From positions 4,030,001 to 4,094,000 of the forward strand of contig JAOVFP010000009.1 in the NCBI GenBank assembly GCA_025738555.1: DNA of 64,000 nt, read 5' to 3'. Below the pieces are notes generated by a model. It was not told where the DNA came from and ran no database searches. It saw only the letters and a program-made list of their open reading frames with translations. Both the position numbers and the translations under genes were made by a program. This stretch comes from Cyathus striatus (lineage: Eukaryota > Basidiomycota > Agaricomycetes > Agaricales > Nidulariaceae). How positions within the stretch are numbered: position 1 is the stretch's first letter; each line of letters begins with the position of its first letter. Shown here in pieces: positions 1 through 64,000 of the stretch.

Positions 1-993
1 AAGGAGGGATATGCTGGGGACCCAACAAAGGTGACAAAGGGAGACCTGAGAGGGATCAATGCGTGAGAAAAATACTCTGTTGTGCTTCGGAAACAAAGAT
101 GACATAAATGTGGCTGAATGAAGTTGGAAATTGACTTGGAGAAGGCAGAGACTCTGAGAGACAGAGAGACACGAGATATGTCTTAACAATGGGTGACGAG
201 AGGCTAAGGAAATCGATAAGATCCTGTTTTATCTTTTAAGTTCTAATTATGAAGCAGTTCAACAACATTCATGTCCACGTAGTGCCACTTCAGCACACAC
301 ATGGGAATGGTACAGTGGATCCATGCTCTCTTCCATTCCTCTTACCTTAGCCTTCCCCCAACTTTTTTGTGGTTCCAAGTCTGATGTGACAGACTTAATT
401 ATATTATCTATACATACAAGAATATCTGATACAAAGTTAAATTTAGTTACAGAGAACAAAGCCAAACCAAAGATAGATCTGAAGTGTTTTCGAACTAATC
501 ATCACATAATTCAATCTGACCTAAGAACATGTCCTTGGATGGGTCTTCATTGAAGATATAGATTGGACACAGGAGCTGTGCAGAGGCTCGAGTGCACTCA
601 GTTCATGGTAACGGGGAGTGAAGGTGACAAGACAGACAAGATAGATGAGAGCAAGAGAACCAAAGCAACACTGAAGCAGTCCAACAAGCAAAACAGTTAT
701 GCTGATACCCACAAATAAAAACATTGATAATCATCATATATGCCAATTGTTTAACTCAGTGCCCTTGGACCTTGATTAGAGTACATTGAAACCTCCAATA
801 ATCTTTAAATAATCTTTTGCGAAAACAGCTTGAGCATCAAGTTAGTGTATGAACATGCTCAGATTTATGTTATACAGGAGTTGGAAAGGACATGTATATG
901 TACACTAATGTACACAGTGGTCAATAAAATGGCTATCCTGTATACTCATTTAATGGTAAACATCTTATATAAAAACATCAAAAGATACAAAGA

Positions 994-1081
994 TTTCTGA
1001 ATGGGAGTCGAACCCACCTGTGCACTGTGCACAATATAACACATTATCCATGACAGGCGCATGCAGCAACCAATATGCTGA
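994..1081 (-). pseudogene. tRNA-Asp-like relic (GTC) with intron-like insert
   Basis: Read on the minus strand, there is a D-arm-like AGCATATTGGTTGCT, then an anticodon-loop candidate CTGTCAT (GTC, Asp). An insert of about 24 nt follows, then the other half of a 5-bp anticodon stem (TGCGC with GTGCA), and a T-arm-like GGGTTCGACTCCC. The 5' and 3' ends do not form a good acceptor stem, so a working tRNA is unlikely. It could be the head of a SINE. Confidence 0.35.
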
Positions 1082-1142
1082 CAAGTTGCTTTGCAACTGT
1101 AGGCTACAATTAACCACATCAACAAAACAATTGCAGCAAAAG

Positions 1143-1239
1143 CTCTCTGTCTGGGAGTCAAATCCAGCTTTCATGAAATTGCATCTTAAAATACACCTTA
1201 GAGATGACAGGCCCGTGTACTAACCAATATACTAACAAT
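1143..1239 (-). pseudogene. tRNA-Asp-like relic (GTC), second copy
   Basis: On the minus strand this copy reads TTAGTATATTGGTTAGTAC (D-arm and box A-like), then CCTGTCATC (candidate GTC anticodon), an insert, and a T-arm-like GGATTTGACTCCCAG followed by ACAGAGA. The acceptor stem pairs only in part. It lies about 60 bp from the first copy in the same orientation and resembles the copy at 44 kb. It is best read as a tRNA-derived repeat or decayed gene. Confidence 0.35.
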
Positions 1240-1660
1240 GGCTGGTGTCGAACATTTCGTGATATGCATGTGATACTACTATAGCCTTGTACAAGGAGGG
1301 AAAGGGAGAGGGTTCACTCCGTGGGAAATACTGCATTGTTGTACTTGAAGCTTTGAATTGAAGCTTCAGGAGCAAAGATGACATAATTAATGTTGAACAT
1401 CTTATCTGACATCTTATCTTATCCTATGAAACCCAAGAAACAAGTCGGTGTCAACACTTCACCTTCAGTAGTGACACACATCGCCAGAATGGTACAGAGG
1501 ACTCTTATGCTGTCTGGCATGATTGATGATTGAGGTGGTATCATGACACTCAAACTCCCAAATTGAGTGCCTTCTGTCTCATCTCTTTCCTCCCACCAAA
1601 GGTGATACAATTGTGCATACATGAAATTTGATTGGAGTTGGTGGACAGACACAAAATGTA

Positions 1661-2698
1661 CTCGTAGCTCACTCTCCCACAGACATACTCAGGATTATAA
1701 CAGTGCATGGTGCATGTGCTCTATTCCTGTCACTCTGTAGGACCATAGTAGGTGGATGACAGGATATAATAGCTTGGTAAACTGTATATTATTGCAGGTA
1801 CATGCACAAAGGATGAAAATAATATAGTGACCTACTTGTTATGATTAAGCTTCATCAATGCTTATTAAGTTGAGATTATTGGGCTATCAAAATATCCAAA
1901 CAAATATCCTTTACTCATACAGAAGCTTATCTGAGGTCGACCCTACCTCACCTCATCAAAAACCCCAACCACGATGCAGTTGGCAAACAAATACCAATGT
2001 TAACACATCAGTACATGCATCAGAATGGTGCATTGGATCCATACACAGCCAATGTGATTAATTCTGAGAATCATTTTTAATTTACAAATTTTATCTGAGT
2101 GCCTTTTAAATTTGATAATTTGAAGTTCTCGATCTATCCAACAGGACATAGCATCCTAATAATTGTCAAGATGCATTCAAGACTGCATAACCTGGACTTT
2201 CATATTAGTCTCTGGTGTATAGAGTATGAAGCCTGGGACAACAAATTAAGCATGAAATAGGCATTTATATATCACATACACTTTGGCTGGTATCACTCAC
2301 ATTCTTCCCCCATAGAGTTGTAATCTGCTGTTAGTTGAATTTTCCAATGGGTACTTTTCACATGGTAGCAATGCGCTAAGTGTGATAATTTGTCCTATGT
2401 TGTACTATAAGCATTCAACTTTACACAGAATGAGGAATCAACATGAGTGACTTTGACTTTTTATTTAGACTTTATCTTTCTCAAGCTCAAGGGGGCTCAA
2501 TGTGTCAATGTGTTTCAAAACAACAGTCAATAATACCTACATAAGTACATTCTGAGATAGGAATAGTCTGTACAACAGGCTCCTAAAACCTGCTGCTCGA
2601 CACTCATTGAGGGGAGCCCCATCCTAGTAACAATACATATTATTTGAAACTTCTCCAGTCCTTCGCCACATTCAGTCATATGACAATATGATGTCATG
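1661..2698. other. No gene seen; AT-rich intergenic or decayed repeat DNA
   Basis: Only short frames without recognisable motifs occur on either strand. No RNA gene or clear element terminus was found. Confidence 0.4.
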
Positions 2699-3652
2699 TG
2701 TCATGATCCGGCCGGCCTAGTTCTGAATCGAGTCTACTACTCTCGCACAACTTGAATGGATGTATACCAATGGGTGCAAGTGACGTGATATTTTAAATTT
2801 TAAAGATAATCAATAAGCAATGAGGCGAAATCATTCAACATCTTGTTGGAATTGCAAGGCATGCTGTGGGAGTTCGAAACTTGATGTTGCAGTGTAGGGA
2901 ACCCTGCTGGCCTATGTACAAAACTACCTAATATACATAGTCCACCAGTCCCTGTATTTACTTTGACCAATTACAACTTACCTTACTTATTATACCCTGA
3001 TCTCGGAACCCTAACAATATTCCACACCCTGGATTATTCCGATGATTACTACAAATTTCGATGAAGTCAATATTATTACTAATCGATCAATTATAATTCA
3101 GCAAGCGCTAAAGTTAACATGCTAAACAACATCCCAAAACTGATGCGCCAAAGTAAACACCACACCTTCCAAAAGCGAAAGGCATGCAACTAAGCACTGA
3201 CCAATCACAATGCTCGGCAAAGCGCTCACATCAATATTATGTTTTCCGATGCCACCATGCGCCCTTTATACATATTCCTTTCCTCTTTACTTTATTCCCC
3301 TACCTTTATCTTTATTCCTTTGCTACAAATCACTCTTACTTAGTATATTATTAATCATGGTACATATTTCTACCTAGGTAATATCAAAAAGTATATAAAC
3401 CCCCCTCATCTAACTACATCCCTGTAGAGGTCGCAGTCATCTATGATGACTTAGGTTACTCACTCACCATGTAAACCAAACTAAGTGTATTGATGTTCTA
3501 TGAGTGTACAAGTGAAAAGTCTATCGAAATATGTACAAATAGCATATGTATATATATGGGCAACACCATTAGGCATTGCCAAACAGTGCATAATTAAACA
3601 AACATATGTAAGCGATGGTAGTATGTAAGTGGTGCCTGACATGGTGCCTTAC
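2699..3652. repeat. LTR-like block, orientation unresolved
   Basis: The block starts TGTCATGATCC and ends GGTGCCTTACA, so it has TG...CA ends and a length of 954 bp, usual for a fungal LTR. A TATAAA box with downstream pyrimidine-rich text lies at about 3393 on the plus strand, which suggests plus orientation. Against that, the bases just outside the right end read as a purine tract (CTCAAGGGGGGG) on the minus strand, as expected upstream of a 3' LTR in minus orientation. No matching 5-bp target duplication was found. Solo LTR is one reading; the flank of a truncated element is the other. Confidence 0.4.
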
Positions 3653-4214
3653 ACACCCCCCCTTGAGACTGAGTCCACATGGTCTAAAACATTGGGAGAG
3701 GGGTGCTGAGCTATGTGGAGGAGGGGCCAGGCAGTGGCAAGGAGCAGGGTGGCAGTTGAGGTGTCAGAGACCAGTGAGGCTGCGTGCTGTTGTCCACATC
3801 CATGACTGAAGGAGCCTCATGGCGATCCAGTGGGGGCATGTTAGGGTTGTTAGACCTGGTGCCCTCAGGAGTGGCTGCCACTGTCACACTAGGGTTGTTA
3901 GACCTGTGACCATCCAGTATAACAGGAGACAGTAGTAGTACTTGAGGTTGAGCAGGACCTGATGGATCTTCAACATCCATGGTGAGGTCATTAGACCCTG
4001 GGTTGAGAGTGCCCTGCAATATCCTGCTAGTCCCAGTGACAGGAGGTAGGTCAGGGTGAGGGCGATTCCTAAGGTATAGAAAGGTCGATGACTTGGCATA
4101 GAATAGCTATTGTCCATTCCTTGCCTGGTCCCCATGGGTGAGTCTGTTGATCTGCATCAATGTACGGATGCAGTCAAAGTCCTCTGGTGACAGGGACCAG
4201 AACCTGGACCACTG
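3653..4214 (-). other. Unassigned stretch with short minus-strand frames
   Basis: The minus strand has a 102-codon frame (3711-4019) rich in Pro, Ser and Asn, with an internal near-duplicate of RSNNP. It is not a recognised family. It may be the truncated interior of the element whose LTR-like block lies to the left, or chance. The stretch ends where foldback copy A begins. Confidence 0.25.
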
Positions 4215-6811
4215 CATAAGTGTTAGCAAACTATTTTCATATTAACTCCTGGCTATATGATCATGCATTCTTATAAGCATGGAGTTTTATGATCACCTCT
4301 AAATTATATAGTGTTCTATACTATTAGTGATTGTAGTAGTAATCATAAATGATCATTTAGGGATATAGGTGGTGTATTGGGGTGAATACTAGTACTGATG
4401 GGTTTCTATAGACTATTACTTGTTCTAATGGATTTGTAAATGATCATAAGTCATCATTAGGTGGTGCAGGTGGCATAATGGGATATTAGTGGTACTAATG
4501 GATTTGTAAGTGATCATAAGTGATCATTAGGTGATCTAGGTGGTGTAATGGGTTATTAGTGATACTAATGGATTTGTAAGTGATCATAAGTGATCATTAG
4601 GTGATCTAGGTGGTATAATGGATTATTAGTGGTACTAATGGATTCATAAGTGATTGTAAGTGATCATATATGTCACATGCATTGTGAATGTCACAGATGT
4701 CACATTTGTTATGGATGTCACACGCGTCACAGATGTCACAGATGTCACATATATTGCATTTGTCACACTTTTACAGATGTGTGACATATGCGAAAGTGTG
4801 ATGTATGTGAAAGTATGACATTTGTGAAAGTGTGATATTTGTGAAAGTGTGACATTTGTGAATGCGTGACATATGCGAAAGTGTGACACATGTGACATAT
4901 GTGAAAGTGTGAGGTATGAGAAAGTGTGACATATGCGAAAGTGTGATGTATGCGAAGGTGTAACATTTGTGACATCTGTGAAAGTGTGACACACATGACT
5001 TCCATATATGTCACAAATGTCACACTTTCAGAGATGTCACACTTCCGCATATGTCACAAATGTCACAAATGTTACACTTTCACAGATGTCACAGGTGTCA
5101 CATATTCGCATATGTCACACACTTTTTCTCACACCATATGTATTACAACCATCATACTCATCACATGTCATACACCCCTTATGTGTCAATATTACACCTG
5201 TTACATTCTTACATCTGTCACACATATCACACTTCATTCTCATGACACCCTTGGTAAAAAGCAAAATTGAATATATCTCACACAGAGTCAAATGTAAGTC
5301 AAATATAAGGACTAAAAGTGAAACATGGTTGAACAATAGTGACACCTAACATGTGGTTACATTTGACTCTGTGTGACATTAATCAATTTTGAATTTTACC
5401 AAGTATCATCTTGATTTGTCAAGGTACTCTCCCTGTCAAAAAGTAAAATTACACCAGTCACAGACTCTCCTACCATCCTTGAAATCCTTGACAGCTTTTT
5501 GCTTCTACCAGCCTATCATTCTCTCAACATTGCATTGCAACCATCTACTGCAACACATATCATACATGTCACATGAAAAGGTTACATGAAAAGTGCTCAC
5601 CTAGTGATTTATGTGCATTACAAATTATATGACAAAGACACTAGACTACTTTAAGAGAATCATATTTCTTCAACTATTTACCTGTGTTTGGTTGAATTCA
5701 ACATTCATAGCACTAGGCAAAAATCACATTATATCAATACTACTTTCTGGCAATCACAATGTTATGTTTTAATTAGTCTATCAGATTCTATAGTAGATAT
5801 AACTGTACTTAGATTCTAATTTTGTCTAATCAACCTTAGACATGTTCAGTAACCTGGTCAGATTATGTTGTCTTATCTATATCTTCCATTCAGTTATTGC
5901 TTCTATTATCACATCACTTATATCTTTGTCACACTTTCCATTAGTCAATCAGATATTTATTTCTTGATTGATTATTGGGGTATATAATTTCTTGTGTCCC
6001 TCTTAGCAGTACTCACTACTGTTCAATCTTCATTGTTACAGAATTGTACAGTATTACAAATGAGAGATGTGTGACCTGTGAATAAAATGTGAATAAATGT
6101 GATGTGATGGAATATGTGACATGTATGTGTTTGATTGGCAAGATTGACAGCCTTGACTGGGTTATGGGGGTGTATAATATTGGAGCACTCCTGTCAGTGA
6201 CAAGCCTGGTAGTGAACAAAGTGTGACAGATGTAAGAATCTAACAGGTGTAATATTGACATATAAGAGATGTATGACATGTGATAAGTATAATGGTTGTA
6301 ACAGGTGTGGTGTAACATGAATTTGGAAATGTGACATATGTAACCATATAATAGGAGTGTCATACAAGTAAATGTGATGGGGGTGACATATATAAGAGTG
6401 TGACAAATGTGACAAGTGTAGCATATGTAAAAGTATGACATAGTGTTATATAGTGTGACAAGTGTGATATATATGCAACATATATAAAAGTATGACATAG
6501 TGTGACACCTTTGACATCTGTGAAAGTGTGACATCCATAACAAATATGACATATGTGAATATGTGTGATACCTGTGACATCTCTGAAAGTGTGACATTTG
6601 TGACATATGCGAAAGTGTGACACATGTGGCATCTGTAAAAGTGTGACAAATGCGATATATATGACATCTGTGACATCTGTGACGCATGTGACATCCATAA
6701 CAAATGTGACATCTGTGACATTCATAATGCATGTGACATATATGATCACTTACAATCACTTACAAATCCATTAGTACCACTAATATCCCATTATGCCACC
6801 TGCACCACTTA
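4215..6811 (+). mobile_element. Foldback element copy A, left part (split by the 24-kb element)
   Basis: The left end reads CATAAGTGTTAGC, identical to copy B at 45780. It is followed by a subterminal block shared with copy B, then 70-bp tandem units each holding paired TGATCA sites (about 4440-4660). An array of short TGTGACA/TGTCACA-type repeats follows (4670-5140 and, inverted, 6240-6750), around a unique core (about 5200-6200) that is nearly identical to 47260-48250. No protein gene is present; the Cys/His-rich frames are translations of the repeats. The right arm is interrupted at 6811 and resumes at 30977. Likely a non-autonomous DNA transposon. Confidence 0.8.
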
Positions 6812-7320
6812 CACCTCAGACAGGACTGAATCGGGGCGGGGTAAATATGGTACAAACAGATTTGTTTAACAATTAGAATGTGTACCAAAATCGGCTCCTT
6901 GAACAGATTCATGTTCATATTTAGAAAACAATGATGGATTGGTTCTAAACCCATATCGCATTTCCATATTGAGAAAATAACAATAGAACAAAGGTAGAAT
7001 CTGTGTGAAAAATTGGTTGCTAACACAGATTCTCACACAAATCCTGAATTGGAACACACATTTGTTTACTGATCCTATCTAAACACGGATTCTGGCTATG
7101 TTCAGCGTCCCTATCTTATCGCACATTCAAAATTTGTCCTGGTAACAGAGTCTGGATTGGTTTGTTTATCAGATCCACTCACCAATTCTAAATGTAATAA
7201 ACAATATGTTCTCCTACCCTATGTACATGCAGATTGTAAATATGGTAACGTATCATATTGATTGTCCCACTCACGGGGCCACTCACAAGCCACTCACACC
7301 CACTCATGGCCCACTCAACT
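6812..7320 (+). repeat. Left terminal inverted repeat of the 24-kb element
   Basis: Starts CACCTCAGACAGGA and is the reverse complement of 30468-30976 with scattered substitutions. It contains several dispersed variants of AACAGATTC/GAATCTGTGT, typical of transposase-binding subterminal repeats in CACTA-like elements. The match ends in a run of CCACTCA repeats. Confidence 0.85.
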
Positions 7321-7620
7321 CCCCGCTCCGTCCCCACTCAGTTCCTGCCTAGGGATGGAGCCGAGATGTTAGCCCCACACCTTGGGTTGATAAGGCTTTT
7401 TCAACCTTTATTATAGAACCGGGAGGTTCAATATAAGACAGTGAATGTTTCCTATTATAAGCTCTTTGTAGTAACAGTGATTGAGAATACAATAAGAAAC
7501 AATAAGAATATACTTGTGCGCTATAAAAGAGGATGGCAAGCTTTGCTCGGCAAGTGCCCGGCATCATATCCAGCATTGAATACTTATAGTCATGGTTCAT
7601 TCTGGAGTCGTTAAATCACA

Positions 7621-8653
7621 ATGTCTAACTTGTCGATCCAGGAAGCAGAACAGGTTCTTCAAAGAGCCGTTGTTCGCGAATCCGCACTCAGGTCCTTCCC
7701 ATACCACATTCTTCAGCAACTTTGTAAAGACAATCATGTGAATGTTCAAGTGACTGGTTGAAGGAAGCCGGGGGTACCAATTAAGAACGACTTCATAGTT
7801 GCACTTGTTGCATATAAGAATGGTCAAACCCAAGCATTATCAACAGCTCCTAACTCAAGGAAACGACCAGCGAAAGGCGAACATGAAGAGTCTCCTCCAA
7901 AAAGAAAAAGAAAAAGGTTAGTTATTAAGACTTCTCTTCAAATGTCAAAATTCGAAGGCTGATATTGTACTACAGAGGAAATACCTCTAATTCGAGAAAA
8001 CGATTGGCCGAAGGCGAACATGAAGAGTTGCCGAAACAGAAAAAAAAGAGGTATGTCCTAAGACTTCCCTTCTGCCTTCTGCCTATCTCACTGAGTATCC
8101 CGAATATTCTAAAGAGTACACGAACATCCAAGCCACACCAATTTTCAGTATCAGCATCTCCCCTATGAGCTAATAGATTGTGACACACCGGAAGCAGTAA
8201 CACAGAACATCGAGTCTCCACAATTAACATACATGGAATCCGATACAGTTATGGATGTGGTTAGAAATGTAATAAATTCTACAAAACCTCGACATACCAC
8301 AGTGAAGGTGCCACGAAATAAGGATGTTGCTGTTCGAGTGTACAAATCTGAAAAGGACTGGCGACATATACACGAAATGTCTTGCGTCGTCGATGACGAA
8401 GGGACTCTTCACCTGTCAATAATTGAAGAGCAGCTCCAAACATCAATGACAGTTCTAGTATGAAAATTTTATGAACTCACCATTAATTACTGACTATTTG
8501 TAGCCCATAGACCCTAAGAGATATCATCCTTATTATCAATATAATTCGGGAAAGCTTACTGTTGATGAATTGGATGACCTCATGGACCCAGAAGGATTCC
8601 TACGAGTAATTCTTTGCACCAATAAAAATATAGTAGATAAAGTTCGCCAATGA
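7621..8653 (+). pseudogene. SAP-like/basic nuclear-type protein, one in-frame TGA
   Basis: Four exons join in phase: 7621-7916, 7976-8050, 8115-8457, 8504-8653 (288 codons). The N-terminal 70 residues resemble a SAP/HeH helix-extension-helix DNA-binding motif (YHILQQLCKDNHV, then KNDFIVALVAYKN). Two Lys/Arg-rich, NLS-like blocks follow, one at the end of exon 1 and one in exon 2. Both begin NSRKR and contain GEHEE, so exon 2 looks like a duplicate of the end of exon 1. The C-terminal part is unrecognised. A TGA at about 7759 interrupts the SAP-like region; CGA to TGA is the simplest cause, although an in-frame 36-nt intron (GTGACT...AAG) could remove it. It is the first gene inside the left TIR. 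Confidence 0.55.
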
Positions 8654-8749
8654 AATGTAATATTATGTACAAATTTAAAATACTATGTTGAAGTCGAACA
8701 AGAAATTATAATACATGAGCAATGTGCAAGGTGTCATAAACGTATGCCC

Positions 8750-11680
8750 TTAAAAAAGTTTTTCCACAAATACTCCGAGATCCTGAGCCGGTACAACACG
8801 CATCTTCTTTGCTCTGTTCTGTCCTTTTACAGGACAGACTTCAATTCCCTGTTCCGTCAGGCCAAGTACCATGAATACTTCCCTGTACAGCTGGTGGTTA
8901 CAACAGTTTATGATCATTACACGTTCACCCTTCCTGCTAGGGGCTTCCGGGTGCACATACTCAGCTGGGACTTCAAGTTCTTGTCCACCTGTTATTTCCA
9001 CCCAGATAGATCTATTACTTCTCATCAATCCCAGATAGGTACCGCTGCATTTTTCATATCTGCTCCTTTCGAACCCAGAACTAGCAGCAGTTGGTAGAGA
9101 TCCTGAGATAACCACATGAAGATATCTACGATCCAAAAATGAGCTGTCCGCTTCGAGAAGTTGATTTATCCAGTGGCCTACGAAGATATTAATATCGGTC
9201 AATAATCCAGAACTGTAAGAATGATACACACTATCGAATGCATCTGTTGAAGCGTCACGAGCAGATGACCCTTCACCAATAACAGCCGTTCTCATCGAGT
9301 CTGGAAGAGGAGCAGATGCTTGCAAAGCAGACGTTGAAGCTATGTTTTCTGGAACTATAAACTTCTATTAGTGACGTGCGACAACATCAAAATGAGTAAC
9401 TAACTTCGATGGGGGTAGGCAAGCTCTTCGGCGGATACAACATTGGAAATCTAAGCCGAATATGATCAAGAATTAATCCTTTGCAAATGTAATTATAAGT
9501 ACTTACTTGCGGGGTTCTTGAGTTAGGATCCCAAGCTAGTGTTTGGGACCCGATCCCAGAATCATTTTCCCAAGCAGGTGTCAGACAGACATTCCGTGAA
9601 GGATGATCTGTAGCTCCTTCGAGGTCAAATGGCAGTATATTTGAAATGTTATATCTGTAATAATTTATTAGTTTTATAGATTGGAATACATATTGAGATA
9701 CGTAAATACCCAGGAATATATAAATCCATTATTGAAACCTCCTCAAGTTTGCTCATACTTATCAGGCGGGCTTCAACTTCAAGCTCGGCGCGACCATTGG
9801 CGTTAACACACTTTAGTATCCCAATGTCCCCCTTTTGAGGACCAGAAGTAACCACGCCATATAGCCCATAAAGCGACCGATATGGATCATTACGCATGAG
9901 CCTATCCTCAATAGTCCGACTCCCAGATGCATCTGGGGTGCTTGTGTCATTACTATCTTCCCACCTAAACGTACTATTTCTATGAACTTCGCTACAGAAG
10001 TCCAAATCTGAGGAGCGAACTGGTACATGTTTTCCCTGCTTAGTCGGTTAGAATAAAAATACTCTGGAATAAATGGGTTTAAAGTTACCTTCTTTAATGG
10101 AAAGGCGACAATTGTAATATTTTCCTCGCCTACACGCCCACACGCCTCCACATTTGTGACCATACCGACAACTCCTTTGTGTTCGCCCGACTTTACCCTA
10201 ACTCCGTCGCCAATCTTGAAGCACTTCTCAAGTAAATTTAATGGATATTCGAAGAGAACATCCGGTGAATGGAAGAGCCTAATCGTCGCGTTTTCTTCTG
10301 TGATATCTTCCACGAAGGCCAGAGAAACTATTCCTTGGAGGAGAACCTTTACCTGATCGTGTATATGTATATTTGCCAATAATACCGCACGTCTTGTCTG
10401 TTCCAAAACCTCCTTAGGAACTTGGCTACAGCGATCAAAGGATCTCAGTTCTTCCATTGTTGGTGTCCCTTCGACTTGATAGTGCTCGTCAGAATCGACT
10501 TTCCGACATAGTAAGAAACCATTGGCAGTATAAAATGATCCTCGAAATATATATCTTTTAATAATTTTATTATCGGCGTCTTCATATTCAACTTTGAACT
10601 TTTCCGGGCATGCTTGCCTTGCAAGTTCAGGGTTGAATAGCTCGCAGGCTGGTTTCGAGCTCGACGACGACTGCTTTCGTTTCGATGAATCCGTGTATTC
10701 TACTCGAGGCAACTGAACGACGTCAATCCGAAATGTGCGATCGCAGATGTTTATAATAAATGCCAGATCATATCGAAATTTTCCTTTGAGTCGTACCCAA
10801 GTATGCTTGTAGGGTGCATAGCTCGCGCCAACGTTTCCAAAGTAAGAATCCCACATAATATTTGGTGCAGGACGAATATGGAACTGGTCGACGTCGCCAA
10901 AGATTTTGGTAAATTTCTTCAGGTCTTCAAGATTAAGAGCCTCTGTGTAAACGTGCCCCGGGATAATGGACAATGCAAAGGCACTTCGAATGTGCTTGGG
11001 GCCAGCATGTAAATTGAGCTGGTATACAATCCGTTCCTCCGATCCATTCTACAAAATGTGAGCCAGATACTCGTCAGATCTGGTGACAACTCACTTACCT
11101 TAACTGGTATGTCATAAAGGGACCAGTCCTGAGCTACTCGACCGCGATGGGCGACATTGTGCTTGCTTACGACGGTTGTTGAAGTAGGTCCAGCGTGCGA
11201 ATGTGCACCTCCGCGTGAGAGGACATACTTTTCATAGAGACGGCCGATAATTTCTGGCTGTCGTTCAGCTTGAACCGAGCGCGCTAGCTCCAGCCAACAA
11301 ACAGGAATGTTGGGATCTTCATCATCATTTTCTTCGCTATCTACAATAAATTCTATAAAAATAGTTCTCAATCAGCATGTTGCATTCAGGTATTGCTATT
11401 TGATATACATACCATCCGGTTCCTCTTCGTCATTTTCATCCTCCGAGCCGGAAGCCACTTGAGCTTCCAGATCTAAAAACGTCTATACCCTGAAGTTAGC
11501 AATTGCGTTACTATATTGAGATGGTTTCATTACCGCTACTTTAGCTCTCTTTGTTTTTCTCCACCGAGGTTGAGGTACCTGATTTTGAGATACTTCATCA
11601 TCAGGGTCAAAGTACCATTGAATCTGGCTCGCATCTTTCAAAGAACCATCTTGATTCAGTGCACAGTTGTCTTCGGCCAT
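8750..11680 (-). CDS. Spt5-like transcription elongation factor (NGN and KOW domains), intact
   Basis: Eight exons on the minus strand splice in phase: 11680-11534, 11482-11413, 11352-11099, 11048-10089, 10035-9710, 9654-9507, 9450-9405, 9354-8750. They give 851 aa with no internal stop. The start (MAEDNC) is followed by an acidic region with SEDENDEEEPD, as in the Spt5 N-terminus. About residues 160-250 form an NGN-like domain (SIIPGHVYTEALNLEDLKKF). KOW-type motifs follow (GDGVRVKSGEHKGVVGMV; YGVVTSGPQKGDIGILK) and a last KOW-like block lies near the C-terminus (VMIIN...HQLYREVFMV). TPAWDP-like SRTP text lies in exon 6. Spt5 (with Spt4) promotes RNA polymerase II elongation, but this protein lacks a repetitive C-terminal tail, so it is an Spt5-derived paralogue carried by the 24-kb element rather than the housekeeping gene. 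Confidence 0.85.
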
Positions 11681-12015
11681 TGTATGCTAAAGTATCTATG
11701 GTAGCTACTATATCTACTTCAACTATATCTATGTTGTGTTGAGGTAATGAGAGTACAAAGGAAAGAACCCGCAACACCCGCTTTCTATTTATTGGATATG
11801 AAAACATTTAGGGCAGGCTCTTCAGGCACGTGACATCTCCACACGCTCCCTGCTCGTTCCCCGCTTCATTCTCCACGCCCTCATATTCAAAGCAATGCAC
11901 TCTTGTATTGTCCAACATATGAATTGAGACCAGCCATAGTTTAATATAATTGTTTAAGGCGCGTAGTTTATATCTGTATAGTCCGATATCATTATTTAAG
12001 GCGTGTAGTTGTTAT
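11681..12015. other. Intergenic spacer with a partial palindromic-repeat copy
   Basis: No gene is seen. At about 11804-11860, ATTTAGGGCAGGCTC followed by CCCCGCTTCATTC resembles parts of the repeat unit found twice at 13.5-14.7 kb. The sequence just right of 11680 is presumably the promoter of the Spt5-like gene, but no clear core element was identified. Confidence 0.35.
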
Positions 12016-13153
12016 TTAAAGCGCATAGTTGCGAAAACTGAAATCTAAATTCCATTTCTCCAACGACACTGAAGCCACATGCATCTGAACCCACTCTCCA
12101 ACCATCTCGCTTGATAATAGTACCTGGAAACATAGAACAATCAATATAATAGATAACGTCTGCATATAGGTCAATGATTCAGTATTCCGGACTTTCTCTG
12201 GAGTGGAGATGCCCTTCGATGTGTTATGCTTGTAGATGGAATTACAATTAACAATAAATATGAGCAGCAAGATAGAAGGCTTACAGCAGAAGTTGAGTTC
12301 CATAGCTTAATTGGATAGTGTGTTTCACGATTATCAGCTTCTGACGATCCTGTGGCTATTATGCATATTGAACTGATCGTGGCACACTTAAAGAGACCGT
12401 ATTAGCTCCTGTCTCAATTCTAAACGAAATATACTTACGTCGACAATCTGCGTTAGAATATTTCTTTCGTGTGGCAAAGACGTCTGCATATTCCTGAAAC
12501 GCGAAAACACACATGGAAACCCGTCGTCGCTACCAACAATTATGAGGGAGCCTTGTCGACCACATGCGAGATGCATGGGGTAATTGCGGGAAATTGGATC
12601 CTCGTAGGTCTTTAACGGCTGGGAAGGTGGGAGAGCGTATGTGTCGACTCCGTTGAACAGGTTGGAAACATGCATCTCTTTTCCAGACATGACTGCATGA
12701 CCACTGGTACAGGTAAGTGGTAGGTAAGAAACTTAGCACACAAGGTAAATACCTACATTCGAGACCTTAAGCGATAACTCCATTGGTGAGTCCAAGGATT
12801 AACTTGATAGTTAATGCTATTGCAAGAGATCAGTCATAGCATGACTATTGTAATCGCAACAGTTATTACAAGAGTTATTACTCACATTTCGTGCGTTTCC
12901 AAAACGGAATATAAGATCAGTACAGTGAGTGGCAAGTCTATAAATCCATGTAAGTACTTACCTCCACTTAGAAGCTTTGATGCATCCGGGCTTAGCTTTA
13001 AAACATTTATGGGCTTCATATGGTAACTCAGCGTTTGAGTAGTCTTGAACTAAGTATTATTCCGTTAATCTGTTGGTTCTGGGACATGAAAGCGAAAGCA
13101 ACACTACACACCTTAGGAATATCGGCTTGAATGGACATTGATGCTGTTGAGAT
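12016..13153 (-). pseudogene. WD40-membrane protein, internally deleted copy
   Basis: Minus-strand pieces match, in order, the intact gene at 21240-23019. An N-terminal piece near 13050-12960 reads YHMKPINVLKLSPD and SKLLSGG before a GTAAGT donor. A central piece (12700-12440) has NLFNGVDTYALPP and LIIVGSDDG. A later piece near 12370-12290 has ICIIATGSSEAD and PIKLW, and a hydrophobic stretch follows. The exons that would carry the middle WD40 repeats are missing between the first and second pieces. It is thus a deleted paralogue, inverted relative to the intact copy 9 kb away in the same element. Confidence 0.6.
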
Positions 13154-13489
13154 TGGTTACTGAATGAAGAGTACGAAGGGAGTATAGAGTTCACGATAAG
13201 AGTACGCATACATTTTATAGGAGATAGATGCCAGTACTATTATTGTAGGAAAACTAGGAAAACACGTCGCTAGATGCAGTTAATTGTAATATTTTTCGAC
13301 AGTGACAGCAGACTTACCTGTTGAATAGGGAGTCGCAACCTATTATCGCAAGATTTAGTTAGCATTTCAAGGATGACAGAAAAACAACTAACCAGTGAAC
13401 AATCCATATTTTGAAGCTGTCAAACGCCCAATTGTTCCCTCCGGTCCCCATTAAGATTAGTTCATCGTCAAGTATGCTTTTCTTTCGTT

Positions 13490-14720
13490 GTTTTCTAATT
13501 ATTATCTATCTAAATGTCGTAAAAGCACCTAAATACAATACTATAGTAACTACAGTATCTACGAAGAACATGAGAGTTAGGAAGAAAGGGAGTAGTAAGC
13601 GTGGGTGCAATACGGCCGTTTCGAAAGCGTTTAGGGCAGGTCAGCTGACCTGCCCCAAATGCTTTCGAAATGGCCAACTGATCGCAACGCCACGCCCCTC
13701 TCTCTCTCACTTGCACCCATGTACCTCATAGTACCTGTAGTATAATAGTTAGTAACAGTATGTTGTACGTAGAATAATCATGTACAAACCTAAGTAATAG
13801 TAGTGGTCCTAGCAAAATGTACAACAGTGTCCCCGCTCGCTCCCCGCTCATACCGTTACCTAGGACTACTGTACCGATATTAGTTGGCATGCCAAGGATC
13901 ACATCAAAATGACTTATCTAGTGAGCATTCCACATTTTGGCATTGTCATTGTCATTGACGTTGACAATAGCACAGGGCCCATTTCCCCCTCCATTTGGAT
14001 TAGACCATCGTCTGGTATGTCCTTTCTTTTGTTGCTTGCTTTCCACATTTTGGCACTGTCATTGATGTTAACGTTGACAATAACACAGGGCCCAATGTTC
14101 CCTCCATTCGGATTAGGCCATCGTCCGGTACGTCCTTTCTTTTGTTGCTTGCTTTCCACATTTTGGCGCTGTCGTTGACGTTGACAATAACACAGGGCTC
14201 ATTGTTCCCTCCATTCGGATTAGACCATTGTCCGGTGCGTCCTTTCTTTCGTTGCTTGCTTAGTATTATCTATCTAAAAGTCCTATTATCTATCTAAAAG
14301 ACCTAAATCTATTCCTATACTAGCTACAGTATGTATGAAGATCATGAGAGTATGGAAGAAAGAGTGTAGTGGTCGTGGGTACAATATGACCGTTTCGAAA
14401 GTGTTTAGGGCAGGTCAGCTGACCTGCCCTAAATGCTTTCGAAACAGCCATACTGATCGCAATGCCGCGTCCCTCTCTCTCACTTACACCCATGTGCTCT
14501 CGTAGTCGTACCTCATAGTAGCTGTAACAATACCTCATAGTAGCTGTAGCAGTAGCTGATAGTAGTTAATATATAAAACAGACAGTAGAATAATCACATA
14601 AGGCCCTAATTAATAGTGGTAATGGTAATGCAGTGAAGTGTCCCCGCTCACTCCCCGCTCAACAATTAGTACAGTTACCTAGGACTACCCTATTCATTAC
14701 TAGTAGACAATAGTTAGATT
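13490..14720. repeat. Two direct copies of a palindromic repeat flanking three 113-bp tandem units
   Basis: A unit of about 400 bp occurs at about 13490-13890 and again at about 14262-14720. Each copy has at its centre a near-perfect inverted repeat around GCAGGTCAGCTGACCTGC, bordered by TTTCGAAAG-type text, and ends with CCCCGCTC repeats. Between them lie three tandem units of 113 bp starting at 13931, 14044 and 14157 (each beginning CACATTTTGGC). No coding capacity is seen. It may be a small MITE-like pair or a structural region of the 24-kb element. Confidence 0.6.
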
Positions 14721-14873
14721 TACAAAGACGTCTATAGTTATAGTGTACATTCTCTCCTTGTTTGTTTTTTACCCCGGATATCTGTATTGTTTAGGTCGCC
14801 ATAATGTTTATGGGGACGGATTAGCTCAATATTTAATCCCTATTCATCGACAGCAAACAACACGCACTCCACA

Positions 14874-16746
14874 ATGTCAAACAACCAACACCCTCCTGTC
14901 GAACCTGGTCATCCTTACTACCCCGTTCCTAAAAGGCTAAACCATAACCGGTCTCAATCTCTCGTCAATGAGCCGGTGCGTAAAGTTGTACAATGAAATA
15001 ATACTATGAACTTACACCTTCTTTCTAGGCAGTTACACGATACGCCCGTGTTAGGGTTGAACGAAGGCCTGATGAATATGAACCAGTACCAGTAACTGAG
15101 AATCTGTTTGCTACCTGGCACCCAGACGCAGAAGATAGCCAGGTATCTGGAGTGGTGGATAGGGTTTCCGGGCTCCATTGTGATACACTAGTATGTAACC
15201 TAATTACTCTCCCTTTTATCTCCTTAATCTCATTGTGTAGGTCCCCAGTCTAATGGGACCATCCCCGACTGTGCCACCGGTGCAAACCAAATCCTTGCCC
15301 CCTCGACTTTCTGGTAATGTTGTTCCCAATTCCTCGCCCAACCACCAGCAACCAACAATACCTTCGAATTTTCAGCCAACCATTTTTCCACAGTGCTATT
15401 CCCTAGAGGAAGTAAGTATCTACATACTTGTATACCGTGCCTTATCTCAACTTTTTAGATAACATTTCTATCGCGGCATGTCACCACTTCTCTTGGACCA
15501 GAACTTCAACGTTACAATGACCAGCTTGTCCAATCCCTCACAGGTTTACTAAACGCGCTCCCAGGAGCTAATACGAGCCCTAGCCCGATTAATGGCCCAA
15601 GTTCATCTGAGGATGATGGCATGGACGCTGCAGATGAAAGCAACGATTTAGCGGTACGATCTCCTAGGAAGCACTCCAAAAAGACCACAGATGAATTACA
15701 GTTCAATGTAAGTTTGATCTTTCAATTACAGGACTGAACCTTCTAATGATTCTCACAAAGGAACACCTACGAAATTACCTTGCTGCGAAGAGGCTGTGGT
15801 ATAAAGATGCTAAAAATTTTCGCAGTCCTCCATCTGAAGCGCTTCTTGAAGAGTTTGAGGATCGTAGAGCAGTACCAGATGTTGCATCCCCAATGCTTGA
15901 TTGGATGTCTCCTTTATCATCTGATTGGAACACAGAGATGATCCGGCTCCTTGCTTTGGACTACCAAGCACTGCTTAACAATCAAAGTACATGGGATAAT
16001 ATCCTCATTACTGAGGATGATATGAAGATGGAAGCCCTAGCAGTTAAGATCAAGAGTAGATTAGAACATAGTGTTACGGCATATCGGGCCTTACAGCCGC
16101 CATCTGAGGACTCCGATGAAACACCACATTCAAAGAAAGAGAGAATTAAGCTAAGTGGGGTTGCAGAGAAAGTAAGAAACCGATGTTTCACTCGTAGGGA
16201 AGGGGTATGTGTTCCATTATGTTTGTTATCCAACTTCGCACTGCTGAGATTCTTATGCAGACATGGAAACACCGAGGAAAAGTTATCAAGGCTCGCCTGT
16301 CTAATAAAGAAGAGGACAATGAACTATGGAAGGAGGTCAAACACATTCATGAGATACTGGGAGTCGATGGGATGAGCTTGGACAAAACGGAAGTCGAAGG
16401 TACAACTACATGGCGGAAAGTAGTTCGGCGAAGGGTGAAAGCTTGGCAAAACAATAGTATTTCTAATTTATTCAGGAACGTAGAAACTTACGGTACTGGC
16501 CTTTGTAAGGGAGGCGGTAACATTCATTGCTTCAGGGAACATGGTGCATCTACATCCGGAACGAAGGCTGGAAAAAAGACCAGGAAAGACCAACAATGTG
16601 TCAAAGGACTTCCGTCGAACTATTACGATCAAACTTGGTATAAGGCTCTTACTAAAGGCCAAAAGACTGTATTGGATCCTCAGCCTCCACGGGAACTACC
16701 TGACACAGTTCGTAAAGCTTTCCTTATACTATGTATTAGTTGCTGA
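14874..16746 (+). CDS. Hypothetical 537-aa protein of the 24-kb element, intact
   Basis: Six exons join in phase without stops: 14874-14975, 15029-15190, 15241-15411, 15459-15707, 15761-16204, 16261-16746. The N-terminal 170 residues are rich in Pro, Asn and Ser and look disordered. A serine/aspartate-rich patch (SSSEDDGMDAADES) and a basic stretch (RKHSKK) come next. The C-terminal half is charged and mostly helical, with a basic cluster (WRKVVRRRVKAW) and the motif GLPSNYYDQTWYK near the end. I do not recognise an established domain. From memory, proteins with this closing motif are multi-copy in agaricomycete genomes, which would fit a transposon-borne family. It lies directly upstream of, and in the same direction as, the transposase fragment. 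Confidence 0.75.
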
Positions 16747-17213
16747 AGAGTGATAAATGCAGACCGTGTTGCTGAAATGATACAAAGAAGCTAATATGAT
16801 ATGTACGTATACATGAAGTCATATATATTAAGCACAATTGCATACACGATTTCATTTTTACTTCTTTTCTTGTTTATTGTACATATGTAATATGTCGCCT
16901 CGGACCCCACATACTGCTCTTGTATATTGTAAATATGTAATATTTTGCCTCGGACCACAATGACTATTGTTTGTATATACCTTGATTTCATTTTTACTTC
17001 TTTTCTTGTTTACTGTACATATGTAATATGTCGCCTCGGACCACAAAGACTATTATTTGTATATACCACTTTCATACAGGTTATATTGTATATACATCAA
17101 ATACTGCTACTTCCATTCTCACGAGCAATTTTTCATACTTGCACGAATAAAGTTGATAGCTGCCCAGTTTTTCTCATAGTCCGGCCAAGTCAGTTTAGAA
17201 AGGGTTAGAAGTA
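16747..17213. other. Intergenic spacer with a short direct repeat
   Basis: A segment of about 130 bp (about 16850-16930) recurs at about 16985-17060, both containing TTTCATTTTTACTTC and GTAATATGTCGCCTCGG. A third, partial match lies between them (GTAATATTTTGCCTCGG). No gene is seen. Confidence 0.45.
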
Positions 17214-18721
17214 ATGTCGTCCCAGCCAACATCTTCAGGACTACGCAGATTGTCTATTCCCGTGTTGCAATCACTTTGTCGACACGTGAGACGAGTTGGT
17301 CGAAGGGTTAAGAAGCAGCAATATGTTAACGTACTGGTAAGTCATTTCTCTTTTTAATAGTTCACCATTAATTAATTAGATGAAAGCTTGAAATCTCAGG
17401 ACCCAGGGAACGTAATGATGATCCCCACTCGATAGAACGTGCACGTACAATCATCCATGATTTTGCCGATATCGAGATAGATACTGAAGGAACAAGCCCT
17501 GAAGAGGAATTCTCTAGAACTCCTCTTCTCGAACACGATGATTTAAAGAAGATACAAGAAGATATTTTGCATACGATCCGACCGAGCTGGCAAGCAGGTC
17601 CCCCAGTAAACTTTGGTTCACCGTCTCATGGGAAATTGAAAGCCGATCAATGGCGGACCTGCATTGACTACAACCTGACTGTTTCATTGGCGAAAATGTG
17701 GGGTGGTGGAGAAAGTAAAAACTCGGAAATAGATGGAAGGAAACAAAAAGCGGTTGAAAGCACGCTGCTTCTCGCCATTGCTATTCGTTACGCTACATCA
17801 CACCGAGTTCAACCCGGACTTCATGACATGGAATTCAAGAAGTTCATATTAGCCTATCTTCATTCAATTCAAGAACTGAGGCCTGATGTCGACCTTCATC
17901 CCATTCATCACAATGCTATCCACCTGGCGACATACCTGTCATTGTTCGGACCAATTCATGGTTGGTGGATGTTCCCATTCGAGCGGTTAATTGGCAATTT
18001 ACAAAAAATAAATATCAACTTTAAATTTGGTGAGTTTTATTGGCTACTTTGTATTACCTGCACTGATGGATCTTTAGGAGAGCTGGAAGCATTGATGTTG
18101 AATGCTTTCTGTGCTGTGTCGGAGCTGCGTGTATTCTTACAACGCCCTGGATGTCCCGAAATTATCAAACGGAGTAGTGAAATCATGCAAGAGTGTTTTC
18201 CTGATGTTCAGTCTGGGACATTGATTCACGATATGCGATTGTTGGCGGATGATACATGTCAGCCTACCAGCAGGAAAGATATTAAGCTTGATTTGGAAGT
18301 GTTACAAGCGGCCGGCTTCGCGGATGATACTAGAGTCACTGAATATGATCGATATATAGTCAACGGACGCCAGCTATCATCAAAGCATAACACATTGAGA
18401 AATAGCGTAATATTCTATAAAGATCCCGATTCTGAGCAGCTAATTCCAGCCATAATTCGACACATTTTTGAAGTAATTGACGAACAAGGGTGTATTTTAT
18501 TCGCAGTCCACCCTTATAGGCAACGGGCAGACATACCAAGCGTATTCGACCGATTTGAAGAGTTTGGTGTCAGTCTCTGGAAGGATTTATTAGATGAGAG
18601 AGTTCGCGTAATCTCAAACAAGATTCAGATCTACCCCGCGATCAAGCGCAAATGGACTGATGGAGTTTTGGCCTTGAAGCCCTATATTCATGTACGCATT
18701 GCTATTGGGCTATCTATTTAA
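17214..18721 (+). CDS. CMC/EnSpm-type transposase, C-terminal part only
   Basis: Three exons join in phase: 17214-17336, 17387-18029, 18078-18721 (469 aa). Exon 2 contains KLKADQWRTCIDYNL, and residues about 190-260 contain HPIHHNAIHLA and FGPIHGWWMFPFERLIGNLQ. These are hallmarks of the C-terminal region of fungal Tnp2/EnSpm-like transposases, where the glutamate of the PFER motif is probably the third catalytic carboxylate of the DDE triad. The two upstream catalytic aspartates and the rest of the RNase H fold are absent from this gene and were not found elsewhere in the 24-kb element. The N-terminus is instead a short basic leader. It may be a remnant that leaves the element non-autonomous, or a shortened protein with a retained role. 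The first intron uses an AAAG acceptor at 17386. Confidence 0.7.
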
Positions 18722-18816
18722 TTATCGACGACTTATGAGACGATTGCTACAGGATTTCTAATGCATTTTGCAAGGTATATACTTACGTACATATATGTTC
18801 CACCACTACATTGTTA

Positions 18817-20319
18817 TTAGTCCATTTCTTTAAGTAGTTGCTTTATGAAGTCACCGCTGTCGGGGCGACGTATCCATATGTCGGGAGAACAACTTACTGA
18901 CTCCAGCTCGGGGCAGTACATCCAAAGCTTCATTATAAAAGACTGCATGTAGTCCTTGCTTTTGGTGAACCGCGGGCTATTTCCATAAGGTGGGTGTATC
19001 GTTAGACTCCTTAGCCTTGAAGCGTGCTTCATTAATTTGATAAAGTAGTCCTAATAATCTAATTCAGGTAGATGGCTGGGAAAGATGGCAACACAACGCA
19101 CATGATAAAGAATTTCTGAACAATCCAAACGGATATCAATCTTTTGACATTTGCGTATGGCACTAATGTCGGGTATGGAGCACTTGCACTGCATTTTGGC
19201 CACCATATGTTTGTCCATCGAGTAAGGAAGCACAATGGTAATGCTCGTGTCGGAATCGAAAATGTACGTGGATTGGAGAGGGGAAGTAATGTTCGCTATG
19301 GCCCTGCAGAATTCGTGATTATCTGGATTGGGAAATGAATCAGATAGTCGAAGCTGAATTGTCTTCAATGAAGACGAGACGGCTGTCAGCTGGAACTGCT
19401 CGCTACATGTAATATCGGTAACACTCTCTGGTATCTTGATGAACCCCTTCCTGACTGACTTACATCCTTCCGGTGTACAACAGATCCATAAACGTTGTAG
19501 TTGGCACATAGCGGAAGACGTGGTGGACGGCACAAATGAAAATGGTTCGTCACAGGAGATCAAGAGTGTCTTTAGGGTCTGCAGCGATCAACAAACCAAG
19601 ATTGGTACGATATCTCTTCCACTTTTCCCTATGATGCTTAAAAATTCTAGCGACGGTCCGTCCAGAAGCACAGACAATATATCAAGCATTTTCGAATCAC
19701 CGAAGATGTGAGTCGCTATACGGAGGTTTCATAGCCCAACTGCAACACCGTTTTTGATTATGTCGCAAGGTATCTCCGGCGGACATGGTAAGGCTACCGT
19801 GGAACACAGTACTCGTGGAGAGTAGGTGCTGTCAAGGCCAACACTTGTACAAGAAGAGGGGAGACTCGCCAGAATAGCAGTGATGGAACAGATGACTTGG
19901 AGCTCTGCCAGCAGAGTATCTTCTCCATCATCATAACTATGAACTATGGTGAACTCTTCCATACCAAAAGCCTTGCTTAAGAATGTACGTAGTCCTGTAA
20001 GGTGCTCTAGCACACAGTGTAGGCTGACATCTACTCTGAGGCGTCGGGAATGTGTGGATAGATTCGCTAGAAGATGAATTGTAGCTGGACTAACGACTCC
20101 TTTAAGCGATATATTGGTACATCCGAAAATGTCGGTGGTCAGCGCTCCTTGCCTTCTAAGAAACACTTCCGTAGTAGCATAGCGCAATTGTTGATTAGTG
20201 TGGATCAGCGACAACATGCAACCATCCTCTGCTTGAATAATTATCAAGTCGACCAATTCCGCTGGAAGGTTCAGAATGGGGAAGACAGGAGCCTTATTAC
20301 ACTGCTTCTCGACAATAAT
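18817..20319 (-). pseudogene. F-box protein pseudogene with three C-to-T type nonsense codons
   Basis: One minus-strand frame of about 500 codons begins with a clear F-box (FPILNLPAELVDLIII) and continues with leucine-rich text such as LEFLSIIG and LKTLLISCDE and, near the end, SRLRSLTIH. It is interrupted by TGA at 19731-19729, TGA at 19590-19588 and TAG at 19053-19051. Each is explained by one C to T change (CGA or CAG). An in-frame start is missing: an ATG at about 20342-20340 is one frame off. F-box proteins recruit substrates to SCF ubiquitin ligases, and the family is greatly expanded in agaricomycetes. Here the gene is dead or needs recoding. It is convergent with the transposase fragment. 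Confidence 0.65.
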
Positions 20320-21239
20320 CTAGAAGTTGAAAAATTAGACATGAAATGTTCAAGTGTCTATTTGCTTAAACATACCACTTTTCGTCGTTTTCGGATGCCC
20401 TTACTTAAGGGGCTGTTAAGTTTTTGAGTACTGCGTTTGTAACTACCGCCCTTTACACTGATGCCTTTGACAAGGGTCCTTCTGATTGCCCGTGCAACAG
20501 AAGAATACTCCTGAGTTATTTGGTTAGATATCGAAGAACATAGCCTGGTAAGTTTCTATTACCACATACCAGGTCGCAGCTGAGAGGTCTAACAATGTTT
20601 CGGATATTTGCCATTTGTCGAAATGAATTGAAGATTATAGCTTAAGACTGGGGAGGAAATATATGCAGTGAAGATTGGGGAATGGTAATGTTGATATGCT
20701 TCGGCATTGAATGAATTAGTAATTACTTTATACAAGTTGACCGTTTGTTTTCGAATGGGCGTATAGAATTCATTCGCAAATCACAATTAACTTTAGCCTC
20801 TCCACAATTCACAAAAGGTTGATGAATCATGGCAATGATAATATGTCAGCAGCCTTCGATATCAAGGGGGCGTCGGTCTGGTAGTCCCTAGGCCCGATCC
20901 ATAAAATGATGTGATATGAAACACAGTGGCGTTCAGCAATGGGATGGACTCTGCTGTCAAACTGCTATTGTTTTTACTACCATCCACTGAACAAGCGCCA
21001 GTCGGTCTCCATAAGAGAATCAGATGGTGTCGAACAATAATTTGTTCGCTGAGTCGTACTCTATCTTTCTTTTATCTACATGACTCACAATTCCATTAGA
21101 CTAGCTAGATTAAGCATGCTCCACTTTCGCCGAGTGAGCGAAGAAATGAGGTATCAAAACAATACAATAGGTGTGATATGCATCTGGATACTTATACTAT
21201 TGCTACGACGAGGTGTGGTTCCATCACACCGCCCTCCTC
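20320..21239. other. Spacer between the F-box pseudogene and the WD40 gene
   Basis: No supported gene. Short frames on both strands lack motifs. The right part (about 20760-21240) presumably contains the WD40 promoter. Confidence 0.35.
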
Positions 21240-23019
21240 ATGAAGCCAGATACTCTCGCTGTGCGTACTTATAAATTTTGTGTTTGCTTTGAGGAATTAA
21301 TTTTTGCAGTTTGACTTGGAATATACGTTCACTCGTCATTCGAAGGCGATCAGCGCATTAAAGTTAAGCCCGGATGGTACAAAATTGGCCAGCGGTGGTA
21401 GGTGCAATTTCATACTATAGATTGAGCATTATACGAATGAATAAAATACCCTTCCAGGTGATGACGGACTTGTAGTAATATGGGACCTGGATACTGGTGA
21501 AAGCCTTTGGGAAGCGTCCGTAATTGGGGAAGTTACTACAATCTGCTGGGCCTCGTTCCCCAAAACTGGTACCACAGTGTTATATTTTGGAACTGGAAGT
21601 GGTATAATACGGGGATATCAGGAAGATACCTTCGGTGATAGTTATGAACAAGTGTTGGCAATCTCTGCGCATGATGGCCCCTTGGAGGACTTGAAGTTTG
21701 ACCCGTTCCATAGTCAACTTGCTTCACTCGGCGAAGGTTACCTCAAGGTTTGGAACTTAAATTTTCCAGGTAAGCAATTCATCTTCGAAATCCCATTCAT
21801 TTCCCACTTAATCTCTTTAGGTCAGGCCACGTTATATGTGGAGACAACTCCTCTTCCTCACATGGCTAGAAATGTTGCATTTATTGAGAATGGAACAGAA
21901 CTAATTCTTTGTTATTTGGAATCCCGTGAAATGTATGTCACATTGTCCTTCCATTTGTAAAAGTGTTAAATCATGCGGCGCCAGTTTCTGCTATCAAATG
22001 TCACCTTGGAAGATGCGATGGATCCATGAGATACACACCAGAATGTTAGTCTTTTGCCGTCCCAATTACGTTAACTCACCCAGTATCATTTCTTAAGTGG
22101 TCACGCAATCATTAGCGCCGACAATGATACTTTAATTGTTTCAAATCTTAGAGATGGTGTCGACATTTATGCTATACCGCCTGTACAGCCGCTTCGATCA
22201 CTAAAACATGCCATTCGCTCAAATGTACCTCTCGTTGTCTCAACAGCATTCGAAGGTGAACTGGTTGTTGTCGGCAGTGATGATGGAGTAGTACGTATAT
22301 ATGATCAGTGTTTGGGAACATTAATCGCATTATTACCCCATGGCTATGGTAAGTTATTATGATATATGTATGCGGCTGATGTCACATTAACTGTTCTGTT
22401 GTTAGTTAGTACACTAGTCCAAATCACTGAGGTTTGTTCAATGTGCCTAGTACACGAGCAACTCTAATTACGGTTACAGGCATTCAGTTCTGATGAGCAT
22501 TGTGTTATTGCGACTGGGACATCAGATAAGGACGCCATCGAAATAAAAGTATGGATGTCAGGCACCAGAAATTCACCTACCAGTACCTTCCCGAAAAATC
22601 ATCCGTGCCCTACTTCTGAACAGACATCTCATATGCAAGTATTTCAGCAAAGAATGCCGGTGGTAGTTGAAGTGGCCGGCGGGATCGCTATCTTTTGTCT
22701 ACTATTTATTTACATTGTAGGGTTCGACTACTTGGTAAACGTCGTGGCTTTTGCATTGTAATTTGCTCGTCAAATGCTACAGGACATCTCCGACAGACGT
22801 TGGGCATTATCCCTCTATGGAAGCCCCCCTCCGACGAAGACCGAAGTTGATGAAGATTTATTGAGATGGAATGGATTTGGGACCAACTATGAGAGATTTG
22901 ACACCTCAAACACCCATACGGCTTCCAGGACACAAGACAACCACCTCACGGTGTGCGCTCCCCCGGAGATGCCTCTATTTACCCCGTCCTGGTGCCTTAC
23001 CCTCGGTATGGCATCCTGA
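21240..23019 (+). CDS. WD40-repeat protein with C-terminal membrane segment, intact
   Basis: Nine exons join in phase to 460 aa: 21240-21260, 21310-21397, 21458-21769, 21821-21932, 21964-22044, 22098-22348, 22406-22431, 22480-22734, 22783-23019. The N-terminal 330 residues carry WD40 repeats (ALKLSPDGTKLASGGDDGLV; VIWDLDTGES; YLKVWNLN; LVVVGSDDGVVRIYD; ATGTSD..IKVW). A hydrophobic helix follows (about residues 355-380, GGIAIFCLLFIYIVG), then a hydrophilic tail of about 80 residues. The fourth intron would be only 31 nt, the weakest part of the model, although the total frame closes exactly. WD40 propellers are protein-interaction platforms; a membrane anchor on one is unusual. A deleted paralogue lies at 12.0-13.15 kb. 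Confidence 0.75.
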
Positions 23020-23840
23020 GCTACATTATATAACGACAACGGACTACGCATATGTTCCCTTCTCCTTTATGATACAGCATATTTCCTGCCCCTTACTAAC
23101 TGTACGTTCTCCTTGCATTCTCATTCCAGTCTCTTCCAAGATATTTATTAATTGCTACAACGTTACAACTTTTCAGCTACACATTTATGTACTATATATT
23201 CCATTCAATTTGAGCTATTTCGAGCACTAACGATATGGTAGATAGAAAAAACACAACGGTTACAGAAACTTACAGGTAGCATATATTGTACCAGCCCACC
23301 ATCCTACAACTTCTCGGCGTCTTTCCCATGCACACGTAGAAGTGGACTGTCTATTATGAGGATGGGGTCAGTGTTAATTGGTTTGCATTGACATGAGACT
23401 TACTTCCACTTCGCTAATTTTAAGCCCTTTTTCCCTCCTCTCATCATTTTCCGCTCCTTGATGATGAATGCCCAACAGCCTAGCCGCTCTCCAAGGCCTC
23501 CCTGGGCCGCCCCAGCGCACCATAACTCGGTCGCCTACCTACCATGATCTTGCTGTTTAGAAAACAAGAAACTAAAGAGAAAGGTATGCACATTATAAAA
23601 CTCGGCCTGCTTCTTATAGCTGATGAAGGTTGGTTCTATTGCCATGTTTAACAATCACCTGCGAATATTATTTTGAGAAAACTATCTGAAATAACAAGAA
23701 CCTACCTCAGTTTTAAATCTCTGAATGCTTGGTATGGTTCAGTAAAGGAGCAGGATGATGTGGGACTCGAGAAGTGCTTGAAAGCTTATTTCGAACGGAT
23801 ACCCGCCACTACCCTGCCTACTCTCCAAATCGGTGACAAC
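23020..23840. other. Unassigned; one short plus-strand frame
   Basis: A frame at about 23673-23879 encodes a helical stretch (NAWYGSVKEQDDVGLEKCLK) that then runs into a proline-rich repeat. No family is recognised and no intron pattern was worked out. Confidence 0.25.
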
Positions 23841-24868
23841 ACTTGGCCTACTTCTCCCCCCCCCACCCCCCACGACTAACCAACGACCAACGACGATGCT
23901 CCTCCACTCACAATCACGACTCAGTGCCGTCTACGTGGAGTAGACGGTACGTTCTTTCCTCAACGTCTGCCGTCTGGTCCCCACAGGCACGAAAATGCAT
24001 CCCCTACAATGTGTCCCCTACCTCAACGTCTCCCACAACTCGTTTCCTTCTGCTGCCACCACCACCGCCTCCTCGCTGACTTTTCTCCTACCTCAACATC
24101 CCCCACCTCAACGAACACGCGTCCCCTACCACGCGTCCCCTACCTCAACATTCCCCACTCAACGAGCATGCGTTCCCTACCACGCACTCCCTTCTGCCAC
24201 CACCACCGCCTCCTTCTCACCAACCCCTACCTCAATGTCCCCTACCTCAACGTCCCCCACAACTCGTTCCCTTCTGCTGCCACCACCACCGCCTTCTCCT
24301 CGCCGACCTGTTCCCTACGTCAACGTCCCCCACCTCAACTCGTTCCCTTCTACTGTCACCACTACTGCCCCCTCCTGGCCGACCCGTCCCCTACCTCGAC
24401 ATCCCCCACCCCAACTTGTTCCCTTCTGCCACCATCACCACCTTCTCCTCGCCCATGCACACCCTCACCCTCCTCTCCTCCACACATGGCCTTACCCTCC
24501 TCCTAAGCGGCACCAGCCTCTCCCAGTCCACACTAGACACAGCCATCTCCAGTGCAGTCCTCAAGCCAGCATCGTACCACTTCATCTCTACCACTGGCGC
24601 CTTCAACTCACCTCACTCCCAAGCGGCTTACTTCGACACATACTTCCCCAAAGGGTATTTCGACAGCAACGAAGGGAAGAGGCTGAAAGAGCAGCACTGG
24701 TACTGGCTCAGAGGCCGCTACCTCAACGTCCCCCACCTCAACGAGCATGCGTTCTCTACCACGCGCTCCCTTCTGCCACCACCACCGCCTCCTCCTCACC
24801 GACCCTTATCTCAATGTCCCCCAATCTCAACGTTCCATTCTGCCATGTGATATCGACGCCACGCACAT
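23840..24868. repeat. C-rich degenerate minisatellite with an embedded coding-like fragment
   Basis: Degenerate repeats of CTACCTCAACGTCCCCCAC and CTTCTGCCACCACCACCGC fill this stretch; read in frame they give YLNVPHLN-like text. A non-repetitive block inside it (about 24460-24715, with FDTYFPKGYFDSNEGKRL in frame) looks like protein-coding sequence with higher GC than the rest. It may be a captured piece of a host gene; the family is unknown. Confidence 0.45.
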
Positions 24869-24875
24869 ACGTCGG

Positions 24876-27800
24876 CATAAGTGTCAGCTAATTTGGATCA
24901 TAAAAAGCCCAGGTTTTATGAAAAAGTGATCACAAAATCCCTGACTTCCATGATCACTACTAAAATCTAATGGTATTCATTATTATTAATGAATGTATGA
25001 GTGATCAAAGGTGATCATTGGATGTTATAATAGTGTATGATGGATATTAAAGGGCATATTTACTACTAATGAATACTAATGAATGTGAAAGTGATCATAA
25101 GTGATCATGATATGATATAATGGTGTATTATAGTGTGTAATGACTACTAGTGAATACTAATGGATGTGTAAGTGATCATAAGTGATCATGGTATAGTATA
25201 ATGGTGTACTATAGTGTGTAATGACTACTAGTTAATACTAATGAATGTGGAAGTGATCATATGTGATCATGATATGTTATAATAGTGTTTAATAGTGCAT
25301 AATGACTACTAGTGAATACTAATGAATGTAGAAGTGATCATAAGTGATCATGGTATGTTATAATAGCATATTATTGTGTGTAATGCCTACTAGTTAATAC
25401 TAATAAATGTAAAAGTGATCATAAGTGATCATTGTATAAATAATAGCATATTAATTTATAAATGAATATAGGAATATCACATTTTCCCACATGTCACACC
25501 TGTCACGCTCGTCACATTCGTCACATATGTCACGCTCCACATATTTGTCACATATGTAGTATTTGTTATACTTGTCACACTTGTTGTGTATGTCACATAT
25601 GTCACACCTGTCACACCTGTTACATATGTCACGTATGTTGCATTTGTCATACTTGTCACACTTGTTGTGTATGTCACACCTGTCACACCTGTCGTATTTG
25701 TCACATATGTCACACGTCTCATGTATGTCACACCTGTCACACCTGTCGTATTTGTCACACATGTTATGCATGTCACATTTATTATGCATGTCACATGTCT
25801 CATGTATGTCATATTTGTCACATGTGTCACAGTATGAATGTCATCCTCATATTTGTCACACCTGTTGTATATGTCATGTATGTGCATTTGTCACACTTGT
25901 CACACTTTTTATACATGTCACACCTGTTATATATGTCACATTTATCACGCATATCACATTCTTACATGTCACGCTTGTCAGATTCGTCACACCTGTCACG
26001 CTCGTCACATATGTCACATATTTTACTACTTGTCACATATGTTTCACTTATCAATTCCATCTGTCACAAATGTCACCCCTTCCCTATATGTTACAAATGT
26101 CACATTTTCTGTATTTGTCATTCCTTTCCTGTATGTTACACTTGCACCCATATCACACTTGTTATGCTTTACATTTACACCTTTCCCACATATCATTGTT
26201 AGCATATTGATCTCACAAGTAAATTTACTTGCCATACAGATTACATCTATCACAAATTTTACCACTTGTCACATATGTCCCCCTATATTACCACATGCCA
26301 TGCTTTTCTTTTCCTGCTACCCATCACACCATTTCTGCCACCAATTGTTGTCTGAAGCAACAAATAATGAAGGGGGGTAGGTTGGGAGAGAGGGGGGTGA
26401 TAAGAGATGAAAAGCTCAGACACAGACACAGACACAGACACAGATACAAATACAAATAGGGAAACTTGTGGTCAACTATCAAATTACAGGGGTTTATATA
26501 CTAGAGTTATCAACCAAAGTCCTACCAAGGCCTGAACCAGAGGCTGTACAACCCAGAATATCTAACATTGTACCTTTCCTGCCACCTGTTGCACATTTCA
26601 CACTTTCCCTATTCACCACCACATCCATCACATCTTTTCTCATATATCACATAGTACTAATTGTGTACTACCTTCCTACTATCACATCTCTTATCTCTTT
26701 GTCTTACTTCATGTTTAGTCCAATTGTGTTGTTTAATTCATGTCACTCATTCTACTATGGTTCCATGTTATTGTTAAAACTTATAACTTTCTAATGTCTC
26801 AAGTCTTGATGTCAATATGATACTGTTTTCATGTCCTACTAGTACTTATCTATTCATATATGATAAGTGTTATATGAATAATGCTTGAAGAGTGTGACAG
26901 GTATAACAGACAGGAAAAAGGGTGACAGATGTGGAAAGCATGACATTTGTGACAGATGAGAGTAATAAGTGTGATATATATGACCAGTAGTAAAATGTGT
27001 GACATATGTGACGAGTGTGACGAATCTGACAAGTGTGACATGTAAGATAAATGTGATATGCATGACAAGTGAGACAAATCTGATAAGTATGACATGTAAG
27101 AATGTGATATGCATGACAAATGTGATATACATAACAGGTGTGACATGTATAAAAAGTGTGACAAGTGTGACAAATGCTACATACATGACATATACAACAG
27201 GTGTGACAAATATGAGGAGCGTGACATTCGTACTGTGACACATGTGACAAATGTGACATGCATAACATGTGGGACATGTGTGACATACGTGACAAATATG
27301 ACAGGTGTGACAGGTGTGACATACATGAGACGTGTGACATATGTGACAAATACGACAGGTGTGACAGGTGTGACATACACAACAAGTGTGACAAGTATGA
27401 CAAATGCAACATACGTGACATATGTAACAGGTGTGACAGGTGTGACATATGTGACATACACAACAAGTGTGACAAGTATAACAAATACTACATATGTGAC
27501 AAATATGTGGAGCGTGACATATGTGACGAATGTGACGAGCGTGACAGGTGTGACATGTGGGAAAATGTGATATTCCTATATTCATTTATAAATTAATATG
27601 CTATTATTTATACAATGATCACTTATGATCACTTTTACATTTATTAGTATTAACTAGTAGGCATTACACACAATAATATGCTATTATAACATACCATGAT
27701 CACTTATGATCACTTCTACATTCATTAGTATTCACTAGTAGTCATTATGCACTATTAAACACTATTATAACATATCATGATCACATATGATCACTTCCAC

Positions 27801-28170
27801 ATTCATTAGTATTAACTAGTAGTCATTACACACTATAGTACACCATTATACTATACCATGATCACTTATGATCACTTACACATCCATTAGTATTCACTAG
27901 TAGTCATTACACACTATAATACACCATTATATCATATCATGATCACTTATGATCACTTTCACATTCATTAGTATTCATTAGTAGTAAATATGCCCTTTAA
28001 TATCCATCATACACTATTATAACATCCAATGATCACCTTTGATCACTCATACATTCATTAATAATAATGAATACCATTAGATTTTAGTAGTGATCATGGA
28101 AGTCAGGGATTTTGTGATCACTTTTTCATAAAACCTGGGCTTTTTATGATCCAAATGGCTAACACCCCTC
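24876..28170. mobile_element. Foldback element N with 7-bp target duplication, nested in the 24-kb element
   Basis: The left end reads CATAAGTGTCAGC, the same terminus as copies A and B, and the right end GCTAACACCCCTC. ACGTCGG lies directly outside both ends (24869-24875 and 28171-28177). The arms are almost perfect inverted repeats over about 0.9 kb or more. Each arm has a subterminal region, then tandem 81-bp units with paired GTGATCA sites (unit starts near 25091, 25172, 25253, 25334 and 25415, mirrored at 27.6-28.0 kb), then arrays of TGTCACA-type repeats. The centre holds a small solo LTR. Cys/His/Thr-rich frames in several phases are repeat translations, not genes. It is a non-autonomous relative of copies A and B with different arm sequence. 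Confidence 0.85.
26349..26567 (+). repeat. Small solo LTR (about 219 bp) in element N
   Basis: Starts TGTCTGAAGCAAC and ends CAGAATATCTAACA, matching 60126-60442 at both ends and in the internal ACAGACACAGACACAG tract and TTTATATACT text. TTGT flanks both ends, a possible 4-bp duplication. It is shorter than the 60-kb copy because the ATCTGTCAATCA repeats are absent. Confidence 0.55.
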
Positions 28171-28177
28171 ACGTCGG

Positions 28178-29030
28178 AGCTAGGTCAGCCCCTTCCCCTA
28201 GCTCGAGTCAACACCGCCTGCTACCTCACATCTCCCAGCACCGTCTATGCATCGTATGCCCTGTCCCCCCCTTCTCTGCGGTCCCCTTCTCCCACCACCA
28301 CTCCCTTTTCCGGACAATAGTGTGCGCCAAGGGGTTGAAACAGTTCGTTGCTGCCGATATGTGATATATCGGTCGCGTGTCTAGTGCATATGACGGAGGG
28401 AGGAGAACCATGCTGTTGGATGAAAGAGTCGAAAACGTATACTGCATGCAACGGGTCACCGAGGGTAAAGAAGGCGTTGGCATATGCAGGCGGCTCACTC
28501 CTCTCAAGCCTCAATGGGGTCAACGGTGAATGCGTAACACTAGACAACAATGTCGTCAGACTCGCATTAGACGCTCCCTCCTCGCTCCTCGAAGCTGCGG
28601 TGTGTATCGCAGGCACTGAGCACACGGAATGCAGCGTCATCGCCCTCTGCAGCCCCACCGTCTCTCGACTAATATCAATCACATCGTCTAGTGAGACAGC
28701 AGCACTCGGTAACACACCCAGCAGCGTGCTGAAGTTGCTTCCCTGACCAGACCTTTCGAGGGATGGGTATGGGTGGAAGCTCATGGTTCCGCTGACTGGT
28801 TTCATAGTCAGGGAGCACAGTAGTTGTGCTGGTGCAGGAACTCCTGCGCTCGGCGTAGTGGGACATCATCCTTCGCAAGCCAAAATCGAACCCGGGCTCA
28901 GAGAAGGGCGCATAACTCCATGCCGTCACCTTCTCCCCACGTCGTCTCGCTATGACCGCCCCCTCCCCTGTGTCTGCATCACGATGACTGTCTTCTACGA
29001 CTATGGCATCCCCTTCTCCAGTTCATTCTA
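28178..29030 (-). pseudogene. GC-rich fragment, possible captured host coding sequence
   Basis: CpG-rich sequence with overlapping minus-strand frames. One (28929-28675) includes VLPDYETSQRNHELPP, and another (28805-28245) continues with serine/threonine-rich, coding-like text. A frame change between them suggests a broken gene piece or an unresolved intron. No family is recognised. It borders element N, and a similar GC-rich fragment lies on the element's other side. Confidence 0.3.
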
Positions 29031-29741
29031 ACGTAATTCATTTCTTCAGTTCAACGCTATTATATTCTTTCCATCCACTGTTCCTTAAGCTGAATTAACC
29101 TTGTATGTATGACGCTACTGTATCACCACCAGCAACACTACGCCGTCTCGCAGCACCACCACCCCATGGTTTTGCACCACCCCCATCTTGCACGACCACG
29201 CCACATCCACCTCAGTGCATAGCCATGGCCTGTCTCTCCCACTTGTACCCCACACGGTTGTTCTACCTCTACATCATGTAAAGCCTCTCCCCCTCACGAT
29301 GAGTTTATATATATTCATGGATTTATCTATTAATTACAATATGTTTTAATGTACGTTTACTATCTAAGTACTAAGTTTTAACCCCCTCCTACACATCATC
29401 CTTCGGCTTCGACCACAGCTACGCTAGCACACCCCTCATGCTTCTGCGACATTGCCTGGTGTTGCTGCAAGATAATCACTGGCAATGTCAAATTCTAGTA
29501 ACCCATAGTGTCGGTGTATTACTGCGTTTAACATATTTTATTGTTCAATTCGACCAAATAGTGCCTCCCTAGTTGATGCAGAGCTCTATTGTCTCGTTCT
29601 CCATACAGGTGCTCATCCATTCTCCATACCAACCCATCTATTCCTATTTGGTGAGGTGATATTGTTCTGAATTCTACATGTTTCCTTCCTTGTTAATTAT
29701 CTTTTTTTTTGTCTCTCAGACTATAAGTACACATCTACATC
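29031..29741. other. No gene seen
   Basis: Mixed C-rich and AT-rich sequence without a supported frame. The text just before 29742 is presumably the promoter region of the next gene. Confidence 0.35.
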
Positions 29742-30384
29742 ATGATGGGTACGTTAAAAATGCCTGCCACTAGAAACTACCGTGTTTTGCGCCATTTCTC
29801 TCCATTGACTATACGCTCACGATTTTCGCCGGAACGTATTCTGAGCCCACCTCCGTGCACTCTTAGGACTTGCTTTCCACAAGAAGAGGACACTGAGCCG
29901 TCAACAAGCTCTGGAGTACTTATTCCTAAACCCCGGGGTGAGGCAGGAAAAAATTATAAAATAGTTGACCATGTGGAATGCAGCCAGGAGCGACTTAGCA
30001 ATATGGAGGTGATAATTTATTCCAGAGCAATATTTATTTTCTTACCATTGTGACATGCAGAACTATATCATTCAATTAGCCCACAAGGAGTTGGATTTCG
30101 GAATTACTTACACTGCTCAGGAAAGCAGTAAACTTGATATTGTATGTGAGAAGGTACATCTTTCCACTAATTATTGTGACAATATCTAACGACCAGTTCT
30201 GAAGGCCGCAGGTCGATATCCTGATCTTTGTAGATATGACAGCAACTGGCTGACTCTTGATATTATCAAGATCAAAATGCGAAATTTCCGAAAAAGTCGC
30301 CGAACACCAGTCACATCTGCAGTTGAAGGAGTATCTGTAATGAAGAGGAAAGAAGCCAGGGTCGTTCGTGGCACAGGAGCTTGA
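29742..30384 (+). CDS. Small basic hypothetical protein next to the right TIR
   Basis: Three exons fit in phase: 29742-30008, 30061-30141 (or to 30153), 30205-30384, giving 175 or 179 aa. The N-terminus is basic and proline-rich. The middle contains KPRGEAGKNYKIVDHV and the end is strongly basic (KMRNFRKSRRTP). The piece GRYPDLCRYDSNWLTLDII resembles a short motif I associate with small multi-copy agaricomycete proteins, but I cannot name a domain. It lies about 80 bp inside the right TIR and faces outward, mirroring the SAP-like gene at the left. Confidence 0.55.
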
Positions 30385-30467
30385 GTAGAGTTTCAAATTT
30401 TCATTTTTTATTTCTTTGCATATATGGACATATCTGCTGTGCGGGAAATTGTATATATGTATTGAGT

Positions 30468-30976
30468 GGTTGAGTGGGTTATGAGCGGGTGTGAGTGGCC
30501 TGTGAGTGGCCCTGTGAGCGGGACAATCAATATGATACGTTACCATATTTACAATCTGCACGTACATAGGGTAGAACAACATATTTTTGATTACATTTAG
30601 AATTGGCAAGTGGATCTGATGAACGAACCAATCCAGACTCTGTTACCAGGACAAATTCTGAATGTGCGATAAGATAGGGGCGCTGAACATAGTCAGAATC
30701 CGGGTTTAGATAGGATCAGTGAACAAATGTGCATTCCAATTCAGGATTTGTGCGAGAATCTGCGTTAACAACCAATTTTTCACACAGATTCTACCTTTGT
30801 TCTATTGTCATTTTCTCAATATGGAAGCGCGATATGGGTTTAGAACCAATCCATCATTATTTTCTAAATATGAACATGAATCTGTTCAAGGAGCCGATTT
30901 TGGTACACATTTTAATTGTTAAGAAAATCTGTTTGTACCATATTTACCCCACCCCGATTCACTCCTGTCTGAGGTG
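30468..30976 (-). repeat. Right terminal inverted repeat of the 24-kb element
   Basis: Mirror of 6812-7320, ending CTGAGGTG directly before the TTA duplication. The last internal gene stops at 30384, just inside this repeat. Confidence 0.85.
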
Positions 30977-31221
30977 TTAATGATCACTTATGACCACTTA
31001 CAAATCCATTAGAACAAGTAATAGTCCATAGAAACCCATCAGTACTAGTATTCACCCCAATATGCCACCTATATCCCTAAATGATCATTTATGATCACTA
31101 CTACAATCACTAATAGTATAGAACACTATATAATTTAGAGGTGATCATAAAACTTCATGCTTATAAGAACACATAATCATATAGCCAGGAGTTAATATGA
31201 AAATATTTGCTGACACTACTC
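30977..31221 (+). mobile_element. Foldback element copy A, right end
   Basis: This is the remaining right arm of copy A. It runs from the TTA next to the 24-kb element through the paired TGATCA text to the terminus GCTGACACTACTC, as in copy B (49327-49339). The 7-bp target duplication seen for the two other family members is not evident here: the left flank ends ACCACTG and the right flank starts TCCATTT. The flanks have therefore diverged or been rearranged. Confidence 0.75.
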
Positions 31222-32400
31222 TCCATTTTGCCACTCGCAGTGTCTGCCACCTGCCTCAATGTCCATCCACTATGACCCTCTCTCTGCATCTGCCCCTTTC
31301 GGTGCCAACTCTGTCAATGTGGAATGTTATTGATGCCGCATTAGTACACTATCTCGACCTATCCACTCCCACTCTACCATCTGCCATCATCAAGTTTTAC
31401 AGCAAACTCATCCTTCAGCATCATCAACCAACACTGCAACCTCTACCTCCAGTACCACTCTCATCCCCTGTATCGACTTATTGATGCCCTGTCATCAATT
31501 GCATCTTCTGTTCCCACAGGAGCTAAGGGTGCTCTCTTCCAAACCACGCACACATATCTGCAGCTCAAGCCTCTCAACCTGAAAAACTAGGTGTCCTCCA
31601 CACCATCCAAATACACACTCAGTCCCGCCATGTCTTTGCTTCCAACACCAATGTTGAGGAGCAAGATGACTCAGTGTTGGATATGGATGACTTGCCTATC
31701 AATTTGTTGGATATGCCCAGGACAGCTCTGTGTCGCAATTCAACGTCATTGTCAGATGGGTTTGAGAGTATCGTGTCTACGAGGCCTACCTCACCTGCTT
31801 TATCTTGCCATCATTCTTTAGCAGGTCAGAGGATAGCTGTACCCAAATAATTGAGTGGCACAGGTATGTCTCCCTCCCTTCCCCTCCCCCTCCCCATGCT
31901 AACCCTTTGTAAAAGCTTTGCAGGTGGCAACACATTCTACCACCCACTTCAATGTCAGTTCACAACAACCCCCCTCTCAATGTCTGCCCCTTTCAGTCCC
32001 AGCATCAATGTGAAATACTGATGCCATATTACCACCCCCTCTTCGATCATTCCATGCCTGCTCTGCTGTCCACTGTCCTCAGGACCTATGGCGACCTGCT
32101 TCAACTTTCTTGCCCTTGACATTCCTCTTCTCAAGTCCTTGTGGGTTGCCAATATGATGCACCGAGCCCTCAAGGTCCTCAACTCCCCCTTCTCACTCTG
32201 CCATCTGGCGCCACCCTCGTCCCCCATGGACTTATCAATGCCATGTCATCAATTGACAGCTTACATGTGCATGCTATGGGTGTTTGAGAATGCTGAGGGT
32301 GTGGAGGAGAATCCAAGAATGCTAGGTGTATGTGCACCATCCTAGGAGGTTTGAGAATGCTAGAGCCTGCATATACATGTTAGGGGGTTTGAAGTTGAGA
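31222..32400. other. Decayed repeat DNA with a diverged direct duplication
   Basis: About 31222-31500 and 31930-32260 share an order of short matches (CAATGTC, CTGCCCCTTTC, CATCAATTG), suggesting an old duplication. A plus-strand frame near 31560-31850 (DMDDLPINLLDMPRTALC) looks coding-like but has no start or known family. Confidence 0.3.
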
Positions 32401-32689
32401 ATGCTAAGGTGTGCGTGCACTGTGCTAAGGATTATGTATATTGTCTCCCCCTCCCTTGCTTCTCTCTACCTCACTCACCCCGATTTTTAGATGTATCATC
32501 TACACCGAATACCTTTATATTGGAGATGGAGCTGTGATGATGGGCATAGGTTGATAGGTTAGGCAATGAATGGGTTTGTAATTACAATTTCACTTATGTT
32601 TTTATTTTGCTCATCTTACTGACAGATGCATGCAGGCCTACCAATGTAAAGCTACTGTACATGCTAGGTTATGTCATAGGGTGTATTTT

Positions 32690-33200
32690 TCTAGGGGTGT
32701 TCAAGGATGCTGAGTCTGCATGTGTATGTGCTAGGGGGGGAGGGGGGGAGAATGGATGGGTGTGTGTGCCAGGGGGAGTTTAAGGACACTGGTGTGCTGA
32801 GTACTGTTCTAAGGGTTTTTGAGGATGCTGAGTTTGTGTGTGCATGTGCTAGGGGGGAGAGGGGGGGAGAATGGATGGGTGTATGCACTAGGGGGAGTTT
32901 GAGGATGCTGGGAAACTGAGTACTGTCCTAAGGGTGTTTGAGGATGCTAGGTCTGTGTGTGATGTGCTAGGGGGAGGGGTTGAGAATGGCTGGGCATACA
33001 TGTTAGGGGGATTTTGAGGATGCTGGGATGCTGAGTACATATGTGTAATCCTGCAGGGGTTCAAGGGTACTTGGGCATGCATGTAGAATGCTTGGGTGTG
33101 CATGATGGATGGGTGTATTGGTGTTCATAATGCATGGGCACGCACTAGGAGAGTTAGAGGATGCCACGTGCATGCAGGCAGGCACTTGAGCTTGTGCATT
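32690..33200 (+). repeat. G-rich degenerate minisatellite
   Basis: Irregular repeats of roughly 60-110 bp built from TTTGAGGATGCTG, GTGTGCATGTGCTAGGGGG and GAATGGATGGGTGT. Frames here are repeat translations. Confidence 0.55.
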
Positions 33201-33289
33201 GGAAAGTCATTGCCTTGTCTGCGCCCCCTTCAGAGATTTCCCAGAATTGTCGGGCATGGGGAGTTTGCAGAGAAGATAGTGCACGTTGT

Positions 33290-33420
33290 AGTTTGATTTA
33301 GTATAGATATTATTAGTCCACCAATAGAATTTGTTTTCATGCTACAGAAGGTGCTTGTTGTAGTTAAATTTAGTAAAGATAATATTAGTCCACCAATACA
33401 ATTGGGTCTCATGTTAAGAT
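33290..33420 (+). repeat. Short direct repeat (two units)
   Basis: Two units of about 50 bp contain ATTAGTCCACCAATA preceded by TTTAGTA and followed by an ATG-rich end (about 33291-33345 and 33358-33413). Function unknown. It may mark the left flank of the KDZ-bearing element. Confidence 0.4.
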
Positions 33421-33639
33421 AATTTTAGACAAGGTCAGAAGACATGACATGTGTGCATACACATGAGACACAGGCTGTTGAAGGATTGTTCATTGTGTTC
33501 CCCCCACTTAGCTCTCAATCACTCAACCACCATCTCTTACTTTGACTTGTTTAACTCTTACTCTCTATCTTCAACCAATATGCCATCTCAAAATAGCAAA
33601 AAAATAACAATACTCCAGTCTCACTACCAACCTCTTGCA

Positions 33640-35661
33640 GTGGCTTGGTTTGCACTGAGCCACCTGCCTCTAAAGGCTGCAAACATACACAATCTACTGT
33701 AGATGCCACAGCTGAGCCAGCTACCAAGAAACCTGCTATTACAGCTGATGAAGAAGCAGCAGATAATAGTGCAAAGCAGGGAAAGAAAGATGGTGAAAAG
33801 GGAAGAGGTGGGAAAAAGAGGGGGAGAGGTGGGCAGTATGTATTAACTGCTGTAATTGATTTTCAAAGTTCAATGCCTGACTTTATTTTAAGTAAAACTG
33901 CTGGTGACAAAGATAAGGAAGACAAAGCTGCAAGTAATGCAGCTAATAAAGATAAATCCAAGGTGTAAGTATTTATTTTATTGCACTAAGTTTTTTCTAA
34001 TGCAATAATTCTAGTGCATTGAAGAAACTTCAGGAAATGGCTATTTTGATTGCACCACCTGTACAGCTCAAGACTGCTGATGCCTCTGGGACTACTGAGG
34101 CTTCTGAGACTATTGGTGCTTCTGAGACTACTGGGATTTCTGAGATTACCAGAGCTTCTGAGATTACTAGTACTTCTGAAGTCTTGGCTACAACTCCAAG
34201 TGAATCAAGTGAATCTGAGGACAATAACTTGGAGGCTGAACATGGCAGTGGAACTGAGAATGTAAGTCAGAATAGCAATGAGGAAGATGAAGATAAAGAT
34301 GGTAGTGATGATGTTGATATTGATGATAATAATGATAATGAAGGAGAGGAAGGGGAAGAGGTAGAGAAAGTGGATGAGGACAATGTGGCTGTTGTAGAGG
34401 CAATGGATATTGGTATGTGTTATATATTTATTTGTACATTTTCTAAAATGCTTGTAGATTCTGCATTAGCCTCTGAACCTGTACCTACAAAGGAAGAATT
34501 GAAAAGTGCATCCAGAACTACTGGTATTTGCACTTACTTTTGCCTTGGTAATAGAATTGCTGATAAAAATTTATAGGAGGCATACTTCAAGGATGAGCTC
34601 AAGGAAATAATTTTAGATTTTCTGATAACATGGATGAAAGTTCATCCATGATTGTAGACCCTAAGGGATTTGTTTACATCACACTCTCAGATGAATCTCC
34701 TTCTTTCAACCCAACTTTATTGAATGCTGAAGTACCACCCCAAGCTGTACCAGCTATAGTAAACTCTTGCTTTAAAGCAGTATTAGACTCAGTTGCAAAA
34801 TGAATGCCTATTATTGAGTGTAAGATTAACTTGACTTAAAGTTACTTGTTGACTAATATTATATAGCTCAAAATAGGCTTATTATGTATTTTGACACTGA
34901 ACATGGAATCTGGATTATCTTTGGATGCTTCAATGATATTGAAAGCACCGATACTGTTAAGTGGACTTCAAGGATGAATGATATGGCACTATATCTGGCT
35001 GCTGTAATGTGATTTTACTTATATTTATATCAAATTTCTTATGATTGCTTAGATCTCTGTAAAGAAACATGTGAATTTCCACTTAGCAAGAAGTGTAGGC
35101 AGTACCTTTGGAACATCAACAACATCTAAGAGCAGTGACAATGCCTCTGGATCTGGATCTGTTATTACTGAGGACAATCCTGATATCTTTGATGGACTTA
35201 CTAAGAAGCAAGAGCTCATCATCTCCATTTATAAAGTGGACAAGTCTCTCCTCAGACATAAGAATTGGTCCATTCAGATAGCATGGAAGATCTACCAAGA
35301 GGTACAATGAGTCAAGAATTTGGTAGAAACAAACCCACAGATGTGGCCTGCTGATATGGACAAACCACTTACTAAGGACTTGCATAAGATGTTTGGAGCA
35401 GCTGGAACCTCTTGGCATCACTGGGATAAAGTTCTTAAAGTTATATCTAGCTACCCAGACATGGAAGAGTGGCTGAGCAGCACAACTCCTCCTGATGCTA
35501 AGACAACCCATGAGTTATGGGGCTTGGAGAAGACAGCAGGTTTTACTCAAGTGGACTTGGAACATTGGATTATGAGAAAGAAAAATATCAGTGCTGGAAA
35601 GGGGAAGCAGAAGGCAGAAGGGGGGAAGACTAAGAAAGGATCTGATTTAAAGAAGAAGTAA
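33640..35661 (+). pseudogene. KDZ-companion gene, acidic/Lys-rich protein, decayed
   Basis: Coding blocks separated by likely short introns (for example donor GTAAGT at about 33967) encode, in order: a Lys/Glu-rich segment (KKDGEKGRGGKKRGRGG), a degenerate repeat of SETTGISE/TSE units (34080-34200), a very acidic tract (34280-34400), a region with IYFDTEHGIWIIF-like text, and a C-terminal block (35310-35660) with WPADMDKPLTKDLHKMFG and a Lys-rich tail. At least one TGA falls where Arg is expected (after QEVQ, about 35308). It precedes the transposase in the same direction. I do not recognise a domain; a nuclear accessory protein of the element is a guess. Confidence 0.45.
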
Positions 35662-35922
35662 GTAAATTTTTGAGAGATAGCAATTTTTCCCTTTAAAATC
35701 TATATCAAATGTACTTTTAGTTTCTTGTATATCTGTGTATGGCTACTTGGACTCCTCTGTGAAATAGTTATTCAACATTATTGGCTGCTTGCACTTGCAT
35801 ATTTACCTATGGCTTATGGTATAGGATCTGAGCAAGAATTTCCTATGCTTAAGTTTGCAAAATTTAGTTCATTCATTCAAGAAACATTTGGTTGAAAAAT
35901 AAGCCTATCAACTGTTTTATTT

Positions 35923-37886
35923 TTGACGTTTACATTAACAAAAAATGTTGAATTGCTAAATTTGTATGCAAGGCAGCAGTATCGTGAAGGAAATGATAGA
36001 AGAAGAACTCAAATTTCAGGCTGGATCAATGTCTTGGCAACTACTGTTCACACTGTTCTTGGTGATAAAACAAAGTATTTATTTTCAGAAAATCAGATTC
36101 CAACTATAGTTGATGATGATGAAGTAATTTCAGAAATTGCAATTAAGCTGGATAAATTTGCAAAGTTTTTGGGGCTGCATCCTTATGATGATGATGGTTA
36201 CTTTACCCAGGAGCTTGGGCCTATCTCAGAGAAAAAAAATACCCCCATATGTCTTATATGCCCCACATCTATGCAGTGTGTTACAGAATCTTGTGATGGT
36301 CATTCATTAAGGCAAAATTCAAAATATTCTGATATCCCCAAAGTTACTTTAATTGAAGGAACAAAATTGTATTACAATGCACATATATTAACTGGTCATT
36401 GTTCAGGATGTAATACAATTTATTATGCAGATCATAAACATATTAATATTATTGGTCAAGAGCCTCAGACAGAATACTTGAATGATGCACGTTATATTAA
36501 AATTGGGACACATCTATGGGTAGATCATGTATTCTCAAAAGCAATTATGAATGCCACATATAGCTTTCATGCATCTACTGCAGCCTATGCAGAGTTCTGG
36601 ACAAATAGCTATGGTGATAATAAAGAATTAAGCCACCAACAAGTTTGGGATGCATTTATTGAAGAATCAATTCGTAATGTGAGCACAGCATCTGATAAGG
36701 AATTTGTAGTTCATAATGGTCTATCCACTAAATATATTACTATCAAAGCATATGAATATCTTGGAGAGAGTGGAAAAATAAATCTGGCTTCAAACCACAG
36801 TTGTGTAGAATGTACTCAGCCATATAAATCAACTGCAGATACTATGGAGAATATAAACAATAATGTATCATCTGAAATGGCTTCTCCAGTAAAAATGATT
36901 GTTATTGATGGTGTTGTAATGGGACCAGTTCACTGTGCAATGGAAGGTTGTTCTGCTAATATATCTAATCACTGTGGTGGTGTATTCTGTGGACATCATA
37001 ATATTCAATATGGAGCAAAGTGCCGTGTGAAGGGTTGTACCAGACAGAAAGTTCATGGTACTGAAGCATGTGAAATTCATCAAGAAATGTGGAATAAACA
37101 CCATTTAAATTATAGCTCAGCAGGTCTTTCTGGACTAAGACGAGCATTACAACATTGCAATGAGAATTTGTCTTGGCTACCTAGAATAAATCACACTCAT
37201 CAACCACATGATGAAGAACAAAATAGTGATGATTCTAACACTCATAAAACATACTTTTCTCCAAACTGTTATTACTGTGTAGAGACAATTTGTGCTCCAT
37301 GTGGTGTTGTCATTACATGGAAAAAATCTGTTAAGTCTGAATCCTCAAGACAGATTTTAGAATTTTTAAATATGGTTTTTCCTGATCCTGAATTATGACC
37401 AGCATATATATGCATCAATAAAGCATGTCTTGTTCTTCATTTTGTTGTCAACAATGCCATTCATCATATTTGGCTTGACACAAGTCAATTTGTTGTTGAT
37501 AGTTATCACTATACAAACCATAAAGCAGATGATGATCTTTGCCACACATACTGCAATTCTGCACCTAATGATGGTTCTGCTCCCAATCTTGTAATAATTG
37601 ATCATGATCATAATGGAAATCCATATTTCAAAAGAGCTTTTAATACACAGGTGAGTTTATATACTTTAAATTGTATTTAATATTAATATTATGAAAGGCT
37701 TGTGAACAACTCAATCCTTGGCTTGGTGGATTTGAATCAATACTCAAAAGAATGACTGTATCAAATTTCAACTGGTTTATGCATGCAATGTTGTTTTTTC
37801 ACACACAGCATGTATTGAAAAAGCAACAAAAAAGAATGGTAAGGTTGAGTAGTGATTTATCTGATGATGAGGAAGGGTATATGTAG
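35923..37886 (+). pseudogene. KDZ transposase with cysteine cluster (CxC5/CxC6-like), broken by a TGA
   Basis: A long frame (35923-37395) continues beyond TGA 37396-37398 to 37650, then a 47-nt intron (37651-37697, GTGAGT...AAAG) leads to exon 2 (37698-37886). The N-terminal part has SGWINVLATTVH. Cysteine-rich text at about codons 115-170 and 335-385 (HCAMEGCSANISNHCGG; CRVKGCTRQKVHG) matches the KDZ-associated cysteine clusters. The C-terminal part carries KDZ hallmarks: FVVDSYHYTNHKADDDLC, FKRAFNTQ, then ACEQLNPWLGGFESILKRM. The TGA lies exactly where homologues have Arg before P-Y-I-C, so CGA to TGA. KDZ transposases move large basidiomycete DNA transposons. The true start is upstream and decayed (35700-35922). 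Not functional as read. Confidence 0.8.
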
Positions 37887-38029
37887 ACTACAAATTGTAA
37901 GTTGTAGACTCTTTTGTATAAAGCTTTAAGTGATTAGTTCTGTTTCACTATAATTTATTACATATCTTAAATGAACTTCATTTTTATTCAAAATAGGTAT
38001 CAGAAGACATACAATTCCTCTAATAAATA

Positions 38030-38416
38030 TGTATAATTCAGATGAAAGTCATGCAAAAAATATGTTACTTGCACTTATCTTTATCAGTACTAAATGGCTT
38101 ATAATTCATCTAATATTCAGGTGAAATTCACATGAATTACACTTATCTCTATCAGTACTAAATGGCCTATAATTCATTTAATATTCATGTGAATTACACC
38201 TAATATTCAGTGTGAAATTTCACCTAACTTTCACCTCAACTTCACCTACTTTTCACTTAAATTTGGTGGTTTTGGAATATTGTATGTGAAGGTGAAAATC
38301 ATGTAAATTTCATGAGAAATATACTCTAAATTGGTGATATTCATGTGAAGTTCATGTGAATTTCTGCCTTTCATGTGAAATTCACATGAATTCATGGTAA
38401 AGGGGGGGAGTGTAAA
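38030..38416 (+). repeat. Subterminal repeats and probable right end of the KDZ element
   Basis: After the transposase, TTCATGTGAA/TTCACATGAA motifs recur many times (about 38100-38395), as in transposase-binding subterminal regions. They end at AGGGGGGGAGTGTAAA (38401-38416), whose AGTGTAAA is shared with the end of the satellite-bearing element at 43104. No left partner was found. The same G-run plus TGTAAA could also be read as a polypurine tract and LTR start. Confidence 0.4.
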
Positions 38417-39232
38417 GTACTGACAAGTTTGTACTAATAATAAGAGGGAATGTAACTAAATAAGTCATGATGCCGCATATCAACTGTGCATTGCTGCAGT
38501 GCAGTAATGAGAAGGAAAAGTAAACTAAGTAAGGTAATATGACTTTGAAATGAGTCAGGATTGTGTAAGTAAGAAGTTAAGTGTTTGGTATCAAAGGTGA
38601 TACCAAAAAAGTCAATGAAAAGAAAAGAAAACATATGTAAATAGAAGAAAGTAAAGAAAATTGTAACACAGCATGTGTCAAACCACAGTTCATGCTTGTA
38701 CATTTTTCTTATCTATCTCCTCACCACTACTATCCTCTCCCTCGCTATCGACCACTGCCAAAGACTTGATTATGCACAACGATCAAATTACCATCTATCC
38801 AATACTAAGGTTGTGTAAGAAAACCCGACACCTTTCTCCAAATTTGGCACTCATAATATAACCAACTCTCCCATCCTCAAAGTCTCCTTGTATATTTTAT
38901 TTTCCATCTCAGACCAATGCTCTACCTATATCACACATTTGCATCTACCTTACATATCAGATCCTCATAATTTATATTGTTGTTATGATTTTCCTTTACT
39001 TTACCTATTTACATATGTTTTCTTTACATTTCCTTGTCTTGTTTGGTATCATCTTTGATACCAAACACATGACTTCTTTCTTACACGGTCCTGACTCACT
39101 TCGAGTCACTTTACTTTACTTAGTTTATCTTTCCTTCTTCTTACTACGCCACAGTAATATGCAGTCAATGCACAGCATCATGACTTATTCAGTTACACTC
39201 TTACTTATTATTAGTATGAACTTGAGCAGTAG
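38411..39232. repeat. Palindrome, about 250-bp arms
   Basis: 38420-38680 is mirrored by 38970-39232: TACTAATAATAAG, AATAAGTCATGATG, GTTTGGTATCAAAG and AACATATGTAAATAG each occur inverted on the other side. The arms show clear divergence. The spacer (about 38680-38970) has no gene. Confidence 0.65.
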
Positions 39233-39982
39233 AGCTCAAGCTTCAGCTTAAATCAAACTAGCTTTACTTTGATTCATTCACTTCACTCATACTTAAGTCT
39301 AATCAACTTAAGAGCTTGTGAATAGAGACTCAAACTCAATACTGATTAACTCATTCTTTGAACTTGTAAATCACATGATTATCAGACTTGTACAATAAAT
39401 GTCTCAACCAGAACTTTATTGTAACAATTGTAGAACTGATCCTCATTAAATAACATACTTGATTTCTTCTCCTATAAATATCTAGATCTACCTTACCTTA
39501 GCCTTAGTGAATTGATCACCCACTCAACCACAGATTGCACTTGTGTCTCAATTGATTTTTTTCTTCTATTCACTTCTCTTTCTCGATTCACCATTCCAGA
39601 ATTGTCTAATTTCAACCTCACGCTCTCCAAACCAATTCAGATCCACTCAGGACTTGCTTAGCAAGTTTATTCTCAACATTATATTCTCAAAACCAGTTCT
39701 ACCATTGCTAACGAATCCCTTGTACACCTTAGGATCCCACAGGTTGGACTTCCGTTCAACCCACTCATGTTTATATTTCCATGTTTAGGATCTATGCTTG
39801 TCTTCACCTTTACACAACTTTCCTTTATAATGCACCTCAATGCTCTTGCAATTGGATAGAATTAGCCTATAATACTTTTGAATGTCGGATACTATTACAA
39901 ACACCTCAGACTCTCTACTATTGACTGCACCAGGTCATATACTTACTCATTTAAATTTGTTTCAATCATTTGAGTTCAGGCA
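39233..39982 (+). repeat. LTR-like U3-R-U5 block followed by a copia-type primer site
   Basis: A TATAAATA box lies at 39473-39480 with pyrimidine-rich text after it. The block ends GTTCAGGCA and is followed at once by ATGGTTATAGCCCCATGG, which resembles the half-tRNA(iMet) primer-binding site of copia-type elements. The matching LTR start may be TGTAAAGTACTGAC at 38411, in which case the palindrome is part of a 1572-bp LTR. No gag or pol was found to the right. Confidence 0.35.
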
Positions 39983-41612
39983 ATGGTTATAGCCCCATGG
40001 ATGCAAATTTGAAATGGGAATCCTCTACCTGAGGAGATGATTTTCAGGTTCAACATTTGAATAAATTGGGAAAGAATCATCAGGGTGGTGTGCATGAGCC
40101 AATCCTTTATGGTGAGGTAGTTGTACAATCTCTTTCTTAGCACTGATAGGGCAGCTATAAATTTGATATGGAATTATTAAATATAATACTAATACAGAAT
40201 TATCTTGATGATCTTAGGGCTTGAGAGCTGGGGTAAGTCCTGCACTGCTAGCTAAAGTATGTGAATACATACATACTAAGGGAATAAAACAAAGCTATAA
40301 CATAATATAAAAGATTAGAAGAGGATATGACGTGCCTGACTAGGGGAAACCCTGTACTGAATACTTAATACATCAGTTTTGATGCATTCTTGAGTTCTCT
40401 AAACACGAAAAGTGCTCATAAGCACTAGAGTCCTGTTAGCGTTTCCATAGTTTATTATTAGTAATATATTTTACCTGTTTGAATTGTTAGCATCCTTGAA
40501 CTTACAAGTCTATTGTGGGATCATAGGTATTATATTTAGAAGAGTAGCTATTATTACACCATGTAGTAGCCATTTCTCTCACTTCACACATTTTCTCTCT
40601 ACATTATGTGTGCAAATGGATTATTTTGGCAGTGTCGAGGCACGTCAGATCATCAGATGTTGACTCCCAGGCCTCATGTGCCACTCCTAAACTCATGGTG
40701 CTAGTGTCCTTGATTTGAGATACTTAGAGGAACAAACTTCACTGAATTGCAATACACCTAAATACCTTTACAGTTTCAATAACAAGACAAAAATAATAAA
40801 ATGTTTGAAGGAGAAAAAACACAAGTAGTAGCTTCAGTATTATATTTCACATCATACTACACAGGCCTGAGGTACACACTGATGAGCTCGATAAATAGTC
40901 TTTGAAGTTGGCAATACTTACTTATCATGAGTGTATAGTACTATAGTGTACATACTACACACTCAATTCTCATTCACACACTATCACACACATCTGATGA
41001 GCTAATTATTACCTCTCAAGCATGAACAATCAATGGCTGCCTTAAGTCTGAGGACATCCACTTTGAAAGTTTGATAATATTAAGTACTTAGTACTTATTC
41101 TGTAGTCACGTCCTGACAAAAGCTTCCAAGTCAATCCTGACTCCCGACTCCTGACTCCCAAGTGTGCTAACAGCTAACTGAAATTTATAAACTGAATTAA
41201 AACAGCCAACAAGATGGATCTAAATCTCTAATCAGCAGAGAAGCTGCCAAGGTGCGAGATTTGATTTTAGTTGATGACTTCGGGCGTGGTGTTCCAGCTT
41301 TCCATACAAATCCACCTACTCTCACCCCCCCTATTTATACACTCCAGTGATGTATTTTTTCCATTTTTTTCTAAGACGACTAAACATGAATGTATAGGGT
41401 GGACTATGGTTGTAAGGGTTTTGATTGGTAGTGGGGATGAGGCAATAAGGTGGTGACAGTAATGGGATTGACGTGTGAGTGGGTACAGTAGTTGAGGTTA
41501 GATGAAGTGGTACACACCATATCGGCTGGACGGTGGCAGAGGTGTCATAAATGGAAGGAAATGAGAGATGGAAGGGGGGTGCAAGATAATATGGGTCGGT
41601 ATGATGGAGCTC
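39983..41612. other. No gene recognised
   Basis: AT-rich, CpG-poor sequence. A minus-strand frame at 41331-41657 is proline- and serine-rich without motifs. Probably decayed transposon DNA. Confidence 0.3.
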
Positions 41613-43104
41613 TTTACACTTAGCCATGTGTTCTGTACAGATCCACATGGAATCCATACAGAATTTTCAGAATCCATGCGGAATCTGCACAGATTTTTTT
41701 CATTTTGGCAGAGGTTTTTTTGGGTCTGTACAGATTCTGCACAGATTCCGAAAATTTCATATGGATTACGCAGAATTCCTCGGAATTCCACATTACAGAC
41801 CTGAAAATTCAGTACAGAATCTGTACAGAATTTTATTATACTTATTTCCTTGCATGTGACACTCTGCATTAAGCATGACACTAGGTGTTGAGTGTGATAC
41901 TAGGTGTTGAGTGTGACACTATATGTTAAATGTGACACTATAAGCGTGACACTAGGTGTTGAGTGTGACACTATACATTAAATGTGACACTATAAGTGTG
42001 ATACTAGGTGTTGAGTGTGATAGTGTTGAGTGTGACACTATATGTTAAATGTGACACTATAAGCGTGACACTAGGTGTTGAGTGTGATACTAGGTGTTGA
42101 GTGTGACACTATACATTAAATGTGACACTATGCATTAAATGTGACACTATGCATTAAGCGTGACACTAAGTGTTGAGTGTGACTAAGCATGACACTAAGT
42201 GTTGAGTGTGACTAAGCATGACACTAAGTGTTGAGTGTGACTAAGCATGACACTAAGTGTTGAGTGTGATACTAAGCATTGAGTGTGACACTAAGTGTTG
42301 AGTGTGACACTAAGTGTTGAGTGTGACACTAAGTGTTGAGTGTGACACTAAGTGTTGAGTGTGACACTAAGTGTTGAGTGTGACACTAAGTGTTGAGTGT
42401 GACACTAAGTGTTGAGTGTGACACTAAGTGTTGAGTGTGACACTAAGTGTTGAGTGTGACACTAAGTGTTGAGTGCATGACACTAAGTGTTGAGTGTGAC
42501 ACTAAGTGTTGAGTGTGACACTAAGTGTTGAGTGTGACACTAAGTGTTGAGTGTGACACTAAGTGTTGAGTGTGACACTAAGTGTTGAGTGTGACACTAT
42601 ACAATAAACATGACACTATGCATTAAGTGCGACACTAAGTATTGAGTGTGACACTATGCATTAAGTGTGACACTATACATTAAACATAACACTATACATT
42701 AAGCATGACACTAAGTATTGAGTGTGACGCTATGCATTAAGCATAACACTAAGTGATGAGTGTGACACTCTGCATTAAGTGTGACACTAAGTGTTGAGTG
42801 TGACACTATACATTAAGCATAACACTATGCATTAAGTGTGATACTATGCATTGAGAATGATACTATATATTGAGTGTATCATGGATTTTGTATAGTGTGA
42901 CACTTTTCACCTAGGGTTACACTTGATATGTGTGACAAGGCAGCAATGCATAAATCCACACAGAATCCATATAGAATAATCACCTCTAATAATAATAATA
43001 GCTACTATATAAATTCTGTATGGTATCTATACAGGTCTGTACAGGTCTGTACGGATCCGCACAGATCCGTACAGATTCGTACAGACCTCTTGGGGGAGTG
43101 TAAA
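41613..43104. mobile_element. Short element with TTTACACT ends filled by a 19-bp satellite
   Basis: The left end TTTACACTTAGCC and the right end (reverse complement TTTACACTCCCCC) are followed at the same distance (11 nt) by TCTGTAC and an ATC. Subterminal TCTGTACAGAATC-like repeats follow on both sides. The interior (about 41863-42870) is a satellite. No gene and no clear target duplication. Likely non-autonomous. The termini resemble that of the KDZ element at 38409-38416. Confidence 0.55.
41863..42870 (+). repeat. 19-bp satellite array
   Basis: The regular core (about 42285-42595) consists of about 16 head-to-tail copies of TGTGACACTAAGTGTTGAG. The flanks are degenerate versions (GTGACACTATACATTAA and similar). 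The unit contains the palindrome ACACTNAGTGT. Confidence 0.85.
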
Positions 43105-43354
43105 TTACTGGAGAAATGAGGTCTCTATTTCAGGACATAAAGTAGGAGACGTTTGATGCAAGGCTGGGTTGGATGAAATCAGCATCTCCTGACACCTGGA
43201 TAAATCCTGTGATAATGCCTTGAGTTAATAAATGATAAATTGGGGTAGGATGAAAGTATTATGGACTATATAATGCATTGCTTTCTATCAGCTTTTGAAT
43301 GGGATCATAGGGCTATGACGCAAGGTTGGTTACGTTGTGGGGTATACAGATAGG

Positions 43355-43690
43355 GAAAGAAATGTACGACTTTGCAATGGAACACAATATCGGTATCTAA
43401 ACGCCAAAACCATTCATAAGGGGCTAATGTGGGATGACGCCAGAAGAAGTCTGGCAGTTGTTTGCTGTGAGCTAGAATGACTTGCACTGGATTGTTAGAT
43501 GATTATCATACCGGAGTAAAACCGGCACATAAAATGATATCCAAGTCTGAACCTGATGTGAAGGATGGTATAAGTCAGCTTCAACCATCAAGGAGTAGTT
43601 ACAGACCCGATATTTTTCAAGGAAGCTTCTACACATGCCTTGTTGAGATCGCTAGGCACATCCCATGACTCTTTTGTGGTGGTGGCTGAT
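43355..43690 (-). pseudogene. GT15 (KRE2/MNT1-like) alpha-1,2-mannosyltransferase fragment
   Basis: The minus strand has HFMCRFYS, an intron (43511-43451, GTATGA...CCAG), then DFFWRHPTLAPYEWFWRLDTD. This matches the family's MCRFNSGFFxxHP...YxWYWRxEPD core. GT15 enzymes add alpha-1,2-mannose to glycoproteins in the Golgi. Only this core is visible, a stop lies upstream (about 43590), and the sequence after the core does not follow the family, so it is a broken piece. The second acidic position reads Thr-Asp in place of the usual Pro-Asp. Confidence 0.5.
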
Positions 43691-44005
43691 CCATTCAAGT
43701 TAGATAGAGTGTAAGTGATAAATAGAGATAGATACCAAAGGTAGCCCTCCTCTTGGTGATGTAGTGGATCACCGCCTTTATTCCATCTGTTAGAGCAGAG
43801 ACGTCCTCTGATGTAAATAGGATGTATGGGTATTTTAATCGTCGGTTAAAGCAATCCTCAGCATTGGTGTGTACCCTGGGCTATAATTACCCAGGTGAAC
43901 CCCAACAATAATGACCTGCACACCCTTTGTGTGGCCCACATCTCGCAGATATTAATAATACCAAGATTGGTTACAAAAATGTATCCCGATTATGTGAAAT
44001 TTATC

Positions 44006-44100
44006 TCTCTGTCTGGGAGTAGAACCCAGCTTTCACATGGTGCACATGGACAGCAGTGCTTTATGCCAGGTGTGTATACTAACCAATATACTAACAAAGA
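44006..44100 (-). tRNA. tRNA-like sequence with intron (anticodon GGC by position; Asp-derived)
   Basis: On the minus strand the acceptor stem TCTTTGT/ACAGAGA pairs at all seven positions (one G-T). The D-arm is TTAGTATATTGGTTAGTAT and the T-arm CTGGG-TTCTACT-CCCAG is perfect. The anticodon loop reads CTGGCAT, followed by an intron-like insert of about 24 nt before the stem's other half, with one mismatch. The two related copies at 1 kb read GTC at the anticodon, so this one looks like a mutated Asp gene or a tRNA-derived repeat. Confidence 0.4.
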
Positions 44101-45684
44101 CTTGAGTTAACGGCTTCTTTGTGATGCGCGCATCAATAGCGCATGATGGCATATGTACCATACTTGGCGGTTTCGCTCACAGCATCCCATATGGTTTTGC
44201 ACATGTCTCTAGTGCAGCCATTTGGGTCCGGATATGGGCGGTACGAGATACATCCTTTTGCTACAGCCTTGAGACGAGGCAACAGGAATTTCCTCCGGAG
44301 CATTACATAATAATGGCACATGGTATGATGCGTTGGACTTCATGCTAGAGCACCATTCAAGGTGTGCAAGAGTGGTATGGCGGCTTCATTATAGAATACT
44401 AATAATTAAATAAGTAGCTTAGTGGCTACTAAGAAATGAATAGAGCATATTTAAATAAGTGCAGAAAGCCAGCAACCCATATAATATATCTTTCCATACC
44501 CTTGGTTTGTATCGAGGAGATACTTTAGCTGGCAGTGCAGGTCTCAGCCCCAGCCCTTGTACTCTTCCCATAGTAATGTATTTTGTATAAAATACTATAA
44601 TTGGCAACTCGGGACTTGTTCCAACTCTTGTACTCATGGGGCGGCATCTGCACAGATAGAATATAGGAGTTTGAATAAAATGCCATAATAATTGAAAAAT
44701 AAGTTTATTGTAAAAGCCGGCGTATCAGAACATCGTCTGGATCTAGAATTTGAAAGAAGTCGAAGAAGCCAATCAAACCAATAAGCATGTGCAGTATTCG
44801 GGATGTTTGGGCACTGTTGTTGTTGGTGGGTGTAGATGTGCCCAAGGACTGAGATAGCACATTCGAGGTATATAGATGGAGAACGGATGGGCTGAAGAGA
44901 ATTTTGGGGAAGGAGGTAGAGAGGTAGAGATGGGAGGAGGGAAGTGGGCAGGGATTAAGTATGAGGAGGGATAAAACAAAAGGAGAGGGAGAGGGAGAGG
45001 TGCTTGGGAAATGCTGCATCACTGTGCTTTGGAAACGAAGATGATGTAAATGTGGCTGAAAGAGGTTGGAAGTTGACTTGGAGAAGGGAGAGACTCTGAG
45101 AGAGGTATGTAGGGCATGTTTAACTATCTGAGTGACAAGAAGTTCCTGTCTTATCTTCTGAATCCTGATTATGAAGCTGTTTAACAAGTTACAACAAGTC
45201 CACACAGTGCTTCAGCACACATGAGAATGGTACAGTGGATTTATGTTCTCTTCCATTCCTTTTCTCTTTCGTTTGATTTCTGCCAACTTTTTATGCAGTC
45301 TATAGTCTGATGTAACTGACTTGATTCCATTATATGGGCATCTACATTTCCTAGGATTTTTTTAATTATTCATTTGGGGCCTTAGGGCCCGACGAACTTT
45401 CCGCACATCTCTTTTGATCTTACCAAAGGTGATACAAGTGCACATACACGAAATTTAATGGGACTTGGTTTGGACTTCATTGACAGAAAAAACCACACGA
45501 GTGGTTCATTCTTCAAGGAGGTACTCGAACATCTCCCAACAGCATTCATAACAACCCCTTATAGGCCATTGTCAATGGTTAATGTAATCGAATGCCATAA
45601 CTGGCTTGTTTATTAGTTGGTGGGTTTCAGGTGGCTGCATGATATCAGTGTGTAAAGTCTAGCTGTGTGGAATATGATGGTCAA
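44101..45684. other. No gene seen; repeat blocks shared with 1-1660
   Basis: About 45000-45360 and 45400-45560 match the dispersed repeat described at the window's left edge, in the same orientation. Short minus-strand frames (44419-44637, 44705-45205) have no recognised motif. Confidence 0.4.
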
Positions 45685-45779
45685 AGTGCACATTTAATGT
45701 GCACTGCAAACAATTTTAGACCAGTGCAAACACATTTTGATGGAGTGCAAACATTTCACAGGTTGTTTGGCACACATTT
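45685..45779 (+). repeat. Left part of a GCAAACATTT-repeat element split by copy B
   Basis: Repeats of GTGCAAACATTT lie here and continue in the same sense right of copy B (49347-49450, GCGCAAACATTT). Copy B therefore inserted inside this repeat. CACATTT at 45773-45779 is the left target duplication. Confidence 0.6.
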
Positions 45780-48700
45780 CATAAGTGTTAGCAAACTATT
45801 TTCATATTAACTCCTGGCTATATGATCATGTGTTCTTATAAGCATGGAGTTTTATGATCACCTCTAAATTATATAGTGTTCTATACTATTAGTGATTGTA
45901 ATAGTGATCATAAATGATCATTTAGGGATATAGGTGGCATATTGGGGTGAATACTAGTACTGATGGGTTTCTATGGACTATTACTTGTTCTAATGGATTT
46001 GTAAATGATTATAAGTGATCATTAGGTGGTGCAGGTGGCGTAATGGGATATTAGTGGTACTAATAGATTTGTAAGTGATCATAAGTGATCATTAGGTGAT
46101 CTAGGTGGTGTAATGGGTTATTAGTGATACTAATAGATTTATAAGTGATCATATGTGATCATTAGGTAATCTAGGTGGCATAATGAATTATTAGTGGTAC
46201 TAATGGATTTGTAAGTGATCATAAGTGATCATTAGGTGATCTAGGTGGTGTAATGGGTTAATAGTGATACTAATAGATTCATAAGTGATCATATGTGATC
46301 ATTAGGTGATCTAGATGGCATAATGGATTATTAGTGGTACTAATGGATTTGTAAGTGATCATAAGTGATCATATATGTCACATGCATTGTGTATATCACA
46401 GATGTCACGTTTGTTATGGATGTCACACGCGTCACAGATGTCACATATATCGCATTTGTCACACTTTTACAGATGTCACATTTGTTATGGATGTCACATG
46501 TGTCACACTTTCACATATATCACATGTGTCACACTTTCGCATATGTCACACTGTCACATACATCACACTTTCACATATGTCACATGTGTCACGCTTTCGC
46601 ATGTGTCACGCTTTCGCATGTGTCACGCTTTCGCATGTGTCACGCTTTCGCATGTGTCACGCTTTCGCATGTGTCACGCTTTCGCATGTGTCACGCTTTC
46701 GCATGTGTCACGCTTTCGCATGTGTCACGCTTTCGCATGTGTCACGCTTTCGCATGTGTCACGCTTTCGCATGTGTCACGCTTTCGCATGTGTCACGCTT
46801 TCGCATGTGTCACGCTTTCGCATGTGTCACGCTTTCGCATATATCACACTTCTGCATACATTACACTTTCACATATGTCACATGTGTTACATGTGTCACA
46901 CTTTCTCAAATGTCACACTTCCGCATATGTCACACTTTCAGAGATATCACAGGTATCACACATGTTTGCATATGTCACACTTTCACAGATGTCACACTTT
47001 CACAGATGTCACAAATGTCACAAATGTTACACTTTCACAGATGTCACAGGTGTCACACATTCACATATGTTACACACTGTCTCATATATCACACTTTCCC
47101 ATATGTCACATATATTACACTTGTTACACTTGTCATATTTGCTTTGTATGACACTCCTGTTCTGTAGTCACATATGTCACACTATATCTATTACAACCAT
47201 CATACTCATCACATGTCATACACCCCTTATGTGTCAATATTACACCTGTTACATTCTTACATCTGTCACACATATTACACTTCATTCTCATGACACCCTT
47301 GGTAAAAAGCAAAATTGGATATATCTCACACAGAGTCAAATGTAAGTCAAATATAAGGACTAAAAGTGAAACATGGTTGAACAATAGTGACACCTAACAT
47401 GTGGTTACATTTGACTCTGTGTGACATTAATCAATTTTGAATTTTACCAAGTATCATCTTGATTTGTCAAAGTACTCTCCCTGTCAAAAAGTAAAATTAC
47501 ACCACAGTCACAGACTCTCCTACTATTTTTGAAACCCTTGACAGCTTTTTGCCTCTACCAGCTTATCATTCTCTCAACATTGCATTGCAACCATCTGCTG
47601 CAACACATATCATACATGTCACATGAAAAGGTTGCATGAAAAGTGCTCATCTAGTGATTTATGTGCATTACAAGTTATATGACAAAGACACTAGACTACT
47701 TTAAGAGAATCATATTTCTTCAACTATTTACCTGTGTTTGGTTGAATTCAACATTCATAGCACTAGGCAAAAATCACATTATATCAATACTACTTTCTGG
47801 CAATCACAATGTTATGTTTTAATTAGTCTATCAAATTCTATAGTAGATATAACTGTACTTAGATTCTAATTTTGTCTAACCAACCTTAAGCATGTTCAGT
47901 AACCTGGTCTGGTTATGTTGCCTTATCTATATCTTCCATTCAGTTATTGCTTCTATTATCACATCACTTATATTTTTGTCACACTTTCCATTAGCCAATC
48001 AGATATTTATTTCTTGATTGATTATTGGGGTATATGATTTCTTGTGTCCTTCTTAGCAGTACTCACTACTGTTCAATCTTCATTGTTACAGAATTGTACA
48101 GTATTACAAATGAGAGATGTGTGACCTGTGAATAAAATGTGAATAAATGTGATGTGTTGGGATATGTAACATGTATGTGTTTGATTGGCAAGATTGACAG
48201 CCTTTACTGGGTTATGGGGGTGTATAATATTGGAGCACTCCTGTCAGTGACAAGCCTGGTAGTGAACAAAGTGTGACAGATGTAAGAATCTAACAGGTGT
48301 AATATTGACATATAAGAGATGTATAACATGTGATAAGTATAATGGTTATAACAGGTGTGGTGTAATATGAATTTGGAAATGTGACATATGTAACTATATA
48401 ATAGGAGTGTCATACAAGTAAATGTGATGGGGGTGACATATGTAAGAGTGTGACAAATGTGACAAGTGTAGTATATGTAAAAGTATGACATAGTGTTATA
48501 TAGTGTGACAAGTGTGATATATATGCAACATATGTAAAAGTATGACATAGTGTGACACCTTTGACATCTGTGAAAGTGTGACATTTGTGACATATGCGAA
48601 AGTGTGTGACATATGCAAACATGTGTGATACCTGTGATATCTCTGAAAGTGTGACATATGCGGAAGTGTGACATTTGAGAAAGTGTGACACATGTAACAC

Positions 48701-49339
48701 ATGTGAAAGTGTGACATATGTGAAAGTGTAATGTATGCAGAAGTGTGATATATGCGGAAGTGTGACATATGCGAAAGCGTGACACATGTGACATATGTGA
48801 AAGTGTGATGTATGTGACAGTGTGACATATGCGAAAGTGTGACACATGTGTATCACTATTAACCCATTACACCACCTAGATCACCTAATGATCACTTATG
48901 ATCACTTACAAATCCATTAGTACCACTAATAATTCATTATGCCACCTAGATTACCTAATGATCACATATGATCACTTATAAATCTATTAGTATCACTAAT
49001 AACCCATTACACCACCTAGATCACCTAATGATCACTTATGATCACTTACAAATCTATTAGTACCACTAATATCCCATTACGCCACCTGCACCACCTAATG
49101 ATCACTTATAATCATTTACAAATCCATTAGAACAAGTAATAGTCCATAGAAACCCATCAGTACTAGTATTCACCCCAATATGCCACCTATATCCCTAAAT
49201 GATCATTTATGATCACTATTACAATCACTAATAGTATAGAACACTATATAATTTAGAGGTGATCATAAAACTCCATGCTTATAAGAACACATGATCATAT
49301 AGCCAGGAGTTAATATGAAAATATTTGCTGACACTACTC
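45780..49339 (+). mobile_element. Foldback element copy B, unsplit, with 7-bp target duplication
   Basis: Runs from CATAAGTGTTAGC to GCTGACACTACTC and is flanked by CACATTT on both sides (45773-45779 and 49340-49346). Layout: subterminal block, 70-bp tandem units with paired TGATCA sites (46010-46370, mirrored 48850-49110), short TGTCACA-type arrays (46375-47100 and, inverted, 48260-48850), and a unique core (about 47150-48250) nearly identical to that of copy A. The left array has expanded a 17-bp unit. Long Cys/His-rich frames in three phases are repeat translations. Length is 3560 bp. Confidence 0.88.
46588..46840 (+). repeat. 17-bp tandem array within copy B
   Basis: About 15 near-perfect head-to-tail copies of CGCATGTGTCACGCTTT. 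The array is absent from copy A and from the right arm of copy B, so it expanded after the element formed. It keeps two CpG per unit in an otherwise CpG-poor setting. Confidence 0.9.
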
Positions 49340-49346
49340 CACATTT

Positions 49347-49450
49347 TTGGTCCCAGTGCAAATATTTCAACTGAGCGCAAACATTTCGACTAAGCGCAAA
49401 CATTTTCTGTAGCACAAACACTTTTCAGTAACACAAACATTTAAATTTAA
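49347..49450 (+). repeat. Right part of the GCAAACATTT-repeat element
   Basis: Repeats GTGCAAATATTT, GCGCAAACATTT and CACAAACATTT continue the pattern left of copy B. A related, inverted cluster (AAATGTTTGCGCT) lies at about 61785-61845. Confidence 0.6.
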
Positions 49451-51860
49451 GTGCAGCGCACAAAGTATTTAGGGTTTCTTATAGGGCCGGAACTATTACA
49501 ACAAAGGGGTTATTATTCTTATACAAATAAAATACTATTTATTCATATATACAAGATGCATACAACTTATAACTACAGTGTGGTAGTATACATGTTGAGC
49601 ATAGTCTTACCTGAGCAGCCTGCACAGCACACGGCACACCTAACATGTCCGAATATTCATGAACTGGCCATTGAAGAGGGGCTCAGACTGTAGCACTGTT
49701 GCCAGTAGTCATGAGGGCAGAGTCCAGTCACCAGAGCCTATCCTTGATGTTGTCACCCTTAGGATCACCTGCTAGCCCACACATCCCAGTCTTCTTGGAA
49801 TCTCTGTCTCTCATGGGAGCCAATAACCCTTAGTAGAATGAGAATCAGCCATTAAACTCCAGTCTTCCAACACAGTGCAGTGATCAGACCTTCATGATGG
49901 TACAGACACAAAACAGCAACATTATAAACATTGTGAGTACAGCTTCCTACTGGTGTTGCTGTGCTGGAAATGAGCTTGAGTGAAAAATCAGAAATGACAT
50001 GGCTATAATGCTGGGGGTATCAGATACCAGCCGGTGGAGGTACAGGGATGGAAATATATGGAGGGTTCAGGTGCAGAGAGTGAGGAACACTTGCAGGTAG
50101 GGAAATAGCAGAGGGCGCAGATATCCAGTCTAGGTAATTGTAAGTCAGAGTGTCACCCTCCACCATGGAACATTGTCCCCATAAAAGCACCTTGCTACCC
50201 CTCATAATGAAAACCAAACTCACAAGTCTCAATCCCCATCCATAACACCCCCAAAATCACCTCCATTCCCTTTGGACTCCACAACACCATAGTGTACCCC
50301 AACCTAATAGAAGGTGCAAACATGTCTGAAGGTCTCTTTTTTTATTCCCATTTGCAGCTACAGCAGCTTGGACTTTGGTGCATTTTTGTTGGATTTTGAT
50401 TTTGTGTATTTGGAGGTGGGAGGAGGACATGGAGGGACAGTTTGTCTATTATTGAGAGGCTGTTGCAGGGCATGAGTGAAGGAAGGGAGGTGGAAGAGGG
50501 AGGACAGACCATACCTGCTGGGCATATTCCTTTTATGTAGTCCTCACAGCAGACCCTGCAAAGTAGCATACCATCTGGTGTAGGGTGGCATGAGAACCCA
50601 CATCGCAGTCTACATATCAAGAGTTAGCATTACGAGGTACAGCTGAAGGTAGAAGATTAAACAAGAAAGGGGAGAGCTTAGGGTAGATGGCATCAATGGC
50701 ATAGATACTACAACAGCAACGAGGTGTCTTCTACCCTAACCATAGAGAAGAGAAGGTACTCACTAACAGCTCTGGGATCCACAAACTTGGATCTTGTGTG
50801 CAGCCCTTCCTTCTCTTTGGTCTTGATGTGGTCCCAGGAGTGCAAGGGGATGTCAAAGCATTAGAAAACTGCTGTAGCAGTGGAAGGTTGTTTGGCTTAT
50901 GGAGGAGAATTTGCCACCTGTGGGGGAGGTGTTAGTTCAAAGAGGTTGAGGGTGGATTTAACAGTGAAAAGTGGAAGGTGGAGGGGCATGGAGGAGGAAT
51001 GTAGGGGAGAGGACCATGTGTAGAGCATAAAGGTGTCAGGAGGGGAAGAAAGAGGAGGAATAAGAACAAACTAAGCAATGGGTGAGGTACTAGGAAGGCA
51101 TGTGTGTAGGACCTGGCTGAAAGAAAGGGAGGGAAGAGAACAAAGTACCCACTGAACAAAAACAGCTTCCCTCTGCCAAGCACAAGGAAAATGTACAGCA
51201 TTCAAATCACCCAGGTAAGGCCAGTCTTTAGGTGCAGTGAGAGAGGGGAGGTGCAATACAAAAGAGAGAGTTAAGCAGAGGCCGTCCTTTCAAACCGAAG
51301 CCATGTGCAAAAGATGTAGTACATCAACAAGTGATCAAAGTTAGCAGGTCTGACATTTTAGGAAGGAAGTTCAAACAGCTTGTCATCACTTGCACCATTA
51401 CAGTCAGTTCCTTGTGGGACAGAAAAAACTGAGCAGAACACATTTGAGTGCTGTGATAAAATACTCTTGTGAAGACAATATAAGACTGCTACATGAGCAT
51501 CAGAAACCTAGGAGACACAATATCAGAAATCATACTATATAATTGATATAATAAGTACCTTCAAGACAATAGAACCATCTTCATAGTAGAATTTTGAGTG
51601 ACATTGTGGGACAAGAGAAAGGCTTTGTGCTACCACTCTGCCAGAAAGTGAACATGCACATGTGACAGATTGACATGTCAGGTTTAAAAATGGAAGCAGT
51701 TGTGTATATTTGTGTGAAGAATGTGATACTATGCTTCTGTAAAGAGTGATAAGTTGATATGTGATATATGTAATAGGATCTGGAATGATAACTGCCTTGA
51801 TATCAATACTGCAATCAACTCACTCAGCAGCCAGCCTCTATCAGTATACAGTCCATATAC
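49451..51860. other. No gene recognised
   Basis: Several minus-strand frames (50020-50232, 50342-50620, 50932-51256) look weakly coding-like; one has a Cys-rich start (CRLRCGFSCHPTP...CRVCCEDYIKG) and another HFPCAWQREAVFVQW. No start, intron set or family could be fixed. Probably a decayed multi-exon gene on the minus strand. Confidence 0.3.
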
Positions 51861-53694
51861 ATGATACCTGTTCCTCCCCTACCCACCCTTCTAGACAATG
51901 AAATATGGTCAGATAGTATTGTGGATGCTCACAAAATACTATCAGATATATATACTACAGCACAGCATATGCTAGATCTTGAAGATGCTGAGCCTATTCA
52001 GATGCACATTTTATCTGAAACAATATGGACTGGAATAGTTGAAATTCTCAAAGCTATGGATAGAGAACTACTAAATCACAGACTCTGGGTAGCAAGTTGT
52101 GGTGAAGCTCTATTGTCAACAGCTCATAGACTTGAACAAGCTGCACTGAATATGGAAGGACAGCAAGTGTTTAACATCTTGATGAAATAATAATCTTAAT
52201 CTGATTAATAGAGCTCCAGGAATTGTAGATAGTGTTGAACCAATGTCTGACAATTACACTGGACAGCATGGACAACTAGCAAAGGTTTTGATAGGGAGTA
52301 GCTAGCTGATGCCATGTCTACTCACAGGAAAATAACCATTGCAACATTGTCAAGGGCTCTATGTATACATAGAAACACACTCTGAAATCATTTAAAGCAA
52401 CTTAGCATTTATTACTGGTTTTCTGATGTCAGTGATCTTGAAATTGACATGCTCATTTGATGTTTTAAACAAGAATGGCCAAATTCTGGACTGTGATATT
52501 CCATGGGATATTTTAGGCAGCTTGGGGTATGCATTCAGAAAACAAGAATATGCAGTGCAATGAGGCATGTGGATGCAATAGGCCAAGCAATGCATGCTCA
52601 TGCATCAATTCAGCAAAGAGAGTACTGGGTTTCACAACCACATGCTCTTTGGCACATGGATGGACATCACAAGCTCATTTGATGGGGCATTGTGATTCAC
52701 TTGGTGTGTTGTTCTATTGTATTTAAAATAATTCATTGTACAAATTTCTGCAGGTGGTTGGAATGAATGCTAGCAATAACAACTGATCATCTACTGTTCT
52801 GGAGGTATTTTTAAACTCTGTCACTGAATATGGCATTCCTTCAAGAGTTCATGGGGATAAAGGAGGTGAAAATATTGAGGTGTCAGTGTGGATGATTAAG
52901 TATAGAGGACCTAACCATGCTTCATATATCTGGGGGCCATGAGTAAAGCTATTTTACTTATATTGACAATAATCTAATCTTTGCAAAAAGCTCAACACAT
53001 AATACATGCATAGAGCACATGTGGGTGGAAGTTGGTAGCCAAGTTGCCTGCTATTGGTGTGCATTCTTCACAAGGCTTGAAAGTCTCCATCATCCTGACC
53101 TGACTAACAGCAATCATTTGTGGCTATTACATACCATATTTCTGAAGATGATAAATTCTGATCTTAAAGAATTTCAAGCAAAGTGGAATCATCATCCAAT
53201 TTCACATGCTGGACATGATCAGACCCCATATGTATGTCTAGCAAATGCTGCTACAGGGTACCACTTGATAACTATTATGCAGGATATATGTTTCATTGGT
53301 GAACTGGAACATGGAAGATATAAAGAGCATACACTGCCAGTTCACCCAGAAACTCTCCAGAAATATTCACAACTCATAGGAAACACTGGTCATGGCCTTG
53401 ATGAATTAATCATGGAGGATCAGCAACATAATATTCACCATGAGCCAAATGAAACACCAGCTGAAGAATAACCTTTTAATTCTGAAGTACAGAATATATT
53501 TTTTGCTGCCCTTCAAGATGCAATTGAAGCCCAGATAATTCCAGAGAATCTTGGATTGCATGTAGATGAATGGGAAAATAGATCATATTCAGATTCTGAA
53601 GTAGTTAAGGTTGGAAAGAAAAATGTAAGAATCAATCTTCCTTTGCTGTATGGTATCCAAGAGCAGTTCTTTGGGGGATATTACTTCATCCCAT
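51861..53694 (+). pseudogene. Ginger-like integrase (DDE) transposase gene, multiply nonsense-broken
   Basis: The frame starts near 51861 with an N-terminal helical region. A catalytic core follows with HMDGHHKLI (first D), RVHGDKGGEN (second D) and THNTCIEHMWVEVG (E), the pattern of the rve/integrase-core proteins common in agaricomycetes. Likely introns lie at 52719-52753 (GTATTT...GCAG) and near 52940-52990. In-frame TGA codons at 52383, 52458, 52494, 52680 and 52794-region (52784-52786) all sit where Arg is expected (for example SGL-TGA-YSMGYF and KLI-TGA-WG). TAG and TAA also occur (about 52303, 53469). The C-terminal tail after 53469 (LGLHVDEWENRSY) is still readable. It is dead, with a strong C-to-T pattern. 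Confidence 0.8.
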
Positions 53695-54505
53695 AATACA
53701 ATTTCAGTTGCTTTTAGAATAGTATTACTCTTACAAATATTCATATGTTTCATGGAATATATTTGCTAGAGATAATATAGGGCAAATATACTGAGCTGTT
53801 GTGAGAAAATAATGTAATGATATGGATATGGTATGTGTAAGTGCTGTTAGTATTGAATGGCAGGCCTTGAAAACATGATGGTAGCCAGGAACATGAGTAT
53901 AACAATGATATAAGGATTGAGGGTGGAATGTGAGAACAGAGTTGCCATTCAAGTCAAATTGTGGTGGACTACAAAGACCAGAATGCCCCTCAAGTCAGAT
54001 AGCACACTGTAGAGGAAAGTATCCCAAATGCAAGCTGAAACACAAACCACCATGAGATCCCCCACACCCATGTGAATGGGCAAGGGCACTGCAAGCCCAC
54101 AGGAACAATAGGCAAAAGTCCTTGCTTAGATCATTGGACTCAGGTTGGGATCTATTCCATTCCTATTCTCCCTCTGCACAGAGCTAGCTTTGAGCTGTGA
54201 AAGAGGGGTCAATTTTAAGTTCCTTATCTTCCAGGTGACACATGGTAATGGGAAGATTCAGAGAGGGATCACAGTACTCACAGGTGTATCTGAGTGGCAG
54301 CAAATAGAAACTTCCTCAACACCTTTGCTGATGGGGAGAAATGTACTGTTGACAGTAGTAAAAACATACTCATTCAGCACCCTCTCCACATGTTCACAAA
54401 CAGTGTCAAGGGATACTTTACTGTGTTTCCTGTATGAGTCATTTTCATTAGTTGACACACCATGTAGTAGGGAGCAGAAGAGCTTACTGGGTGATCAAAA
54501 GCTTG
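53695..54505. other. No gene recognised
   Basis: Overlapping short frames on both strands without motifs. It could include the outer part of the decayed minus-strand gene associated with the tandem repeat that follows. Confidence 0.3.
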
Positions 54506-54509
54506 CCTT

Positions 54510-55190
54510 CAGAGCTATACTCGAAGTCAGTGAACCACTCTGCATAAACACTATATCAGTACAGTGAGGAATAATGAAAAAGGAGCACATACCAGGGATG
54601 AATAGAATTCTCTCCTTCTTGGTGGCTATGTTGAAGTTATCAGGCATTGAGAACACTTTCATGATGGATACAGCAGCACTTGCAAGAAGCACTGAGTGGG
54701 CATATTGGCCATAGACAGCACTGTGAGGTTTGATCCTTCAGGGATATCCTCCAAGTCAGCAAACCACTCTGCATAAACACTATGTCAGTGCAGCAAGGAA
54801 TAATGAAAGAAGGAGCATGTATCAGGGATGAATGGAACTCTCTCCTTCTTGGCAGCTATCTCATGTTCTGTCCCCACAAGACCTACAAATTTGACATTGA
54901 GGTTGTCAGGTGTTGAGAACACTTTCATGATGGACACAGCAGCACTTGCAAGAGGTGCTGAGCAGGCATATTGGCCATAGACAGCACCATGAGATTTGAT
55001 CCTTCAGGGCTATACTTCAAGTCAGTGAACCACTCTACATAAACACTACATCATCACAGTGAGGAATAATAAAAAAAGGAGTACATACCAGGAGTGAATG
55101 GAACTCCCTCCTTGGTGGCTATCTTGTGTTCTGTCCCCATGAGACCTATGAATTTGACATTGAGGTTGTCAGGTGTACACATCTCAATGC
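54510..55190 (-). repeat. Triple tandem repeat of about 250 bp, coding-like on the minus strand
   Basis: Three successive copies share TCAGTGAACCACTCT, ACAGCAGCACTTGCAAGA, GGCATATTGGCCATAGACAGCAC and a GGATGAATGGAACTCTC-type block. On the minus strand the copies read MKVFS-PDNLNVKFVGL and VLSMANMP, and the changes look like a decayed coding exon duplicated in tandem. The family is unknown. In-frame stops are present. Confidence 0.55.
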
Positions 55191-56284
55191 ACTGATGGTG
55201 AAGGTCTTTGTAGTGGGAAGTGGTGGTGGGTTGGAGAATTGGTGATTGGTGAAGGTGCTGTGGTCACCAGAGGAGCAGTGGTTGGTGGTGGTGCAGTAGT
55301 GAGTGGTGGTGCAATAATTGTGGGAAGTGATGACATGGAGGAATAATCCAAAAGACACATAGTGAGCATCACTGGGAAGAATGAATGATTGACCCTTGAC
55401 CAGGGTAATAGCTATAGTACAGCTAAATAAGAACTAGAACAATAACTGAAATGTAAGTGATTGGAAAGGATATGTGAGATATGATATGTTGTTTAACCCC
55501 ACCTCATCCTGCAAGCCCTTCTCCTATCCTTTAATGGTTGTCATACTGAGGTGAAAGTTATGTTGATGTATGTGTAATTCTTGAAGGGCTCAGAGTTCTT
55601 GAATAGTTAGTGAAGAGGATATAGAGAAGATGAAGAGAGGTGGGGAACAGAGAACAAGGGGAGTGAACACAGGTTGGAAATTTGATGTGCTGCCATGAGG
55701 TGTGGATTTTGTTTGCTGGCATCATGTCAGCCTAGTGGTCCAAGTGTTGGGGCCTAGTGAACAAGTTCCACCATGAAAAGAAAGCATGCAAAGAATGGTG
55801 CACCAGCCACTGGTCACCACTGAGTCTGGGTGCACTGATGCTGGATGCCTAGCACTGAGGTTGAACTGAGTACTGAGTAAGCATAGTCACATCTGAAAAT
55901 GATTTGAACCCTGTTGGACTTATCTTGGCTACCATACAGAGCTGGGCATGCTAAGTTGCTTATTTTGCTTATCCCTAGTGGGGTTGCTGGCAATAGTTCA
56001 GATTATAATTAAATAAACTTGACATTTCAGTAAAAGAAGAACTACTAAACAATTACTAAACCTTTCAAATCTTAGTTGAATGAAGCATGCTAGCTCACAC
56101 TACTATGTAATACATACATGTAAGAATGCCTTAGTCCAGAATTTGGCAACTATTTGCTGCTTAGCTGTTGCAGACTTGCATGGGGTATCTTCCACAGTGT
56201 CATGAATGTCTTTGAGACCTTGTCATTTATGCTCTACTTCTCCCCTATACCTCTCCTGTTGTCGACACTGTTTCTTTTCGATAA
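55191..56284. other. No gene seen
   Basis: GGTGGTG-type simple repeats at 55210-55330; the rest is CpG-poor unique sequence. Presumably contains the promoter of the gene at 56285. Confidence 0.35.
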
Positions 56285-58824
56285 ATGGCTTGCACTATCA
56301 CAAGAACTAATGGGAAACCATGCCCTTGCTATGTATCACAGCCTCAGGGACAGAAATGCCCACATTGCAACCACATACATGGACTTGTTCACATTACACT
56401 GCCTACTCTGACTTCTAGTACAGTCAATGCACCAGTGAAAGGGCCTCTGGACAATATCCTAGCAAAATATACCCCAAAAGTTACCCAGATTATACAGAAA
56501 TCATCAGAGTTTGTAGCTTGTCAGGAAACATCCATTGGCTTTTGTTGTAGTAATCACAATGAACAACATGGAGGTGGAAAAGGGTCTATTGTAAGTCACA
56601 TCATATGCATTTTTTACACATACTTACCTATCTTTATTTAGCCCCATGTGAAGAGGAAAGGAAAAGACACAAAAGCAAAGAAACAACTGCCAAGAGTTGG
56701 CAGTGTCCTATTCATAACATGTGGAACTAACAAGGTACTTACTCATGCCCATATCTTCTCATTGTTTACCTAGTACTCACATTCAAATAGAAAGGAATTC
56801 CACTTGATGAAAAAGTACTCTTAGCAAATAAGCTCAAGAAATTGTGCAAGGCTGGACTTTTTATTATGAAGCACAACAGCAACACAATTGAGTACAGTGA
56901 GGAATGGGGACCATCAGAAATTGATATGTGGTTTTGTACCCTTTTTCCTACAGTGTTTGCTTTGCTTGATGAGAAATATGGTGTACCCACTCTTGGAAAG
57001 TATCATTGGGTACTCCTTAAAAAATGTTACACCACTTTGTATCCATTGGCCAGGAACGAAATAACTGGAGAAGCCCTTATGGAGGTGCATGGAAGCTCAT
57101 CTCACAGCTGGAAGGAGTATTGCATTCACATTGGTGGGTATTATTACTTTGTCTTGTCATTTTTCTTACACCTCTTGTCTAGTGTCATGCCATAAGATCC
57201 AACCATCAGCACTGAGATATTCTGATCAAGTTTCACAGGACAGTGATGCTGTGGAATCCTCAGATGAAGCAGAAGATGCCAATGGCATTAGATTGGATAA
57301 ATCTAACAGTGATCTGGATGTTGACCATAACCCTCAACATTCAGAAGGTCAGAAGTGTATAATAATTGACAGCAACTTGGATGCTGAGCCAATACCCTGA
57401 CAGTCCAAAAGATGAAAGGCAGTAGCACACATGAGCATGTTAGACACATCATCGGACTCATCCAAATCAAGTTATCATCCATCTGGGGATGAGGGCCCAG
57501 CTTTAACAATACCACATACAGTGCCGATCAAAAGTATTACACACACAAAATACAAACAAACAAGATTGCAAGAAACATAACTTCCCTCAAAGTAGTTCAA
57601 ATCTCTTCATATAAAATGTAGATACGTAATACACAATTTGCCCTATCATAATATGATTTTTGCAAATTTTTATATACACAGAATAATGCTACAGAAAGTG
57701 ATGAAAAAAGGTGAGGTTTTGACTGTATTGCAGGAGACTTTCGCTATTTTTAGCATAATTTGGCTATTTTTAGCAAAAGTCTCCAGAATGCCTCGACAAT
57801 AACGAGTGATATACAGCTCCGAATTTTATGTTCAATGACGCGTTTTAAAGCTCTTAAGCAGTAGCATAACATACTTAAAATGCACATAATTTCGTCGAGC
57901 CCAAGTAATGTGGTAAAGCATGCAATACAGTCAAAACCTCACCTTTTTTCATCACTTCCTGTAGCATTATTCTGTGTATATAAAAATTTGCAAAAATCAT
58001 ATTATGATAGGGCAAGTCGTGTATTACATATCTACATTTTATATGAAGAGATTTGAGCTACTTTGAGGGAAGTTATGTTTCTCACAATCTTGTTTGTTTG
58101 TATTTTGTGTGTGCAATACTTTTGATCAGCACTGTAAGTGCATCCAGGGCATCCATCAGCATGGAACAGGGAGTGGCAGTGGGAATGAAGCAATGGCTGA
58201 TTTTTCAGTGAGTTTGGGTCTTCAAAGTTCTTGGTTCACCAAGTCTAACTATGTATCATCAACCAGGTACCTCTCTCCCCCTCTGATACTATTAATTCAT
58301 TGTCTAACCAGTCTAATGATATGGAGCTACCTGAAGAAGAAGGTACATATAATGGCATTCACTTGCACTCTGAAACTGAAAATCCTAACAGTAATGACTG
58401 TGATTCAGGCTAAATGGGCATGCTCACCAAGCTTGGAAATAATTGAGGAGTGAAGCAAGAAAGCTAAATGTAAGTAATTCTTGTTCTTTCTTATTCTTAC
58501 TCACATCTGTTAGATGATTTTTCACCAGTCAATTGGGATGACCTTCCTGAAGCTTCAAGCGATGTTTACAGCAGTAATTTTGATATCATGCTTCAAGATG
58601 CAGTGTATGACTTGGACCCAACTTCATTCAAGACAGATGATATTGGTAGTGGCAGAAAGAGTATTAACAGCAGCTTTTTTGCAGCATCCAAAGGTCCAGC
58701 AACCTGTGCTGAGGAGGTAAAATCTCCAGCCCCTGCAATGCACACAATGTCTACCCATGTAATGCTACTTGCTCTCCCCCACTATAACACATTATGTGAC
58801 TTCTCAAACTGGCCCAAAGGATAA
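56285..58824 (+). pseudogene. Hypothetical Cys-rich N-terminus protein, broken by two TGAs and a MITE
   Basis: Exons 56285-56590, 56642-56734, 56791-57133 and 57183-57400 join in phase to 319 aa. The N-terminus has paired Cys motifs that could bind zinc (KPCPCYVSQPQGQKCPHCNH). Exon 3 has IPLDEKVLLANKLKKLCKAG and the conserved-looking LDEKYGVPTLGKYHW, and exon 4 is acidic and serine-rich. After TGA 57398-57400 the same frame continues through a second TGA (57413-57415), and both fit CGA to TGA (the second within a basic SKR-K patch). The frame then runs on to the MITE insertion at 57519. After removal of the MITE and one TA it stays open to about 58267. Later coding-like pieces reach 58824. 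The family is not recognised. Confidence 0.55.
57519..58134. mobile_element. Tc1/mariner-type MITE (616 bp), TA target duplication
   Basis: The ends CAGTGCCGATCAAAAGTATT and AATACTTTTGATCAGCACTG are flanked by TA (57517-57518 and 58135-58136). Inverted arms of about 190 bp match closely, including CAAATTTTTATATACACAG and its mirror. The centre holds no gene. This is the classic layout of a non-autonomous Tc1/mariner (Fot1/pogo-like) element. Confidence 0.92.
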
Positions 58825-59983
58825 CCAGTGCTGTTGTCATAGGTTACACTATGGCCCATGTGTGAGACACAACTTTCATTCAAGTCATATTATATATAAT
58901 TATTTAAGTACTGCACAATGACCATCATAAATATATACATTACAAGCACACAAACTGTACTGTGATAATGTCTACTTATAGTGCTTTTAGTAGAAGTTTG
59001 TCCAACTTAAAATAGATAGCATGAGTTATTTTTGTTGTTCAGTAGGCCATTTGTGTTTGATAAGTTCTACTTTTCCTTTTCCTGGGCATGTCCATTTTCC
59101 TTGTTTTTTCTGTCAACTCCACAGTAGTATGAGCAATTCTTGAATTTAGATGATAACCCTTTAGTCTGTTTACACCATGATTTGCTGCATTTCTGTGGTG
59201 GACCTGTCCCTGAGTTGTCCATTGTAGAGGTAAATGATGAGTTGATGCCTAAACAAAGAAATAATTTAGCAAGTTGGTGAACATCTGTTCGACCTTGGGT
59301 GTTCTAAGTTGTCGAGAAAAGGGGGGACTAATCTCACCTCATTGCAAATGTGTAGGTACATGATTTTTAAGGAAAATTAGTATAAGGAGTCTACTTAACA
59401 AGGGATGGTCAATAAAACAGAAATTAATGGTGTTTAAATCATAGATTTATGGAGGAAAATGGTAAGGTATGAAACAGAGAACATACCAATGAATAGAAAG
59501 AAAATATAAAGGATAAAACTTGAGTAGAAACAAATATGGCCTTCAGTAAACTGTTTTGCAGGATTTATTGGGACTTGGTAAAGGGGGATACCAACAATCT
59601 TGAGTCCTGTTGAGTAATAGCAGCATTCGGAGTGATATGGGGGTGTCAGCATTCAAGGGGGAGAGCAAACGTGAACAGCATGTCAATGCGCACATCAGTT
59701 GATTACATAATGGAAATAAACTTGGGGGAAAAAATCACCAAGCTTGGTTCAAACTCAAGCTCTCATCAATACTTTGTTTGATGTGGTCTATTTTACTGCT
59801 CGGCAACTTCGCTGTGTTTAAAACTAAGCTATATCCTGGAATATAGGGCAGGGAGGAGCACTGCACGAAAATATTTCCACATTTGGTAATATCATGTGGT
59901 GTCATAGTGGGGGAGACAAACAATTGTCCACACAACATCTACCCATGTCACATCAAGGCCAGCACTCTTGTCACATCAAAATA
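58825..59983. other. No gene recognised
   Basis: CpG-poor sequence with short frames and no motifs. Confidence 0.3.
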
Positions 59984-61376
59984 GCCTCAGCTACCCATCC
60001 ATTTGCAGCGATTCATCCTAAAAAGGACTTCCCACCACAACCATCTGGGAAATGACCAGCCACTTTAGAAGGAGTGTGCATTCTGCGGTTATCAGGAATT
60101 TGGAAGGCTTGTCTTGTATGATAAATGTCAGAAGTAACAAAGGATAAAGAGGGTGATTGAGAGGAATGAGGGTGATAATGGAGCAAGAACTCAAACACAG
60201 ACACAGACACAGACACAAAATGGGGAGGAAACTTGTTAACAACTATCAAGTTACAGAGTGTTTATATACTGGGTGTATCTACCAAAGTCCAACCAAGGTC
60301 CATGTAACTAAGGTAACAGACAGCTATCAATCTGTCAATCACATATCTGTCAATCAAGTATCTGTCAATCACAGAACTGTCAAGTATGACAGGTGACAAG
60401 TGACAGCTGTCAAAGAAGCTGTGCAACCCAGAATATCTAACAATAAAGGCCTGAAATGTTCATGTGACTTACCTGTTTTGGTATGTATTTCCTGCTTTGT
60501 AATCATAGAAATGTGTCGCATCCTCCACCCATCCACAGTATGTTATCCATGTCCCCTTAGTTTTGCTACTCTGTATTGTTATTTTTTGATAGGGACTCTG
60601 TAAATTTGTTATATCTACATCCTTCCACTTTAATGAAGATTTGTCCCATTAACAGCCAGTCTCAGAGTATTGTGTTTCATCATTTCTTTGATTTTATTGT
60701 CACTTTTATTGTATATGTCTCACAGAATATCACTATGTCCTCATTTTTATTTTAACTCACTAATTCCCTTCCACACCTTAGAGCATCACAGGCCAAACAG
60801 ACATTCAACCAACTTGCACTATTTTTGTTTCTTTGACCTTTACAGTACAGACACAGAAAGTTGGGAGGGTTACAGAAGATTAAAGAAAAGTCTGTTTGTA
60901 AATTTTGACTGTAATAGTAATTGCTTCAGGATTATTTTAATGTGTTCAAATGTCAATGCAATTCTTGTGTAATTCTCTTCAAATTCTCTTAAGTAATTAC
61001 TAACATGTATACTTATAAGTACTACATCATTGACTATGAATTGGAGTACATGAAGCAATATTATGGTTAGGGAACATGATTTAAAGATGTTGATCAAAAA
61101 TAACAATACAGAGTAGCAAAACTAAGGGGACATAGATAACATACTGTGGATGGGTGGAGGACGCGACACATTTCTATGATTACAAAGCAGGAAATACATA
61201 CCAAAATGGGTAAGTCACGTGAACATTTCAGGCCTTTGTCATACAAGACAAGCCTTCCGAATTCCTGATAACCATGGAATACACACTCCTTCTAAAGTGG
61301 CTGGTCATTTCCCAGATGGTTGTGGTGGGAAGTCCTTTTTAGGATGAATCGCCACAAATGGATGGGTAGCTGAGAC
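59984..61376. mobile_element. TA-flanked palindromic MITE carrying a solo LTR
   Basis: TA lies outside both ends (59982-59983 and 61377-61378). The terminal text GCCTCAGCTACCCATCC is mirrored by GGATGGGTAGCTGAGAC. Inverted arms (59984-60125 plus 60448-60575, and about 61085-61376) match closely, for example TCTAAAGTGGCTGGTCAT and AAATGTGTCGCATCC with their mirrors. The left arm is interrupted by the LTR at 60126-60442. The central loop (60576-61084) holds no recognised gene. Confidence 0.65.
60126..60442 (+). repeat. Solo LTR (317 bp) with ATAAA duplication
   Basis: Starts TGTCAGAAGTAAC, ends GAATATCTAACA, and is flanked by ATAAA (60121-60125 and 60443-60447). The mirror arm of the host MITE shows the uninterrupted site (CTTGTATGACAAAGGCC on its complement), confirming the insertion. 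It has an ACAGACACAGACACAG tract, a TTTATATACT box and repeats of ATCTGTCAATCA. A shorter relative lies at 26349-26567. Confidence 0.8.
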
Positions 61377-61378
61377 TA

Positions 61379-63049
61379 GCATCAAAAGAACCTGGCTACT
61401 AGTGCCACCACTCAGAGGCAAGTGGGATTCTCTCATGTCCCACCTACCAATGTTGATCCATGGACTTAATCTTGGAGCTCTTCCAACTTCATCAAAATAC
61501 ACACTCACATATTCTCTACTAATATTTTCTAATATACACCCAATGAACATTACATGTGTACATAAAGACCTCAATATTTCATTTGCTACTTCAAATACTT
61601 ATATCTACCTTACATATTTACCATCAACATATTGGCATGAATGTTTGAACTTGCATTATACATCCATTTAATGAGTAACCTTTTATTGTAATATACTTAC
61701 TACATACTCTAAGATTACGATGAAAGAGAGGCTAGAGTCATAGTATACGTGATATTAAAGGACCAAAAATGTGTGCCGGTCTTGAAATGTTTGCGCTACA
61801 GAAATGTTTGTGCTAGGACCAAAAATGTTTGCGCTGGGACCAAAAACATCAGGAAACACTGATCTGGCTACAGAGCCAAGTGCCAAGCTCGGTAACCTAT
61901 ATCGATCATCTGCCAAGCCATATAGATATATGTAGGCTACATCGCATTACATAGCACACATTGATGCTAGATAGAGTTAGGTAGACTATAGAGTACACTA
62001 TGACAGACATATAGATTTACATACATTAGACAGCTATCTACATATCTCTTTATAGATGTCTGCAATTTTATGTAGACTATATAAGTGCTGATAGTTTAGC
62101 TCCTTCCCTTTCTTGGATCTTGAAAGATCACTACTTATACACTACTATTATACACTGGATAAGTAGTCTTTATTATTTTAAGAGAAATGGTGATGTTTAC
62201 AATTTTTAATACCTCAAATATAGATTGTAATTTATCTATATGTATGTTTTAGTAGCTGTTGCACAATGCTCAGAGTGCTCTAGTAATTATCTACAGTACA
62301 GTTATGTGTTTGGAACAGGGTGTGAGAAGGGGAGAAAGGGGCCGAGCACAATGACTTGACAACGAGTAAGTTGCCCATTGCCGGTGTGCCAAGTCATCAC
62401 GTGACTTCGATCTTCAGTTACATCCGGCTGTGAAAACAATTTTCGGTCTCGTCTCGTCTCTGTTCTTTGTTCCTTCCCTTTCCCCCTACTTACCTGTCTG
62501 TTCTGTCATGTCTCCTTCCCTTGTTAACATTTATATAGGGAATCTTTGTCAATTCATTGCAAACTTTATCAAACCCTTCACTGTTGTAAGTCTCCTTTCT
62601 GGTACTCATGAATGCTTCTCACTCCTAGGTGTGCTGTAGGATCATTGACAAACATTTCTATGTAGACCGCGACATTATGGGTACTGGCTGAGTTATGCTT
62701 TTGAAAACATTGTACGTCACACTCCCTTATATTCTTTCTCTTGCTTACACTCACACCAACTCTTAGTTCACTCGTTCACAATCTCTTACGAACGAGTCGC
62801 TCGCGGTTTTCTGAGTTCTTGAATTTTTTGCGCCACTTTATTTTCTGATATCGTGGAAAGAGTGATGTTAATATTTTAGCCCAAACTTGGCCCAGCCCGA
62901 TTTTGCTTTGCCATGTGTCTCAGAACCGACGTTGAGTCACTAATATACCAGGTACTTTCCAGAAAAGGAATTCAACAATTAAATTAAATTAAATCGACTC
63001 AATTTTACTGAATTGTTAAATTTTTAATACAAACTTTAAAACCCATTGA
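61379..63049. other. Intergenic; GTTTGCGCT repeat cluster, no gene recognised
   Basis: Copies of AAATGTTTGCGCT/AAATGTTTGTGCT occur at about 61785-61845, related in inverse to the repeats around copy B. CpG content rises from about 62.3 kb onward. A CACGTG-containing stretch (about 62397) is seen, but no gene could be tied to it. Confidence 0.35.
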
Positions 63050-63057
63050 TATAAATA
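63050..63057 (+). promoter_or_regulatory. Candidate TATA box of the HMG-box gene
   Basis: TATAAATA lies 84 bp upstream of the HMG-box start codon. A second TA-rich run (TTATATATAC, 63111-63120) is closer to the start and probably in the leader. Confidence 0.4.
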
Positions 63058-63140
63058 TCGCGTTTCCTGGTTGACTAATCCCCATCTCTACCCTTATCCA
63101 CTTCTAATTATTATATATACTTTAAATCGTTCAGTTCAAT

Positions 63141-63988
63141 ATGTCTGTTTCAGCAATTAGTGGAAGCTCAGCTCATAATGCGGACTATAGTGAATTTATG
63201 TTGAATGATACCCTGCTTTGGTTCAATGATCATCCTGAAGCATATCCCAATGGCACTGAGGATTCAGTCAGTCACAAGTACAACCAAAGAATCAATCACC
63301 AATATGCTAGTGTAATGACCAAGGACAGCAATGATCCTAACTCGTTCAGCTCAGAGTCTAGTCTTGCACGTGATCCTTCATCAAACAGTTTTACAGATGA
63401 CTGCCAGTGTCACTTGACTACCTCTCTTTTGGAAACACCATTCATCATACATTTACAGGGACAGATCGGGAGATTCATCTCCTTTCTCAGAAGCCAAGAG
63501 CAGAAAATGGTGGTCCTCGAAGGCCACTAAATGCTTGGCTAGTATTTCGAAAAGAGCGCTCGGAACAACTGATAAAGTCTGGTTATAAGGGTACAGCTGG
63601 GGAGACCAGCAGACGACTGTCAGAAGAATGGAAGTCTATGAGCCCGGTCAGTATATATTATTGGTTACTGTTTACAATCCTGCATACTCATTGAATGGTT
63701 GACATTTTACAGATTAAAAAGAATGAATATCGTAAATTATATGAAAAAGGGAGAACAAAATTCAATAAAGATAACCCGAATTACGTATTCACTAGAGGGC
63801 CGAATGGCTCAAGAAAGAAAAGGGCTGGCTCGAGTCAGAAGAGGAAAATCAGTGTTCAGAGCGGACCAATCCCTGGTTCAAGTAAAATCGGTCAACCTAA
63901 TCACTTTCACCTCCAACTCCAACTAAATCTTATGGCGATGCAACAATCATTAGTACCTCCGCCGATGTTCAATTATCTTAGTCCGTAG
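63141..63988 (+). CDS. HMG-box (MATA/SOX-type) transcription factor
   Basis: Three exons join in phase: 63141-63369, 63459-63646, 63713-63988 (230 aa). Residues about 90-160 form an HMG box: RPLNAWLVFRKERSEQL, then SRRLSEEWKSMSP, and after the intron KKNEYRKLYEKGRTKF, with the expected aromatic and basic positions for DNA minor-groove binding. Directly behind it comes a basic stretch (GSRKKRAGSSQKRK), likely a nuclear signal. The N-terminus is Ser/Asn-rich. The first intron (GTGATC...ACAG, 89 nt) is the least certain join. Fungal proteins of this type control mating, fruiting and pheromone response. The family call is firm; the specific role is not known. Codon use and CpG content look like normal host DNA. 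Confidence 0.82.
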
Positions 63989-64000
63989 GTCAAAAACTAG

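Follow-up and report, generated by a model that had tools for sequence, protein, structure and literature searches.

A 24-kb DNA transposon of the EnSpm/CACTA type in Cyathus striatus with an apparently fixed set of accessory genes, including an Spt5-like gene

DNA transposons usually carry little besides what moves them. The large, gene-carrying elements of fungi include the Starships, whose captain is a tyrosine recombinase (DUF3435) and whose cargo is variable. In bacteria, mobile elements carry NusG paralogues of the RfaH/ActX type, i.e. specialised copies of a universal elongation factor. The closest described relatives of the element presented here are the fungal EnSpm elements (CACTA; CMC/CMCT clade), for which the main text of Kojima 2025 (PMC12730594) gives CAC...GTG ends, 3-bp target duplications and a Tnp2-like DDE transposase, as well as additional genes with a supposed counter-silencing role (TET/JBP dioxygenase). 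The same main text describes Plavaka, CMCT-type transposons of Agaricomycetes with 2-3-bp duplications (ends TGT...ACA in PlavakaA, CATCA...TGATG in PlavakaB), and contains no mention of Spt5, WD40, F-box, elongation factor, SAP domain or Cyathus. PMC6431247 cites Kojima et al. 2013 for enlarged En/Spm families of 16-20 kb with 4-5 ORFs in the red alga Chondrus crispus. Starships, which the initial annotation of this DNA treated as elements of Pezizomycotina, are reported from the basidiomycete Tremella fuciformis in the relevant passage of PMC13066641, and that view is therefore dated.

The window (the whole 64-kb stretch of DNA that was analysed) contains a single DNA transposon of 24 kb (6812-30976) that moves as one unit, with the following boundaries:

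6809..6811, no strand: left target site duplication (TTA), present as a single copy in empty sites
6812..7320, plus strand: left terminal inverted repeat (TIR), outer end CACCTCAGACAGGA
29900..30468, no strand: right subterminal sequence
30469..30976, minus strand: right TIR
30977..30979, no strand: right target site duplication (TTA)

The two TIRs are 93% identical (475 of 509 ungapped columns, one column being a flanking base), the outer ends of the element read CACCTCAGACAGGA / TCCTGTCTGAGGTG with TTA on either side, and its termini are CACCTC...GAGGTG. The 509-bp inverted repeats and the TTA duplication noticed originally were thus confirmed. No tRNA was found in the window.

These ends are not unique to the locus. 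A search of the same genome with the TIR gave 41 matches, a lower bound because only 40 of the 301 first-look candidates were scored; 36 of them form 18 inward-facing pairs lying 8.5-50 kb apart and five are unpaired. The genome thus holds at least 18 elements bounded by these ends, and a matching 3-bp duplication is present in 16 of the 18 (in one of the 16 the outermost C is read as T). The predicted TTA-type duplication holds with respect to its length, whereas TTA itself occurs in some copies only. All 21 matches of the right subterminal sequence fall within the 18 elements and one copy of a sister family. Seven of the 18 elements, compared over their whole length, have a colinear core in common (about 95-99.6% identity). 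Judging from the substitutions, the copies decay mainly via C-to-T changes at CpG, a mark of methylation: 1005 of 1160 copy-specific changes (596 of the 1160 contributed by copy E10 alone) are C>T/G>A, and 849 of those 1005 lie in CpG.

Element-free copies of the host repeat document the insertion itself. One of them lies in the window:

49028..49347, plus strand: element-free sister copy of the host repeat (empty site), aligned to the joined flanks without a gap

The joined flanks of the window copy align across the junction to this site with 95.9% identity, and they also match 46092-45784 (95.8%) and 4527-4219 (94.8%), each with one 1-base gap distant from the junction. All three empty sites carry a single CTA where the flanks of the element carry TTA twice. 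Copy E4 has an empty site as well, at a different position of the host repeat. The sequences flanking the window copy and E4 are related repeats.

Could coincidental TIRs have come to surround something that is no single mobile unit, through short elements of separate origin or through a segmental duplication? The nested insertions and deletions inside copies, and the kinship between the flanks of the window copy and E4, might be read in this way, but 18 pairs share common outer ends, the 16 matched duplications are of differing sequence, and the empty sites of the window copy and E4, which lie at different points of the repeat, refute the idea, which we regard as having practically no chance of being correct. 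The single mobile unit proposed in the initial annotation is therefore upheld by the paired TIRs, the matched duplications and the precise empty sites; those of its refuting conditions that were checked left it standing.

The element encodes a transposase, of which the window copy keeps one part:

17182..18718, plus strand: G5, 3' remnant of a Tnp2-type transposase gene, front of the gene deleted at 17181/17182

Because 2.73 kb including the front of the gene have been lost at this point, what was first read as a transposase C-terminus is the 3' part of a truncated gene; its CMC/EnSpm type is borne out by copy E3, which matches PF02992 (44.9 bits against a cut-off of 28.6, 1e-11; 43.4 bits for the spliced transposase model). 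Other copies encode a full Tnp2-type transposase, in which the Asp, CxxC and HH motifs are conserved in an alignment with relatives; downstream of the second catalytic Asp, the C(2)C motif reads CSLC and the H(3-4)H motif MHNLYLGLVKHH, both located by eye in this alignment. The window copy is probably non-autonomous. Since the 565-aa transposase query is open in full in only three family-A copies, present activity of the family is uncertain.

On the basis of its PF02992 transposase, CAC...GTG ends and 3-bp duplications, the element is assigned by sequence to the EnSpm/CACTA-type (CMC) group. It shares these features, and the presence of extra genes, with the fungal EnSpm elements covered in the main text of PMC12730594. 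The "separate class of cargo element" suggested previously is therefore not supported, the more so as enlarged, multi-gene EnSpm members are on record, at least through the citation of the Chondrus families, to which our element can be likened by size and ORF number. Plavaka, as characterised in the main text cited above, agrees in CMCT type and short duplications, but was rejected because of the ends (CACCTC...GAGGTG, neither TGT...ACA nor CATCA...TGATG); no Plavaka Pfam match appeared among the proteins scanned. KDZ elements (Kyakuja/Dileera/Zisupton) need 7-8-bp duplications, as opposed to the 3 bp seen here. The window element differs from Starships, with their tyrosine recombinase captain and variable cargo, in its long TIRs, Tnp2-type transposase and fixed genes, and a Pfam scan of ORFs and gene models (a set short of every small ORF) gave no captain match. 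Size and gene number would also suit a decayed endogenous virus or a Maverick-like element; the 3-bp duplications and the Tnp2 transposase speak against such an origin, as does the lack of capsid, polymerase B and integrase among the same ORFs and models (again short of every small ORF), and we consider it extremely improbable.

Besides the transposase remnant, six accessory genes were recognised, in line with the earlier count of at least seven internal genes:

7621..8653, plus strand: G1, small gene whose N-terminal stretch looks SAP-like by eye; also conserved in sister family B
8903..11680, minus strand: G2, Spt5-like gene; the E3 model shows NGN, KOW and TPAW tail motifs
12171..13049, minus strand: G3, WD40 gene, disrupted by a 502-bp deletion at 12918/12919
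14874..16732, plus strand: G4, gene whose N-terminus is proline-rich and whose C-terminal part is conserved; 616 bp deleted at 15326/15327 in the window copy
18817..20510, minus strand: G6, LRR-like fold, possible F-box/LRR gene, main exon with two TGA stops in the window copy
21310..22761, plus strand: G7, WD40 gene whose C-terminus has a hydrophobic stretch, recognised by eye
24876..28170, no strand: nested insertion, inverted arms of 921 bp, 7-bp duplication ACGTCGG

The 3.3-kb nested insertion is private to the window copy among the seven copies compared. G1, modelled as a 266-aa protein in copy E3, has no Pfam match, and an NCBIfam scan of four proteins returned no families.

The initial annotation regarded the genes as cargo and named sharing among copies as a test. 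Sharing was found, in an invariant form: five gene queries co-occur, in identical order and orientation, at 17 loci of family A and 24 of family B, two diverged families. These counts include 77 of 101 rows for the Spt5-like gene, 77 of 77 for the transposase, 37 of 43 for the F-box/LRR-like gene, 36 of 39 for G4 and 38 of 69 for the WD40-membrane gene; the rows left out are weaker matches that nearly always fall on loci already counted (some WD40 rows cross-match the other WD40 gene), and two Spt5-like fragments (C11:132886 and C10:802567) lie at places outside the count. In 18 exon blocks selected by the analyst among the matches, dN/dS was 0.08-0.54 in 17, the remaining block being saturated. 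Antisense control frames gave 0.19-0.37, and dN/dS alone therefore fails to show the coding strand. The six non-transposase genes (G1-G4, G6, G7), which keep their order and orientation in the sister family, look like a fixed accessory set rather than shuffled cargo.

The resemblance of the genes to host kinds (Spt5, WD40, LRR) could indicate that the block was passively captured (as in Pack-type or Starship-like elements) and may serve the fungus, not the transposon. We find this improbable, since families A and B have an identical gene set with the same arrangement and strands and show signs of purifying selection; recent capture was rejected on account of the conservation between the two families. 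Furthermore, F-box/LRR-like matches are always accompanied by another of the five query genes, and G4 and the WD40-membrane gene each have one solitary locus (C3:6711012, E 1.4e-4, and C3:1099458, beside a 74% TIR match, respectively).

One member of the accessory set, G2, is unexpected in a transposon, being an imitation of the cellular transcription-elongation factor Spt5. In the window copy it retains a long open exon (9816-11048). Five Pfam families are hit by the G2 model, each of them an Spt5 or KOW family, and they follow one another as in Spt5 (NGN-KOW1-KOW5-tail); only the KOW match passes its cut-off (434-452, 22.7 bits against 22.3), while NGN (144-207, 17.7 against 22.4), KOW1 (232-353, 14.7 against 22), KOW5 (430-451, 25.2 against 27) and the CTD (18.8 against 25.4) remain below theirs. 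A relative, P0108, passes the cut-offs for NGN, KOW and KOW5. All 14 PDB profile matches of G2 are to SPT5 (best 3.8e-7), and G2 aligns with the host Spt5 locus (25% over 332 columns, E 1.7e-11) including a common TPAW...TP motif. The model has two TPAW motifs; of 17 relatives from C. striatus, 11 have a TPxW tail motif, as does the host Spt5 locus. A genome scan with the NGN profile recovered only the host Spt5 and one Spt5-like locus, missing G2 of the window, and AlphaFold gave no usable structure for the Spt5-like protein (mean pLDDT 33.8). Protein searches with this gene hit Cyathus striatus only (7 of 7 and 16 of 16 matches), which may owe as much to a word-based filter as to the actual distribution of the gene. 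Among the matches listed, the open-licence PMC literature contained no transposon-borne Spt5 element; a search of that literature for EnSpm elements with an F-box gene in mushrooms was also negative.

We tentatively suggest that this paralogue might be a dedicated factor for elongation and against silencing, and thus parallel in a eukaryote the NusG paralogues that serve the long operons of bacterial mobile elements. The gene might travel with transposases of three families and also with one or more elements whose ends are unrelated (about 75 loci in one genome). The parallel lies in the specialised copy of a universal elongation factor on a mobile element; the function of G2 is inferred. Alternatively, the accessory genes could act in transposition itself, e.g. 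as a TnpA-like DNA binder with partners, the Spt5-like protein having no role in transcription. Plant EnSpm elements do use a second, DNA-binding protein, G1 has its SAP-like stretch, and a more distant Tnp2 transposase has the Spt5-like gene within 20 kb at 8 of 28 such loci. We nevertheless hold this alternative to be rather unlikely, since a TPxW tail like that of host Spt5 is kept in the G2 model and in the C. striatus relatives counted above, a feature hard to account for unless the transcription machinery is involved.

Taken as a whole, the copies are likely to represent a large (about 24 kb) cut-and-paste EnSpm/CACTA (CMC) family, in which a fixed six-protein set would keep a long CpG-methylated block transcribed. 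The observed anatomy is consistent with a Tnp2-type transposase that would act on the long TIRs and insert the whole block at 3-bp targets. The six further proteins, conserved as a set across a deep split, would most likely sustain transcription of the block despite silencing: as a dedicated factor for elongation or against silencing, the Spt5-like protein would act together with RNA polymerase II; the protein with the SAP-like stretch may contact the DNA of the element, and the products of the F-box/LRR-like and WD40 genes may be adaptors, possibly for ubiquitin ligases. The window copy has become a deletion derivative and was presumably mobilised in trans by copies whose transposase is open. 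The family keeps a seven-gene programme, including an Spt5 paralogue, with signs of selection across this split. In contrast to described fungal EnSpm elements, it has six other genes in place of TET/JBP (no TET/JBP match was obtained among the ORFs and models scanned). If the Spt5-like protein aids escape from silencing, it would represent a new counter-silencing strategy beside TET/JBP and offer a handle on the passage of fungal RNA polymerase II through methylated DNA.

The right TIR of a family-B copy is 75% identical to that of family A, and its left TIR was not found; the ends of a third family (C) were not found within the 20 kb fetched. A D copy has a 117-bp inverted repeat but lacks both a clear target duplication and a match to the A-type transposase. 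The two family members lacking matched duplications lie on one contig and have exchanged their target duplications reciprocally, as after a 159-kb inversion in the region C18:455-682 kb, which suggests that these elements may also reshape chromosomes.

The terminal inverted repeats (TIRs) of the element at window 6812-30976 are 93% identical across 509 columns, and its outer ends (CACCTCAGACAGGA and TCCTGTCTGAGGTG) are each bordered by TTA. The initial annotation, having read the region as a single transposon, called for a TIR search of the full genome (107 Mb, 24 contigs, the window lying at C9:4030001-4094000); this search revealed many copies with the same TIR. At least 41 matches were found (40 of 301 first-look candidates scored), 36 of which form inward-facing pairs (at least 18), spaced from 8.5 kb to 50 kb. 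Five matches lack a partner (C12:2954545, C1:1842091, C7:4106713-4107141 in two pieces, and C3:1101983, a 74% match). Both ends were read for all 18 pairs. The 3-bp duplications anticipated in other copies are present as matching triplets in 16 of them, with differing sequences; with the empty sites described below, they show one mobile unit that generates target duplications:

First set of duplications: TTA (window copy), ATA, ACA, TTA, TGT
Second set: TGA, TGG, ATA, TCA, TAT, ATA, TAA, TAT, TTA
C2:84448-92971 (L052), 8.5-kb copy: TGT; a deletion derivative that kept both TIRs
One further element: TGT/TGT, its outermost C read as T
C18:456880-497164, + strand, copy E2: flanks TTA...TCA
C18:655997-680695, - strand, copy E3: flanks TCA...TTA

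By eye, the interior of the 8.5-kb copy includes a stretch resembling a Tc1-type transposase. E2 and E3 are the 2 exceptions among the 18, and their flanking triplets are reciprocal, each end matching one end of the other copy. Such swapped triplets are expected if recombination between these opposite-facing copies turned the 159 kb between them, and we infer that this inversion took place.

Empty sites were also recognized. The joined flanks of the window copy align across the junction at three other places in the window (95-96%), all with a single CTA; the alignment at 49028-49347 is gap-free, and the other two have one 1-base gap each, distant from the junction. Those of another copy, E4, align at window 48133-48849 (89.5%) and 6083-6745 (90.2%), where ATA occurs once and the alignment is gap-free up to 58 bases from the junction; gaps farther away lie in tandem repeats. 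The window copy and E4 are therefore inserted into related repeats at different positions. Window segments 45780-49347 and 4219-6800 are related inverted repeats with tandem arrays, and it is into these that the element inserted. The flanks of E2, E3 and three more copies (E5, E6, E10), joined as they stand, gave no junction-spanning match in the sequence searched. Joining the left flank of E2 crosswise to the right flank of E3 yielded spanning matches of 79-86%; these fall in tandem repeats and were not counted.

Whole-element comparison of 7 of the 18 elements (the window copy and six others) revealed a single colinear core, about 95-99.6% identical. Three stretches present in whole or large part in the other compared copies are absent from the window copy, with little or no microhomology at the deletion junctions, and one insertion was noted in this copy only:

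Deletion 1, 502 bp: in the WD40 gene (G3)
Deletion 2, 616 bp: in the proline-rich gene (G4)
Deletion 3, 2.73 kb: includes the front of the transposase gene (G5)
Window 24876-28170, nested insertion, 3,295 bp: 7-bp duplication ACGTCGG

The inverted arms of the nested insertion (921 bp) consist of minisatellite-like sequence; the insertion resembles hAT7/Kyakuja in duplication length only. E10 likewise lacks about 1.0 kb of the 2.73-kb transposase stretch (1.3 kb in all). Of the transposase, the C-terminal part reported by the initial annotation is indeed present, but solely as a remnant, and with the gene front lost the window element is probably non-autonomous.

Sites covered in at least six of the seven copies carry 1160 copy-specific changes (596 in E10). 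C>T or G>A accounts for 1005 of them, 849 within CpG; the rate is 0.358 per CpG versus 0.010-0.023 in other C contexts. This CpG-biased decay is what CpG methylation would be expected to leave behind, and is consistent with the numerous TGA stops.

The transposase is of the Tnp2 type. The main E3 exon (L015:1313-3010, - strand) matches Transposase_21 (PF02992, 1e-11), and the spliced 1,107-aa E3 model matches DUF4218 at 2.4e-4, under that family's cut-off. Aligned with eight relatives, the transposase shares with them Asp-containing motifs (ISYDAFNP, CDLPGSRK) together with CxxC and MHN...HH motifs; CMCT-group transposases carry such Asp, CxxC and HH motifs, as described in PMC12730594. Matches listed include at least 104 relatives (7,999 candidates scored), those named being from Coprinellus, Candolleomyces, Armillaria, Trametes and others. 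Among 77 genomic rows, the 565-aa query is fully open and stop-free in three copies of the window copy's family (family A), on C18, C14 and C20; the remaining family-A rows contain stops or are partial.

Five genome queries were used: S (Spt5-like), H (unknown), T (transposase), F (F-box/LRR-like) and W (WD40-membrane). Rows (S 77 of 101, T 77 of 77, F 37 of 43, H 36 of 39, W 38 of 69) were clustered at 20 kb, those omitted being weaker and nearly all from the same loci. All five genes occur at 12 of the 17 family-A loci and at 12 of the 24 loci of a diverged sister family (B), with a single gene at 2 of the latter; S alone or T alone forms 62 further clusters. Identity of B to A is about 70-76% for the main transposase matches and about 41-73% for other genes. 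Every locus holding at least two of the genes has them as S- H+ T+ F- W+, apart from losses, and at the B locus C11:389578 two elements appear to face each other. The gene set is thus conserved. Across 18 exon blocks of seven genes, E3 versus one B copy gave pS 0.39-0.93 and pN 0.07-0.38, with dN/dS 0.08-0.54 at dS 0.55-2.1 in 17 blocks, the remaining one being saturated. Antisense control frames gave dN/dS 0.19-0.37, since constraint on one strand constrains the opposite strand; the coding strand was therefore assigned from open frames.

All five Pfam families matching the 770-aa model of the Spt5-like gene (G2) at E up to 0.1 are Spt5 or KOW:

Residues 144-207: NGN, below cut-off
Residues 232-353: KOW1, below cut-off
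Residues 430-451: KOW5, below cut-off
Residues 434-452: KOW, the sole match passing its cut-off
Residues 591-616: C-terminal repeat, below cut-off

The window's exon by itself gave weak KOW matches only. When a profile built from seven Cyathus striatus relatives (A1) was compared with PDB, all 14 matches at E up to 1 were SPT5 (best 3.8e-7). The relative P0108 is above the cut-offs for NGN, KOW and KOW5; P0105 and P0106 fall slightly under them, alongside chance-level matches to unrelated families. The host Spt5 is a separate gene (C20:1396051, NGN 72.5 bits), to which G2 is 25% identical across 332 columns (E 1.7e-11), with TPAW...TP tail motifs in common; a TPxW motif is present in the tail of 11 of 17 C. 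striatus relatives. Only one other locus genome-wide exceeds the NGN cut-off, the Spt5-like C22:1289612 at 27.3 bits. The window's copy and most other Spt5-like loci therefore escape this profile.

The 77 clustered S rows fall into 76 clusters, one being the host Spt5, which leaves about 75 Spt5-like loci. Spt5-like genes are far more numerous than A and B elements, and 36 clusters (host Spt5 included) are S-only. S lies within 20 kb at 8 of 28 loci of a more distant Tnp2 transposase family (C, below 45% identity); the one C copy compared contains both S and T, while none of the models of G1, G3, G4, G6 and G7 found a match in it. An S-only carrier was also detected:

C14:3573823-3584738 (L055-L056, D locus): Spt5-like gene enclosed by a 117-bp inverted repeat, 10.9 kb across

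Its repeat begins TGTAGAGCAGGC and differs in sequence from the A ends; the A transposase found no match there and no transposase was recognized. Given S beside the C transposase and within the D locus, the Spt5-like gene appears to be carried by several kinds of element. Its protein matches are from C. striatus in 7 of 7 cases, and in 16 of 16 by profile; they are not near-identical to the window's gene, and include C- and D-type relatives (about 66-76%). Two of these annotated proteins, P0119 of the A type and P0113 of the B type, each cover a G3-type WD40 and a G2-type Spt5-like gene with a single model; the two genes are neighbours there too, in a genome that was annotated independently.

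For a red alga, PMC6431247 mentions enlarged EnSpm families of 4-5 ORFs, and for fungi, PMC12730594 describes EnSpm elements with TET/JBP genes; multi-gene EnSpm is therefore a known kind. The present gene set, Spt5 in particular, was not found in the open-licence PMC literature searched, nor as words in the main text of PMC12730594. A Tnp2-type transposase would move the element by cut-and-paste, the window copy may be mobilized in trans, and the accessory proteins would work for the element itself. Our best guess is that the Spt5-like protein could be a dedicated elongation or anti-silencing factor. NusG paralogues occur on bacterial mobile elements. Together with the TET/JBP-carrying fungal transposons (PMC12730594), they form a parallel that supports the anti-silencing idea. 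Outside the element, window 35896-37395 holds an open frame of 500 aa.
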